A stretch of 64,000 bases of DNA. Source: Medicago truncatula (lineage: Eukaryota; Streptophyta; Magnoliopsida; Fabales; Fabaceae). Numbering within the stretch: the first letter of the stretch is position 1; every line of letters starts with the position of its first letter. The stretch covers positions 45,116,494 through 45,180,493 of the forward strand of contig NC_053045.1 of the NCBI RefSeq assembly GCF_003473485.1, read 5' to 3'. Position numbers and translations under genes: made by a program. Positions 1 to 64,000 of this stretch are shown here, one piece after another. A model generated the notes under the pieces. That model ran no database searches and was not told the DNA's origin. It saw only the letters and a program-made list of their open reading frames with translations.

Positions 1-1400
1 TAAGCTATATCCTAAATTCGCGCAATCATCAAATCGATAATCGTTTGATCAAAATAAGATAGAATGAATTTCAAACTCAATATTTTAGGTATTCAAAATC
101 AAAATGGGCATATTTTGTAGATTTTCTGATATAAGTCTAACAAACGTCGATACACTGAAAACAAGATATCCCAACAGCAGGAGGCAGTATCTTTAATACC
201 AGTCGTATCAACATTAAGCATAGTCATATGCTAACTTTTATTTCATTTTTTGACAAAATATGCTCACTCACTTTTATGTATCTTCAGTTATTCACCATCA
301 AGAAAAAGATGGCTAACTAGTAACTACAAACATAGAGGACCTCTAAAAAGGCATAAAGTGGGTCACTTTTTGCATCCACTTTTGTCATCACTTATTAAAT
401 TAAAACGGGGTCAATGCACACCAATTTTTTACAACATTTAAAATCAAATATTGATGAGGTTTACTGTGTATTGCTTTTTAGGTGCCTTATTTTAAACTAT
501 TTTTTTCTTCTCACTATTCTTCATCTGGTAAGAAAGTGACCAAGCTAGGTAACTTGTTCAATGAGTCTAAGGTTATTGTATTACATTCTAATGCACTAGT
601 TGGTTAAAAGTTCTAACTAACCTTTGTTATTTACCGACTCATGTTATTAAATGTTGACAAGGAACTGTATTCATATTAGAAACTTTATCATAACTTGTGA
701 CCAAGAGAAATGAGATATTTTGTGGTGTCATAGTGATCTACACTATTGTCTATTTTACTGAACTGATTCCCTTCAGTTCATCCAAATCTCGATTGTTAAA
801 TTGTGTTGCAACTCTATGAACGATTACAGAAATGTGACTAAATAAACAGCGACTGTATATTTGGTCATTATTTTTGTTGCCAAATATATTAGAGACCGTT
901 TTTTATACTATTTTATATTTTAACAACTGAATTGTTGATCACTATATATGTCGCTAAATGTATTAGCGACTGATCTTCATGTCTTAAAGACCGAAAAAAC
1001 AGAGAATTAAAAAGTACAAGTAAATTGAATTGTAAAGTAATACACCAACATCCAATCGCATAATTTTTTTTTGTTTGTTTAAAACGGTCGTTTTTAGCAT
1101 CTAGCTAGACTCTAGTATTTTCCTTGTATCTAATTTCATATAGGTGGTTTCTTGTTGTATGGTGCAATTAACTCCATGTACGAATTAAGCATTGTTGTGA
1201 AGAATATTCAAATATTTCTCTTTGAATTAACTCATGTACGAATATGGTTTAAGTTGTACTATAAAAACACAAGAACCAACTCTTATGTTGTCACTTGTCT
1301 TCACTCTTCTCCCTTACTACAATTATCTATCACTCACCCTTTTGGTTATTACATATCTATCAAATTTGTTGGGTCCAAAAATACACATTTCCTCACTCAA
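1..1400. other. Intergenic, AT-rich
   Basis: No supported gene. The only ORFs are short and show no recognisable motif. The last few hundred bases are the promoter and 5' leader of the small secreted peptide gene that starts at 1401. Confidence 0.6.
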
Positions 1401-1658
1401 ATGGCCTCTGTCCGTTTGTTTTTGTTAGCTATTTTGATCATTGTGTCACTTTCCAGCATTGACAATGTCCAAGGTGGTGGGACTAGAAAACTTTTGACAC
1501 AAACATTTCCTGATTTGGGCAAAATTCCAGGGCTAGAGTTTCCTCCTTTCCCACCAGTGACTGAATGGCCAGAGTACAGGTTGCCTCCACCCATTTTCAA
1601 TATTCCTGACTTCTTCTCTCCACCATATGCCACCACAACTGCTACTACCAAACCATGA
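1401..1658 (+). CDS. Small secreted proline-rich peptide
   Basis: An 85-residue protein if translation starts at the ATG at 1401; an in-frame upstream ATG at 1152 would add residues that do not look like a protein start. Residues 1-27 form a signal peptide (MASVRLFLLAILIIVSLSS, then a likely cleavage after NVQG). The mature part of about 58 residues is rich in proline and aromatic residues (FPPFPP, RLPPP, FFSPP) and has no cysteines, so it is not a defensin or NCR peptide. I infer a secreted apoplastic or cell-wall peptide. The family is not recognised and no function is claimed. An AATAAA-like signal follows the stop near 1711. No intron is needed. Confidence 0.65.
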   Translation: MASVRLFLLAILIIVSLSSIDNVQGGGTRKLLTQTFPDLGKIPGLEFPPFPPVTEWPEYRLPPPIFNIPDFFSPPYATTTATTKP

Positions 1659-1739
1659 TGAGATGATGACATGGTCTCACTCTTCTCTATATTCATATAT
1701 ATGAAGTAGTCAAATAAAAGTTTCATAGCTATCACAAGC

Positions 1740-2790
1740 TCTCTCTAACAATGTTTACTCCACGTCTTTTATTTATTTCTTAGATTAAATGGCGTTATGT
1801 GTTCCCTGTTTGGTGTGTGGATGAAAAATTAATATGTTAAGATATTTACTTTTTTTTTTTCATAAGCATTAAGATTATTATTTACTTGATATATGTATCA
1901 TGATCAGTGTCCCAAGAAAAATATAGTAAAAGGGTATGAGTGGATTATGTATGCTATTTACAACCATGAAAAGGAAATGTTGAACAATTGATATAATTAA
2001 GGAGTACATTGCTTCTTAATTTCCTTTAGATAATAAATTAAAAATTAATTTACCCTAATTTAATATCAAACACTGCTCTACCATCTATAATATTTATTAC
2101 ACCATACTTGTTTTTGGTGTAAGATCATTCACAATGGAGCTCTCCATTTTATGGTATTTAAACGGGTCTCACTAATAACCTTATATCATCTTTCATTAAC
2201 TCACAATAATTTTTTTACGGATTAAGATGACAATAAACAAATACTTATAAGGACTGATATGATAATAAGTAATTAGACTGATATGACAATATTAATCAAA
2301 CATTTTAATATTAAAGACTATTTTGACTAACGAAATGCCCAATCAAGGACTATTTTAAAACTTTGATACATGAAAAACTATTGTGATTACTTATTACATA
2401 TCCATAATCAAAATATCTATTACCCTTTAGATATACCACAAAGTGATGTCACTTTTTCAATAGTAATTTTCACGAATACAATCGTTTCAGACGTTTAGCA
2501 TTTTCCTCTTCACATATTATTACACTTTAGATACTAAGATAAGATGAACAATTCTTACCAATGTACTTATGAATTAAAATAAAAAGGATATTCTTCCTTT
2601 CAAAAAACAAAAAGGATAATCTTGACCAAAAGAATGGAAAATGAAAATTTGCAATAGAAAATAAAAATAAATTGGTGTTTTTTAATGCATAAGAAAGTTC
2701 AAAGTAATTAGTGTTTTTAATTTATGCTAATAAAAATCCTCAAAATAAACGATAAGTCACAGCTAAACAAACAGCATACGAAAAAAGAAT
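1740..2790. other. Intergenic, no gene seen
   Basis: AT-rich spacer between the small peptide gene and the tRNA-His gene. Homopolymer runs and short imperfect repeats are present, but there is no coding signal. Confidence 0.5.
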
Positions 2791-2792
2791 TT

Positions 2793-2864
2793 TGTGGCTG
2801 CTGGGATTCGAGCCCAGGTCTCCACGGCCACAACGTGGAATTCTTACCACTAAACTACAGCCAC
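2793..2864 (-). tRNA. tRNA-His (GUG)
   Basis: The minus strand folds as a complete 72-nt cloverleaf. The 5' acceptor GTGGCTG pairs with 3' CAGCCAC and the discriminator is A. The D arm carries TAGTTTAGTGGT, the anticodon loop reads TT-GTG-GC, and the T arm has the box B core GGGCTCGAATCCC. There is no intron and no encoded CCA, as expected for a nuclear plant tRNA; the extra G at position -1 is added after transcription in eukaryotes. Both internal promoter boxes are intact, so it is probably functional. Confidence 0.95.
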
Positions 2865-2869
2865 ATGAC

Positions 2870-3240
2870 GTGCTCATTCCGTGGAATTAATAATATTAGT
2901 AACTGAAAAAACGAATAGATTCGCAATTTTCCTTTATTTTTTTCTTCCGTGGTTCTCACAATACTCTATTCAAATTTTTTAACCAAAGCCTATTACGGTG
3001 GCAATCTGAGATTTCACCGGAGATGTGAAAATCAATCCACTAAACAAGCTTATGCTTAACAAATAGAATTTTGATTAACTTAGAAAATTAAGTAGACGCA
3101 AATGAATATAATTTTTGAAAATTGAGGAAAAAAATAATAGAGATTTATAAATGGAGAACCAAAAGACAAAATAGAGGTAGTAATATTTAACTATTTTTTA
3201 GCCAGAAAAACACAAATTAAATTCTCTAAATTGACAACAA
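2870..3240. other. Promoter region of OXP1
   Basis: AT-rich upstream region between the tRNA-His gene and the 5-oxoprolinase leader. No individual promoter element can be assigned with confidence. Confidence 0.4.
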
Positions 3241-3340
3241 AATCAGACAGACACACAGATTAGTAAAGAGAAGTGAGCAACTACGACTCCACAAATTTAA
3301 GCATCATCAGCAACTGCTTAATTTCATCTTTTCATACCCT

Positions 3341-3564
3341 GTAAGTCCTTCTTCCGATTCATTTTCATTTCTCTGTTTTCATTCTATCGAATTAAATCAA
3401 TATGAAATTTTTGTTCTTGTTAGATTAGATGAATCTATAATCTGTTACAACAACTTCATGCAGTTTTTAAGGAAATCTAATCCTTCAATATAATTTTTTG
3501 TCTATAGTTTTCTGTTGTCAATTCTACTTTTGATGATTGGTTTGTAATGTACATGACATTGCAG
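3341..3564 (+). other. Intron in the 5' UTR of OXP1
   Basis: A strong donor (CCCT|GTAAGTCC) at 3341 and a pyrimidine-rich acceptor (CATTGCAG|GG) ending at 3564 bracket a 224-bp intron, leaving about 30 bases of leader before the ATG at 3595. The T-rich body fits plant introns. Leader introns often raise expression in plants; that role here is inference. Confidence 0.65.
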
Positions 3565-3594
3565 GGCCTTATAATTGTACTCTAATAGGATAGG

Positions 3595-6500
3595 ATGGGT
3601 AGTGTTACTGAAGGGAAGTTAAGGTTTTGTATCGACAGAGGCGGTACCTTTACTGATGTTTATGCTGAAATCCCGGGTCATCGGAATGGGAGAGTTCTGA
3701 AGCTTTTGTCAGTTGATCCTTTGAACTATGATGATGCACCCGTGGAAGGGATACGGAGGATTCTGGAAGAGTTTACGGGTGAGAAAATTCCACGCAGCTC
3801 GAAAATACCTACTGAGAAGATTGAGTGGATAAGGATGGGTACAACTGTGGCAACCAATGCGCTACTAGAGCGTAAGGGAGAAAGAATTGCTGTGTGTGTG
3901 ACTCGAGGCTTTCGTGATTTGCTTCAGATTGGTAACCAGGCTCGTCCCAGTATATTTGATCTTACTGTTTCAAAGCCTTCGAATCTTTATGAAGAGGTTG
4001 TTGAGGTGGAAGAGAGAGTTGAACTTGTTCAGGATAAGGAAGAGGAAGAAAGTCAGAGTGCTTCTTTGCCAATTGTTAAAGGTATTTCGGGAGAGCTTGT
4101 TAAGATTGTAAAGCCTCTCAATGAGGAAGCTTTGAAGCCTGTACTGAAAAATTTACTGGAGAAAGGAATTAGTTGTCTGGCCGTTGTTTTGATGCATTCA
4201 TACACTTATCCGCAGCATGAACAACAGGTGGAGAGGTTAGCTTTGAGTCTGGGATTTAAACATGTTTCGATATCATCTGCTTTGTCTCCCATGGTTCGTG
4301 CTGTTCCTCGTGGTCTAACAGCTAGTGTGGATGCTTATTTGACCCCAGTTATTAAAGATTACCTGTCAGGATTCATTTCCAAATTTGAAGAGGGACTTAG
4401 CAAGTTGAATGTTTTGTTTATGCAATCAGATGGAGGACTTGCGCCAGAGAGTACTTTCTCGGGGCACAAAGCAATTCTGTCTGGCCCTGCTGGTGGAGTT
4501 GTTGGTTACTCGCAAACTCTTTTTGGTCTTGAAACAGAAAAGCCGTTGATCGGGTTTGATATGGGAGGTACATCCACAGATGTGAGTCGATATGCTGGAA
4601 GTTATGAGCAAGTGCTGGAAACCCAAATTGCTGGTGCCATAATTCAAGCACCTCAGCTTGACATAAACACTGTGGCTGCTGGAGGTGGTTCAAAGTTGAA
4701 GTTCCAGTTCGGTGCTTTTCAAGTTGGACCAGAATCAGTTGGAGCACACCCAGGTCCGGTATGTTATCGAAAAGGTGGAGAGTTGGCAATTACAGATGCC
4801 AATCTTGTTCTCGGTTATGTCATTCCTGATTATTTCCCATCCATATTTGGCCCAAATGAGGACCAGCCTCTTGATGTCAAGTCAACAAGAGAACAATTTG
4901 AGAAGCTTGCTGGTAATATAAATGCTTATCGAAAGAATCAGGATCCGTCTGCAAAAGACATGACGGTTGAAGAGATTGCACTTGGCTTTGTGGATGTTGC
5001 TAATGAGACAATGTGTCGTCCAATAAGGCAGTTGACTGAAATGAAGGGCCATGAGACAAAGAATCATGCACTTGCTTGCTTTGGAGGTGCTGGACCTCAA
5101 CATGCTTGTGCTATAGCCAGGTCTCTAGGTATGAAAGAAGTGCTTATTCACAAATTTTGTGGGATTTTAAGCGCTTATGGAATGGGATTGGCAAATGTTG
5201 TAGAAGAGGCGCAGGAGCCTTATGCTGCGGTTTATGGAACTGAATCTACTCTTGAGGCTTCACAACGAGAAGCTCTGTTACTGAAACAAGTTAAGCAGAA
5301 GTTACAAAGTCAAGGATTTAAGGAGGAAAATATTTCAACAGACACATATTTAAACTTGAGATATGAAGGCACAGACACTGCCATCATGGTCAAAAGGAAA
5401 ATAGTTAAAGATGAAATTCCATTTGACTATGCTACCGAGTTTGTGAGCCTGTTTCAGCAGGAGTACGGTTTTAAACTCCAGAACAGAAATATTGTGATTT
5501 GTGATGTTAGAGTTCGTGGTATAGGAGTTACCAATATATTGAGACCACAAGCCATAGAACCTGCCTCTGGGAGTCCTATAATTGAAGACTACTATAAGGT
5601 TTACTTTGGAAATGGTTGGCAGGAAACACCTCTCTATAAGCTTGAAAAGCTGGGGTATGGACATACAATGTCTGGCCCAGCAATCGTCATGAACGGTAAT
5701 AGCACTGTGATTGTAGAACCCAACTGTAGAGCCATTATAACCAAATATGGAAACATCAAAATTGAAATTGATTCACCTTTAAGCAGCATTAAAATATCAG
5801 ATAAAGTTGCAGATGTTGTACAACTCTCTATTTTCAATCACAGGTTTATGGGTATAGCCGAGCAGATGGGAAGGACTTTGCAAAGAACTTCAATTTCGAC
5901 AAATATCAAAGAACGGCTTGATTTTTCTTGTGCTCTATTTGATCCTAACGGGGGCCTAGTTGCAAATGCACCTCACGTTCCTGTCCATCTAGGAGCAATG
6001 TCTAGTACAGTTCGTTGGCAACTCAATTACTGGAATGACAATTTGAATGAAGGAGATGTTTTGGTTACTAACCATCCTTCAGCCGGAGGTAGCCATCTTC
6101 CTGATATAACTGTTGTTACACCTGTTTTTTTTAATGGGAAGTTGGTATTTTTTGTTGCAAATAGAGGCCATCATGCAGAGATAGGGGGTATTACTCCTGG
6201 AAGCATGCCTCCATTTTCAAAGTCCATATTAGAGGAAGGAGCTGCCATTAAGGCATTTAAGCTTGTTGAAAAAGGTGTCTTTCAGGAAGAGGGGATTGTT
6301 AAACTTTTACAGTTCCCAAGCTCCGATGACCGTGGAACTAAGATCCGAGGAACTCGCAGGATTCAGGATAACCTATCTGATTTGCAAGCACAAGTAGCAG
6401 CAAATCAAAGAGGAATTTGTCTAGTCCTAGAGCTTATTGAACAATATGGACTGGAAACTGTTCAAGCTTACATGAATTATGTACAGATGAATGCAGAAGG

Positions 6501-7395
6501 AGCAGTAAGAGAGATGCTGAAGTCAGTTGGTCGTAGAATTTCATCTGAGTCAAATGAAAACTTTGTGACAATTGAAGAAGAGGACTACATGGATGATGGA
6601 TCTGTTATTCATTTGAAACTGAGCATTGACTCTAACAAAGGAGAAGCAATTTTTGATTTTGGTGGGACAAGTGCAGAAGTTTATGGTAATTGGAATGCAC
6701 CAGAAGCTGTAACAGCTGCAGCTGTCATTTACTGCATTCGCTGTTTAGTGGATGTTGATATTCCTCTCAATCAAGGCTGTTTGGCTCCAGTGAAGATTCA
6801 TATTCCAGAAGGCTCATTTCTTTCTCCTAGTGATAGTGCAGCTGTAGTAGGAGGCAATGTCCTTACATCTCAGAGAATCACCGATGTTGTATTTACTGCA
6901 TTTCAGGCTTGTGCTTGTTCGCAAGGTTGTATGAATAATCTTACATTTGGAGATGATACTTTTGGGTACTATGAAACCATTGGAGGTGGAAGTGGGGCTG
7001 GTCCTACATGGGAAGGAACTAGTGGGGTACAGTGCCACATGACAAATACAAGAATGACTGATCCAGAGATATTTGAACAAAGATATCCAGTGATTCTGCA
7101 CAGGTTTGGACTTAGAACGAACAGCGGGGGAGATGGATTTCACAGAGGTGGTGATGGGCTTGTCAGGGAAATAGAGTTTAGGCGCCCAGTTACCGTTAGC
7201 ATTCTTTCCGAGAGACGTGTCCATGCACCAAGAGGGCTGAAGGGAGGGAACGACGGTGCACGTGGTGCTAATTACATTCTAAAGAAAGATAAGCGAAAGG
7301 TTTATCTTGGTGGTAAGAATTCTGTTGAGGTGCTTCCTGGCGAAACTCTTCAGATTTTGACTCCTGGGGGTGGTGGATGGGGCTCTCCAGTGTAA
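3595..7395 (+). CDS. OXP1: 5-oxoprolinase (ATP-hydrolysing)
   Basis: A single uninterrupted 1266-residue ORF, the length expected of plant 5-oxoprolinase. The enzyme opens 5-oxo-L-proline to L-glutamate using ATP, the cytosolic step that recycles glutathione breakdown products. The hydantoinase A-type half is N-terminal, with the nucleotide-site motif DRGGTFTDV near residue 14 and GFDMGGTSTDVSRY near 318. The hydantoinase B-type half starts near residue 750 with GIAEQMGRTLQRTS, followed by GGSHLPDITV near 830, HHAEIGG near 860 and GGGSGAGPTWEGT near 1130. The C-terminus ends in the family's glycine-rich GGGGWG. The start is fixed by MGSVTEGKLRFCIDRGGT and by the leader intron just upstream. 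No damage is visible. Poly(A)-type signals lie within about 130 bases of the stop. Confidence 0.96.
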   Translation: MGSVTEGKLRFCIDRGGTFTDVYAEIPGHRNGRVLKLLSVDPLNYDDAPVEGIRRILEEFTGEKIPRSSKIPTEKIEWIRMGTTVATNALLERKGERIAVCVTRGFRDLLQIGNQARPSIFDLTVSKPSNLYEEVVEVEERVELVQDKEEEESQSASLPIVKGISGELVKIVKPLNEEALKPVLKNLLEKGISCLAVVLMHSYTYPQHEQQVERLALSLGFKHVSISSALSPMVRAVPRGLTASVDAYLTPVIKDYLSGFISKFEEGLSKLNVLFMQSDGGLAPESTFSGHKAILSGPAGGVVGYSQTLFGLETEKPLIGFDMGGTSTDVSRYAGSYEQVLETQIAGAIIQAPQLDINTVAAGGGSKLKFQFGAFQVGPESVGAHPGPVCYRKGGELAITDANLVLGYVIPDYFPSIFGPNEDQPLDVKSTREQFEKLAGNINAYRKNQDPSAKDMTVEEIALGFVDVANETMCRPIRQLTEMKGHETKNHALACFGGAGPQHACAIARSLGMKEVLIHKFCGILSAYGMGLANVVEEAQEPYAAVYGTESTLEASQREALLLKQVKQKLQSQGFKEENISTDTYLNLRYEGTDTAIMVKRKIVKDEIPFDYATEFVSLFQQEYGFKLQNRNIVICDVRVRGIGVTNILRPQAIEPASGSPIIEDYYKVYFGNGWQETPLYKLEKLGYGHTMSGPAIVMNGNSTVIVEPNCRAIITKYGNIKIEIDSPLSSIKISDKVADVVQLSIFNHRFMGIAEQMGRTLQRTSISTNIKERLDFSCALFDPNGGLVANAPHVPVHLGAMSSTVRWQLNYWNDNLNEGDVLVTNHPSAGGSHLPDITVVTPVFFNGKLVFFVANRGHHAEIGGITPGSMPPFSKSILEEGAAIKAFKLVEKGVFQEEGIVKLLQFPSSDDRGTKIRGTRRIQDNLSDLQAQVAANQRGICLVLELIEQYGLETVQAYMNYVQMNAEGAVREMLKSVGRRISSESNENFVTIEEEDYMDDGSVIHLKLSIDSNKGEAIFDFGGTSAEVYGNWNAPEAVTAAAVIYCIRCLVDVDIPLNQGCLAPVKIHIPEGSFLSPSDSAAVVGGNVLTSQRITDVVFTAFQACACSQGCMNNLTFGDDTFGYYETIGGGSGAGPTWEGTSGVQCHMTNTRMTDPEIFEQRYPVILHRFGLRTNSGGDGFHRGGDGLVREIEFRRPVTVSILSERRVHAPRGLKGGNDGARGANYILKKDKRKVYLGGKNSVEVLPGETLQILTPGGGGWGSPV

Positions 7396-7646
7396 GGTTT
7401 CTTTCTTTTGGATGAGAAAAGTAAATAAAACAGCTTCATGTTTGGTGCTTTACCGATGTGTTGTCATAACTCATAAGTGTGCTGTTATGAAGAAATGCAT
7501 TACACACATTTTGATGGTAATCAATAAAATTTAAATAATGACATTTCTGTCTCAATTTATTTGTTCAATTATTTTCAGAAATCTCCACCTTAATTTGAGC
7601 ATGATATGGGCTATGAATATTGTCCTTCAAGGAAATGTTTTTACAA
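7396..7646. other. 3' UTR and flank of OXP1
   Basis: Follows the OXP1 stop. AATAAA-type motifs near 7424 and 7521 are plausible polyadenylation signals. Nothing else is seen. Confidence 0.5.
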
Positions 7647-8292
7647 AGGGATAATATTATATTATCATTCCTATTCTCACCGTTACCATAGTTATCACCT
7701 GGTTATCTATTGATAAATGAGAAATTTTTAAGGTTACCATGATGTCTATCATATTCGGAGTTAAAAGTGTAGGTAACAATTACTGATGTACAAAAAGATC
7801 TACCACCGAGTCGCTGACTACTGTGCTATATTCAGATCTCAAATCTTAATTAAATTAGACATTTTTCTCTGCATTGATTCATGAGAATAACAAGTGTGTG
7901 TAATAGCAGAAAAAGAATAGCAAAGAAAACACAATCCATTCTTTTGTATCATAACCTATGAAGCACGGATATGGACACGGACACCGGACACGACACAGAC
8001 ACGGCTAATAATTTGAAAAAATGACATAATTTAGTGTAATTACAAGTGTAGTGTCGGGTCCGACACCGGGACACGTCTAATCCGAGAAGTGTCCGTGCTT
8101 CATAGATCATAACAATTGCATCGTTACTATAGTTAGCATTGTGAAAACATGTACAAATAGGTTACCTTAATGGCTTACTCAGTTCTTCCTAGACACAAAT
8201 TCAAAAACTAGAAACAGATGAAATTAGCAAATAGAAAAGCTAAGAGTGTAAATACTACAGAGCATATCACAGCAACACATTATAGGCTAATC
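7647..8292. repeat. Local duplication, copy 1 (MITE-bearing)
   Basis: Largely matches 8838-9250 in the same order and orientation: shared blocks include TTATCTATTGATAAATGAGA, AGATCTCAAATCTTAATTAA, GTTAGCATTGTGAAAAC and ACACAAATTCAAAAACTAGA. This copy is longer because it holds a 150-bp hAT-type MITE and about 75 extra bases near 7757-7830. Copy 2 adjoins the 3' end of the DUF7870 gene, so copy 1 is probably a duplicate of that gene's 3' flank. Confidence 0.8.
7956..8105. mobile_element. hAT-type MITE with 8-bp target duplication
   Basis: A 150-bp element bounded by inverted repeats CTATGAAGCACGGA and GTCCGTGCTTCATAG, with no coding capacity. The 8-base direct repeat ATCATAAC is present on both sides (7948-7955 and 8106-8113); this size is typical of the hAT superfamily. 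The duplicate region at 8838-9250 has the uninterrupted site, confirming insertion and both ends. Confidence 0.85.
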
Positions 8293-8837
8293 CATTCTGT
8301 ATGCACGACAATCCAGATGATATATACATTTGTATTGTCTAATCTGATGGTGCTCTACACTATACTTGCTAGTAGTTATTTTGTACATAAATCATTCACT
8401 ATTAAAGTTGGTGTTTATTTTGTTTGGTTCTGTTATTTTCTTCTTGAGTGTTGTGTCGTGTGGCTTCACTCTGTTGTAAGTGTAGAATGTATTCGTACTA
8501 TAAGGCTTTATATCTTTTATTTGTCTGGGTGCATTATTAATGCCTGTGTTTGAAGGATGCGGGTCTCCTGCAGTCTCAAAAACACAGCATTTACACAATC
8601 AAGATATCTAACTGTGTATAATTCAACATCAATAATATAAATTCAAAAGTACAAGAAATAGTGCCAAACTGGCAAGTAGAAAGAAAAAAATACATAGGTT
8701 TTTTACACCGTATCATAACCTCTTACAATTTCATCACACACAACGCAATGTCTATTGCATGCATTTGGCTGATCACATATTGCAACTTGGAAACATGTGT
8801 TTAAGGGCTAGAGGTTGAAAGTGGAGGGGAGAGAAAT

Positions 8838-9250
8838 GTGATAATACATTATCATTCCTATTCTCATATCTCTTAGTTATCACGTGGTTATCTATTGATC
8901 AATGAGAAATTTTTAAGGTTCCCATGACAATCATATTCAGATCTCAAATCTTAATTAAATTAGACATTTTTCTTTTTTGCATTAATTCATGAGAATAACA
9001 AGTGTGTATAATAGCAGAAAAAGAACTGCAAAGAACTAGATGAAACACAATCCGTTCATTTATATCACCACATCATTGTTACAGTTAGCATTGTGAAAAC
9101 ATATACAAGTCGGTACAGGTCAGTTACATAGATTGCATACTCAGTTCTCTCTAGACACAAATTCAAAAACTAGAAACGGATAAAACCATAAAATAGAAAA
9201 GCCAAGAGTGTAAGTACTACAGAGCATATTACATCAACACATAATAGGCT
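8838..9250. repeat. Local duplication, copy 2 (empty site)
   Basis: Second copy of 7647-8292, lacking the MITE. At the place of the insertion it reads ATCACCACATCATTGTTAC with a single copy of the target. It runs into the 3' end of the gene on the minus strand and probably forms part of its 3' UTR or downstream flank. The 545 bases between the copies (8293-8837) show no gene. Confidence 0.8.
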
Positions 9251-9280
9251 AGCACTAATCAAGTGGCATGTATGCTTCAT

Positions 9281-10450
9281 TCAGCCCCACCATTGGTGTA
9301 CTGCAACACCCTCATCCCTCAGCCTTCCGTACAAATCCAAGCACTGCCAATATGCTCTACCACTCTTCTTTCTCGTCCCAGTCTGCCACCATTGATTGTT
9401 ACATTGGAGGAACAATTCATCGACTAAGCAAATTGTCTTTTTCCGCATCATTTCCTCCACCACATCTGCTTCAGCCTTCATCACAACATACTCATCCGCC
9501 TTAACATGCTTAGATAACCAAGCAGAAACATCAGTTTGAGGCACATTCGGTTCTTCCGGTGCTACCTGTAGATTGTGGATTTCAAATTTTGTACTCTTCT
9601 TTGGATAGTTTCTCTCAAACCATTCAACTGCTGCTTTGTTTTCGTCACGCAAACCCACACCAACAAAGACTCTTCGCTTGTAACCGTCTAGAGAATCACC
9701 CAACAACTCAGGCAGGTACTTGATCTTCAAGTTCTTGTTTGATTTGGCAGAATCCTGTCTTGGTGGCTCAAGGAGCGCATCTTCGAGACCCTCTAAAGCC
9801 GTTGTCTTGGCCACTGTTGCAAACTGACAAAGCCTCTTCCTTGGTGTAGAATCTACCAAATTATTTTCGACACCAATTTTCCTCAATGCAACAAAAATAG
9901 AATCATAACGCCTAAGATACACAACTTTATAATTAGATTGTTTTCTAAAGCCAGCATTTGACGAGTCATCAAGGCTCAAAGGAAAAGCTACAATGCCATC
10001 AATTTTCAGAACAGGATCAACCAAAACAGCATCTTCAAAGCTTGGTGCGAACGCAAAATCATAAGACTCATCATGCCTAACAACATCAACCTCGCTATTC
10101 CAATTCAACAAAGAATCACCACCTTCAAACCCACGCGGAGGGCTCATAATAAGAGCCTTATCCTCCTTTTTAAGAAGACCCTCATCACCCAAATCATGAA
10201 GAATGGAATTCAAAACCTCAACATTGATGGAAACAAAAGTTGAAGTTGAAGCATTAACAACAATAGCATCAAATCCAGAAACAACTAACCCTTTTAAAAA
10301 AGACCCCAAGAAAGGAAATGCAACAAAAAACAAAGCCAAAAACAAAGAACGCGACGCAATACGTAAAAACCGTGTATCAGGAACCTTAATCACCAAGAAA
10401 GCATCAGAAGTTAAACCAACCCTACCACCTTGCAAATGTTGCTTACCCAT
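9281..10450 (-). CDS. Membrane-anchored DUF7870-type protein
   Basis: An intronless 389-residue protein. The N-terminus MGKQHLQGGRVGLTSDAFLV is followed by one hydrophobic segment at about residues 31-54, which suggests a type II anchor in the secretory pathway. Then come a variable region and a conserved-looking C-terminal block with KRRVFVGVGLRDENKAAVEWFERNYP near residue 260 onward and CLDLYGRLRDEGVAVHQWWG at the end. The overall pattern recalls a plant-only family (DUF7870) often labelled methyltransferase-like; I see no clear SAM-binding GxGxG motif, so catalysis is not claimed. Family assignment is from memory and moderately sure; the reality of the gene is much surer. Confidence 0.8.
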   Translation of the reverse strand: MGKQHLQGGRVGLTSDAFLVIKVPDTRFLRIASRSLFLALFFVAFPFLGSFLKGLVVSGFDAIVVNASTSTFVSINVEVLNSILHDLGDEGLLKKEDKALIMSPPRGFEGGDSLLNWNSEVDVVRHDESYDFAFAPSFEDAVLVDPVLKIDGIVAFPLSLDDSSNAGFRKQSNYKVVYLRRYDSIFVALRKIGVENNLVDSTPRKRLCQFATVAKTTALEGLEDALLEPPRQDSAKSNKNLKIKYLPELLGDSLDGYKRRVFVGVGLRDENKAAVEWFERNYPKKSTKFEIHNLQVAPEEPNVPQTDVSAWLSKHVKADEYVVMKAEADVVEEMMRKKTICLVDELFLQCNNQWWQTGTRKKSGRAYWQCLDLYGRLRDEGVAVHQWWG

Positions 10451-11160
10451 TACGTTAATCTAAAAAATGAAGATGACCCAGATGCAGAAAAGAGAAAATG
10501 AATACGAAAATGAAGAAAAAACCGGAAAAAGTGAGAACTTTAGCGAGTGCAGAACCTTGCAGCGGTGTGGTTTCCACCCACAAGAGCCACATGTGAACTT
10601 TGTTTTCCAAAAGAAAGAAGCATCAACTGTTTCATCCTCTCAACCTCCATTGTTTTTTCTCGTTTTGTTGTTCAGAACAGCGTCGTTTTCGTTGCTTCAC
10701 CCGGTTGTTGCTGCCATGAAACACCGCACGGCACCACAGGAAGGGGAAGAAGAAACTGAACGCTGTTCTTTCAGAGGAAGAGAGGATGATGAGACATTGA
10801 TTGATGCGTGTATGGCTTTGTGTTTGGATGATGAGAATGAATGTGAATGATTTGAAAAATGGAATGAATGAGAATTTATTAAGGGAAAGATAAAAATGGT
10901 TGTTCTTAATTTAGGTGTTGGGTTGGGTTTGATTTTGGTGCGCGTAAGAACTGTGTTGCTGTGATGGAACTTTGTTTAGTTTTGGTTAAATTTAGGATTT
11001 TTTTTTCATGTTGGATAAGTTGTTTCATTCATTGCAATTTGGAATTGGGTTGTTTTTTTGGCTGACTCAAATTTCCTTGTATTTTTACAGGGAAAATCCG
11101 TTTTGATCCCTTACAAGGTAGTCCCACGAAAATAATATCTAAATTGATCTCTTATATTTT
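10451..11160. other. Upstream region of the DUF7870 gene
   Basis: Promoter and leader of the minus-strand gene. Plus-strand ORFs here have irregular composition and no recognisable motif; they are treated as chance. Confidence 0.5.
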
Positions 11161-11161
11161 T

Positions 11162-11611
11162 GGCTTAATTACCTTTTGATCCTCTAACTATTCAGTTGAT
11201 ATCAGATTAATCCTCTAGTTAAAAATTGATTTATTTCGGTCCTCTAAGTTTTTCACTGTTACTACATTTAGTCCTTTCTGTTAGTTTTATTCAAATAAAC
11301 GTTAGGGTTTGTGTTATGTGGATACCTGACCTCCTGTTTCACACATACATATGAACCATAAAAGTTACCAATAATATCAGCCACTATTTAATCATAATAC
11401 CTTAACAAAGAATATGACCAAAATGATACTAATAAATAAAGTTAGAGGACCCACATAACACAAATCCTAACGTTTATTTGAATAAAACTAACAGAAAAGA
11501 TTAAATGTAGTAACGATGAAAAACTTAGAGAACCGAAATAAATCAATTTTTAGTTAGAGGACTAATCTGATATCAATTAAATAGTTAGAGAACAAAAAAG
11601 GTAATTTAGCC
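11162..11611. mobile_element. Long-TIR MITE, 450 bp
   Basis: The left arm (GGCTTAATTACC...) and right arm (...GGTAATTTAGCC) are inverted copies over about 170 bases each, including AACGTTAGGGTTTGTGTTAT against ATAACACAAATCCTAACGTT. Both ends are flanked by the 8-base direct repeat ATATTTTT (11154-11161 and 11612-11619). No coding capacity. Long arms suggest a Mutator-like non-autonomous element, although 8 rather than 9 bases are duplicated. Confidence 0.8.
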
Positions 11612-11756
11612 ATATTTTTATTCGGTGGACAAATTAATCTTGATTTATTGTAACAAATGGCGTAGTTTGTCATCCGTATGAGAAAATATCCAAAGCTAAT
11701 ACAATTTGAGTATTATTTTTGTCGTGATCTAAATTGGGTCAAAAATAAATTTTGGG

Positions 11757-12720
11757 CTATAATTTACAATGTGTGATAGGGGAATGAAACAAATTAGTCC
11801 CCGACTATAATAAAACTTGAAATAGTTTATGACATTTATATATTGAAGATAAATTACTCAATTATAATGAGTCAAAGATTAATTTATCCTTAATATGTAT
11901 ATGTCAAAGACTATTTAAGTTTTTTTTTTTTCTGAAAGATATTTAAGTTTTTTTTGAAAAGACTAAAATGAGATATATATTACCACAACACAGGCCTTCC
12001 GAGTTCAAGATGAGTCAAGGAAGTAAAACCTAAAAGAGAAAACACCGTATATACAAAAATTACAAAACAAAGGCCATCACCAGAAAACAACTAGAACTAA
12101 CCACTGAAGTTAGCTTATGTCTAGAATAGAAAACGGACTTAGCCATCAACCATGATAATTAAAGGGAAGAGTTATAAACTTCACCTTTAACCAATTGAAA
12201 GTTAGCAACTTAATCCTATCCACCACTTGAATAATAGTGCTATCTAATGCCTTAAAAATCCTACTATTTCTTTTCTTTCAAATTTTCCAAACTGTTGCAA
12301 ACCAGATAACCTGTAAAATAGAGTGCCTCGATTTAGAGACGCCAACTAGGTATTGAAACTGATTAAAATATTTAAGTTTTATTTATGTTAGGTGCTAAAT
12401 TGATTTCCAAGAAAATTGTGATCGAATCTTTACTCTTAAATTGATTGATAAGGTTGTTCTTGATATTCCAATGTGTCATACGAAACTCTATATAAATATA
12501 TTTCTTTGGGTACAATATTTGTATAAATATTAAACTATATAAATATATTTTTTTTGTTACAATATTTGTATAAATATTAAAAATAGTTGAAATATATAAA
12601 AGGTCTTAGTCTCATCAGTAGAATCGTGTCTTTTACAAACATCACAAACTCAACCTAGAGTCTGGACATAAGACATATGATCTATTTTTCTCACATGTTT
12701 TACTTTTAAAAGTTCATTCC
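11757..12720. repeat. Tandem duplication, copy 1 (LINE-bearing)
   Basis: Matches 12870-14007 in order and orientation: AACAAATTAGTC, ATTGAAGATAAATTA, TGCAAGAAAATTGTGAT-like, CAAACATCACAAACTCAA, TAGAGTCTGGACA and TGATCTATTTTTCTCACATG. This copy is interrupted by a LINE fragment that copy 2 lacks. Confidence 0.75.
11952..12367 (-). mobile_element. L1-type LINE 3' fragment
   Basis: Read on the minus strand, 12240-12330 encodes QVIWFATVWKI, then KKRNSRIFKA and DRIKLLTFNWLK, the characteristic tail of plant L1 ORF2 downstream of the zf-RVT region. One stop codon interrupts it (at the expected W of IWKKRN). The fragment lies between direct repeats ATATTTAAGTTTT at 11939-11951 and 12368-12380, and a T run lies at the 3' side, as expected for target-primed insertion. 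It is 5'-truncated and dead. Confidence 0.7.
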
Positions 12721-12768
12721 TAATGATGTGGCAAATGCATTCTTGTGTAAGTAAAATAATCAAAATTG

Positions 12769-12861
12769 TCCTCGTGAGCTTAGTTCAATTGGTAAAGACA
12801 ATACATAATATATGTAAAGCCCGTGGTTCGAGCTTCAGACACCAAAAAAAAATAAAAAATA
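12769..12861 (+). mobile_element. tRNA-derived SINE
   Basis: Begins CCTCGTGAGCTTAGTTCAATTGGT (box A-like, 20-base core GTGAGCTTAGTTCAATTGGT), contains the box B-like GTGGTTCGAGC, and ends in an A-rich tail. The flanking AAAATTG (12762-12768 and 12862-12868) is a likely target duplication. Same family as the copies at 13768 and 55842. Confidence 0.75.
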
Positions 12862-13047
12862 AAAATTGAACTATAATTTAAAATGCGTGATATTGCAAAA
12901 TGGAACAAATTAGTCACCGACTATAATTAAACTCGAAATAGTCCACGACTTTACATATTGAAGATAAATTAATCTCTCTATTCAAATGAGCCAAAGATTA
13001 ATTTATCTTGAATATGTAAATGTTAAGGACTACTTTAGGTTTTATTT

Positions 13048-13597
13048 AGGCTTAAATGATCTTTTGGTCCCTTAACTATTTAATTGGTATCGTTTTGGTC
13101 CCTTAACTAAAAAAAAGATTGTTTGCGGATTTTAAGTTTTTTTTAAGTCTCGTTTTGGTCCCTTCTGTTAGGTTTCCGTTAATTTTAATAAAAAACGTTA
13201 AGTGTGGACACTTGTCACCTTGTTATTGGTTCTGAGATTTTCTTTTTATAAAAAAAAAATTTAATTTTTTTTTAAATATATATATTTTATTTTTTTGTAA
13301 AAAATTCCCAGAACCAATGACAAGGTGACACGTGTTAACTCTGGACACGTGTCACTTTGTCATTGGCTTTGAGATTTTTTTTAAAAAAAATATATATTTA
13401 AAAAAATAATAATTTTTTTTTTGTAAAAAAAAATAAAAAAAACTCAGAGCCAATGACAAGGTGACACGTGTCCAGAAGTTAACTTTTATTAAAACCCTAA
13501 CGGAAACCTAACAGAAGGGACCAAAACGAGACTAAAAAAAAACTTAAAATCCTCAAATAATCTTTTTTAGTTAAGGAACCAAAGCGATACCAATTAT
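13048..13597. mobile_element. Long-TIR MITE, right end eroded
   Basis: The left arm AGGCTTAAATGATCTTTTGG continues through repeated GGTCCC motifs; the right half holds the inverted counterpart (GGGACCAAAACGAG, AACCTAACAGAAGG). Inside lies a second inverted pair around GACAAGGTGACACGTG. The outermost right terminus is missing. It resembles the elements at 11162 and 59848. No coding capacity. Confidence 0.7.
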
Positions 13598-13767
13598 GTT
13601 AGGGACTAAATTAATCTGCAAGAAAATTGTGATTGAATTTTCGCTCTTAAATTTATTGATATGGCTGTTCTTGATATTCAAATGTGTCATACAAAAATCT
13701 ATTTGTATAAATATTAAAAACAGTTGAAATATATGAAAGGTCTTAGTCCCATTAATATGATGTTTTT

Positions 13768-13870
13768 GTCTATGTGAACTTAACTCAGTTGATAGGGACA
13801 TTGCATAATATTATATGCAGGGCTGAAGTTCGAACTCAAGACACTCCATTATTCTCCTTAAAAAAAAAAA
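13768..13870 (+). mobile_element. tRNA-derived SINE
   Basis: GTGAACTTAACTCAGTTGAT (box A-like), GAAGTTCGAACTC (box B-like) and an A-rich tail. Absent from the matching place of duplication copy 1, so it is a later insertion. Confidence 0.7.
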
Positions 13871-14264
13871 TGTAGTCACTAAACAACTTGATCCAAATTG
13901 AAAATAAATAATGTCTTCTACAAACATCACAAACTCAATCTAGAGTCTGGACACAGGACATGTGATCTATTTTTCTCACATGTTTTTACTTGTAAAAGCT
14001 CATTCCCATACAATTATTTTTAAGCATGTGTAAGTTTTAAATATGGATCTTGCAAACGAGTGCTCTAAAGAACTCTTTAAAGATTTCCAATTAAAAAATT
14101 ATTCTCTCAAAAGTTAAATATTTTAATTTCTAATACATTGAACACGTATGTTTTAAAGTTTCAAGATCATTAGCTTACTATATTAGACACTTAAAAAGTA
14201 TCATAAAAACACTCGTTAATATTTTCCTTTAAATATCAATCTTAAAGAGCACAACTCATATATA

Positions 14265-14882
14265 CTCCCTCCGTTCCTTTTTAAGTGTCTTTTTAGAAAA
14301 TTACCACCAAAATAGCGATGTGTATTTTTGTACATTTTCTTCCTATCATACTCTTATTTTAATCCGCCAATAAATTCTTATTCTTTTGCACACACTTTAT
14401 CTTTTCAATAAATTTAATATGTTACTTTTCTCGGAACAAACAATTGTCAATTATTATACCCTTATTTTTCTCCAACAAATTTCTATTTTTTGCTCACTTT
14501 CTCTCTCATAACAAACAATTGTCAATTTTCTTCTTTTTGAACATTCATGGAGTCTTTTATTTTTCTTCTCTCAAATCTGTTCTTTTACTTTACCTTTGAA
14601 ATTTTTCAATTGCTACTCATCTTATTTATAGAATTTTAAATTTTCTTGGAATCATTGTTTGTAATTAAATTTTGTTTAAATTTGAAGATAACAAGAAACA
14701 AACTTTGTTTTAAAAAAAAAAAAACAAACTTTAGTTTTCCAAATAGATAGCATTGATTAGTTTTATTGAAAAAGATAAAAATAATTGACAAAGGGTATAA
14801 TTGACAAATTATACCCTTAAAATACCAAAAAGAGAGTTAAAAATTTCATCATAAAAAGACACTTAAAAAGGAACGGAGGAAG
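14265..14882. mobile_element. Stowaway-type element, 618 bp
   Basis: Terminal repeats CTCCCTCCGTTCCTTTTTAA and the inverted TTAAAAAGGAACGGAGGAAG, flanked by TA on both sides (14263-14264 and 14883-14884). This is the signature of Tc1/mariner-derived Stowaway elements. It is longer than most Stowaway MITEs and has no ORF. Confidence 0.85.
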
Positions 14883-14884
14883 TA

Positions 14885-15660
14885 TTTCATTAATTTACTT
14901 GAAAAAGGTTTATACCCGTACATAATGTTTTTTTTTTGAAGTAACCCGTACATAATGTTTTAAAAATATTATACCAAATTATACGCTAATGTTTAATAAA
15001 AAGATGTTAATATATATTTTTTTGAAGGAATACTTTTTTTATCAACTAGTCTATTAGTTAGAAATTCACATTTTTTAAATCGAATAAGTAGGATGTTCAA
15101 GGTTCGAACTTTTTGCATGATACGTCCAAGTTAAGCACATGATATTTCTATTAATAGAATTATTGTTCATATTATTTATACCGAATGCTAATAAAAACTA
15201 CAAATGGGGGGTTGGAAGTATTTTAGGTCAAAACACAAAATTGTAGACATGAAGAAAAAGACTGGGATTGTCTTATATATTTGTGTGGTTCGGATTTTAT
15301 AATTAGAACATTGAGTAGAATAAAAATTCATATGGTGTGAGAGGGAGTGGGGGAATAAGAAAGAGTCATCATCTTCTCAAGTTAACTAGTACCTATATTA
15401 TTATTTTATATACAGATTTATTTTGTTGACATATTTTTTTTATATATAATTATTGTTTTATTTAAAAACAAAACATGAGATATGATGTTTTGATGAACAA
15501 TTTTGATATCAAAACTCACCAATACATATATAATTTTTTTTATGATTAACAACGTTCGATTTTAGTGAATTGTGATACTTTTTTTTTTTTTTTTAGCAAT
15601 GCGATACTTCGTTATATTAATTAATCATAATGTTTAGCCACATTTTTCAATTGTATTAAC
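14885..15660. other. Repeat-rich spacer
   Basis: AT-rich. 15046-15125 resembles a minus-strand SINE tail (AAGGTTCGAACTT). A CCGTACATAATGTTTT repeat pair occurs at about 14916-14960. No gene. Confidence 0.5.
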
Positions 15661-15663
15661 CAT

Positions 15664-16330
15664 CAGAGCCGATCCTGAGCATAGGCCCGAGATGCGACAA
15701 CCTAGGCCCAAGTTTGTAGGGCTTAAAGTTTTTTGATTATTACTTTTTTCATCCTATGAGTTTCTCACGCGTCCTATTCAGATTATAAATATAAAATCCG
15801 AAATGTTTTATAAGTTTTGAAGGTTTTTATAGGGTGTTTATAGCGTTCGAATTCTATAATCTGAACTGTATACGAGGAATCAATAAGCTGGGAAAAGATG
15901 GAGTCAATTTTTTTTTATAGGAGGCTGTATATCACAAAACTTGTTTTATAGAAGGGGGGAGGGGGTTATATAGCAAATCGCACCATGGGGTCCAAACATA
16001 CCCATCAAGTGCTTTGTTACATTTTTACTAAGCGAGACATACAAAAAAAACTTGGAAAATTCATGAAAATGAAAATGGAGAAATTGATTATAATTCAAGT
16101 GTTCTTAATGATGTGGCAAATGCATCCAATATTGAAAAATATGGTGATGATTATGAAAAAGAAATTTCTCATTCTGATACTTATGATCCGTGAAATTGGG
16201 AGAATCTTGATAACAAATCAAATGATATTTTAGTTGAAAGGGATCTATCAGAGAAATGAATCTTAACTTTCCCTATAACAAATATTTCAAGCATTTCTCA
16301 TACACTAATTATTCATAATGATATTTTCCA
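15664..16330 (+). pseudogene. hAT transposon 5' remnant
   Basis: Starts with a hAT-like terminus CAGAGCCGATCCTGAGCATA. About 390 bases further, the plus strand encodes a degraded N-terminal region of the plant hAT transposase related to zinc-finger MYM-type proteins: SDTYDP-stop-NWENLDNK, then NDILVERD, and after a frame change MNLNFPYNKYFKHFSY. At least one stop and one frameshift are present. A 3' terminus was not found. The stretch 15740-15960 looks like a further insertion. Confidence 0.65.
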
Positions 16331-17640
16331 AATTATTGGTAAGTACTAGTAATCATTAACTCCCAACCCCCTTTCCCCGATTGCAAACCAAGATTTTCAA
16401 TTAAATCAAATCAATACAATAATTTCGATCCATCATCTCATACTGCATTGGATAATTAATGTTGTTACTTGTTATGATATAAGATACTCATGCATTGGCA
16501 TAAAGTCAAATTACCTTTTTAAGTGATGGTCCTTGGTAGAATGAACTTATTTATGTCACAGATGAATATTATTCCCAATTGGCTTGATATTTGAATTTTG
16601 AGTTGTTAATATGCATGGTCCAGAAATTACTCTAACATGTTTTGGAGGTTTCATGTTAAAATTGCATGTGATTAACACATTTTGGAACTTACGAATCTCT
16701 GTATTCTTATTGGCAGACAAAAAATACAATTATCAACAATAATTTTGCATCGAGATTGATATATAAAATTGCAATGTCTGCTTCTGGTATGAATAGTAAG
16801 TAACATGTCTACAATAATTGCTTGTTACTGTTTAACCAACTAGGCTATGAAATAACTCTTGTCTCTTGTTACTGTATCTTATTTTGTTGAATGCTATTTA
16901 TTGGTTATCTTGACTCATTGAAGCCAATGGTTTTGTCATGTTATAACCATCACTTTTCCACTCAGGATCAAGATGACATGATTTATGTTGGAACATCTAA
17001 TCATGTTTCTTCAATTATATCCTCATATAGTTACTTTTCTAGTTTATTGCTTGCATAGTTGAACTTTCCCTTAAAGTAGTCAGTAGTCAGGCTCCTGTAT
17101 GTGTTTGTCAAGTTATGTGAGTTCTACATTATTTGACACTCTTCAATTTAAGTGGAGGAGTTATCTACCCTACATGAATATAACTCAACTTGATAAGCCG
17201 AGATTTACAACGCACGCATTGTACACCAATCACTTGCACTAGACCTCGGTGCTATATGTCCCATGAATAAGGGGTGTAGATGAAAGATCATTAGGATTCA
17301 AGTTTAATATAAATTGATGTGACTTTTAGTATCCATTTTATCTTGAGGACTTTTAATTAGCTCCTACTAGGTAGAGTATGATTTTGCAAAAAAAATCAGC
17401 AGTGCATGTTGAAATTTCACACAAGAAAATTATGATTATACTTGGTCACAAATTACATGTTATTTGAATTCCATAGAATTCTAATTAAAAAGAAGAAAGA
17501 ATTAAAATAGAAGAAACTTGAATGCTGTCCAAAAGTGGAAAAGGAATGAAATATGACCAAAAAAGAAAAGAAAAAAGTCCAAATAACAAATTAAAGTTTG
17601 AGAGGTATCAGTTCTTAGGCAATTGAGAATTTGATGTCTC
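16331..17640. other. Spacer downstream of NPH3
   Basis: No coding signal. The last 150-200 bases are the probable 3' UTR of the NPH3 gene on the minus strand. Confidence 0.45.
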
Positions 17641-20638
17641 TCAAGATATTGAGTTTCTCCACCTTCTAGTTGTCTTTCTGTTTGGTTCTTCAGAAATTGG
17701 AACCATATCATGATTTTCCACATTTGTCATTTTTGTAAGTTTGCTCAGTTTCTTCCACCCACTAGTCCAAGCTGATGTATGCTTTTGCTTCAGCAGCTTA
17801 TCGAAATTTTTCTGCAGATTTTCCATATCATGTTGAAGCTCCAGATACTTTGTTTTCACACTCTCAAGTTCAAACTTTAATGTGTTAATGTCTTTCTTTG
17901 CTGTTGTCCATCCTTCTTGGAAAGATTGCGGTGTCCCTTCGAGAAGCGTTTTCCTGTTTGTTACCATTGGTTGGTACTGAGATTCAACACTGCCTTTTAG
18001 AGAGCTGTTGGCTAGTGCATTGCTTATCTTTACTTGCTCAGAGAATAAAACTTGCACTACTACCCTTAATGGCAGTCGTTCGTTTTGAGCTGCGTGCATG
18101 CAGGCGTCAATGGAGAGTTTTTGACAATCCATTACACGGCAGAGACGCTTCCTTTCGTGCTCAGTTAGTGTTGGATGTGCCTGTTAATTTGTCTCACAGA
18201 TCACCAGAAGTAAAGAAATATAAATCCATGATCATATCATATGAATCTAAACTATACTAATCGTTCCGACTCATTTTTCTAATATGAGTACATAAGACAT
18301 CAATGAAATTGGTGCATTTATTGTTCCAAACAATGAAAAATATAGCTAATCTTTTCTAGAGAAATGATTGATTATGTGTTTACTAAATTCATATCTTTTG
18401 TACATACCATACCACTATATACAAGAAGCTGCATTCATGGTAGAATCAGGCAAAATTTATTTTGTAAGTCAAATGCAATCTCATTGAAAATGAAATTTGA
18501 GGCTTTTGTAATCTTGTCGTAGATATATTTGTGATGGAGGGATATAATGGCGCTTACCTTGAGATATGAATCAATTGCTCTGTATAGTCCATCATCAGAA
18601 ACTCTAGCTGACTCAGGTAAAGCTTCTGCAAGAACCTGAAACTTTGTCGATGAAAGGTTTCTATCTCTAGATACCTCTGTAAGATAACTGTCCACAAGCC
18701 TTGCCACTCTTGCCTTGGCATTCAGGTTACTTCCCACATTCTTGTGATCAGAAAGGGATTGTCTACTTGGACTATAACCTTCAGTTTGTTCTTGAACAAG
18801 AAAATGCTCCAACAACCTCTGAACAAGATCCACATCATACATAGTTTCACTTTTCTCATAGCAAGGAATTAGAAGATCAGAAAGTGTAGCTTGCTCAAAC
18901 TGCATTCCAACCCTTTTCTCTAAATCAGTAATCAATGCATATGCTACCTGTTAGAGATAGTTTGATATTTGTTAGAATTAGTTGGATATTGTTTAAGGTA
19001 GTTAAAAGTTAGTTATGGTTGCTATCTCTAACACAGCCTACCTTTAACATGTTTGCCATTCTCAGAAGCCTGAGAAGGAAGCTACACGAGACACTGTCTT
19101 TCTGTGGTGGAATTATGCTGATGAGACTCTCAATAACCATCTTTTGATCCTTGGTTTGAAGAGTTGAAGTTTCATCTCTAGTTCCAGAAACAATCATATG
19201 AAGTCCACCTCTCCAGCTACTGTTGTTGTCACCGCTACTAAAACTACTATTACTATTGTTGCTTGTTTCCTCTCCTTGGATTGTAGTGTCGTTCCCCGCC
19301 AGTCCTGGTAGCCATTTAGTTGCATAATGCATTATTCCAGCACCAATCAGTTCAAATCTCATGCCTTTTACCTTAATAGCAGTAATGACTCTAACAAAGT
19401 GATCAATCCTAAGGATTGAAACATCTTCAAACCACCAATCAGGAGGAACTAGCTGATTCCTACTCGGGCTTGAGTCTTTCATTTCGTTCCATTTTGGACT
19501 TGAAGCTTTCGTTGCTCTTCCAGTATACGCCCACCTTATTCCTTTTGGATTAGCACAAGCTTTCCAAGCTATAGACTCACTGCATCTTCGGACAATTTGA
19601 AGATTTTCTGCCCATGGTGACAGCTTTTCAGAGCTTTTCAACACTACTATAGAGTCTCTCCATGAAGACAAAACAACATAGCTAAGAAAAGCTTCAGTCT
19701 TGAATATAAGATTTCCTTCTTCTAGATCCTCAGTCATTTCAAGATACTCAGCAGCACATCTTAGGCCGGAAATGTTGCTTGCTGTCAAATCAATAGCAAC
19801 TCCATAGCAGAATTTGGCTGCAAGTTCAAAAGCTTCAGGCCCTCCTGGGAGATCATCCATAGCTATCTTATTCAAGTCGGGGTCGCGAGAATCATATAGG
19901 ATTCTGTTCAGCTTTCCACTTCTAGATAGCAAAGGATACTTTCACAACAAAAAGGAGGAAAAGTTCATCAAATTCAACACAATACAGTTCAAATATAGTA
20001 CAGATCAGTAGTAGTTTTTTTCTTAACCTTTCGGTTTATAGAGTATAAGGACCTAGCAATCCGGAGTTTCGCCAAAGATTGTTCCAGTTAGGATTCGAAC
20101 TTGGGTTCTCCCAAATGAATCGTCCTTAATTGAGTGTATGTTTGGTATCACGGTGGAAGTCCACCTTGATACCAAACATTACTGTAACTCATTAACGACT
20201 TGAGCGGAACAACTTGGTTTATAGGTTGGCAGTATATCTTATAATCCTTGGAGAAAAAATAAAATAACTTTATAGGAAAGAAAAATAAAATTACATGAAA
20301 TATGAAAAGAAAAGATACCTTGTGCAAGTGGAAGCTGGCTTCTCCAATTTGGACTTGAAGATCACTTGGAATATCAGCTGAAACATACCTGCATGTTAAA
20401 GAGAGGAAATGTTCAAGCAACTTACATAAAATGGATAAATCAAAAGTTAAAAAAAAATAAAAATATTATGATCATTTTAGAAGTTTCAATAATGATTTTC
20501 TGCATTGAGTTAAACATTAACATACCATGAGTTGCCTCTTTGATGAAAACCTTCAATCTTAACACCATGTTTGGTTGAGGTGAGAACTCCACCTCCATAT
20601 TCCCTTCCAGCTGCTGTTTCACTTTCAGATTCCCACAT
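17641..20638 (-). CDS. NPH3: NPH3, phototropin signalling BTB protein
   Basis: Five exons, each with GT...AG junctions and matching phases: 20526-20638, 20319-20388, 19042-19938, 18558-18947 and 17641-18180, giving 669 residues. The N-terminus [17 protein letters not shown], the BTB/POZ region ([19 protein letters not shown] to about residue 160), the NPH3 domain ([53 protein letters not shown]) and the coiled coil near residues 590-640 follow Arabidopsis NPH3 step by step. The C-terminus RRWRNSIS keeps the RxS element bound by 14-3-3 proteins after phosphorylation. NPH3 is the plasma-membrane adaptor for CUL3 and phototropins in phototropism. It is shorter than the Arabidopsis protein (746) mainly by loss of low-complexity loops. 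The ortholog call is from remembered sequence. Confidence 0.93.
20138..20180. repeat. Near-perfect hairpin in NPH3 intron 2
   Basis: ATGTTTGGTATCACGGTGG and its inverted copy CCACCTTGATACCAAACAT form a 19-bp stem with one mismatch and a short loop (about AAGT). It lies in the 380-bp second intron of NPH3, next to a sequence with a SINE-like box (GATTCGAAC). Confidence 0.75.
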
Positions 20639-21660
20639 ACTGAAAAACAAACCAAACTCACAGTAATGTGTTATATGTTAGGCTAAATATAGAAGGTTTA
20701 AGTGAGAGTGAGTATAAAGGTAAATAACAAAATGATATCTTTATTGATGGAGATGAGTACTGAGTAGGAACCCACACTAGGTGTTTGCCTCTTTGGACTT
20801 ATCTCCAAATTGTCACTTTCTTTCTTTCTTTCTCCAAATAGCATTAAAAGGAAATCTCACTCTCACAAGTTGTGTCAAAATGAACATACTTAAGAGTGTT
20901 GTTGATAATGATGCATCATTTGAGTTTCTATTTCTTTCTTTTATATTTTTGGAATGTCTACTACAAAACATTTTCTTTATTGAGTTTGACCATACATGTC
21001 TCTTCTTTTCAGCTTAGTCTTTTTATACTGTTCTTTCATAATCATGTGCTATTGTATACATAACAATTCTATAAAACATTCCTTTTGATAACCAAAGGCA
21101 CATTTCCAATACTTTACTACAAGATTATTAGTTAAACTAGAATTAATTTCAACTTAAACATTTGTTTATAAAAGAAGTCTCATAAAAAAAGAGAATAATA
21201 CTAGCAAGTTTTAGTAAAATATTACCCATAGCATTAAGTATATTAAGAAGAGCAAACAAAAAGGTAGATGTGGGATTGATGGAGCATGTATTATCCATCT
21301 ATCTTCTGATGAAAAACTTGCTAAAATACAACCTATTTTGTGGTCTACCTGTATTGAATGCATGATATGGTACATGGGGTCCCAGTTCTATTTAAAACAT
21401 ATATTTGAATGGTGTCTAGAGAGAAAGGCCTGGTCCTACAGAACATATTTGCAACTTCACCATCTCTGTGGAAGTCGCATGCTTATGAACATGGATGCTT
21501 ACCATTTGTGTGGAGATCACATGCTCATCACCATAAGTTGTCAACATCTCATCTGCTCAAAAGGATTTTAACTATATTTTTCCTTATTTTGCTTATAATC
21601 TTTAAAAAAAATAAAAATACAATCTAAATAAATAACTTTTAACAAATAAAAGTGGTTCAA
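20639..21660. other. NPH3 promoter and upstream spacer
   Basis: AT-rich upstream region of NPH3. Short ORFs here carry no motifs. A CTTTCTTTCTTTCTT pyrimidine tract lies near 20815. Confidence 0.45.
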
Positions 21661-21679
21661 AAGTCCTATTAATAAAAGT

Positions 21680-21885
21680 AGTTACGGTCGGGACGTTAGA
21701 GTGTGCTCCTTTCAAGGTCTTGGGTTTGATTCCTCGCCAATTTCAGTGGGTTAAGTCCATACAAAGCTATATTCTGGTTTTAAATGAGACCCCCACAAAT
21801 GGATGGTGGGATTGGATCCTTCGGATTAGCCGGCTCTTGGGTTGGATATCGAGTTTTAAAAATAAAAAATAAAAAATAAAAAATT
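21680..21885 (+). mobile_element. tRNA-derived SINE, second family
   Basis: Contains GGTCTTGGGTTTGATTCC (box B-like), GTGGGTTAAGTCCATACA and GGATGGTGGGATTGGATCC, a layout known to me from legume SINEs, and ends in an A-rich tail of repeated AAAAATA units. Different in sequence from the GTGAGCTTAACTC family. Its left end is not exactly placed. Confidence 0.6.
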
Positions 21886-23251
21886 AAGCACCAACACATG
21901 AGATTGAGAACATCAAGTCCTCTTAAGAGAACGCATATTTACCTCGTTATCTTGGAAATGATTTAAGTGGCTTTTGGAAGTTCTAGTACTTTTGCTACAC
22001 TTCTGATTTTCTCCTTCAAACCATCTATGATAAGGTTCCAAGTACATATTCAACAAGGGGAAAAGTGTGAGTATACTTGAGAAATAAGGTCGGGTGTCTC
22101 AAATGAATGAAGGGACTGAAATCTGGATTTTCAGTTTTGGGACAGTACTTCTAGATTTAATCAAAGTTAAACTTCACCACATCATTTAACAAAAAAATAT
22201 GAAATAATTTGTGAATGACTTAGGAAAATTCCAACATTTTAACTAAGAGTAGATAACATACAAATCAAAATTACAAGTAAATAAGTTTTTTAAAGCAATT
22301 CAGAATAGCAAACTACATAAAATCGTATTTTTCCATAACTTTGTACACTCAATTAAAATCATTTAATAGCAAACTTTCTATGCATCAAATTATAAAATGA
22401 GAAGTTCAATAAAATCTTCGGTCTTGCAAGCCTACTTAATTAGGTCATTCTAATGGATCGTGCTAACTAGTGTTCAGAGGACATTGCTTAAATATATATC
22501 TTCAAAATGTAATAAAAACAAATGTCCATATAAAATTATCTGTTTAGACTTTAGGATATTCACTAGCAGTTGCCTATTCTAGTTTATGTATATGTCAAAA
22601 TCAAACTTCAGTAAAATTATTTTTAGCAAGAAAAAAAGACTTCCATTAAAAAAATAAACTAAAGCCATAGTCTAATTTCATCATTCTCAACAACTCAAAG
22701 GAAAATTATATATCAAACACAATAAGGACTACGTACATGCATGTAAGGAAATAGATGATCAAACTCTAACCTTCACTTCAAGCCCCATCAGCAACAAAAT
22801 GGAAAGAGATGAAAAGGTAGAGTTCTTGACAATTTACTTATTGATATATGGAAAACATATGGAAGGTGTAGATGAAGGATTAATGAGGATAATCCTTTAT
22901 ATACAAGAGCTCAAATGAGCTGAAGAAGAAGGTGTGAGTATTTGCTCTTATGCCTGAAATTTTGTGATAAACAAAGATAATGGAGTTTTAGAAATGTTGG
23001 TATGAGTGAGTGATTTGATATATAAAAATATACACCAACATTAATAAGGATGAATCGAGACTTTTGGAGAGAAGTGCAGAGGAAAAAAATAATGATCTAT
23101 TATAATTTCGGTAATCGGGTAAGCCTAAGAAATTGTAAGGTTATTGAATAATGTAGTCACCACACAAGTTTAAAAAGGGGCATAGCTAGCATAATTTTGT
23201 TGGCGAAATTGAGGGAACGTCTAAACAACAATGAATCAATATTTCAGGACC
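21886..23251. other. Gene-free spacer
   Basis: AT-rich with no coding signal on either strand. A T-poor stretch near 22740-22930 could be part of an unannotated transcript leader, but nothing supports it. Confidence 0.4.
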
Positions 23252-23661
23252 ATAAGAGAGACATTACATCTCTATTTAAAATCTTTAAGATTTGAGTGTA
23301 TGAATAAATATATCAAACATTTTGTCAATTCATAATCGACATATGAAACTAATCTCACACACTTGAACCCAACAACTTTTTCATTTTGTATGAATCTCCT
23401 ACATCATATATTTGGTCTAAACACGTTCCACTCTCACTCTCCCGCTAAGTTGAATCAGACAATTTGAAGAAGCGCTAAGAGCAACATTAGACCAAAGCTC
23501 TAATACCAATAAGAGAGGAATGTGTTACATCTTCACAAAATATCTTGAAACATGAAATATATCAAATATCTTATATATCTAATATGGAACACATTCATAG
23601 TCAATTACTTAAAAAAAATCATAGTCAATGTAAGATTAACAACTCATACTTAAATCCAACA
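23252..23661 (-). mobile_element. TRIM-like LTR element (fossil)
   Basis: Two diverged direct repeats of roughly 120-150 bases (about 23252-23374 and 23510-23661) share ATAAGAGAG, a middle block and CCAACAA; on the minus strand each begins TGTTGG. Next to the right repeat the minus strand reads TGGTATTAGAGC, matching the primer-binding site for initiator tRNA-Met. A purine-rich tract precedes the other repeat. The interior is only about 135 bases and codes for nothing, as in terminal-repeat retrotransposons in miniature. The marked divergence of the repeats points to an old insertion. No clean target duplication was found. Confidence 0.6.
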
Positions 23662-24379
23662 ATTCTATTTCGAATATGCAGGAGCATCATCATAATTTAA
23701 TTAAAAAGTATTAAATTGTACAATGTTCTTTAATTAAGGCTATATATAGTTCACTAAGGCTAGGAAGACCAAATGAGAATAGTACATTGATTATAATATC
23801 ATACTCGACATTGTTTGTCTTATCCATATTTTTTATTGGAATGTCTCGTTGAAGTATATTTACAGAGAAGCTAACTCTTGGGATAATTTTCTTGCCAACC
23901 TAGGATTAGAATTGAATTAATAACTCAAATAGTTCTTAAAAAAACACTCATATAATTATGGTATCTTAAAGGAAATGTAATTGATCTTGAGACTTCCATA
24001 TAAACTTGTTTAAGAAAGAAATGTAACTAACAACTATATAAATTTCTCAAACAAAAACTATAAGATTATGCCAATTTTAACTGTATATGTAAACACTTGA
24101 ATTAGAAGAGTAAGGATGTTTTGTCGCATATGTCATGTGAGAGTAAGGCATTAAAGTTTTTTGATTAGATATAAAACGACCATACTTTCTAAAAAAAAAC
24201 AAAGAAAAGACCAACTGCATCATGTCTCTGTTTCCTAACAGTAGTGTGGATAAGAATGGTAGGGTCTCTGCTCCTTCACAATTAGTGTCGCGGGTATGGT
24301 ATGTATGGGAAGAACAGCCTATTACATTATCAATTATCATCAATATATCAATATATGTATCAATTTGTTTACGAGCAAT

Positions 24380-24620
24380 GATATATATTAAGAAATATTT
24401 AAAAATGACATGGTAAAATAATCACTCTTAAATTTTATCAAGAAATTGTCCTGAAATTAATGTTAGTCAATAAAATCTCAGTCTGGCCGGAAATCATTGG
24501 GTGATGGATGTTATGTATTTTTTTTTATTTTTTATGAAAGGTTAATAAATAAGATTGAAATCTAAGGATGATTATTCTGCCATGTCATTCTTAAATCTTT
24601 CTTGATAAAATCATTCTTGA
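24380..24620. repeat. Foldback pair, possible MITE
   Basis: The arm near 24380-24440 (AAAATGACATGGTAAAATAA) is imperfectly inverted near 24555-24615 (TTATTCTGCCATGTCATTCT). No terminal signature or target duplication was recognised. Confidence 0.4.
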
Positions 24621-27600
24621 TATCTAACATTTTCCTTTGGTTATATATTCGAAGAAAATAAATAAATGCTTTAGTTTTACAACAAAATAAGGGAAAACTA
24701 AGGTTTGTTTGATTCTTTTTTGATATAATGGATCTTTTTAAAATTACTTACTATCCAAATAATACTACACATGTCTTATATTTCTTTTTAAAAAAAAAGA
24801 GGTTTAACACACACATTAATAAATACAATTAATAGTATAAATTTATTAAAATATTTTTTTTTACAATTAAAACTATATGTCTGACATAAAAGGCTTTCCC
24901 AATAAATTTATTAACCAATATTCTGCTATTGATTCAATTATTAGTTTCATTGACGATCTAAAAAGTCTAAGTCGTGGAGATATTTTAAAGTATCTATTAT
25001 AGATCAAAGACCCTAATTATAGTGAGTTCGAGAGAAAAATAAATCATTCATCATGAATGAGGATTGATAGTTGTAAGTGATTTCCAATTCCAAAATAATG
25101 GGATGGAATGAGACTCATTGGATTGGAAGGCCCAAAATCAAATATGTGAAGCAAAAATACAGAAATAAGAAAAGCACATCATCAGCTTGAAATTAAACAT
25201 AGTGTTTCTATTTGAGGGGCCCTGGTTCTACTAAAAGTATGCGTTATAGATGCCCTGACTGAGTGCAACCATCGTCGCTAAGCGTCTCTATGGGTGCTAG
25301 GGCGCCTACCAGCCGCCATTCAGAATCTTGCAATTTTGCGATTTTCTCATATATGTCGTTGGGTCCCAATGTTTGTATCTCTTCATAAATTTGATTAATA
25401 TTGTTTCATAAACATCACATGACTCAGAGAAAGTATACAAACTCAAAATGTTGATTAAAAAAATTGATCACGTATGATTGTGACCCTTGTTGCAAGGTTA
25501 TTTTTCATATGTGAAATGGTTGTTCTTGTATTAAAAATGTACATGTTTTTTCACATAAAAAAAAAAATAAAAAATGAATTTAACATTTCTTTTGCTCAAC
25601 TAGTTCTTTGTCATTCAATCATCATTCTCTTCTTTAATGCATGAGTTAAACGTAAAAACCATGATTCGGTGAACTACTATGGAGAGATGTGTTTAGTGTA
25701 TTTGCACAAAGTAAATCAAGGCTACCAAAGTATCATGAGAGAGATCATTTAGTCATTCCACTTGCATCAAATATACATATATTGTTAGGGACTACTGGTA
25801 TTCTAACAATTGTTTCATTTGTGAAAGGGGGCTGAGAGTTGGGTGTTGTTGTTGTTCCTGGCTGGTAGGTAGGCTCCAACTATTTCCCCACGTGCATGTG
25901 CCCATTGGATGTTGGTGATTGGACAAGCATGGTGCATTGATCCTTTCACACTGCAACCTGCAAAACTGGAAGCTACTTCTTCATTTATTCCTTCACACGA
26001 CCCATATTCCAAGTATAATGCACTGTACTCTCGATGTTATGACTTATGAGTTGGGGTGGCAGCAATCATTCTATTCCATTCACACTGCTCAATTATTTGG
26101 ATCGGACCCACCTTTGCTTGTTTCTTAAAATATCCAAAAACACTACTAGTAGTTTTTCTTTATCGGAATGCTACTCACGTCTCAAAAGTACTTGAGTTCA
26201 AATTCAATATTTTATTGGGCACCGACGTAGAAACTTCATTAGTGGATTGTGGTAAAAATAATCCTTCAATCAATATCAATATAATAGATATTTACATACT
26301 TTTGTAATGTTTTTCTTTTTTTATAAGCTAAACTAACTCATCCATACAACGATCAGAATCAAATCTAAAATTCTAAGAAGGAATACATTCTAGAGTTCCA
26401 AATCAACATCAACAGACCAAATTAAAAAGGTTATTTTTTAATCAAATTATTTAGTGATTAGAAAATCCCACCATAAATGTGTAGAAGTAAAAAATTTGAA
26501 GATTCAAACTTAAACCCAGTAAATAACATCATTATTATTAAGTAAAAAAATAACTTCTAATTTTAAAAGTAAATACTACATAATACATGGATGTGTCCAT
26601 ATACACATTGTTGAGCGTCCAATTTCATAATACATGGATGTGTTCGAATTGAGTTTTTTCTTTGTTATAGGATGAAAAAAAATGAGCTTTTATCAATTTG
26701 GATTTTATAATTCGAAAACATAAAAAAAAATAGGGTGCACTACTTGATTTTTTCGGATCCGAACACTCTCTAAACACCCTTTTTCAAGGGAAAAACAGTT
26801 CGGATTATATAATTTGAATTGTATCAGCATAAATTCTAAACATGTTTGTAACATGGATAACCACTTTAAGGACCATATTAATTCTTCTTAATCTCATCAT
26901 TCTGTTTTGGGTCATTGTTAGTTGTTCTTAGTAAAAAATTCGGTTCTCGGGGTACTGATCAGATTGCTCCGAAACTTTTACAGAAAATCAGAAGAAAAAA
27001 AAATCAAGAATCAAGACTCCTTAGAAGGAACTTCTTACGAGACTCCTCCCCTCAAAATCCAAAATTCCAACGTTTAGACCCTTTTTTCATTTTTTTCTAA
27101 TTTAGCATATTCTCAGAAAAATTTAAAAAAATTTGCATTAGTTTTATTTAATTTTTAGATTTTTTTGTGGTATTTTTATGATTTTATTTGAAAGGGTTTT
27201 TTTTTATAATAATTTTTTACTTTGTTTTTTTGGTTGTTTTTAAAAGCAAAATTCAAAATTGTTGAAATGAGAGAGATTCTGATTGTAGATTATAGATAAA
27301 CATATTTCGAATTATAAAATCACAATTAGTGAAAAATTATTTCGGATTTAAAATCCTAAAACCTCATGAGCATTTTCGTAAAAAAAAAAAAAAAAAAAAC
27401 AAAAAACAGGTCGCGCGAGAAAAGGGTAGGGTGAAAAAAGCAATTAAAAAAACACAAGGTACAATTAGTAAAACCCACTTCAATGCGTTCTGCTGACTTT
27501 TATGTTAGATTCACCCCGCAATTTCTGAACTTTGGACTTATTATTCATGCATACAGAGTAAATGAAAGGAAGCAATTTTTTTTAAGAAATCAAGGCAAGA

Positions 27601-27859
27601 TTGCATTTACTCGATAATTAATTGCATTGTATATTTATCAATGATTGCCATTTGCACCACAAACATTCCCCTCCCGCAAGCATCAAAATGATTAATTATC
27701 TGACCAGCTTTTTGTCTTCGCAAGATCTCAAATCAACCTTAAAAAAATACAAGGATGGTTAGCCATACCACAAGAAGTCAATAATGTATTTAAACTATTC
27801 TCTTTTTTTTTTTTTTTTTTTTTTTTACAATATTTAAACTATATATTTTTTTTGTTAAG

Positions 27860-27965
27860 TTGTTTAGTAGCTAAAAATTCACCCATCAAGATGAATAAGT
27901 GAGAAATTTGGGCTTCAAACCCCGAGACCTCTGCATATCGCAATGTCTGTACCTACAAAGTTTAT
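27860..27965 (-). mobile_element. SINE remnant
   Basis: On the minus strand it reads GTACAGACATTGCGATATGC, then CGGGGTTTGAAGCCC and a tail resembling TAGCTACTAAACAACTT, the same order as in the intact copy at 55842. Diverged. Confidence 0.5.
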
Positions 27966-28479
27966 GTTCACGGTGACTTAAATTATAATCTTTAATGATA
28001 ATAATACTCGATCCCTGTCAAAAGTTACTATTGCTTAATATTATATAACAGAAATGTCGTAGGTTATAGTTAATTTTAGTTTGAAAAATAAATTATTAAT
28101 TTCATCCATAAAACATTGTGTTGCTGAAGATCATCCAGATTATACCGTGTGTGGTCCTGAAACATGGAAGATGGATAATTGAAGGGGAGAATTAGGAAAC
28201 CAATATGAATTGAAATAAGGAAGGAAGCACATGAGTTTAATCTTAAAGGATTTCTTGTAATTAAAGCTATCACACCCCCTGCATTCTAGTTGCAGGCGCA
28301 TAGTACACTAGTAGTTGGATTTGGTTGAACCTTACTTGAACCTTTCTTATAGTATTATTTGCAGCATTTTACAAAAACTTTACAAAGAAGACTCAGTTGC
28401 TTATTCTATTTACAATTTTGTCACAAACTTTTACTTAATTTTGGCCTACTACTTAGAGCAACACTAAGGTGATTCAAAA

Positions 28480-30753
28480 TCATATTTTCACTTTGTTTAG
28501 CACAGATTTCCCGTAAAGCTGGTTGTTTCGTTGAAGTTTCATATAATCTATATGTTTCATCCCAACATATGCTGCAGGATTACTTTCATTGTCTAGTAGC
28601 TCGGAAGCTGGTTCAACCACAGTGTCCAAGGATGGCGCAATAACGGTTGCTAATGACATTCTTGTAGCTCCATTGCTCACAGCTGCTCTATGTACTACAC
28701 TTTTGTACTTGCCATTGCTCATAATCTATTGCAAAACAGAATAAAAAGTGTGACACAGACAAGGACACGACACTGACAGTTGATACGTCAACACTTATAA
28801 TAATTTGAAAAACTGGTAATATCGAACTTAGTGACATGTATCAGTAACGTGTTGGTGTCGAACGCTGATACATTTTGGACACTAGACAAATTTTGAGTCT
28901 AAAGTGTCAGTGCTACATAGTTCAAAATCATTGTTAGAAAAAGGAAAGAGAAATGGATAGGTAATAAAGGTTTCTTGTGTACCTCAAGATGATCAGAGAC
29001 GAGGACCAAGAAACAGTTTGAAGTGGAACTGACATTGATCCACTTGCCATTGTGAAGAACTTGAAGGCCACTAACTCCATTCTGGATGAGGAGGTTCAAG
29101 AGGCCATGATCGGAATGTGGGGGCATTCCCATTGCAAGATCAGGTTGAGGACAAGGAGGATAAAGATTTGCTGCCAACATTTGTAAACCAGAATCTAGAT
29201 TCATTGTTTTGTCTATATAGTTGACTTCCAAACCCAAACTTTCTGATATTCCTTTGAGAAGTTCTCTACCTAATTTCCATGTTTTTCTGCTGTACTCTGC
29301 GGATGTTTCCCTACAACCGCACAAAAAAAAGGATAATTTAGAATACAAACCATCATGTCCTAATGGTTACTCTCCCTCCGTCTCAACCCACCTAACTACT
29401 ACTCCACTTACTACAACTAAGGATGGTTTTGTAAATGAAACTTATTTTATCGTTGAAATAAACACAACTAATCATATTCTTAAAGAACCGTGCACAACTC
29501 AAATCAGATACTTATAATGAGACGGATGGAGTAGTACTTAAGTTAACATACTTACAAATTATAATAGCTATTTTATTCATATCAGTAGTCAAAGTGGGAT
29601 CTCCAACTAATCATATCTTAGTCTGGCCTAACAACAATAAAATACATCTAGTAGGACTTGATATTAATTATAGTTATAAACTGTAATATGCAACTGCAAT
29701 TGTGACAACAATTCAAAGGTTTAGGAGTACCCTAGAACTATTAAGGATGTAGAAGCTTGTCAGATTCAACAAACTTCATCTAAAGTCAATTAGGACGGTT
29801 ATGCATCTGTTAGCAGTAGATGTAACTGTTATTAGTTAGTAGTTAGTTAGCTAGCTATTGTGAGCTGCATATATAGCTCAAACAATAATTTTTTTAGCAG
29901 ACTGGTTCATTACCAAATTATACAGTCTATGCAATATGAGATTTGTCTCAATTCTCTCTATACATAAAAACTGCATTGCCATGAAATTTATCGGTGATAT
30001 CAATAATTGCACTGCGATCGCAACCACAGACAGTTTATTTCTTAATACCATCTTAAAAATGTATCTGCATTGCAACCGTAACTATAAGTCTATAACCACA
30101 AACAATTTAGAACTTAAAACTTATGAGCAAAGCAACCTAAGAATCTACAACATGTGGTGATTTAGACTGAGCATATGGTGGATTTAGAGTTGCAAGGAAA
30201 AAGTAAAAGAGAGAATAAGCAAAAACCTGAAGCCAGAAGGTTTATCCGGTGAGTGAAATTTAGGATGAACAATAATTTTAATGAAATCCCTCCAGAACAA
30301 GTTTTTATCCCCTGAAACATTGAAGCTTGTACCATACTTTATTGAATCATCCGTTACTTCCTTATCTGCATACACTTGCTTATCTTCTTCTTTAAGGTTA
30401 AAGAAAGCAAAAACTTGGTCAACCATTTTCTCCATGAGACTCTTTGATACAGAGTGATTGGTTAGTATGAAGAATCCCCACTCCTCACAAGCCTTGCCTA
30501 TATCATGGATGGTTTTGGTCCGTTGATCATGATTACCGTTGATCAGGAGAGAATAATCAATGACTGGGATTGGATCATTGACTTCATCTTGGTCTGCTAC
30601 TATTTCATTTTCATCATGTGGGTTGGTGGTGTATGTGTAGGAGGATGGAATAGAGTTGAAATCTGGTGATTCTGAGAGTGTTTTCACACTTGTGAAAGGA
30701 GTGATTCCATTGTTGGATTTTTGGTTAACTTGAGGAGGAAGTGTTGAAGCCAT
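28480..30753 (-). CDS. 2-oxoglutarate/Fe(II)-dependent dioxygenase
   Basis: Three exons: 30227-30753, 28983-29310 and 28480-28725, with consistent phases and GT...AG borders, giving 366 residues. The N-terminal DIOX_N domain has DPIPVIDYSLL near residue 62 and EEWGFFILTNH near 95. The C-terminal 2OG-Fe(II) domain has the metal ligands HSD in MPPHSDHGLLNLLIQ, a distal histidine in VVHRAAV, and the 2-oxoglutarate-binding RxS in ATRMS. The protein resembles the plant group labelled 2OG-dioxygenase 19-like or flavanone 3-dioxygenase 3-like, soluble oxidases of specialised metabolism; the substrate cannot be told from sequence. Intron 1 holds a Stowaway-like element and intron 2 consists mostly of a hAT-like MITE. 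Confidence 0.92.
28745..28920. mobile_element. hAT-like MITE filling dioxygenase intron 2
   Basis: The right end GTGTCAGTGCTACATAG and the interior TAATAATTTGAAAAA resemble the 150-bp element at 7956 (GTCCGTGCTTCATAG; TAATAATTTGAAAAAA). The left end is eroded. It occupies about 175 of the 257 bases of the intron. Confidence 0.65.
29370..29534. mobile_element. Stowaway-like MITE in dioxygenase intron 1
   Basis: Ends CTCCCTCCGTCTCA and the inverted TGAGACGGATGGAG, about 165 bp, with TA at the right side. The left flank is slightly altered. Confidence 0.7.
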
Positions 30754-32063
30754 TTAGAGTTAATGGATAATGTAAAGAGAAGTGACAAGACATAAATATT
30801 AATAGGCTCTGTTTTGCCTCTTCAAATGAAAAGAAAGATGTATCTCTTTTTGTGTTTTCTTCCTTACTCTGTTATTGTTTATCTGAAACGTGTCTGTCTG
30901 TCAATCAACCTAATCATTATGGATTTGGACAGGGATGGCCGTGAGAGTGGGAGGGAGTTCAGAGCACCGTTTTTTTAGGGGCATGATTTATAAGTAGTTA
31001 ATATTATATTGATATATTTTTATTTAACTCATTAATTCTATTAGAAATATATTTTCAAATGATTTTGATTATTGATGAATCTTTTGCAACAAAAAATGAA
31101 ATAAAAAAGACATTCAAATAATTAAAAGAACACGATTTTATTGATTCGTCCAAGACACCAAAGATCTTAAGACCAACTCTAGATTTGGATTGTGTGTGGT
31201 ATGACCGTGTGCAGTCCATCCACATGTGTACCTTGATTCAAATTTTAATGCAATTTTTTTAAAAAATTTTAAATTTAAATTGTTTGATCTTGATCTTAAT
31301 TTGAATATCCGTACGTAACCGACTCGATGCATTTAGGGATGTGACTATACATATAATAGATCCAACCATTATTCATCTCTTCATTGTTGTGTTCTTGATA
31401 TGTCACATTTTACTCTGCTTATGTTTTTGAAACATGACAATTTGTTTTACCCAAGGATTAATAAGGTAGTAGTTATGTTAATTTTCAAGGATTGAATTTT
31501 GTACTTTCTGCTTAAAACTCATTTAGTGTTCCTTAGCTCACTGAGGTACCTACCTAGTTAGGACTTGGCTTTAAAGCAACCCTTGGATTTTGTTGACATA
31601 TACAATACAACAACAAAAGATAATTCTTGTAGTAACATATTCTTTTTAATTTAAATAGACGCATATTGTCTTGTCTTGTTTATAATTCCAATTAGGGCAA
31701 CATAATTTTTTTTTCCTTTAGTCTATGATAAAAAGAAAAGTGCAAATAGCACACTAAGTGATCAATATGTTTAGACTAATAATCCCCTAAATCCATACAA
31801 GATTCGATTGCATTTAATTCAGCAATTAGCATCCACGCATCACTTATTTGGCCATGGCAACTGAACAAAACATAGCAAGAAATAAGAACATTAATCTTCA
31901 ATTTGTTTAATTTGTGTGCCCTTTTTGCTTTGCTATTATACACTTTATCATAACATTGATTTATTTAATTCATACATAAAACTCTCAAACTCTCATAATC
32001 TTGTTGAGAGTTAAAAATAAATACATGATACTATGCAAGAACTGAGCTGAGACAAGAGGACAA
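30754..32063. other. Spacer between dioxygenase and ATL genes
   Basis: Promoter of the dioxygenase (next to 30754) and 3' flank of the RING gene. No gene seen; A/T-rich. Confidence 0.5.
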
Positions 32064-33146
32064 TCAAAAGCTTCTTGGTGGAGCATTTTTCTTCTTCTGA
32101 CTGCTACTATACAAAGATAGTAGGTGTTTACCATTGAAGGATCTTGACCTATTCATTGAACAAGGAGCACTATGCATATTTACCATATTCCCATTTTCAC
32201 CAACCTTCTTTGAAACAATTTGTTCATTGACTTCCCCTACCTGCTCCCTATTACAATTCCTTTGAGATTCCACTGATAGAAACTTGGAAAGAGCAAGATT
32301 GATCTTAGCAGCAGCAGAAGAATCAAGAGACACTGATCTTCTTGGCTGCATATTTACCATCTCTAAACCTGAACTCCCATCTTCACAGACCCTTCTTCCA
32401 TTTTCCTCAACCTCTTCCCCTGGTTCCTCTTCTCCATTTCTCAACTGAGAAACAACACTATCTCCATTTCCATCACTATTTTCAAAAACTTCAATCTGAG
32501 AACTTTCCACAAAAACATTAGGCTCCATAGATGGAATCCTCAAAGGGTCAACAACAATAGGAGCCCTACACATAGGACAGTTAATGTGTGATCTAAGCCA
32601 AGTATCAATACAAGGTAAATGAAAAGCATGGTTACACTTTGGCAAAAGTCTAAGATTCTCATCTTCTTCAAACTCACTCAAACAAACAGAACAATCTGAT
32701 CCATCAATCAAGCCTTCATCTTTCTTATACTTAACAACAGTGATTGCATTAATAATTGATTGTTGAAGACCAGGAGTTCGAATATACCATATAGGGTGGT
32801 CCACAACAGAACCATCATCATGTTCCTCACCAACAACAAAACCTTGTTCTGTTTGTTGCCTTGTTAACAAGGCTCTTCTTCTTGACCTGTTCCTACGGGA
32901 GAAAAACTTGACATAGAATGCATAGCAGCAAAGAACAAGGAAAATAGCTGCTACAATAGAAAAACTTATGATCAAGTAAGTGGTGGTTTTGTGTTTGGTG
33001 TGATCAGATGGTGTTGGTGGAGGATTGTAGGAATTGCAGAATTTGAGGCAATTAACACAGTTTGAGCTTGTGGCTGTGGTACAATCCTCATCACAGATGC
33101 GTTCACATTCAGATTCAGATAAGAGTTTTCTGTGATGAAGTCCCAT
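32064..33146 (-). CDS. ATL-type RING-H2 E3 ubiquitin ligase
   Basis: An intronless 360-residue ORF. Residues 9-37 form a cysteine-rich N-terminal segment, residues 57-81 a single membrane-spanning helix, and a basic patch (RRNRSRRR) follows. [11 protein letters not shown] near residue 125 is the GLD-like motif of the ATL family. The RING-H2 finger spans residues 152-193: C152, C155, C171, H173, H176, C179, C190 and C193 are all present, and CIDTWLRSH contains the conserved tryptophan used for E2 contact. The long Ser/Asn-rich tail and the cysteine-rich N-terminus recall the ATL51/52/54 branch. It should act as a membrane-bound RING E3; the target is unknown. Confidence 0.93.
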
Positions 33147-34299
33147 ATTGAATATGGGTTTGGATGAAGGGAAAGAGGAGAATAATCAATACATGAGGAG
33201 TGGAAGAGGAAGGAGGTAGTAGGTATTGCCGTATTGGATTGGATGAATACTTGGTTTGTTAGGTTCAAAGTTTGACTTCGGGGAACACTATGATTTTTCT
33301 TTTTCTTATTGAGTTAGCTTAAATGTTAATCTTCTAAAATTAATATTTAATTTGACACGAATAAGCTAGTTTTTTTTTTTTTTACCATGGTATTTGTAGA
33401 AAGTTTAATTTAACCGTACTAAATGTTTAAGGATCTAAACATAATTGATAAATTAATTGATAGCGAATGCCTTAGATAATATAATTAAGATTTAAAGTAT
33501 TACATGAAATAAATTGATTATTCAACTAACTAATAAATATGAAATGAAATAAAAGAATTTTAATGATTAAAGATGATAAGTAATAAGTTATAAGACTAAA
33601 TGTTCTTTGAACCAGTATATGAAAAATTATATAAATTTGTTGAAGTGTATGTTTGGTTAGTCATTTTGAATGAATTGAATGTGTAAATTTAATTCTAATT
33701 TAAAGTAAGTCGAAATAAAATATATGTTTTAATATATTCATGTAAAAATGAATTGGCCAATAAAATTGAGGGTTAATGTCAATTCTAAAATCAAAACATT
33801 CAATGTTTAGCTTCAAGTAAAATAATTAATTTTATTTGAGAACAACCAAACATATAAGAAGATCTATATAAAAAGTGAAATCAAACCCACACAAAGAAAA
33901 TACTATAAATTGATTATAAACAAGGGGTTAGGTGTTTCCAAAAGTAGCTTAGATAGCAACAAAAGAATCATCTACGCGTTGCAATCTTGACTTTTAATGT
34001 AGTTTTTGCATTAGATATCCCTTTCATGGCAGCTCAAGTCGGTATATTTGGGCTTACATTACTCCAGCCAACTATCACGACAGACAATGACACTGAAAAA
34101 ACCATCTGAAAAATGCAAAATAATGTGACAATTTTTATTTTTTTTATATATAAATAGTGTGACAAGCGTTAAAAAACCTGCTTTTTTTTTTTTTTTTTTT
34201 TACAAAATAATGATGCTAAAGCCATGTACTACAAGCTCTTATATTTTTAATTACGATAATTATTGTGAATTCGGACTCAAAATAAAACCAATAAAACTA
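33147..34299. other. ATL gene upstream region
   Basis: AT-rich promoter and spacer. 33648-33855 is bounded by inverted TATGTTTGGTT and AACCAAACATA and may be a small MITE. No gene. Confidence 0.45.
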
Positions 34300-35016
34300 T
34301 GTTGTGTGGAGCAATGGGAAGTAGTAACCAATATCAAAGTAACAACAAGCAATAACAACAATAACCAACCTAGATCTAATTTAGGAATAAAGTGAAAAGC
34401 ACAAAACCATAAGTAAAAGATAAAGAGAGAAGAGAAACAAACACGCCAAGAAATGTTTACCTAGTTCGGTCCAACTTGACCTACTATGAGGGAGAGATTG
34501 ATCTCTCCAATCCACTATAAATGAGTTCTTACAAAGAGATATAAAAAGGGTTACAACAAATTTGCTTTAACAAGCTCACAAAGAACACACCCTAATTTCT
34601 ACCATTTTCCCAATCTCACCAATGAACAAGACACTCATTGATTTTCACTCACCCAAGGTGTTTACAAATGTTTTCCAACCCAAGAGAACCTCTCAAGATA
34701 ACCCTAATCAAAGACCCTAAACCCTAAAGTTACCTCCTTTGATTTCTCAAGTTTGTCTCTCTTGAAGCTCTTACTCAAAAATAAACTGAAACGCTTATAT
34801 AGTGTCTTGATACTGTCAAAATCGTGTCACGATTCCTTACGTACGACCCAAGGTACACAAATCTTATCCGAAAATTGTGTCACGATTTCCAAAATCGTGT
34901 TGCGATTTGTCTCCAGTAGTAACATCACATTCTACCTTGAAAATCGCGACACGATTATGAAATCGTGTCCCGATTCTTCACAAACCCAAAATCCAATTTT
35001 GAGTCACATTACAACA
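34300..35016 (-). mobile_element. Probable solo LTR (fossil)
   Basis: On the minus strand a 717-bp segment starts TGTTGT and ends ACAACA, the TG...CA termini of an LTR. It has a TATA-like ACTATATAAGC near 34800 in the expected middle position and several short repeats of AATCGTGTCACGATT type toward its 5' side. No primer-binding site, gag or pol sequence lies next to it, and no partner LTR is in the window, so it is probably a solo LTR of a Ty1-copia or Ty3-like element. Target duplication is not clean. Age cannot be judged without a partner. Confidence 0.5.
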
Positions 35017-35784
35017 CTAATTAAGGTAGAATGAAGAAAAAAAATTAATAGTAGAGTATGTCTTCCAATTTCCATGAATTTCTTTAGTTTGTTTACTATC
35101 TTTGAATGTTGTTATAAATCATTTTCCTTGTGCCACAAAATGATTTTTTTGTGGTGCCTTTAACAAGCAAGCCCTTGTTTCATCTCTTAAACTGGCAGCC
35201 AAAGCCTACAGAAATAATTATGCTTCCATCCCACGAATCAATGCTTGCCATTTTTCTTTCCCAGCTCAACCAAAATGTGTTTAACCCGCTTATGATATTT
35301 TTGTTACATATTTTAGAAAGGAAAAAATCATGATGACAAAAGAAAGGCCTAATTTCAACAAGCAACATAATAATAGATAAGAATGGAGAAGGAAATACTA
35401 CAAGCATTGCCTTCAATACCAAACGTTTAACTTACTTACAAGGAACACACATGAAATAAATGTACAATGATAATTAGCGTACGTTACCCTTTTTTTAGAC
35501 CTTAACTTTGCTTGGAGTAACCAAATTCATATCCAAAATATTATTATTTCATATGATTTTCCACATTTTCTGTTACTTTTCTATAATTATTCATTGATTT
35601 CTTCCTAGTGCATAGCTTGCAAGTGTCACCAATCCCACACGTAAATACCAATGTAAAAATCGAAGAATCTGTATAATTGAGTTTGTCAATATAAATAAAC
35701 TAGAAAGTATCATTGACAAGCATATATCATATTTTCTCATTCCAGAAATTGTGAAGAACTTGAAAGTTTAGAACTCTAATCAAT
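35017..35784. other. Upstream region of the organelle-type gene
   Basis: Spacer and promoter of the gene at 35785. No ORF of note. Confidence 0.45.
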
Positions 35785-37034
35785 ATGTCAACAAGAGGGT
35801 CATGGATAACTTTGAAATTCAGAGGGGTTGTGGATGTAGTTCGTGCTAGTAGATTCCAATCAAGCTATGGTGGACTCAAGAGGAACAGTCCAATTGTGAC
35901 AACAACTAGGGTCGAAAGTAGGAATTGGAATAGGAATCCTGGTCTGCAATTCTTTAGCACCAAAAGCAACACAAGCACTAATGCAAATAGGTAGCTATAC
36001 TCAAAGCCTCAAACTTAATTTAATTTCCATCTTCAAATAAAGTTCATTATGAATGTTGATGCTAAATTTGTTTTCAACATGTACTTTATTAGAATAAAGA
36101 ATGATGAGATTCAACCTGAAGCCCCAGCTTCTAAATTTTTCGCCTTCTCTTCTTGGTATGAACTAACATCCCTTACTACTGTTATGATTAGAGGTTGCAT
36201 TAGATTAACCAGGCAAACCATTTGAATATTATGTCCATGTTTGGACAAACAACTTAATTAAGGGCTTATAGCTTAAACACTTTAACTGCAAAATTCGCAT
36301 AAACATTGAGAATAATAGTTTAGTTTACCAATGAATGGAAATTATATATTCATGACTATGCAAAACATCTATCTATATATCTATTCTAACAAAAGTATTC
36401 CTCTAATGAGTCGTAGCGAAATTTCACAATTGGTTTGTCGTCATTATCTTGTCACATCCGCATAAACATGATGAACATGCAGGGTTAAATGGATTGTGTG
36501 TTCGTTACTTTCTTTCATGCTACCTTTATGGAGTCAAAGTTGGGGGAAACTTGAAAGAATAGAAGGTATATTAACTAATAGCAATATGATATTCAAAGGG
36601 AGTGTATAAAGAGACTAACATGAGAATTACAGTATTTGATAACTCTGGTTAAAATGTGGATTCAGGAGAAGCAGAGATTGTGATTGAAGGGGTTGAAAAA
36701 GTGGCAGAAGTAGTAGAAAAAGTTGCAACCGTAGCAGAGAAGGTAAGTGAGGATTTAGCAGAGACGCTTCCTGAGGATGCTAAGCTAAAGAAAGTAGCGG
36801 TGGTTGTAGAAAGTGCATCAAAACAAGCTGTTCATGGTGCTCAAATAACAGAAGAATTCATACACAAGGTACTTACTTCTTACTCTATTATTATCACTAT
36901 TAACATTTACCACTAATTATGATTACTTGATTAATTTTTGGCACACACAGGTTGAAAAGGTGACTAATGATATGGAGGAATTAGAATCATTCGTTGAACC
37001 CTTAATTGACAAGATTGTGAAGAAACAAAGTTGA
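35785..37034 (+). CDS. Unrecognised protein, probably organelle-targeted
   Basis: Four exons give one open 197-residue frame: 35785-35990, 36093-36193, 36666-36868 and 36951-37034. The phases (2, 1, 0) and GT...AG borders fit. Residues 1-68 are rich in Arg, Ser and Thr and poor in acidic residues (MSTRGSWITLKFRGVVDVVR...), like a mitochondrial or plastid transit peptide. Exon 2 encodes FFAFSSWYELTSLTTVMIRG, and exons 3-4 encode a long, highly charged helix (VEKVAEVVEKVATVAEKV ...) suited to a coiled coil. Exon 2 is supported by a decayed copy at 56275-56380 in which the same reading frame is kept. It lies tail to tail with the first AGP gene, 391 bases from stop to stop. Family not recognised; no function claimed. 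Confidence 0.75.
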
Positions 37035-37425
37035 AACAACTCATTCCAAATCAAAATATCATTTGTACATTATTGTTTGGTTGTAATTAACATAGTACTT
37101 GTGTATGAAAGAAATTACCAAACAAAATTGAAATTATTTGTCCTTGTTCAGTTTTCAATTCTGTATGGGAATATTAACTTTTTTGGTTATCAAATTCTTT
37201 AAAAATATTCGAATTATTTTTAAGATAAACAAATGTAAGTCTAAACAATGATCGACAATAATATGAATAATAATTGAAACGAATAAATTGTATAATTAAA
37301 TTAATAGAATGAATGAATCGTAGTCACACAGATCGAAACAGGGCAACAACAAAAAGGAAAATAGTTCTCACGATCTGTGTAAATTCGTGATAAGAAAAAG
37401 AACATAATAAACTAAGAGTAACTCT

Positions 37426-37785
37426 CTACATCATCAAAGCGGCAGCGAAAATCACAACAGCAGCAGATCCGGCAACGGTGAATCTATTCAAAGCGGCGCC
37501 GTTTGATGGTGCTTCAGCAGGAGGAGTGGAGATCGATGATGGAGTAACAGCAGGAGCGGCGGCGGGTGAACCAGAGGAAGCAGGAGGAGGAGATGGTGGA
37601 GAGTTGATGGCGGATGGCGAAGGAGATGGAGAATTCTTCACAGGTGCGGGAGGAGATGCAGCCGGTGAGTGAGCGGAGGGAGAGATCGCAGGAGATTTGG
37701 ACGGAGATGACGATGGTGATTGAGCGAAGGTGGAACTCACCAACAATGCAGCCACAAGCATCAACACAACTTTGTAGGAAGCCAT
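37426..37785 (-). CDS. Classical arabinogalactan protein, copy 1
   Basis: 119 residues, intronless. The signal peptide (MASYKVVLMLVAALLVSS to TFA) is followed by a Pro/Ala/Ser/Thr-rich core of dispersed AP, SP and TP pairs, the sites of hydroxyproline arabinogalactans. The C-terminal hydrophobic tail VAGSAAVVIFAAALMM, after a small-residue stretch near SNGAA, is a GPI-anchor signal. It should be a heavily glycosylated protein on the outer face of the plasma membrane. It has one core block, like copies 2, 5 and 6. The promoter holds a TATA-like CTATAAGT near 37915 and two CGCG boxes. Confidence 0.92.
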   Translation of the reverse strand: MASYKVVLMLVAALLVSSTFAQSPSSSPSKSPAISPSAHSPAASPPAPVKNSPSPSPSAINSPPSPPPASSGSPAAAPAVTPSSISTPPAEAPSNGAALNRFTVAGSAAVVIFAAALMM

Positions 37786-37925
37786 AGTAAAAATTTGAAG
37801 AATGAAAATGAAAAATTAGGGTTTATGAAAAAAAAAAGCAGTAAAAAGATGAGGAATTAGGCGAGTTGTTGTTTGTAACTGTTGTGAAGAAAGAGATAGG
37901 GTTGGGAGGGTACTTATAGAATTGT

Positions 37926-37957
37926 TACCGCGTGATGACGCGTTTCTAGACTGAGTC
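37926..37957 (-). promoter_or_regulatory. Conserved CGCG block, AGP copy 1 promoter
   Basis: The plus strand reads ACCGCGTGATGACGCGT, with two CGCG boxes, next to the TATA element at 37913-37920. The same block occurs in the other AGP copies. CGCG boxes (VCGCGB) are the known binding sites of CAMTA factors; binding here is inference. Confidence 0.55.
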
Positions 37958-38169
37958 CTTCTGTGCCGTTGATCTTTTTCAATCAATATCTTTTTCTCAA
38001 ATAAGGTGTATTTAGGAAAATCATAATCATCGACCTATTTTGTAAAGAGAAAAAAATATTCACAAGAAAAAATATTGGTTGGTCTATTAAAGTTTTTCTT
38101 TTAGGGAAATAAATTATAAGTAAATGGTCTCTATTTTGTATTATATTTCTAAGTGTGTGAGGGATATTC

Positions 38170-39035
38170 GAGTTTTTCTATTTACACCCCATGTTTTTCT
38201 GGTTACACCTAAATTTTCTTAAAATTTTTTTATAATACCAAAATTGTCCTTTTATATAAATTTTCTTAAAACCCTAATTTTATTCATTGTCAGTGAGTTT
38301 TACCCTCTTTCACCCCCACAAAGCGATCGATCAAACAATTTGATGTTCAATATCAATCTCTATGAAAATTAAAGAGTGAATCAAAATTTTTTTCATCCAT
38401 ACTCAATTGGATATAAGTAAGTGAATTTCTTCTTCTATTTGCTAGTTTCAATTTTTTTTCCTTCAACTGCACTGATGCACTGTACGATTACGGTTTTAAT
38501 TTACATTGACAAGGTTAACTTAAATTCAGTTTAAGTAGGTTCATGTAAACATGAACCTACTTAAACTGAGTTTACATGAACCTACTTAAATTGAGTTAAC
38601 ATGAACCTACTTAAACTGAGTTTACATGAACATACTTAAACTGAGTTTACATGAACATACTTAAACTGAGTTTACATGAACCTACTTAAACTAAGTTTAC
38701 AAAATCGCAGAACTGTGAATCGCAGAACAAGGAAAACACAAAATCAGAACTGAGAACCCATAACAAGAAAAACACAATCGATTGAAGAACAACACTTGCT
38801 AACCTGATTTGCTTCGAATTTTCTTTGAAATCATGAATGGACGTGAGAAAGTATGGTTTTGAAAATCTTCGCAGAACACAATCGATCGATTGGAGAATTA
38901 TGGTTTTGGAAGAAGGGTTTTGGGGTGTAACCAAAAAAGAAGGAATAGGCTTTTTGAAAATCAAATTTTATGAAAGGATAATCTTGTCATTTTGGGGTGC
39001 AACCATAATTAACTAAGGTGCAAGTAGAAAAACTC
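38170..39035. mobile_element. Mutator-like non-autonomous element, 866 bp
   Basis: Terminal repeats GAGTTTTTCTATTTACACC and GGTGCAAGTAGAAAAACTC, bracketed by a 9-base direct repeat with one mismatch (GGGATATTC at 38161-38169, GTGATATTC at 39036-39044). A 9-bp target duplication is typical of Mutator-like elements. It carries a minisatellite at 38549-38698 and no convincing ORF. It lies upstream of AGP copy 1. Confidence 0.8.
38549..38698. repeat. 25-bp minisatellite, six units
   Basis: Six head-to-tail units of ACATGAACCTACTTAAACTG plus GAGTTT start at 38549, 38574, 38599, 38624, 38649 and 38674, with few differences. Just to the left (38527-38546) is one unit in inverted orientation, CAGTTTAAGTAGGTTCATGT, so the first unit can form a long hairpin. 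Confidence 0.9.
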
Positions 39036-39044
39036 GTGATATTC

Positions 39045-40670
39045 CGAGAATTCACTAGGGTCATAATAATAGATCTTAATACTAGATAATAGGTTTGTTT
39101 CTCTTTTACTTTCGTTTGGGTACATATTATTTATTTCTATTTAACTTTCATTTTGATACTTTAAGGGTGTAATTTGTCAATCTTTTATAATTACTCATAT
39201 TTAATCATTTTCAATAAAACTAATTAATATTGTATATTTGGAAAATTCAAATTTTTTTAACCAAAGTTTATTTTTTGTTATGTATAAATTTAAACTTCCA
39301 TGAAATATAATTTTGTCACCTATAATAATGGTTTTATGAAGAGTGACTAACAATTAGAAAAATATAGCATAATCAAGTTTATTGAAATGAGAGTGTGCAC
39401 AAAAAAAAAAATGTAATTTCTTTGGTGGGTTAAAATGAGATATAATAAGAAAAATAAAAAAAACTAAAAGAATCCACTAATTTGATTTGCATGTATTATT
39501 TTGAAATGACACTTTTTTTGAACAAGCAAGAAATGGCACTTGAAAAAACGGATAGAGTAATATTTTTTTTTAAGGAGGATAGAGTAATATTTTTGTGTCA
39601 ATATCACTAACTGAATCAAATTTTTGTTGACATTTTTTTGGTTAACATATAATTTTAAATTGGCATCAAATCACATTAAACTCTAAAAAAAAAATTAAAT
39701 TAAATAAAATAGGAAAAAATAAAAGAAGAATAAAAGGAAATTAAAAGTAGTAAGGTTGAGTTGGCGTGAAGAGGCAGCACGCTGGCCGCTGGGAGAGGGA
39801 ATGAATGTGCAAACCCAACCTGGTAAAGTTGTCCTTGAATATTTCCCAAAAAAATAACTTGTCTTTGAATAATAGAGGAGAGATGGATTTTATTTTATTT
39901 TTTTGACAAAGTGTTTTTAGAGGTTGTTGACGAAATTATGGATAGTTGTGATTCTGATTGTGTTTTTTTAAACATCAGCTATTTGGTATAAGAGATGCTA
40001 ATTTAGGGATCATTTCAAACAACAACTAGTGATGTTAAATTGAAGTTCCTGTAATTTTGTGGGGACTGATCCAGGTGGACCACTAATCCAACACAAGAAT
40101 TGTTAGCAACTAAAAATTCGAACATTAGACTTAAATAAAATTATAATTTAAGGTTTCAAGCCTTAACGATTATAAGAGGTGAAAATATATACTAAAATAA
40201 GTTAAGAAAATGCTAACAAGTATTCTACAGACATTTGATAAGAAATCCAAAAAAAATATTATCTTAGAAATAGTGCATTAATACTTCTAAACTCTGGAAA
40301 TTTTTATTTTTTAGTTGAATTCTTAAAATTTAAGTGTGACTTGTAAAAGAAGAAAAAGAGATACAAAACTCTCAAGAAAAAGGTCCCCAAATCATCAACA
40401 TGAAGCAAGTCAACAAGTCCACACAGAAAAGCAAGGACAAAGATGTTGAATTGGTCATAAGCACTAAGCTTAGGCATTAAATCATCATAATGATTGCCTT
40501 ATCGTAGCGTGTAGAAGACTCTGAAAAGCGAATTTTGGTGAAGCAAATTCTTAATGTCTTGAATAAGCACAACATACTTATGGAACTTGTTGCTGGGAGT
40601 TCCAAGTTGACATATTTGTCAACCGACGAACCATCAAGTAAGGAAGGATTATAAAAGCATAATATTTATT
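39045..40670. other. Spacer upstream of AGP copy 1
   Basis: Contains, at 39756-39830, a block (GAGTTGGCGTGAAGAGGCA) that recurs upstream of AGP copies 5 and 6 and so marks the far end of the duplicated unit. 40400-40640 looks mildly coding-like on the plus strand but has stops and no recognisable family. Confidence 0.5.
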
Positions 40671-40675
40671 GCACA

Positions 40676-40747
40676 TCCGTTGTAGTCTAGTTGGTCAGGA
40701 TACTCGGCTCTCACCCGAGAGACCCGGGTTCAAGTCCCGGCAACGGA
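40676..40747 (+). tRNA. tRNA-Glu (CUC)
   Basis: A complete 72-nt cloverleaf: acceptor TCCGTTG pairs with CAACGGA (one G-T), D arm TAGTCTAGTTGGTCAGGATA, anticodon stem-loop CGGCT-CTC-ACCCG, T arm CCGGGTTCAAGTCCCGG. A T run near 40751 can serve as the Pol III terminator. No intron and no encoded CCA, so nuclear and probably functional. Confidence 0.95.
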
Positions 40748-40848
40748 ATGTTTTTTGTTTCATTAATTTTTTTCCTGTTCTCTTTCGTATATATTTTTTT
40801 TTTTGAAGAGGTTCTCTTTCATATTTATTTATGACGCGTAGTGTAGCA

Positions 40849-41410
40849 CAGTGGCGGAGCCAGAAATTACATAGAGCCTGGGCGAAAAATTTATCGCAAA
40901 TTCACATGTGACATAATATATATATATATAAATTCCTTCCTTAAAAAAAAAGGATAAATAGTCATATATAAAAATAAAAAAGGATCGTCATATTAAGTTG
41001 TTTGAAGGATTTATCGGCACTGGCGGATCTTGAGTTATTTTCTCGGGGTACCAAAATTCTATGAAATATATATTAAGCTGTTTGAAATATTAATCAAAAA
41101 TGTTAACTGCTGTAGTGGTTTAATTTACATGAGTATGGCCCAAAGGTGTGTGTTCGATTCTCTCCATGGAACTTTTTTGACAAAAAAGTAAATATATACA
41201 TAAATATAAAAAAGGGAGAAGAAGGAAGAATCAAACCCGCAACATCTAAGAGAAATAGCAACTACTTTTCCACTGCGCTAGCTGGAAAATATGTAAATAA
41301 AATGTCTGATATAATATATATAGAAACATTACGGTACCATGGGTTCTAAGGAAGATCCGCCATTAATTATCGATCGAGCCCGGGGTCGCCGGGCGGTGAA
41401 ACCGCTCCTG
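40849..41410. mobile_element. hAT-type non-autonomous element with 8-bp duplication
   Basis: Starts CAGTGGCGGAGCCAG and ends ACCGCTCCTG (its inverse CAGGAGCGGT), with the direct repeat GTGTAGCA on both sides (40841-40848 and 41411-41418). Short imperfect TIRs and an 8-bp target duplication are typical of hAT. A related smaller element sits inside it. Confidence 0.75.
41021..41362. mobile_element. Related element nested in the hAT element
   Basis: Bounded by TGGCGGATCTT and the inverted AAGATCCGCCA, with TTATCG near both outer sides. It repeats an interior motif of its host (TATTAAGCTGTTTGAA against TATTAAGTTGTTTGAA), so the two belong to one family. The exact target duplication is uncertain. 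Confidence 0.6.
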
Positions 41411-41456
41411 GTGTAGCATCATTCTCGTCACTGTCTTGGTCTTTGGATAGACAACA

Positions 41457-42210
41457 ATGTCATCTGTGTCGAAAACTATACCAACCTCTTCACCTTATCA
41501 CACTCATAAAACCACTTCAAATTACACAAAAAAAAAATCTTATAACCGCTTCATCTTCTTCAAACAACCTCGTAGAACATGTCTTCTACATTCCACTGTC
41601 TGTGTCTCTCCATCTTTCACCAACACCACTCACAGCGTAACCCAAAACCAAAATGCAAAAATTAACAAATTCTGTGAAATGGGTGATCTTAGAAATGCTA
41701 TTGAATTACTCACAAAGTCAAAAGGCTATGAACTTGGGTTGAATAGTTACTGTTCCGTTTTGCAGCTTTGTGCTGAGAAGAAATCTTTGGAAGATGGAAA
41801 AAGGGTTCATTCTGTTATTATTTGCTAATGGAATTTCAATTGATGAGGCTTTAGGAGCTAAACTAGTGTTTATGTATGTGAATTGCGGTGATTTGGTTCA
41901 AGGGAAAAAAATATTTGATGAGATTATGAATGATAAGGTTTTTCTTTGGAATCTTTTGATGTCTGAATATGCAAAGATTGGTAATTTTAGAGAAAGTGTG
42001 AGTCTTTTTAAGAAAATGCAGAAGTTGGGAATTGTTGGGAATTGTTATACATTTACTTGTGTTTAGAAGTGTTTTGCTGCATTGGGAAAAGTAAAGGAGT
42101 GTAAAAGGGTTCATGGGTATGTTTTGAAATTAGGATTTGGGTCTAATACTGCTGTTGTTAACTCTTTGATTGCTGCTTATTTCAAATTTGGTGGAGTTGA
42201 GAGTGCACAT
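41457..42210 (+). pseudogene. DOT4-like PPR gene fragment
   Basis: A start codon at 41457 opens a frame with a transit-like N-terminus and then KINKFCEMGDLRNAIELL, SYCSVLQLCAEKKSLEDGKRVH, which matches the N-terminal PPR repeats of the DYW-class protein DOT4 (At4g18750 type, an organelle RNA-editing factor). Near 41810-41825 the frame shifts by one base and continues as GAKLVFMYVNCGDLVQGKKIF and FLWNLLMSEYAKIGNF. A TAG at 42064-42066 interrupts CV-stop-KCFAAL, and similarity goes on through KRVHGYVLKLGFGSN to 42210. There it stops abruptly where the sequence of the AGP unit begins. About three quarters of the expected protein is absent. Clearly a broken, truncated host gene. Confidence 0.8.
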
Positions 42211-42340
42211 AGAATAATAATTGAATGAATGAATTGTCGTCACACGGACCGAAACAGAGCAACAACAAAAATGAGGTAAAGAGTTAACGATCCATGTAAA
42301 TTCCTGATTAAGAAAACAAAAAAAACTCTTCGTAATTTCT

Positions 42341-42706
42341 CTACATCATCAAAGCTGCAGCAAAAACAACAGCAGCAGCAGATACGGCAAAGGTGAATCT
42401 GTTCAATGCGGCGATGGAGTTATCAGAAGGTGAAGGTGCTTCAGAAGGAGGAGTAGAGATGGATGATGGAGTAACAGCAGGAGCGAGAGAGTTAGAGGAA
42501 GCAGGTGGAGAGTTGACGGCGGATGCTAAAGGAGATGGAGACGTCTTCACAGGTACGGGAGGAGATGCCACCGGTGAGTCAGCGGAGGGAGAGATCGCAG
42601 GTGTGGCAACGGGTGATATGGTTGGAGATGATGAAGGAGATTGAGCAATGGTGGAACTAACAAATAGTGTAGCCACAAGCATCAACACAACTTTATAGGA
42701 AGCCAT
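42341..42706 (-). CDS. Classical arabinogalactan protein, copy 2
   Basis: 121 residues, intronless. The signal peptide MASYKVVLMLVATLFVSS ends at TIA. The core of SP, AP and TP pairs has one block with the fairly acidic spacer PSEAPSPSDNS, which copy 6 shares. The GPI-type tail is VSAAAVVFAAALMM. The homologous unit begins only 130 bases downstream of the stop (about 42211), directly against the PPR pseudogene, so this is the most truncated copy of the duplicated unit on its 3' side. Confidence 0.92.
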   Translation of the reverse strand: MASYKVVLMLVATLFVSSTIAQSPSSSPTISPVATPAISPSADSPVASPPVPVKTSPSPLASAVNSPPASSNSLAPAVTPSSISTPPSEAPSPSDNSIAALNRFTFAVSAAAVVFAAALMM

Positions 42707-42844
42707 TGTTGAAAATTGAAGAAGGAGAATGAAATTTTAGGATTTATAAGAAGTTTTGAAGTAGTGAGTAGAAGAATTGAGAGAGTAGATTGTTTGTGAC
42801 TGTTCTGGAAAAGTGATTAGGCATGGAAGGGTATTTAAAGAAGC

Positions 42845-42878
42845 TTAACCGCGTGAATACGCGTTTCTACGCTAAGTC
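42845..42878 (-). promoter_or_regulatory. Conserved CGCG block, AGP copy 2 promoter
   Basis: Plus strand AACCGCGTGAATACGCGTTT: two CGCG boxes beside a TATA-like TATTTAAA at 42832-42839. Confidence 0.55.
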
Positions 42879-43369
42879 TTATACGACGCGGTGATTTTTT
42901 TTATCCGTTACAATTGTTTTTTCTAGGGGGATGAATTGCTGTATCTTTTTTTTGTTTTTGAGATTATATGAAATTGTTGTATGGATGCATAAATATGCAA
43001 GGTCCGGAGATCAAACCTCGACCACCACCAAAAAATGAAATAATTCTTAATCATCGTCGTATGGAGCTGTAATATTGGTATATCATTATGTATCAAATCG
43101 GTAATACATAACAATATAAAGACATGAGAGCTAACTCGAGACGTGGTTATTTGAAGTAAAACATGAGCGGCCTTATTTGTCTGTCTTAAATAAACTCGAC
43201 ACGAGAGCTTTTCAAAAAAATAAATTACAATAGTGTATACAAACCCGCATAACAACCTCAAATTCTATGATATCTTTGTCGTCTCTCTCAAAGTAGTCAA
43301 CAACTTTTTACAAAACAACCTTGAAGTCAACATTCGCTCAACGTAGATCATTGATCTACATAATAATAA

Positions 43370-43790
43370 CATGATACAGTCCTAGTGCCTCTTCTACTTC
43401 CACTCAACATACAAGCACGAACATCGTCACAATACACAAACCAATATCTACTCTATTACGGGAGACCGAGAAAGACGAGTCAACATTGCATTTAAACCTC
43501 CTAAATGTCGGATGTTTCCACCCTTACAACGAAGATGATACAAGGTGTTATTGCATCCCTTGCGCATGAATGGTTGAGGTGAACATAACATACAACATTA
43601 TTCCCTTGCTTCTAATTTGCCAACCTCCAGTGGTCGAGCATATGTACTGCTCGCTCTAAAATTTGGTTGCTCGACTCCACCACATGTTGCCAAAGCCTCA
43701 TGGTTCGGTTTTTCTAAATGCTCCATAATATTATAACAAGGAGCTCCACTTGATTTTCACTTGGACGCAGCAATAGAGTGAATAAAATTT
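43370..43790 (-). mobile_element. L1-type LINE 3' remnant
   Basis: On the minus strand it gives NRTMRLWQHVVESSNQILER, VHMLDHWRLAN and, further on, VDIGLCIRDD-like remnants, the region between zf-RVT and RNase H in plant L1 ORF2. Many stops and frame changes; old and dead. Confidence 0.55.
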
Positions 43791-43834
43791 CATCTGTTAT
43801 TAAGCAAAATGATTAAAGCAAGGTGGCAACTAGG

Positions 43835-43984
43835 CTACCCATGAAAGAATGATGGATAATTTACCCCAACCAATACACATTAGCCACATAAGCACATATT
43901 CATGAACTATCTTGACCCCACAAATAAATTGCTCATTTTCATTGGTTGGTGGATAAATTACCCACCATTCTTCAAAGGTAATTT
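43835..43984. mobile_element. Short TIR element (MITE)
   Basis: GAATGATGGATAATTTACCC with CCAACCAAT at the left is inverted at the right as ATTGGTTGGTGGATAAATTA and CCACCATTC. About 150 bp, no ORF. A TAG on both sides may be a 3-bp target duplication, as in PIF/Harbinger elements. Confidence 0.55.
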
Positions 43985-44775
43985 AGAAAAAACCTTAAAG
44001 CAATGATAAGAAGGGCCTCATGAGTTCGTACAATAGTACCCAGCAGGTGATATTGTATGCTATATCTTGTATCTTCAGCGATGCATATCTTCAATTTCAT
44101 GATGTAGCTTCTTAGATCTCCATTACAATTCCTCACATTGTTCCATCAAACATCTAAAACTAACATTACTAGTTCAAAATGATTAAATAACATTAAAAAT
44201 TAGTTAAAACCATAAATTTTAAATAGTCCGATTGAATGCTTTAGACCATAGATTCACTCAATTCCCCATTCATTATGTTCATTATGGGGACAAAGGCAAC
44301 ATGATAACCTACAAAATTGCCGGTTATCAGTGTTATTATTTGTTTGAATTCACAACGATTTTCATACTAAACATTCATAGTTTCTTTATAGGCCACCTTC
44401 CTTACTAGTAAGCCGAGCTTGATCACATCATTTAAAACGGGAAAAGAAATTTGAGTGTTAAAGTAATACTAGTAGGCATGGAAGAGAATATACATCACTA
44501 AAGAAATCTATAACATGACTTTGCAGATGAATCTCATCATAGATTTACTTCTTGTTATGATTATTGAATTCGTATCGCCAAGATCAATCGATATGCTACG
44601 AGCTTGTAAACCTCCTCATAACGAGTAATATTGTTATACTTTTTTCAAAGATGGTCTCTAAGTAGGTAGAGTCTCTCATTTGAAGAAGAAAGAAACGTAA
44701 TATCATATACACATGGAATATTTAAAAAGTAGCTATTTTCTTAATTTTTCCATAATGAAATTTACTTTATTTGAT

Positions 44776-45470
44776 AACTTGGATTAAAATGTTCATTCAG
44801 GAGAGGCAGAGATTGTGATTGCAAGCAGCATTGGTGAAAGTGCATCAAAACATGTTGTTCATGGTGCATAACTAACAGTAGAATTCACACACAAGGGGTA
44901 CTGCAATTTTATCATTACCATTAACATTTGCCACTAATTTTGGTTCTTTGACACTTCACCAATTCTTCAAGTGATATGTTATTAGTTTTTGACATTGTTG
45001 TTAAAATCCCTACTTAAATCCTAAAATTTAGTTACGACTTTTTTCACCTTCAACGACTCAAATCCATAGTAGAACCCAAAATAGGCATAATTCATCGATT
45101 TTGATTGCGATTTTACGATTTCTTATAAATTAAGTCATTTATGACTCTATACCATTTATATCATATATTTAGTATTATTATATTTTGATTGTGATTTTAC
45201 GATTTCTTTATATCGATTCTACAAAAGTAGTTGAGTAAAATCCTTCGATTTTGATTGCGATTTTACGATTGTCGATTTAGCTCTTCTCTTTCGTCCTGAA
45301 GCAAAACTCTAATTTTGACAACCTTAATTTTTGGTTTCTTCTGGTCATTGAAACACACACAAGTTGAAAAAGTCACTAACAACACTCAGTATTTAGAATC
45401 ATTCGAACTTTAACCAGTAATTGACAAGATTGTGAATAAAGAAATATCAAATAACTGATTCCAAAATAAA
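44776..45470 (+). pseudogene. Decayed copy of exons 3-4 of the 35785 gene
   Basis: CAGGAGAGGCAGAGATTGTG near 44799 copies the start of exon 3; then about 100 bases are missing, and AAAGTGCATCAAAACATGTT continues the exon, followed by a stop (GCA-TAA). Exon 4 is copied at 45363-45450 (GTTGAAAAAGTCACTAACAA; ATTGACAAGATTGTGAATAA). The intron between them has grown by inserted AT-rich repeats at 45000-45300. Exons 1-2 are not found on this side. It lies tail to tail with AGP copy 3, as the intact gene does with copy 1. Confidence 0.8.
45096..45272. repeat. Dispersed direct repeats in the pseudogene intron
   Basis: Three near-copies of GATTTTGATTGCGATTTTAC at about 45097, 45184 and 45246, separated by unrelated AT-rich sequence. 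Confidence 0.6.
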
Positions 45471-45689
45471 ATTACCTTTGTTGTGTGTCATCGTTTGTTT
45501 GTATTACTATTGAAATATGATGCACATTTCTAGATATTTGTAGAATACATTAGCAATTTATATAATGATGATCATGTCTAGATTTTTTTATAGCTTAGTA
45601 GTTCGTAGAAAAAACCTATTCTACATTTTTCAAAATAGTTTTGTAGAAGTTCACGAAAGTTCTAGAATGTAGTATCTAGAATATGCCTA

Positions 45690-45990
45690 CTATAAATAGA
45701 CAAACTAATGTACAATGGTATTCAAGGCGGAGATGCAATAACAATAATTTTGAGGGCCACCACCAGACTAAATATCCCATCATATAATAAGTTGATTGCT
45801 AGTGTGTTGCCTTTTATCTTATGTTACTAACCCACTACTAAATATCCCTAACAATTTATAAATAGACAAACTTATGTACATTTGTATTTTGAGCTGCAAT
45901 AACGATAATATTGAGGCTTCACCACACCGTATACCTCCTCATACATTAAGCTAATCACTAGTATCTTGCCTCTTAAGTCTTGACCCATAT
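45690..45990. repeat. Tandem direct repeat, about 160 bp
   Basis: ATAAATAGACAAACTAATGT at about 45693 recurs as ATAAATAGACAAACTTATGT at about 45859, and GCAATAACAATAATTTTGAG recurs as GCAATAACGATAATATTGAG. The pair lies in an insertion (about 45540-46165) that splits the 3' flank of the pseudogene from the AGP side. Its origin is not recognised. Confidence 0.6.
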
Positions 45991-46530
45991 TAATTGCTAA
46001 ACTTATGTACATTTCGTATACTATATTTTTCTAACAATTAAGCATTAGTGTTTTCTAACAATTATGGTGCTTGTGCTGTTTTTTTTTTTAAATCAGGTAT
46101 CCTCCGCGCGCAACTGCGGAGACTAAGCTAGTAGAGACCTGTTCCATCTTATCTAAGCGCTCTTGGGTATGCGTGTGCTATTATGTACGAAAGAAATTAA
46201 CAAAAAAACAAAAAACAAAAAATTATGTTCCTTGCTTAGTTTTCAATTCTGGTTCCCTTCAAATACATACACTAATTTAAATATTTTTTTGCACAAGTAC
46301 ACTAATTCAAATATTAATTTATCCCTAATAAAAGAAAACCGAGGCAGATTTTTTTACGGCCACCGTGTGAGAAAGGGAATCAAACAATAGTATAACCAAG
46401 ATAAGACCAGAAAATAATTGCAAGCAAATAAAAAGAGTTGAAAAGCTTAAAAAGAGTTGACTATCCATGTAAATACATGATTAAAAAAGAACAAAATACA
46501 TAAAATAAAATAAAAACTCAATGTAACTCT

Positions 46531-47139
46531 CTACATCAATATCAAAGCCGCAATAAAAACGACAGCAGCAGCATATCCGGCAACGTTGAATCCATTCATA
46601 GTGGCACCGTTTGTGGGCGTTGATGGTGCTTTAGTTGGAGGAGTAGAGATCGACGATGGTGCTTTAGTTGGAGGAGTAGAGATTGACGATGGAGTAATAG
46701 CAGGAGCGGCAGCAGGGGAGGCGTGAGGAGGAGGAGATGGTGGAGAGTTGATGGCGGACGGTGAAGGAGAAGGACTGCTCGTTACAGGTACGGGAGAAGA
46801 TGCCACCGGTGAGTTAGCGCTGGTGGAGGGAGCAATCGCAGGTGATGGTGCTTGAGATGGAGGAGTTGAGATCGACAATGGAGTAACTGCAGGAGCGGCA
46901 ACAGGAGAAGCAGGAGAACCAAAGGAAGCAGGAGGAGGAGATGTTGGATAGTTAACTGCGAACGGTGAAGGAGATGGAGCGTTCATCAAAGGAACGGGAG
47001 AAGATACCGCCGGTGAGATAGCCAAGGGAGATCCCGCAGGAGATGGAGTGGCAACAGGAGATGATGATAGAGATCGTGCAAAGGTAGAACTAACCAATAG
47101 TGAGGCCACAAGCATCAACACAACCATGTAGGAAGCCAT
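46531..47139 (-). CDS. Classical arabinogalactan protein, copy 3 (long form)
   Basis: 202 residues, intronless. Signal peptide MASYMVVLMLVASLLVSS. The glycosylation core is doubled: two successive blocks each run SPVPV/SPVPL ... PSPSPxAxNxPxSPPP ... AVTP/AITPSSISTPP. Near the C-terminal end SSISTPPTKAP occurs twice in a row (direct repeats at about 46628-46690). The GPI-type tail is VAGYAAAVVFIAALILM. The longer core should hold about twice as many arabinogalactan chains as the single-block copies. Confidence 0.92.
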   Translation of the reverse strand: MASYMVVLMLVASLLVSSTFARSLSSSPVATPSPAGSPLAISPAVSSPVPLMNAPSPSPFAVNYPTSPPPASFGSPASPVAAPAVTPLSISTPPSQAPSPAIAPSTSANSPVASSPVPVTSSPSPSPSAINSPPSPPPHASPAAAPAITPSSISTPPTKAPSSISTPPTKAPSTPTNGATMNGFNVAGYAAAVVFIAALILM

Positions 47140-47253
47140 AGTAGAAATTTGATGAAGGACGATGAAGTTTCTGAAGCAGCGTTGAGCGAGTAGGATTAGG
47201 GTTTGGAACTGTGGTGAAAAAGGACAAGGGTTGAAGGATATATTTATAGAAGC

Positions 47254-47290
47254 CTAACCGCGTAAATATGCTTTTTCATAGGGTAAGTTG
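47254..47290 (-). promoter_or_regulatory. CGCG block of AGP copy 3, partly lost
   Basis: Plus strand AACCGCGTAAATATGCTTTT: the first CGCG box remains, the second has become ATGC. TATTTATAG at 47241-47249 is the TATA element in reverse. Confidence 0.5.
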
Positions 47291-48440
47291 TTTTTTGTGA
47301 GGGATCATAGGGTGAGTTGTTACTGACTGGTTGTTGATCTTTTTTATTATTATCTTTTTATGTTTTTTGGTCAAGATTATTGATTTATTTTTTGTCGAAT
47401 AGTCTAGTTGTTGCAGCTCACATAATATAAATGTAGAGAAATGGGGTGTCAGGGTTCGAACTTCTGCCCCTGCATAAATTATTCTTATTTTAATATAATT
47501 TAATTTATTTTCAATTGATAATTTAAATAATATTATAAAAAGGATAAATTAGTTTAAAGGGTAAAAATAGAAGAAAAAAGTCTAGCTCAAAATGGTGTAT
47601 GCCAATTATATAGTGTTATTTTTTGTTTGTAAGAGTCTTTTATATAGTGTTATACATAGATGTTTGTGGCTTACCAATTGTAACAAACTACGTTATTTTT
47701 AACCAACAATATAACAAATATAATATTATAATTTGATAAAAAAATATTATATAAATTCTTCACTTTTTCAGTAACACCAACAATATAAAATATTTATAAA
47801 CAAATTCATTTAAGAGTATAATTCTAATTATAACAAACTCTATATGTTTACTTGTCAAAAAAAGAAACTCTATATGTTTATACTTTACCAACAATATAAT
47901 AAATATATCCAATCTTATTAATCTCCAATTTACGAGCCCATTTGTTACAATTTTAAAAAAATCATTTTTTATAAAAAATAATAATAATCACTAATATCCT
48001 TCCAAAATAATAGAATTTAGAAAAAAAACAACTTCAAAGTTTTTTTTTTTAGGGAAAAATTCAAAGTTGTTATGTAGCTTATGAGAAAATATATTTTTTC
48101 CTTGAAAGAAAAGATTTTTTTATTTTTTTTTTTACCAAGCAAAAATGTAATATATTAACATTGACAAAGTAGTCTCCTTAGCACAAGGCGTACCAAAAAA
48201 ATCACTAGATAGAACTAATTTTACATCAAAAAATATTTTTTATATAGTTGTATTCAAACATACTGAATTTTTTTCTTCTTAAGTGATTTTTATTTTGGTA
48301 AATAAACGCAAAATAGATTCTGATTTTTTATAAAATCTCTAAAAATAATCTCTAAAACTCAAAATAATTGTAATTTTAATTTGTAACATACATACCTTAT
48401 ACCAATTAATCAACATTGTGGTCTATTTGGTTGGTTGCAA
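47291..48440. other. AT-rich spacer
   Basis: No gene. 47388-47478 is a minus-strand SINE remnant (GGGTTCGAACTTCTGCCCC on the plus strand). The rest is very AT-rich with TAACAAA-type repeats. Confidence 0.5.
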
Positions 48441-48441
48441 C

Positions 48442-49060
48442 TAGGGATGAAAATAGGTCAGGTCGGTCTACGGCCTAACCTACGACAAGTCAAACCATAC
48501 TTTTTTCTTAAATAGAGATTGCATAGACTTTTTTAGAAGCCTGATTAAATTAAAAGGTCAGACCACATGTCATTCAAAAAGCCCTTAAGCTTGTTAGACC
48601 GATCTATTTAAGTAAACATGAATAGTATTATTTATTATTATATTATATTTTTCACTTTGAATTAAAATATAAATTTGTTATCTTTTTTCAATAATTTAAG
48701 CTTATTATATACATTAGTCTTTTGCATATATATAAAGGTATTATTATAAACTAGAATTGAAGTAAGATACAATTTATTGTGAAATGCCTTAAAACCTCAT
48801 GTTGATTATCAAAGAAGAGTTTAACCTAATTGATCTATTTGTTCACTAGTTTATTTAAACTTGCATCACATTGCTTATTTAAAAATGTTCATAAGATATA
48901 GGCTTTTAAACAGGTTATCAGGTCGTATCAGGTTTTCATAAGGTCAGGCTCAGGCCTAAAATGTAAGCCTTTTACTAGCCGCAAGCCAAGCTTATAGGCT
49001 TTAAAAAAAATTGGTAGGTTAGACCTAGGCCTTGCAAAGTCTAGCTCGGTCTAGCCTTTC
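48442..49060. mobile_element. Non-autonomous element with GGTC/GACC-rich arms
   Basis: The left end TAGGGATGAAAATAGGTCAG and subterminal GGTCGGTCTACGGCCTAACC are mirrored at the right by GGTTAGACCTAGGCC and CTCGGTCTAGCCT. The layout matches a repeat common in legumes. No ORF. Superfamily not decided. Confidence 0.5.
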
Positions 49061-49092
49061 TAGGTACAACATATGGAAATAGGAAAATAAGC

Positions 49093-49613
49093 CATGCTCA
49101 ATCAATTACAATAATTAATTTTCATAAAAATAAAAATAAAATAAAATAAAAAAAAGACTAAGGATCTTTGAGGGAGAGTGTACTAGCTCTAATGAAAGAA
49201 ATGACCAAACAAAACTAAAATTAATTTTCCTTTTGTTTGTTCGATTTTCAATTCTGGTTTCCTTCAATTGATCTGATTTGTCCATCATAATCAGAAAAAC
49301 ATTGACAGAGTATGAACGAAGGTGATGATGGCAATAATAATCGAATATAAAAATAATTGCAAGCAAATAGCATAAATAGATTTTTTTTTTTTTTTTTTGA
49401 AACAAGCATAAATAGATTCATGTAAATTCATAAAAAATAACTGCAAGCAAATAGCATAAATAGATTCATGTAAATTCATAAAATAAAAATAAAAAATAAA
49501 ATAAAATAAAAAACACAACAATAAGAGTCAGGAATATGTAAATTTGTGATTACAAAAAAGTCAAAAAAAGAAACATCTCAGCGTCTACCCTAACAAAAAA
49601 AACTCAGCCAAGT
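49093..49613. repeat. 3' flank of the duplicated AGP unit (copy 4)
   Basis: GCTCAATCAATTACAATAAT, GAGGGAGAGTGTACTAGCTC and GAAAGAAATGACCAAACAAA match the corresponding flank of copy 5 (57160-57260), and the latter part matches the 3' flank of the intact partner gene (37104 onward). A local 60-base duplication (AAATAGCATAAATAGATTCA) lies at 49365-49480. Confidence 0.7.
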
Positions 49614-50171
49614 CTATATCATCAAAACAGCAGCGAAAACCACAACAGCAGCAGATCCGGCAACAGTGAATCTGTTGAAAGCGGCGCCGTTTGTGGATGT
49701 TGATGGTGATTTAGATGGAGGGGTAGAGATAGACGTTGGAGTAATAGCAGGAGGAGGAGATGGTGGAGAGTTGTTGGTGGACGGTGATGGAGAAGGAATG
49801 CTCTTCGCAGGCACGGGAGCAGATGCCGCCGTTGAGTTAGCGGAGGGAGAAATCGCTGGTGATGGTGCTTGAGATGGAGGAGTAGAGATCGACGATGGAG
49901 TCACAGCAGGAGCGGCAACGGGAGAAGCAGCGGCAGCTGGAGAACCAGGAGCGGCAGCGGGAGGAGCAGATGCTGGTGAGTTGATGGCGAACGGTGAAGG
50001 AGATGAAGCACCAGGAAGAGGAGCAGATGCCACTGGTGAGTTAGCGGAGGGAGAAATTATTGGTGATGGAAACGGAGAAAACATGGGCGATGATGATGGT
50101 GGTGATCGAGCAACTGTGGAATCCAGCAGCAGTGCAACCAAAAGCATCAGCACAACGGTGTAGGAAGCCAT
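49614..50171 (-). CDS. Classical arabinogalactan protein, copy 4 (long form)
   Basis: 185 residues, intronless. Signal peptide MASYTVVLMLLVALLLDSTVA. Two core blocks, each with ISPSANS followed by ASAPxP, PSPSPxxxNSPxSxPP and a TP(S/T)SISTPP motif, as in copy 3. The GPI-type tail is VAGSAAVVVFAAVLMI. It shares the doubled core with its neighbour copy 3, so those two probably descend from one doubled ancestor. Its promoter lacks CGCG boxes, and an L1 fragment lies only about 230 bases upstream of the start. Confidence 0.92.
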   Translation of the reverse strand: MASYTVVLMLLVALLLDSTVARSPPSSSPMFSPFPSPIISPSANSPVASAPLPGASSPSPFAINSPASAPPAAAPGSPAAAASPVAAPAVTPSSISTPPSQAPSPAISPSANSTAASAPVPAKSIPSPSPSTNNSPPSPPPAITPTSISTPPSKSPSTSTNGAAFNRFTVAGSAAVVVFAAVLMI

Positions 50172-50270
50172 AGTAGAAAGATGAAGAAGGAGAATGGGAA
50201 TATTAGGGTTTGAAGCAGTGATATTGTGTTGTGAAGAAAATATTAGGGCTGCAAAGGTTATTTATATAAG

Positions 50271-50304
50271 CTTAAACGCTTCTTCCCGTTTCTAGGTTAA
50301 GTCG
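50271..50304 (-). promoter_or_regulatory. Promoter block of AGP copy 4, CGCG lost
   Basis: Plus strand CTTAAACGCTTCTTCCCGTT then TCTAGGTTAAGTCG: alignable with the other copies, but both CGCG boxes have been lost. Confidence 0.5.
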
Positions 50305-50399
50305 TTATGACTTATGAGTCGGTGATTTTTTTTTTTGTTTTTTTGAATAATACAATTTTTTTTTACAATTTTTTTTAAATTACTGTTGTATTTATCTTT

Positions 50400-51390
50400 T
50401 TCTTTTTGATCAAAATAAAGTTAACTATCATTAATCAACTAATGTGCAATACAAGAAGGATAAGAGTTAAAAATGCGGTGACTAGCCCAAGAACAGACCG
50501 CCCTAGCTAAAGTATGAGCAACCATGTTCGATTGTCTCCTAACAAACTTCACCTCGAAGTTGGAATGTAAAGATAACTGATAAATAATACTAGAAACAAT
50601 AGCATAGAATTCTGAATCACCATGGCCCAGAGACGAAAGAGCTTGCACTAAAGTAGCAGAGTCAGACTCGAAGACAACCCGGTCCCATCTGTTCACATAA
50701 GCAAAGTGAATAGCATCGAGTAAGGCTACTGCCTCCCCCTCCAAAACTGTCATATTTGCCCGTTTCCATTTCGTTTGTGCCCGAATAAATTTCCCTCGGG
50801 AGTCTCTAACACAACATGCAGAGGATGTAAGACGATTACGGTCATGGAACGCGGCATCCACATTGCACTTCAACCATGTCTCGCTCGGTTTCTCCCAAAC
50901 TAAGTTGTTACGTACCTTGCACCCTATTCCGGTCATGTTGCACAACCGGTAGTGAGGGATGTTTATGAACCTCATGCCATTGCTGCCATGCATCCAGAGC
51001 TGTCCTTCCAATGCTTGTTGAAGGTATAATGAGCGTCCTTCCAAATGACATCATTACATGCAGCCCAAATTTTCCAAAGAAGTAAAGCCACACGACCAGC
51101 AATGTCTCGGCTTTCTGAACAACATATGTCAAAAACAAAATTTGTCAAACTACTCTCAGTTCCAACTCGCGTTTGCAACACAGTCGAAAGTCCTGTCCAA
51201 TACCAACTTTCACTCGCCACCGTACAGCCCACAAAAGCATGCCAATCATCCTCAACATCCGTATCACACCAGGGGCAGTTCAATGTGTAACAACTCCATC
51301 ATAGCTAGTTTGTCCCGACGACTCCCATATCTAACGACGATGAGAAATTGAATCTCATCACCGTCTTCAACGGGTTTGGGTATCCATACA
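50400..51390 (-). mobile_element. L1-type LINE 3' end with RNase H domain
   Basis: Minus-strand reading frames encode the zf-RVT zinc finger (CPWCDTDVEDDWHAFVGC; then LLLWKIWAACNDVIW) and a plant-type RNase H (VDAAFHDRNRLTSSACCVRD; VVFESDSATLVQALSS; VKFVRRQSNMVAHTLAR) ending near 50439. The two parts are in different frames with a shift near 50975-51040, and the reverse transcriptase is absent, so it is a 5'-truncated, dead copy, though the RNase H frame is still open for about 200 codons. TTTTTGAATAA on both sides (about 50342 and 51403) may be the target duplication. Confidence 0.8.
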
Positions 51391-51864
51391 GTGAATCATT
51401 TTTTTGAATAAAAAATTCAAGTTTTTTCCAGTCCCGGGAATAATGTTATAATGTATTATGCAGTAATATGCTCACTTTAACATTTTTTTATCGAATAATT
51501 TGGTTGCTCTTATAAATATCAATGGCAGGTTTTATAACATGACAAATATCAATGAGTAATAAAGTAATTTCTACATTCATGATAGGTTTGTGTATGAGTT
51601 CGAGATGAGTACATATATCTTTGTTATTAGTCTCGTACCCGTGTTTTAAAATCGAGGAAAATCCAAACACATACCCAAACTAGTCAAAACGGAGAAACAC
51701 ATCAAATCGAGGTGGGTTCAGCCAAATAACCGTGAATACCGGTTTTACTATCATGCCTAAATAAAATGGATATATATTCTAACAAATTATACTGTCAAAA
51801 CATAAAATAGAAACAGAAAGTGTACTAAAAAAGAATTAAAAAGGAGCATATAGTGTAATAGTTA
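51391..51864. other. Spacer
   Basis: No gene. Contains sequence reading TAAAATCGAGGAAAATCCAA and GTGGGTTCAGCC, probably pieces of an old non-autonomous element. Confidence 0.4.
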
Positions 51865-52196
51865 GAGCATCCACAAAGGAGATCCTCAACTCCGAGCTCT
51901 TAAATAGGTCCCACGGACGCATCACTTTTTAATAATTTTTTAATAATAGCATTTAATAGGTACTCAACCACTCCAATGGAGATCCTTTAACAAAAGGTCT
52001 AATAGGGTCCCACAAATATTATTTAATTGCCATGAAAATTATTATTTTAATAAAAAATGATGTGGATCCATTTAAGAATGGGGCTTAATAGTTAGACCTT
52101 GAATCTTTTAAGACCCCCAAGTTTTTTTTCCCACAATAAGGGTACCTATTAGGTACCAGATCTTAAATGGTGAAGACCTCACCATTGTGGATGCTC
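51865..52196. mobile_element. Tourist/Harbinger-type MITE, 332 bp
   Basis: Termini GAGCATCCACAA and TTGTGGATGCTC, flanked by TTA on both sides (51862-51864 and 52197-52199). A 3-bp TTA target duplication is the mark of the PIF/Harbinger group. No ORF. Confidence 0.8.
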
Positions 52197-52299
52197 TTAG
52201 TAATCCTCAGTAAAAAATAAAATAAAAAGTAAATCCTTCCCTCAAATAAAATATCAATTAATTAGCAATCCTGGTTGTATCCGGAGTAAATAAAATATT

Positions 52300-52450
52300 C
52301 AATCAGAAAACGCATATGACCATTACAAAAAAAAAAAAAGGAAAAGAAATTTGAACTAGAAAGATGAAATTAAATATATTAATATAAAACGCATATGACT
52401 GTTACAAAAAATAAAAGGAAAAAAATTTGAACTAGAAAAAGGAAATACAA
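52300..52450. repeat. Short tandem duplication
   Basis: AAAACGCATATGACCATTAC with AATTTGAACTAGAAAGATGAA is repeated about 75 bases later as AAAACGCATATGACTGTTAC with AATTTGAACTAGAAAAAGGAA. Confidence 0.7.
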
Positions 52451-52970
52451 TATACTATTCGGGTAATATTTTATTATTTATTTATAAAATTGTGACAACG
52501 TCTTCGTGAGCTTAACTCAATTGACATGAATAATGCAAAAAAAAAAACAAAACTATCGTAACATTTTCAGAACATTCTTTGACCTCACAAATACGAGACA
52601 GTTGAATGTCAACCCAATACAACCATTAAAGTGATCTTGGTACAAGAATATGGTATTAAAAGAAATCACTAAGTCACAAGGATGAATTCCTTAAAAAAAA
52701 AAAAAGTCACAAGGATGAATGAAGATTAAATGAAAACTTTAAATATGTTCATAAAATGAATTCTATAAAAAGAGAGTTAAGATCTTATCCATTTGTCATT
52801 TCCATCTCTATCATTTGGAGAGATAATCTTTATCATTTGAAGAGATAAAGATACAAAAATAGATGAATTCATCAAAATATACAAAAGGAACGGTTTCTTT
52901 TTTTGAAATATACAAAAGGAACCTATTGAATGACATATAACATATAAAAAGAATATATTTAATGGTTGAC

Positions 52971-53362
52971 TTAAATATGTATTTGAACCTTGCAATTAGG
53001 GGTCGTTTAAAAATTGGTCCCTGTAATCGCTAATCCTGGCAATTTACCCTTGCATTGTTTAATCATTTAAAATTTCGTCGCTCTCCCCACTTAATCACTG
53101 CCGAGCCACATGAAATTCTAATTTTACCCCTGGGTTTCCAATTCTTTCTTCATTATTTTGTCCTCTTCTTAAGGGCAAAATTGGAATTTCATGTGTGGCA
53201 GTGATTGCCACGTCATCAAATTAGTGACGTGGCAATGATTAAATTGGTCAAAGGACGAAATTTAAAATGATTAATGATTGCAAGACTAGTTTGCAAGGAT
53301 TAGCGATTACAGGGACCAATTTTTAAACGACCCCTAATTGCAAGGATCAAATACATATTTAA
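52971..53362. mobile_element. Long-TIR MITE, 392 bp
   Basis: TTAAATATGTATTTGAACCT with ATTAGGGGTCGTTTAAAAAT at the left is inverted at the right as ATTTTTAAACGACCCCTAAT and TCAAATACATATTTAA; arms of about 75 bases. A second inner pair (GCCACATGAAATT, AATTTCATGTGTGGC) is present. No ORF. The target duplication is unclear. Confidence 0.75.
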
Positions 53363-54690
53363 TATTGGCTCCACCAAAATGTGAGTAACACTAACAAGCT
53401 TGGACATATGAGAAGATGACAACACATGTGTGAGAGAGAGAGAGAGTTTGAGGTACCACAAGTATTAAAAAGCTAATGACAAAAGTGTTCCTATTACATG
53501 ATACTAAAAGACAAAGTGTGTCTTTAATACAACTCAACTTGATTTGTTTTCTGCCAAATCTCCACAAAAATATGCATGGTACTGTTCATAAAATATATGA
53601 GATGACATCACAAAAACGCATATGTTTATTAGTTGTCCTTACCTTAAAAAAGAAAAATGATATCGGTAGAACTACTTTGTGACAACTTTCTCTCACATAC
53701 TCAGATTATATTCTTATTCTCTCTTTTCTTTTTTTTCTCTCCATTATTTTTGAGCAATAAAAATAGAGAAAAAAGAGGTTATCTCAAAAGTTGTTTCAAA
53801 TAGATGTTCAAATATCATTACTCCTAAAAAAAAATGTTTATTAGGTCCTATATACATCAGCTGAGAACGTTATCAACACTGCAAGAACATTTTGACAAAA
53901 GGCTTCAACAAGAGTGAAGTACTCTAATGTGTTGGTAACTTTTCCTTCCCACCTTTGCCTCTAGAAACTCCTGTTATTTACCACATCAAGGATGGTCCTC
54001 ATCTATAAATGTTCAACAAGGACAAAGAGCATAAGTCTTGAGCATAATCATACTCTCTTGATATTTGTCAATCATCAAGAAACATCAAAGACTCCTTTGT
54101 TTTTATCATCTACATCATTCAAGCTCATGCATAGAAATCAAACATCTTTAAAGGCAGCAACTTATTTTACACTAGTTTTTTAAGTGAGTAAGAAACATGT
54201 CAAAACATTCATCAATTTTAAAATTGCTCTAGTTACTCATTGAAAGCGTAATTAAGAAGTGTAAAGGCAAGGTTGCCAAATCAAGGTTGTAAAGTCGAAG
54301 TGGTTAAAAGGAAATTGAGTGTAAAGATCCTAGGGTGATCTAAGAAAATGCATAGAGATAGTATTAAATCTTAAGTGCATGGTGGAAAATATCACAATAT
54401 TGTGTGGACTAAAGTAGCCTACATTGGATAAACCAATATAACTTTATGTGTGTGATTCTCTAATTAACTCGCCTCATTTAAATTTCCAATTTACACTTGC
54501 TATAGTTATTAAATGTTGTTTCTTACTAAGTAAGTAATCAAATAAAAGTTATCAGTTTAGAAGTTTTATTGCAAATTTTTTGAATGGATCACAATCCAAA
54601 ATCCCATTTTACTTCAGAAAGAATCACGTTCACAACTTATGTAATGAAGGATATGAGATCTTAGTGCTCTTTAAAATGGTACACATTGGA
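53363..54690. other. Spacer
   Basis: No supported gene; a (GA)n run lies near 53431. Short ORFs show no motif. Confidence 0.45.
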
Positions 54691-55820
54691 TAGGAGGATC
54701 AAATTATACATATCATCGAATTCAAATACACAAAAGTAAAAGAAGCATTGAAAAGGATGAGTAATGATTAGGAAGTTGGACCAAATAACATATCTATTGA
54801 ACTATGAAAAAGTCTTGACGATAAAAGCAAGGGGTGGCTCACCAAATATTTTAACAAAATTATGAGGTTAAAGAAAATGTTAGACGAGTAGAGTATAACA
54901 ACTTAATTTAATTCCAATCTATAAGAGCAATGGAGGATATATAAAATTGTACAACTTATAGAGAGGCCAAACTTATGAGTCACACCATGAAGTTATGGAA
55001 AAGAATGATTGAGAGAAGAAAGAAACTCAATTTAGTAATAACTAATTTGTATTTACGTCTGGAAGCTTAAGGTCCACCATATATGGAACCAATCTACTTA
55101 ATTACTATGATGAGTGATGGAGCAATATATGATCAATTAAAAAGACTTGCGCTTAATTTTCACTAATTTAGAGAAGAATGATGGTACAACGCCTAGAGAT
55201 ATTTTAAGGAAAGCCCTAAAGACGAAAGGGGGTTAGGTTGCTTAATCTAAGAAGTCAAATATATGTACAAGGGGTTCTTGACCAGCGAGAGAACGTATAT
55301 AAGTTGGGGCCACTAACAATTTTCCTAAAAGAATAGCATTTCACTAAGGATGAAATCAAAGTCATTATATTTTTACTTAAGTTTTTTATGTACTTATGAT
55401 ACACATCCAAGAGTTAGCGCCGAGATGTATACTTTTTATTGATGATATAATCTTACTTCGAGAGTTGGTGGAGAAAGTAAATGAGATTGGAGACAAGCCT
55501 TAGAAGTGTATGACTTTCCCCTCAGTAGAAGTAAGACAAAATATATATGCAATGTAGATTTAGCAAAAGGCCAATCATTCCTAGCATAGAGATGAAAGAA
55601 GAACATATGATACCATAAGTTACATGATTTAGATATCTTGGATCCACCATATAAAACAAAGGATAATTATAAGTAGATGTAAACCATCGAATTCAAGGTG
55701 GATGGTTAATTTATCGATTAACTATATCATAGTCAATGGTGTATTGAACAGGGTGTTGGGATGAAAAGAACCAAAATTAAATAAATTAAGTGCAGTAGAT
55801 GTGAAGATGTCGACTTTCAC
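54690..55820 (+). mobile_element. RTE-type LINE remnant
   Basis: In shifting frames it spells a decayed reverse transcriptase: VKEALKRMSN, EVGPNNISIE, WLTKYFNKIMRLKKM, LIPIYKSNGG, then the YADD region as DTHPRVSAEMY with DDIILLRE, then YLGSTI and VDVNHRIQGGW, and NKLSAVDVKM near the end. The order and spacing match RTE-clade LINEs. Many stops and frameshifts; long dead. A SINE follows at 55842. Confidence 0.75.
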
Positions 55821-55841
55821 TATTAGAAAAATCAGAAATGG

Positions 55842-55973
55842 TTCCCCGTGAGCTTAACTCAGTTGGTAGGGATATTGCATATTTTATGCAGGAGCCGGGG
55901 TTCGAACATCGGACACTCCACTTCTCCACAATTAAATTGTGTGAACTCTAGCCACTAGACTACTTGACAAAAA
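55842..55973 (+). mobile_element. tRNA-derived SINE, well preserved
   Basis: Starts TTCCCCGTGAGCTTAACTCA (box A-like), has GCCGGGGTTCGAACATCGG (box B-like), then CTAGCCACTAGACTACTTGA and an A tail. The flanks AAAATCAGAAATGG (55828-55841) and AAAATTGGAAATGG (55974-55987) are a 14-base target duplication with two differences. Confidence 0.85.
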
Positions 55974-56164
55974 AAAATTGGAAATGGAGAGGGACCAATT
56001 TCATCGTTATATTGCGAAATTTCCATCTCTACATACTTTAGAAACAAATTTGGGGACGAAACTGAATATGTCTTAGAGACGTATTGTCTTACCACACATA
56101 CTTTACAGACATATTGCCTTACCAAAGGAACACTTAAATTTTGTAAACATCTAGGGTTGAAAAT

Positions 56165-56380
56165 ATGCAAACCAGTCGGCAATTCTTTAACAATGCAAAA
56201 AGGTAGCTACATTCAAGGCCTCAACCTTAAAAAGGTAACTTGATGCTAATTTTTTTTTCAACTTGTACTTCATTGAATTAAAGGATGATGAGGTTCAACA
56301 ACAGGAAGCTCCAACTTCTACAATTTTCACGTTTTCTTCTTGGTTTGAACTAACATCCCTCATTATTGCCATGATGAGAG
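56165..56380 (+). pseudogene. Decayed copy of exons 1-2 of the 35785 gene
   Basis: GGCAATTCTTTAACAATGCA with AGGTAGCTACATTCAAGGCC matches the end of exon 1 and its donor region. 56275-56380 copies exon 2 in frame: DDEVQQQEAPTSTIFTFSSW and FELTSLIIAMMRG, ending at the same donor (AGAG|GTTGCA). Homology continues a little into the intron and is lost near 56415; exons 3-4 are missing. The open frame of exon 2 helped define exon 2 of the intact gene. Confidence 0.8.
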
Positions 56381-57150
56381 GTTGCACCTACTAATTTAAA
56401 TTAACCAAGAAAACAATTTGACCATTCCTTGACAAGTGATATTTTGCAGTGGCTTACCCCCTTCAACATTGGAAGTTTCCAATGCTTCTTAAGGAAGTGA
56501 CATACTTCCACTAAGGCTTGAAATTGTTGACATGATTTCATGATTTCACGACATAACCGAAACCACTGGAGGTTGACATTGCAACGGTGCTCACAACTTT
56601 GGACACGCCAAAAGTAAGTTACTTGTCGTGTTAGAAGTACATGAATTGCTAAATTTTTCACAACAGCATGCACGCGTATGAAAATAATCATCACCACAAG
56701 AAAAAGGTTACACACGTAAGTTACAATAGCTCGTTCGACCGGGCCTTCCAAATTGTCTACTGTGATCTTTTTTGTTACAATATAAGCAAATTAACTTTTT
56801 ATATTCATATATTTAACGATATATGTTGTTCATATACCACATACATCATTAAATGAATGAACTTAAAAAGTCAATTTTATTTATATTTAGAAATGGAGGA
56901 AGTAATTATGAACTGCGTCAAACCGACCATAAATAAATGTTTAATCAATGTGATCATGGGTGTGTTTTATAAAGTGTTTTGAAAAAAAGAAGGTGTATTT
57001 TGTTGAGTTGACTTTTAAACATACGTATGTGACCTTATTGACAAAAAAATGTATGTTGTCATTAGTTTGCAAAACAACTCCCGCACTACTTAAAATTTAT
57101 GGGTATGTGTTTGATTGATTTTCCCAAGTCAATTACATGGTATTGGTACC
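56381..57150. other. Spacer replacing partner exons 3-4
   Basis: A minus-strand ORF of 116 codons (56401-56751) has no recognisable motif. 56745-56905 resembles the Stowaway family at 60411 (AATATAAGCAAATTAACTTT; AATGAATGAACTTAAAAAGT; AATGGAGGAAGTA) but its left end is eroded. Confidence 0.5.
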
Positions 57151-57671
57151 ATGAAATGCTCAATCAATTAAAATAATTAATTTTCATAAAAATAAAGTTA
57201 ACATCTTGTTGAGGGAGAGTGTATTGCTCTGTTTCATGAAAGAAATCACCAAACAACTAAAATTTCTCCTTGTTCGGCTTTCAATTTCTGATTCCCATTA
57301 AATACATAATTTGTCCATAATATCCCGAAGAAAATTGATGGAATTTATTTATTTTTCCTTTCCTACTACTAATTTTTGTTGTTGTTGTTGAAAGATACAC
57401 AATTCATTCAAATGAAAACGATGATCGACAATAAGATAAATAATAATTGCAAGGAAGTAGTAACGTTGAAAAGAAGAAGAAGAAAAAATGTGTCACTGAT
57501 TAATTAAAGTAATAAATAGATTACAGAAAATAATCGAATGAATAAATCGTCGTCGCACAGATCGAAACAGAGAAACAACAAAAAGGTACATAGTAGTTCT
57601 CACGATCCATGTAAATTCGTGATGTAAAAAAAACAAAATAAAATAAAATAAAATAAAACTCGAGTAACTCT

Positions 57672-58046
57672 CTATAGTATCAAAGCGGCGGCGAAAACCA
57701 CTACAGCAGCAGATCCGGCAACGGTAAATCTGTTCAAAGCGGCACCGTTTTCGGAAGGTCCTTCGGAAGGAGGAGTGGAAATGGATGATGGAGTAAGAGC
57801 AGGAGAGACAGCGGGAGAGTCGGATGAAGCAGGAGGAGGAGATGGTGGAGAGTTGATGGCTGAAGGTGAAGGAGATGGAGCGTTCTTCACAGGTATGGGA
57901 GCAGATGCCGCCGGTGAGTCAGCGGAGGGAGAGATCGCAGGTGTGGCAACAGGGGATATGGTGGGAGATGAAGATGGAGATTGAGCGAAGGTAGAACTAA
58001 CCAATAGTGTAGCCACAAGCATCAAAACAACTGTGTATGAAGCCAT
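57672..58046 (-). CDS. Classical arabinogalactan protein, copy 5
   Basis: 124 residues, intronless. Signal peptide MASYTVVLMLVATLLVSSTFA. Single core block (SPTISPVATPAISPSADSPA; APSPSPSAINSPPSPPPASS; LTPSSISTPPSEGPS) and the GPI-type tail VAGSAAVVVFAAALIL. The downstream side keeps the partner's 3' flank (57232-57330) and AGP 3'-UTR blocks (CGTCGCACAGATCGAAACAG at 57549), the upstream side the GAGTTGGCGTGAAGAGGCAA block at 59026, so this is the most complete copy of the unit after copy 1. Confidence 0.92.
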   Translation of the reverse strand: MASYTVVLMLVATLLVSSTFAQSPSSSPTISPVATPAISPSADSPAASAPIPVKNAPSPSPSAINSPPSPPPASSDSPAVSPALTPSSISTPPSEGPSENGAALNRFTVAGSAAVVVFAAALIL

Positions 58047-58169
58047 TGTAAAAATTTGATGAAGGAGAATAAAAAATTAGGGTTTATAAGAAGTTTTGAA
58101 GCAGTGTGTAGAAGAATTGAGAGAGTCTATTGTTGTGGAAGAAGAGAACAGAATTGGAACAGTATTTAT

Positions 58170-58205
58170 AGAAGTGTATACGCGTTTCTAGGCTGAGTCG
58201 TTATG
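58170..58205 (-). promoter_or_regulatory. CGCG block of AGP copy 5
   Basis: Plus strand TATACGCGTTTCTAGGCTGA: one CGCG box kept, the first lost. TATTTATAG just to its left (about 58162-58170) is the TATA element in reverse. Confidence 0.55.
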
Positions 58206-59490
58206 AGCCGTTGATCTTTTCCAATCATTGTTATCTTTTTATTTTAGATTAATATCAGGTGTATTTAGAAAAAGAATCATTCCTCTTTCTTTCAAAAATA
58301 AAAATAAAATAAAAAGAATTATTCCTAATCCTTGTTGGTACAGAAAAATATTCTGTCAATTAAAAAGAAAGTAAAATTGAACTTAAAAACAAAAATAAAA
58401 TATATCTGTCTATTGTTTTCATATCTACTTTAATATTTTTACATAAATTCGGGGTAGCTAATTTTGACAAAAAAAAGAGAGTAATATTTTTGTTTTTGAG
58501 GTATAATATATATTTTTTAACATGTTTAAGAAAATATTGTATTTCTTTTAACAAAATTTAAGGTGTCCTCGTTTGATTAGCTCAGTTGGTTGGACAATGC
58601 ATCAAATATGTAAAAAATATTAAGGTGAGTTTTTTTTCGAGATACATCCAAATATGATTTTCAAGGTTCAAAAAATGTCCATAGACATACTTATAGATTG
58701 TTTATTAATTACATATTTATATAAATTAGTCCTTCAAAATTGTCATAGCAGAAAATTAAATGTGAAACGTTGAGAGGAATACACTCCAATATCACAAAAT
58801 CAACACCATCAATCTAGAAAAAAATTGTATTAATCAACTAAAATTTAATCTTAAGAAGTTTAAAAAATAAAATGTAAACTCTAAAAAATCAATTGAAAAA
58901 AAATAGGAAAATCAAATGAAATAAAAAAAAAAATAGGAAAATTTTCTCAAAAACGGAAAGAAAATAAAATGTGAGAATAAAAGGAAACTAAAACTCAAAC
59001 TTAAAAGGAAAAACAGAATACCGTTGAGTTGGCGTGAAGAGGCAACAAGCTGGTAGGGAATGAATGAGCAAGTCCAAGCTGGTAACTTTCTTAGAATAAT
59101 AAGAACCGTTGGACAGATGGTTGCTATTATTTGAAGAAAAGTCCTAACAGACTACAAATCTAGGATTAAATATGTCTTAATTTTCTATTAATATATTAAC
59201 GTTTTATTTTAGTTCAATAAAATTTTCAATCAACATTTTTTTGTCATTATTTCTAAGTTAATTTATATGTAGTATTTGTATTTTTTAACAAAATAGTGCA
59301 GAATATTGAAAACTCTCTCAATTTTTTTTTTAAAAAAACATAAATTAAATATAAATTTTTAACCGTTGAAAATATAAAATTCATATTTGATTCATATTTT
59401 GTTAAAATATTCTAATTAGTTTTAGGCGCGATTTTTACCATAATAAGTTTTTATTTGTAAAATTTTGTTTAAAAATATGAATTTCACATA
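58206..59490. other. Upstream flank of AGP copy 5
   Basis: Contains a partial SINE head (GATTAGCTCAGTTGGTTGGA, 58577), the conserved unit-end block (59022-59130, GAGTTGGCGTGAAGAGGCAA; AATAAGAACCGTTGGACAGA) and, from 59165, half of a long-TIR element related to the one at 59848. No gene. Confidence 0.55.
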
Positions 59491-59699
59491 AGGGTGAGAA
59501 AAAACCAAAAACCGAACTGAACTGTTGAATTGAACCGAACAAAACAAAAAATTATTGACAATTCTGAAACTGAACTGAAACAATTCGGTTCGATTTGAAA
59601 CAGTTCGGTTCAAATCTATAACAATTCAATAACTAAAATTCGATTTCGTTTGATTTTTTATAAAGGTACCAATCATAATTGTTCAATTCAGTTCGAAAC

Positions 59700-59757
59700 A
59701 GGGACAATGCATAATATATGTAAGGTCCGGGGTTCGAACCCTAACCTCCACACAAAA
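59700..59757 (+). mobile_element. SINE fragment nested in the composite repeat
   Basis: GGGACAATGCATAATATATG and GTCCGGGGTTCGAACCCTAA match the middle of the SINE at 55842. Its 5' head is missing. Confidence 0.65.
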
Positions 59758-59847
59758 AGTTCAATTCGAAACAGTTCGGTTCAGTTTGAAACATTTTGAT
59801 TCAGTTCGAAATGCAAACAATTCGGTTCAGTTCAGTTATTTTAAATT

Positions 59848-60328
59848 AGGTTAAATATGTTTTTGGTCCCTATAAATATATCAACTTTTCGTTTTAGTCC
59901 CTCTAAAATTTTCCTTCAACTTTTAGTCCCTATGAAATTTTGAATCACTACTTTTGATCCCTATTTTAAAGTAAATTTTAGTATTTTTTTAATGAAATTG
60001 TACATAAATGTGTAGAATATTGTAAAAAAATTAGAATTTTTTAAGTAAACATAAATTAAATATGAATTTTTAACCATAAAAAATATATAAATTCATATTA
60101 AATTCATCTTTTGTAAAAAAAATCTATTTTTTTTTTGTAAGAGATTCTTATAATATTATGAATTTTTCTGGAAAATTTGATTCAAAAATTCTACATATGA
60201 GTTTACTTTAAAAGAGGGACCAAAAGTGAAAATGGAAAATTTTTAGGGACTAAAAGTTGAAGGAAAATTTTAGAGGGACTAAAATAAAAAGTTAGTATAT
60301 TTATAGGGACCAAAAACATATTTAACCC
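59848..60328. mobile_element. Mutator-like long-TIR MITE, 481 bp
   Basis: Arms AGGTTAAATATGTTTTTGGT and ACCAAAAACATATTTAACCC extend inward over about 90 bases (TTTTAGTCCCTC against GAGGGACTAAAA). The perfect 9-base direct repeat TTTTAAATT flanks it (59839-59847 and 60329-60337). No ORF. A partial right arm of the same family lies at 60595-60690. Confidence 0.85.
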
Positions 60329-60410
60329 TTTTAAATTTAGTAAACAAATCAGTTCGGTTCCGTTCAATTTTCATCCTGAACCAAACTATGTCCACCCCTA
60401 ATTTTACATA

Positions 60411-60556
60411 CTCCCTTCTGTCACTATTATAAGCAAAAGTTGGTTTTTTAGATTCATTCAATAAATGATGTATGTGGTCTATATATAAACTACATACATA
60501 ATTTATTGAATGAATTTAAAAAGTGAACTTTTGCTTATAATAGTGACCAGAAGGAG
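60411..60556. mobile_element. Stowaway MITE, 146 bp
   Basis: CTCCCTTCTGTCACTATTAT and ATAATAGTGACCAGAAGGAG are the two ends, with TA duplicated (60409-60410 and 60557-60558). The inner part is also self-complementary (AAGCAAAAGTT; AACTTTTGCTT). Confidence 0.9.
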
Positions 60557-60699
60557 TATGAGTTTAGTTAAAAATAGAAAGCAAAAGTGATGATGAAAAA
60601 CTTTTGAGGAACTAAAAATAGAAGAAAATTTTAGAGGGACTAAAAATAAATTGGTATATTTATAGGAAAAAAATTACACATTTAACCATTAAACATAAT

Positions 60700-61420
60700 A
60701 TTATGGATTTTTCAGACAAAATATATATATATATAACAAGATAAAGAGATACAAAGATCGGATGACATTCGACTTAACCTAAGTACAATTCAAACGGAAA
60801 TACATCGTGATAAATCAAATCAACAAGTTTAAACTAGCGAATGGATCGGCCACCAACATAGAAACCAAATTCACGTATCAACGACTCCTGAATAAATCAT
60901 CAAACATAAAAGCTCTTTCGAAAAATGGTGCCGCAAATCTGACACAGAACTGCAGATCTCGGCAAATTTAGAGTAAAAGATAATCAAAGAGATCATAACC
61001 AAACACAAGCAGTTGCACATGAAATCAGGGGTATGAACCCAGATCGCGGCTATTTGGAGAGTGATGAAAAGACATAAATGAGTCACATTGCTAGTTGCTA
61101 CAAGAAAACATCTCACTCGAAGTTGGAGAAATGTTTGGGTTTCAATTTGAAAACTGATTCAATTGATGAAAACCAATATGCCTGAAACAACATTTTCTAG
61201 CTTCTACAAGTGAAAAAAGCCAAGTTTGACAACCATTGAAAGTTTGAAACAGTTCAAAAACGCTTCCCATAAAGTTGAGACACTAAAACACCTACTCTGA
61301 AGGGCCAAGGAAAGAGACACTAAAACTAGGAAGAATCAAAGAAGGACCCGTTAACTTCAGACGAGTCTCCCTTGACTTCATTTTACTTTACTTTAGGCTG
61401 GGGTCATACTCACGCCTGTG
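60700..61420. other. Spacer before AGP copy 6
   Basis: No recognised gene. The minus-strand ORF at 60871-61116 has no motif. Homology to the duplicated unit resumes near 61430. Confidence 0.45.
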
Positions 61421-61796
61421 GTGTTTTGTATCAAAGAAATTATCAAACAAAACCAAAATTCACTTGTTTCTCTTTAAATACTAATTTTACTTTACCATAG
61501 CAGTCGGAAGGAAATTGCTGCATTTTTTTTTTCTGCCATTAATTGTGAATATTAACTTGTGTTTGGCTGTTGAAGAGACATCAATCGAGTAATAAATTGC
61601 AAGGAAATAACAGAAATTGAAAAGAATAAAAAGTATCACTCTCATTAAAATAATAATCAATAGATTACAGAAAATAATAAAATGAATGAATGGTAGTCAC
61701 ACAGATCGAAACAGAGCAACAAAAGAGTTCACGATCCATGTGAATTCGTGATTAATAACAAAATAAATCAAAGAAAAAAAAACTCAGATGAACTCT

Positions 61797-62165
61797 CTAC
61801 ATCATCAAAGCAGCGGCGAAAACCATAACAGCAGCAGATCCAGCAACGGTGAATCTGTTAAAAGCGGCGGCGGAGTTGTCTGAAGGTGAAGGTGCTTCAG
61901 AAGGAGTAGTAGAGATGGATGATGGAGTAACAGCAGGAGAAACAGCGGGAGAGTCAGAGGAAGCAGGAGGGGAAGGAGAAGGAGCGTTCTTCACAGGTAC
62001 GGGAGGAGATGCCACCGGTGAGACAGCGGAAGGAGATGGTGCCTGAGAGGATTTGGGTGGAGTGGCAACGGGTGATATGGTTGGAGATGATGAAGGAGAT
62101 TGAGCAATAGTGGAACTAACCAACAGTGTAGCCACAAGCATCAATACAACTGTGTAAGAAGCCAT
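61797..62165 (-). CDS. Classical arabinogalactan protein, copy 6
   Basis: 122 residues, intronless. Signal peptide MASYTVVLMLVATLLVSSTIA. The core has an unusual charged interruption (ATPPKSSQAPSPSAVSPV), then PSPSPPASSDSPAVSPAVTP, SSISTTPSEAPSPSDNSAA and the GPI-type tail VAGSAAVMVFAAALMM. The PSEAPSPSDN tail end is shared with copy 2. Downstream lies the AGP 3'-UTR block (ATGGTAGTCACACAGATCGA at 61690) and a short piece of the partner's 3' flank (61430). Confidence 0.92.
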   Translation of the reverse strand: MASYTVVLMLVATLLVSSTIAQSPSSSPTISPVATPPKSSQAPSPSAVSPVASPPVPVKNAPSPSPPASSDSPAVSPAVTPSSISTTPSEAPSPSDNSAAAFNRFTVAGSAAVMVFAAALMM

Positions 62166-62297
62166 TGTAGAAAGTTGAAGAAGGAGAATGAAATTTTAGG
62201 GTTTATAAGAAGTTTTGAAGTAGTAAGTAGAAGAAGAATTAGAGCCTAGAGGAGTTGTTTGTTTGTGATTTGATGTTGGAAGGGTATTTATAGAAGC

Positions 62298-62332
62298 ATA
62301 ACCGTGTGAAGACGCGTTCCTAGGATTAGTCG
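62298..62332 (-). promoter_or_regulatory. CGCG block of AGP copy 6
   Basis: Plus strand AACCGTGTGAAGACGCGTTC: the inner box has changed to CGTG, the outer ACGCGT is kept; TATTTATAG is at 62285-62293. Confidence 0.55.
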
Positions 62333-62404
62333 TTAATCACCCGTTGTTCATCTTTTTCACTTTTTTATTTTTATTTATTTAGAATAAAAGGAAGAAAAAA
62401 AAAG

Positions 62405-62580
62405 AATACGGTTGAGTTGGCGTGAAGAGATTTACAGCACGCGGGGGAGAAAGAGAAGGAATGATCAAGTCCAAGTCCAAGCTGGGACAGCTGTTTTGAA
62501 TAATAAGAGCCGTTGGATAGATGGTTGTCATCGTTTATTTTAGGAAAAGTCGTAACGGTCGGAAATAAGAATACTTTCCA
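62405..62580. repeat. Unit-end block upstream of AGP copy 6
   Basis: GGTTGAGTTGGCGTGAAGAG, AAGTCCAAGCTGGGACAGCT and AATAAGAGCCGTTGGATAGA match 59022-59130 (copy 5) and in part 39756-39830 (copy 1). In copy 6 it is only about 240 bases from the start codon, against about 1 kb in copy 5 and 2 kb in copy 1, where elements have inserted. Confidence 0.75.
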
Positions 62581-64000
62581 AACCGAGAGACAGAGTCGGA
62601 GTCGGTAGGTACCAGCTCGCACACGACATGGGGAGGCTGGGACCACCTTGCTTTTTCCCCAATAAAAAAGGTGTCTAGATGATTATTATTAATAAGAAAA
62701 AACTCAAAATTTAGGAAGAAAATACTTCCAATGCAATGACTAATCACTTTAACAACTTTTTATTTTTTCGAACGTTACTGAATGGTTAACGTTTGACTTT
62801 AAAGTCTCTGTCGTCACCACATTTATTTATCCATAGCTTTATATTATGGCTCATATTAACTTATGTCTTATACATGTTAAATAATCTATAAAAAGCAACT
62901 TTGAATTAGAAAATACTACATAATATATTACTAACTTTTAAGAATTTGAATGTAGACTTTTGATATGTCTATTTCTATAATGATTTTTATAACATGTAAT
63001 TTGAGGGCATAAATTAGCATTTAATGCCTTATATTATTAAAAAATGAAAGCTAGTTTTCCTTCAATGATTTTGTAATCCGCATTAAAACTCCAACTTTTT
63101 TATATGTTTAAGTGAATTCATTGTTTTTTCACATAAGCAAGTTTTATGCATTTCATTTTAAATAATAGTTTCGATATATGTTTGAATGTTTTTTTTGGTA
63201 GATATATGTTTGAATGTTAATAAGAAAAAATGTGAAAAACTAGTTAAAGATGTGAAAACTAGTTAAAGATGTAATCATTCAAACAAAATTATGAATAACT
63301 TCATTAACTTGTTTAAATTTCTAATTAATCAAACATGAGAGTTCACATGATAGGTAGCTGAGATGCGTCTCAAATTATTAGTGCCACCAAAATCTGAGAT
63401 ATTATCCCTCTTTTTGTGATACTATCCACTCTTGTTTTTGAATCCACTTCAAAATCCATATCAATCAATCATATCCTGCTTTGCATGTATCAACTTCGAG
63501 TATAGGAGATACCCACTCAGTTTTTGCTAGTACAAACTATCTCGGGTCATCTCTGTTGGAACATTGATGTGATGTTGGATGAAAAATTGAAAGATTAAAC
63601 ACCAAGTAATTACTTTGATCTAATGTTGTGTGAATTGAAAAAATAGAGTGTGGGGGTCCCGCATAAAATAGAACACACACATTAGTAGTGTTTAAATTGT
63701 GGTATTTAATTTTAAATACTTGATAGTGATAAAAATAATAGTAATTATTATTTTATTAGAGAATATCACTTTCCATAAATTTAGCTTATGGTGGTTGTGA
63801 TAAGAATAATAATTTAATTATTATTATATTTCCTTTATTCAAATCCAATAGTTTGGTTCCTCCACTTTTGTGGATTTGTTTCTTTTGATCCTATCCACAA
63901 GTGTTGTTGAACTGATTAATGGATAAACTCCATTTTAATCTTATCCACTAGAGTAATTGTTGTCGCAATTTTTGCTAAAACAGTTACACAATCTCTATAT
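62581..64000. other. Right-end spacer
   Basis: AT-rich, no supported gene. A small direct repeat (ATATGTTTGAATGTT; AACTAGTTAAAGATGTGA) occurs at 63170-63270, and several TATCCAC/GTGGAT motifs at 63870-63960. Confidence 0.45.

Follow-up and report, generated by a model that had tools for sequence, protein, structure and literature searches.

Why does a tandem array keep one gene of a two-gene unit open in every copy and the other gene intact only once? The window that raises this question is a stretch of 64,000 bases (33% G+C, no N), to which all tests were confined and which appears to be plant nuclear DNA, probably from a legume. It has six homologous classical-AGP-like ORFs on the minus strand, spread over 37.4-62.2 kb, and an intact partner gene on the plus strand that lies tail to tail with the first of them.

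Six classical-AGP-like genes and their convergent partner

Classical AGPs are cell-surface glycoproteins of plants that carry hydroxyproline-linked arabinogalactan. In the excerpted text of PMC5266747 they are defined by an N-terminal signal peptide, a mature region that is rich in P, A, S and T and has no other domain, and a C-terminal GPI-anchor signal. The six ORFs of the array are copy 1 (37,426-37,785, 119 aa), copy 2 (42,341-42,706, 121 aa), copy 3 (46,531-47,139, 202 aa), copy 4 (49,614-50,171, 185 aa), copy 5 (57,672-58,046, 124 aa) and copy 6 (61,797-62,165, 122 aa), all on the minus strand; copies 3 and 4 have an internal duplication. All six start with MASY and have a hydrophobic core at the N-terminus (12-residue Kyte-Doolittle maximum 2.8-3.2) and a hydrophobic C-terminus (hydropathy maximum 2.5-3.1); signal peptide and GPI signal are predicted here from hydropathy alone. 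P, A, S and T together make up 62.8-68.6% of the whole ORFs, which exceeds the 30% threshold given in the excerpt of PMC5816549, and a P/A/S/T-rich middle is common to all six. Their length of 119-202 aa puts them outside the AG-peptides, which have <90 aa in the same excerpt of PMC5266747, and copy 1, the one of the six that was scanned, has no Pfam match. By the PMC5266747 definition, all six ORFs would be classified as classical-AGP-like, and the six minus-strand AGP genes within 25 kb that a sequence-only reading of this DNA had described are all found as homologous ORFs.

The AGP half had also been described as open in every copy, and this is true for 6/6 ORFs. A comparison of substitution rates agrees with it: dN is smaller than dS in 15/15 pairs, with dN/dS between 0.20 and 0.56 and dS between 0.26 and 0.62 (NG86, a method that is rough on repetitive proteins), and only 0-8 of 1000 codon bootstraps per pair gave dN>=dS. 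Indels in coding sequence and flanks were compared for six of the 15 pairs, which are not independent of each other: lengths that are no multiple of three account for 12/32 indels in coding sequence and for 66/90 in the flanks. Pair by pair, the number of such coding indels and the number expected from the flanks are 0 and 12.0 (pair 1-5), 0 and 9.7 (1-2), 4 and 12.9 (2-6), 4 and 13.2 (2-5), 2 and 15.2 (5-6) and 2 and 9.0 (1-6). In pair 3-4, 6/16 coding indels have such lengths, and the 20 bp of flank of this pair provide no usable control. As all six frames are open, the residual frame-breaking indels may be caused by alignment placement or by compensated shifts. The data support that the AGP copies were kept open under purifying constraint.

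The partner of copy 1 (35,785-37,034, plus strand) consists of five exons at 35,785-35,990, 36,093-36,155, 36,483-36,565, 36,666-36,868 and 36,951-37,034 (the last with the stop), encodes 212 aa and has GT-AG borders at every intron; 391 bp separate its stop codon from the one of AGP copy 1. To its left, a RING gene lies at 32.1-33.1 kb. The sequence-only reading was right that this gene is intact and tail to tail with the first AGP, but it had proposed four exons, and this model was rejected: the four-exon join is out of frame and the reading frame fails to close. It lacked exon 3, which has AG/GT borders; with 36,483-36,565 added, the frame is restored. The idea that the partner itself is a pseudogene was dropped once exon 3 had closed the frame.

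The 19-residue stretch of highest hydrophobicity in the protein (mean 1.58) is also encoded mostly by exon 3. The N-terminus, encoded by exon 1, is basic and S/T-rich: residues 1-68 contain 11 K+R, 2 D+E and 18 S+T and appear to resemble an organelle presequence. The full protein has no Pfam match at E<=0.01 (separate pieces gave only matches below the Pfam cut-offs), no NCBIfam family match and no convincing hit in the PDB (best E 0.42). The AlphaFold model from the single sequence is poor (mean pLDDT 49.2) and mostly helix.

Partner remnants and the borders of the duplicated unit

The five other slots were each searched with the region 34,800-37,425, with 100 dinucleotide shuffles per slot. 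Three pieces, at 44.8, 45.4 and 56.2 kb, have same-strand alignments to 36.0-37.1 kb with 75-87% identity and beat 100/100 shuffles. Beside copy 3, a remnant of exon 4 (44,755-44,951, plus strand, in two parts at 44,755-44,821 and 44,831-44,951; 0/100 shuffles each) has a stop and an internal deletion, with ~110 bp of the exon missing, and is followed by a remnant of exon 5 and 3' flank that also has a stop (45,354-45,503, plus strand; 0/100 shuffles). Beside copy 5, the remnant at 56,123-56,426 (plus strand) covers exon 2 with part of intron 1 and the start of intron 2, together with a gapped end of exon 1: the matches 56,192-56,230 and 56,240-56,426 are reached by 0/100 shuffles each, and the match to the exon 1 end by 0/200, with exon 1 itself full of gaps. 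In translation, the slot 3 pieces have stops. In slot 5, the piece from exon 1 likewise has stops, and the one from exon 2 is open with an insertion of three bases. The decayed partner exons that had been noticed near copies 3 and 5 are therefore there, in the right place and orientation, and lie above all shuffles. A fourth piece, at 57.2 kb, had been listed with them; it is 3' flank and contains no exon.

The partner promoter and the first ~35 codons were found above shuffles in 0/5 of the other slots, the best match being reached by 24-198 of 200 shuffles (24 in slot 4). The shuffle comparison gave no accepted trace of any partner exon in slots 2, 4 and 6 and none of exons 3-5 in slot 5; in the slot of copy 2, only AGP-proximal flank and no partner trace was found. 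That the partner was lost in all but one unit, as the sequence-only reading had it, is correct as a description, but decay is seen only beside copies 3 and 5; a scrap of 3' flank is left in copies 4 and 6, and nothing in copy 2. Some short matches of 20-40 columns were also observed and are not claimed, namely to exon 3 in slots 2, 5 and 6 (8, 2 and 1 of 200 shuffles, respectively) and to exon 1 in slot 4 (10/200); the exon 3 matches in slots 5 and 6 could be real.

A block of GAAAGAAAT type in the 3' flank of the partner, at 37,099-37,163 beside copy 1, is common to copies 3-6, where it is found at 46,181-46,251, 49,192-49,256, 57,236-57,286 and 61,424-61,467, respectively (all plus strand). 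In slots 3 and 4, it is joined to the AGP 3' flank (59-60% identity, 0/100 shuffles each). The copy 5 block is seen in pairwise alignments and is absent from the list of the 100-shuffle comparison. The block of copy 6 is marginal when compared with copy 1 alone (reached by 2/100 shuffles) and is supported by copy 5: 57,225-57,399 aligns with 61,419-61,580 over 181 columns (E 1.2e-7). An alignable 3' flank had been reported near copies 4, 5 and 6, which holds for all three (for copy 6 with the marginal match to copy 1) but leaves out the block of copy 3.

The slot of copy 2 is occupied by a different sequence: a truncated and frameshifted PPR pseudogene (41,457-42,213, plus strand), which may resemble DOT4. 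It runs in one frame up to a stop and then in another frame. A further stop separates two pieces. PPR models match the one before it (PF13041, 2.7e-10), and the one after it matches PF01535 only, below the cut-off (0.0027) and up to profile position 19 of 31; the 123-aa N-terminal ORF has no Pfam match. The last repeat match ends at ~42,207 and the 3'-flank homology of AGP copy 2 starts at 42,211, 130 bp past the AGP stop. The end of the one and the start of the other thus lie almost at the same point.

On the far side of the AGP, units 1, 5 and 6 share a distal upstream block (39,745-39,841, 59,009-59,148 and 62,397-62,556, located 2.0 kb, 1.0-1.1 kb and 0.2-0.4 kb upstream of the respective ATG). 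Each of the three pairwise matches is reached by 0/200 two-base-block shuffles, and no such block was found in front of copies 2, 3 and 4. In copy 6, the block follows almost directly after the promoter homology, and ~0.7 kb and ~1.7 kb intervene in copies 5 and 1, respectively. From the presence of the block in these three units and its proximity to the copy 6 promoter, the unit appears to reach to ~0.4 kb upstream of the AGP. To the right of the block, units 1 and 5 have no clear match to each other (9/200 shuffles). Neither matches the partner promoter there (196/200 and 32/200 shuffles, respectively), and no junction between adjacent units is readable. The left end of the unit is visible in copy 5 only. 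Taken from these two ends, the unit probably spans at least the region from partner exon 1 to ~0.4 kb upstream of the AGP.

In units 1, 3 and 5, both genes are homologous and have the same order and orientation. Copy 3 is apart from copies 1 and 5 in 5/5 AGP trees made, which, together with the remnants at copies 3 and 5, indicates that the pair was present in the ancestral unit; the proposal that the unit was the pair agrees with these data. Otherwise the trees are unstable, with the exception of a group of copies 3 and 4, based on their common internal duplication and on the coding tree (98; concatenated data 99). This group is weak in the trees of the 5' flank (58) and of the joined flanks (72) and absent from the tree of the short 3' flank. 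The coding data join copies 2 and 6 (93) and the joined flanks split copies 1 and 5 from the rest (91). A tail left of the 3'-flank block is common to copies 4 and 5 (49,036-49,190 with 57,092-57,230; 0/200 mononucleotide shuffles) and was not found in comparisons with copies 1, 3 and 6 (19-198 of 200 shuffles) or with the insert of copy 3 (28 and 121 of 200); its distribution appears to conflict with copies 3 and 4 being sisters. Gene conversion was also considered as a source of the similarity between AGP copies and is unsupported: in the six pairs compared (alignable flanks only), dS ranges from 0.26 to 0.42 and the identity of the flanks from 0.80 to 0.885.

Explanations for the asymmetry

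The explanation that we favour, and regard as fairly probable, is a tandem multiplication in which the partner copies were bystanders that were probably 5'-truncated at birth. A segment reaching at least from inside partner exon 1 to ~0.4 kb upstream of the AGP would have been multiplied in tandem and in direct orientation, presumably by unequal crossing-over. Each new unit would have brought a full AGP gene, promoter included, which then stayed open under purifying constraint, and a partner copy, probably 5'-truncated from birth, which would have decayed through separate lesions, with selection on partner number probably absent. This account builds on homology, order, orientation, the constraint on the AGPs and the stops and deletions in two remnants, all observed directly. 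The truncation is suggested by the partner promoter and start being kept only in the outermost left unit: if the left border lay inside exon 1, later partners would have been non-functional from the outset and survival would have been open to the outermost one only, and the intact partner is indeed the leftmost of six units, as truncation at birth predicts. The argument rests on one informative slot: slot 5, with its gap-ridden exon 1, is the sole witness of the left end, so the missing 5' part could also be a later deletion. Further points against this account are the unreadable junctions between units, the distal block not found at copies 2, 3 and 4, the frame-breaking indels of pair 3-4, the unstable AGP tree and the tail common to copies 4 and 5.

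The sequence-only reading had instead suggested a dosage benefit for the AGP and a single-copy preference for the partner. Whole functional pairs would have been duplicated, the extra AGPs favoured for dosage and the extra partners removed, as the partner would fare best as a single copy. The constrained AGP copies fit with this, as does the lack of an intact partner in all five extra slots, and so might the exon 1 that looks like a presequence, given that a return to single copy is reported for organelle-related genes. However, intact duplicates of the partner are not demonstrated by any slot, given that promoter and first codons do not exceed shuffles in any of them, loss is a common fate of redundant duplicates with no need for selection, and the survivor is the leftmost copy. 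Either neutral loss or truncation from the start would suffice, so that a single-copy preference is not needed; we consider the dosage explanation unlikely.

A little less likely still is that the partner was included in the first duplications only and later ones started from units without partner, so that copies 2, 4 and 6 never had one. Copy 2 has flank homology to just 130 bp past the AGP stop with no partner trace, as this would predict, and copy 6 holds just a scrap. Against it, copies 4 and 6 retain 3' flank that adjoins the partner, and the position of copy 3 apart from copies 1 and 5 in the five trees implies a partner at the majority of internal nodes. This history can be combined with the bystander explanation.

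The distance of 391 bp between the tail-to-tail stops and the failure of all five extra units to keep the partner would also fit with repeated purging of a convergent neighbour that depresses AGP expression, copies 2-6 then being release mutants with raised AGP output. We regard this as very improbable; if true, the array would offer natural replicates of the loss of a neighbour. In a related proposal, convergent transcription of the partner interferes with the AGP, and selection would have favoured its removal, which freed the AGP copies. This proposal draws on the same two observations and is, if anything, slightly less probable; the persistence of the intact pair speaks against it.

For the bystander explanation, the array serves as a caution: a pattern of one half retained and the other half lost can reflect the position of a duplication border rather than selection on copy number. 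If synteny instead favoured duplication of the whole pair, the locus would become a clean case for gene-specific dosage effects.

Comparison with known systems

De Smet et al. 2013 reportedly described that some genes, organelle-related ones among them, are restored to single copy after duplication. The partner is similar to these genes in that redundant copies were lost and one was kept, and, judged from its N-terminus, organelle targeting is possible. It differs in that its extra copies were perhaps never complete, and its copy number is known here within the window alone.

Tandem AGP duplicates have been found in several plants: 15 or 17 of 293 AGP genes of Brassica rapa are tandem (both numbers are given in the excerpt of PMC8658186), 7/152 classical AGPs of pear are typed as tandem (excerpt of PMC5816549) and the AGPs of Gossypium hirsutum have five tandem versus 25 segmental duplications (excerpt of PMC12071561). 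Tandem clusters of AGPs are thus already known but, as far as these excerpts go, are a minor mode of duplication. The array described here has adjacent AGP duplicates like the clusters that the excerpts report for Brassica rapa and pear; unlike these, as the excerpts present them, it has six copies in 25 kb and a co-duplicated neighbour that is still traceable. Our literature search, which included AGP topics, returned no paper that we recognised as describing the six-AGP array.

Segmental tandem duplication with bystander genes is a known pattern. The array shares with it the direct repeats of a multi-gene unit, with one gene retained and the other pseudogenised, and there is no essential difference, the unit borders being only partly defined here. 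We regard the array as a fairly ordinary product of tandem duplication whose anatomy is well recorded: a small, readable case where remnants still reveal the two-gene unit behind a tandem array.

Copies 3, 4 and 5 of the AGP array

The PAST-rich region is internally duplicated in two of the six minus-strand classical-AGP-like ORFs, AGP copy 3 (46531-47139) and AGP copy 4 (49614-50171), with self-matches between 46,655-46,818 and 46,844-47,022 in the former and between 49,746-49,865 and 49,956-50,069 in the latter; as both copies have it, the duplication is probably older than their split. Copies 4 and 5 have a common tail (49036-49190 and 57092-57230, respectively), which was searched for in copies 1, 3 and 6 and not found there. 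This tail speaks against the sister grouping of copies 3 and 4.

Sequences between and beside the array units

A tRNA gene (40676-40748) lies between AGP copies 1 and 2. The place beside AGP copy 2 where the tail-to-tail partner gene would be expected is occupied by a truncated and frameshifted PPR pseudogene (41457-42213), and its cut end approximately coincides with the start of the homology in the 3' flank of AGP copy 2. Adjoining AGP copy 4 is a minus-strand ORF (50439-50993) with an RNase H-like RVT_3 domain, probably a retroelement piece. About 155 bp to the left of the decayed partner remnant of copy 5 there is a short repeat (55848-55967) with 73% identity to 13774-13891, which we take to resemble a tRNA-derived SINE. 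Three self-palindromes, which we regard as MITE-like, are placed between array units: 52971-53362 matches its reverse complement at 72% identity, 59849-60327 at 75% and 60407-60560 at 88%.

Motifs upstream of the AGP ORFs

Eight of the window's 18 VCGCGB motifs are found within 250 bp upstream of the ORFs, at five of the six AGPs, a count that is not independent because the AGP copies are related. These motifs are positioned directly before the TATA region and presumably represent the CAMTA-type CGCG box.
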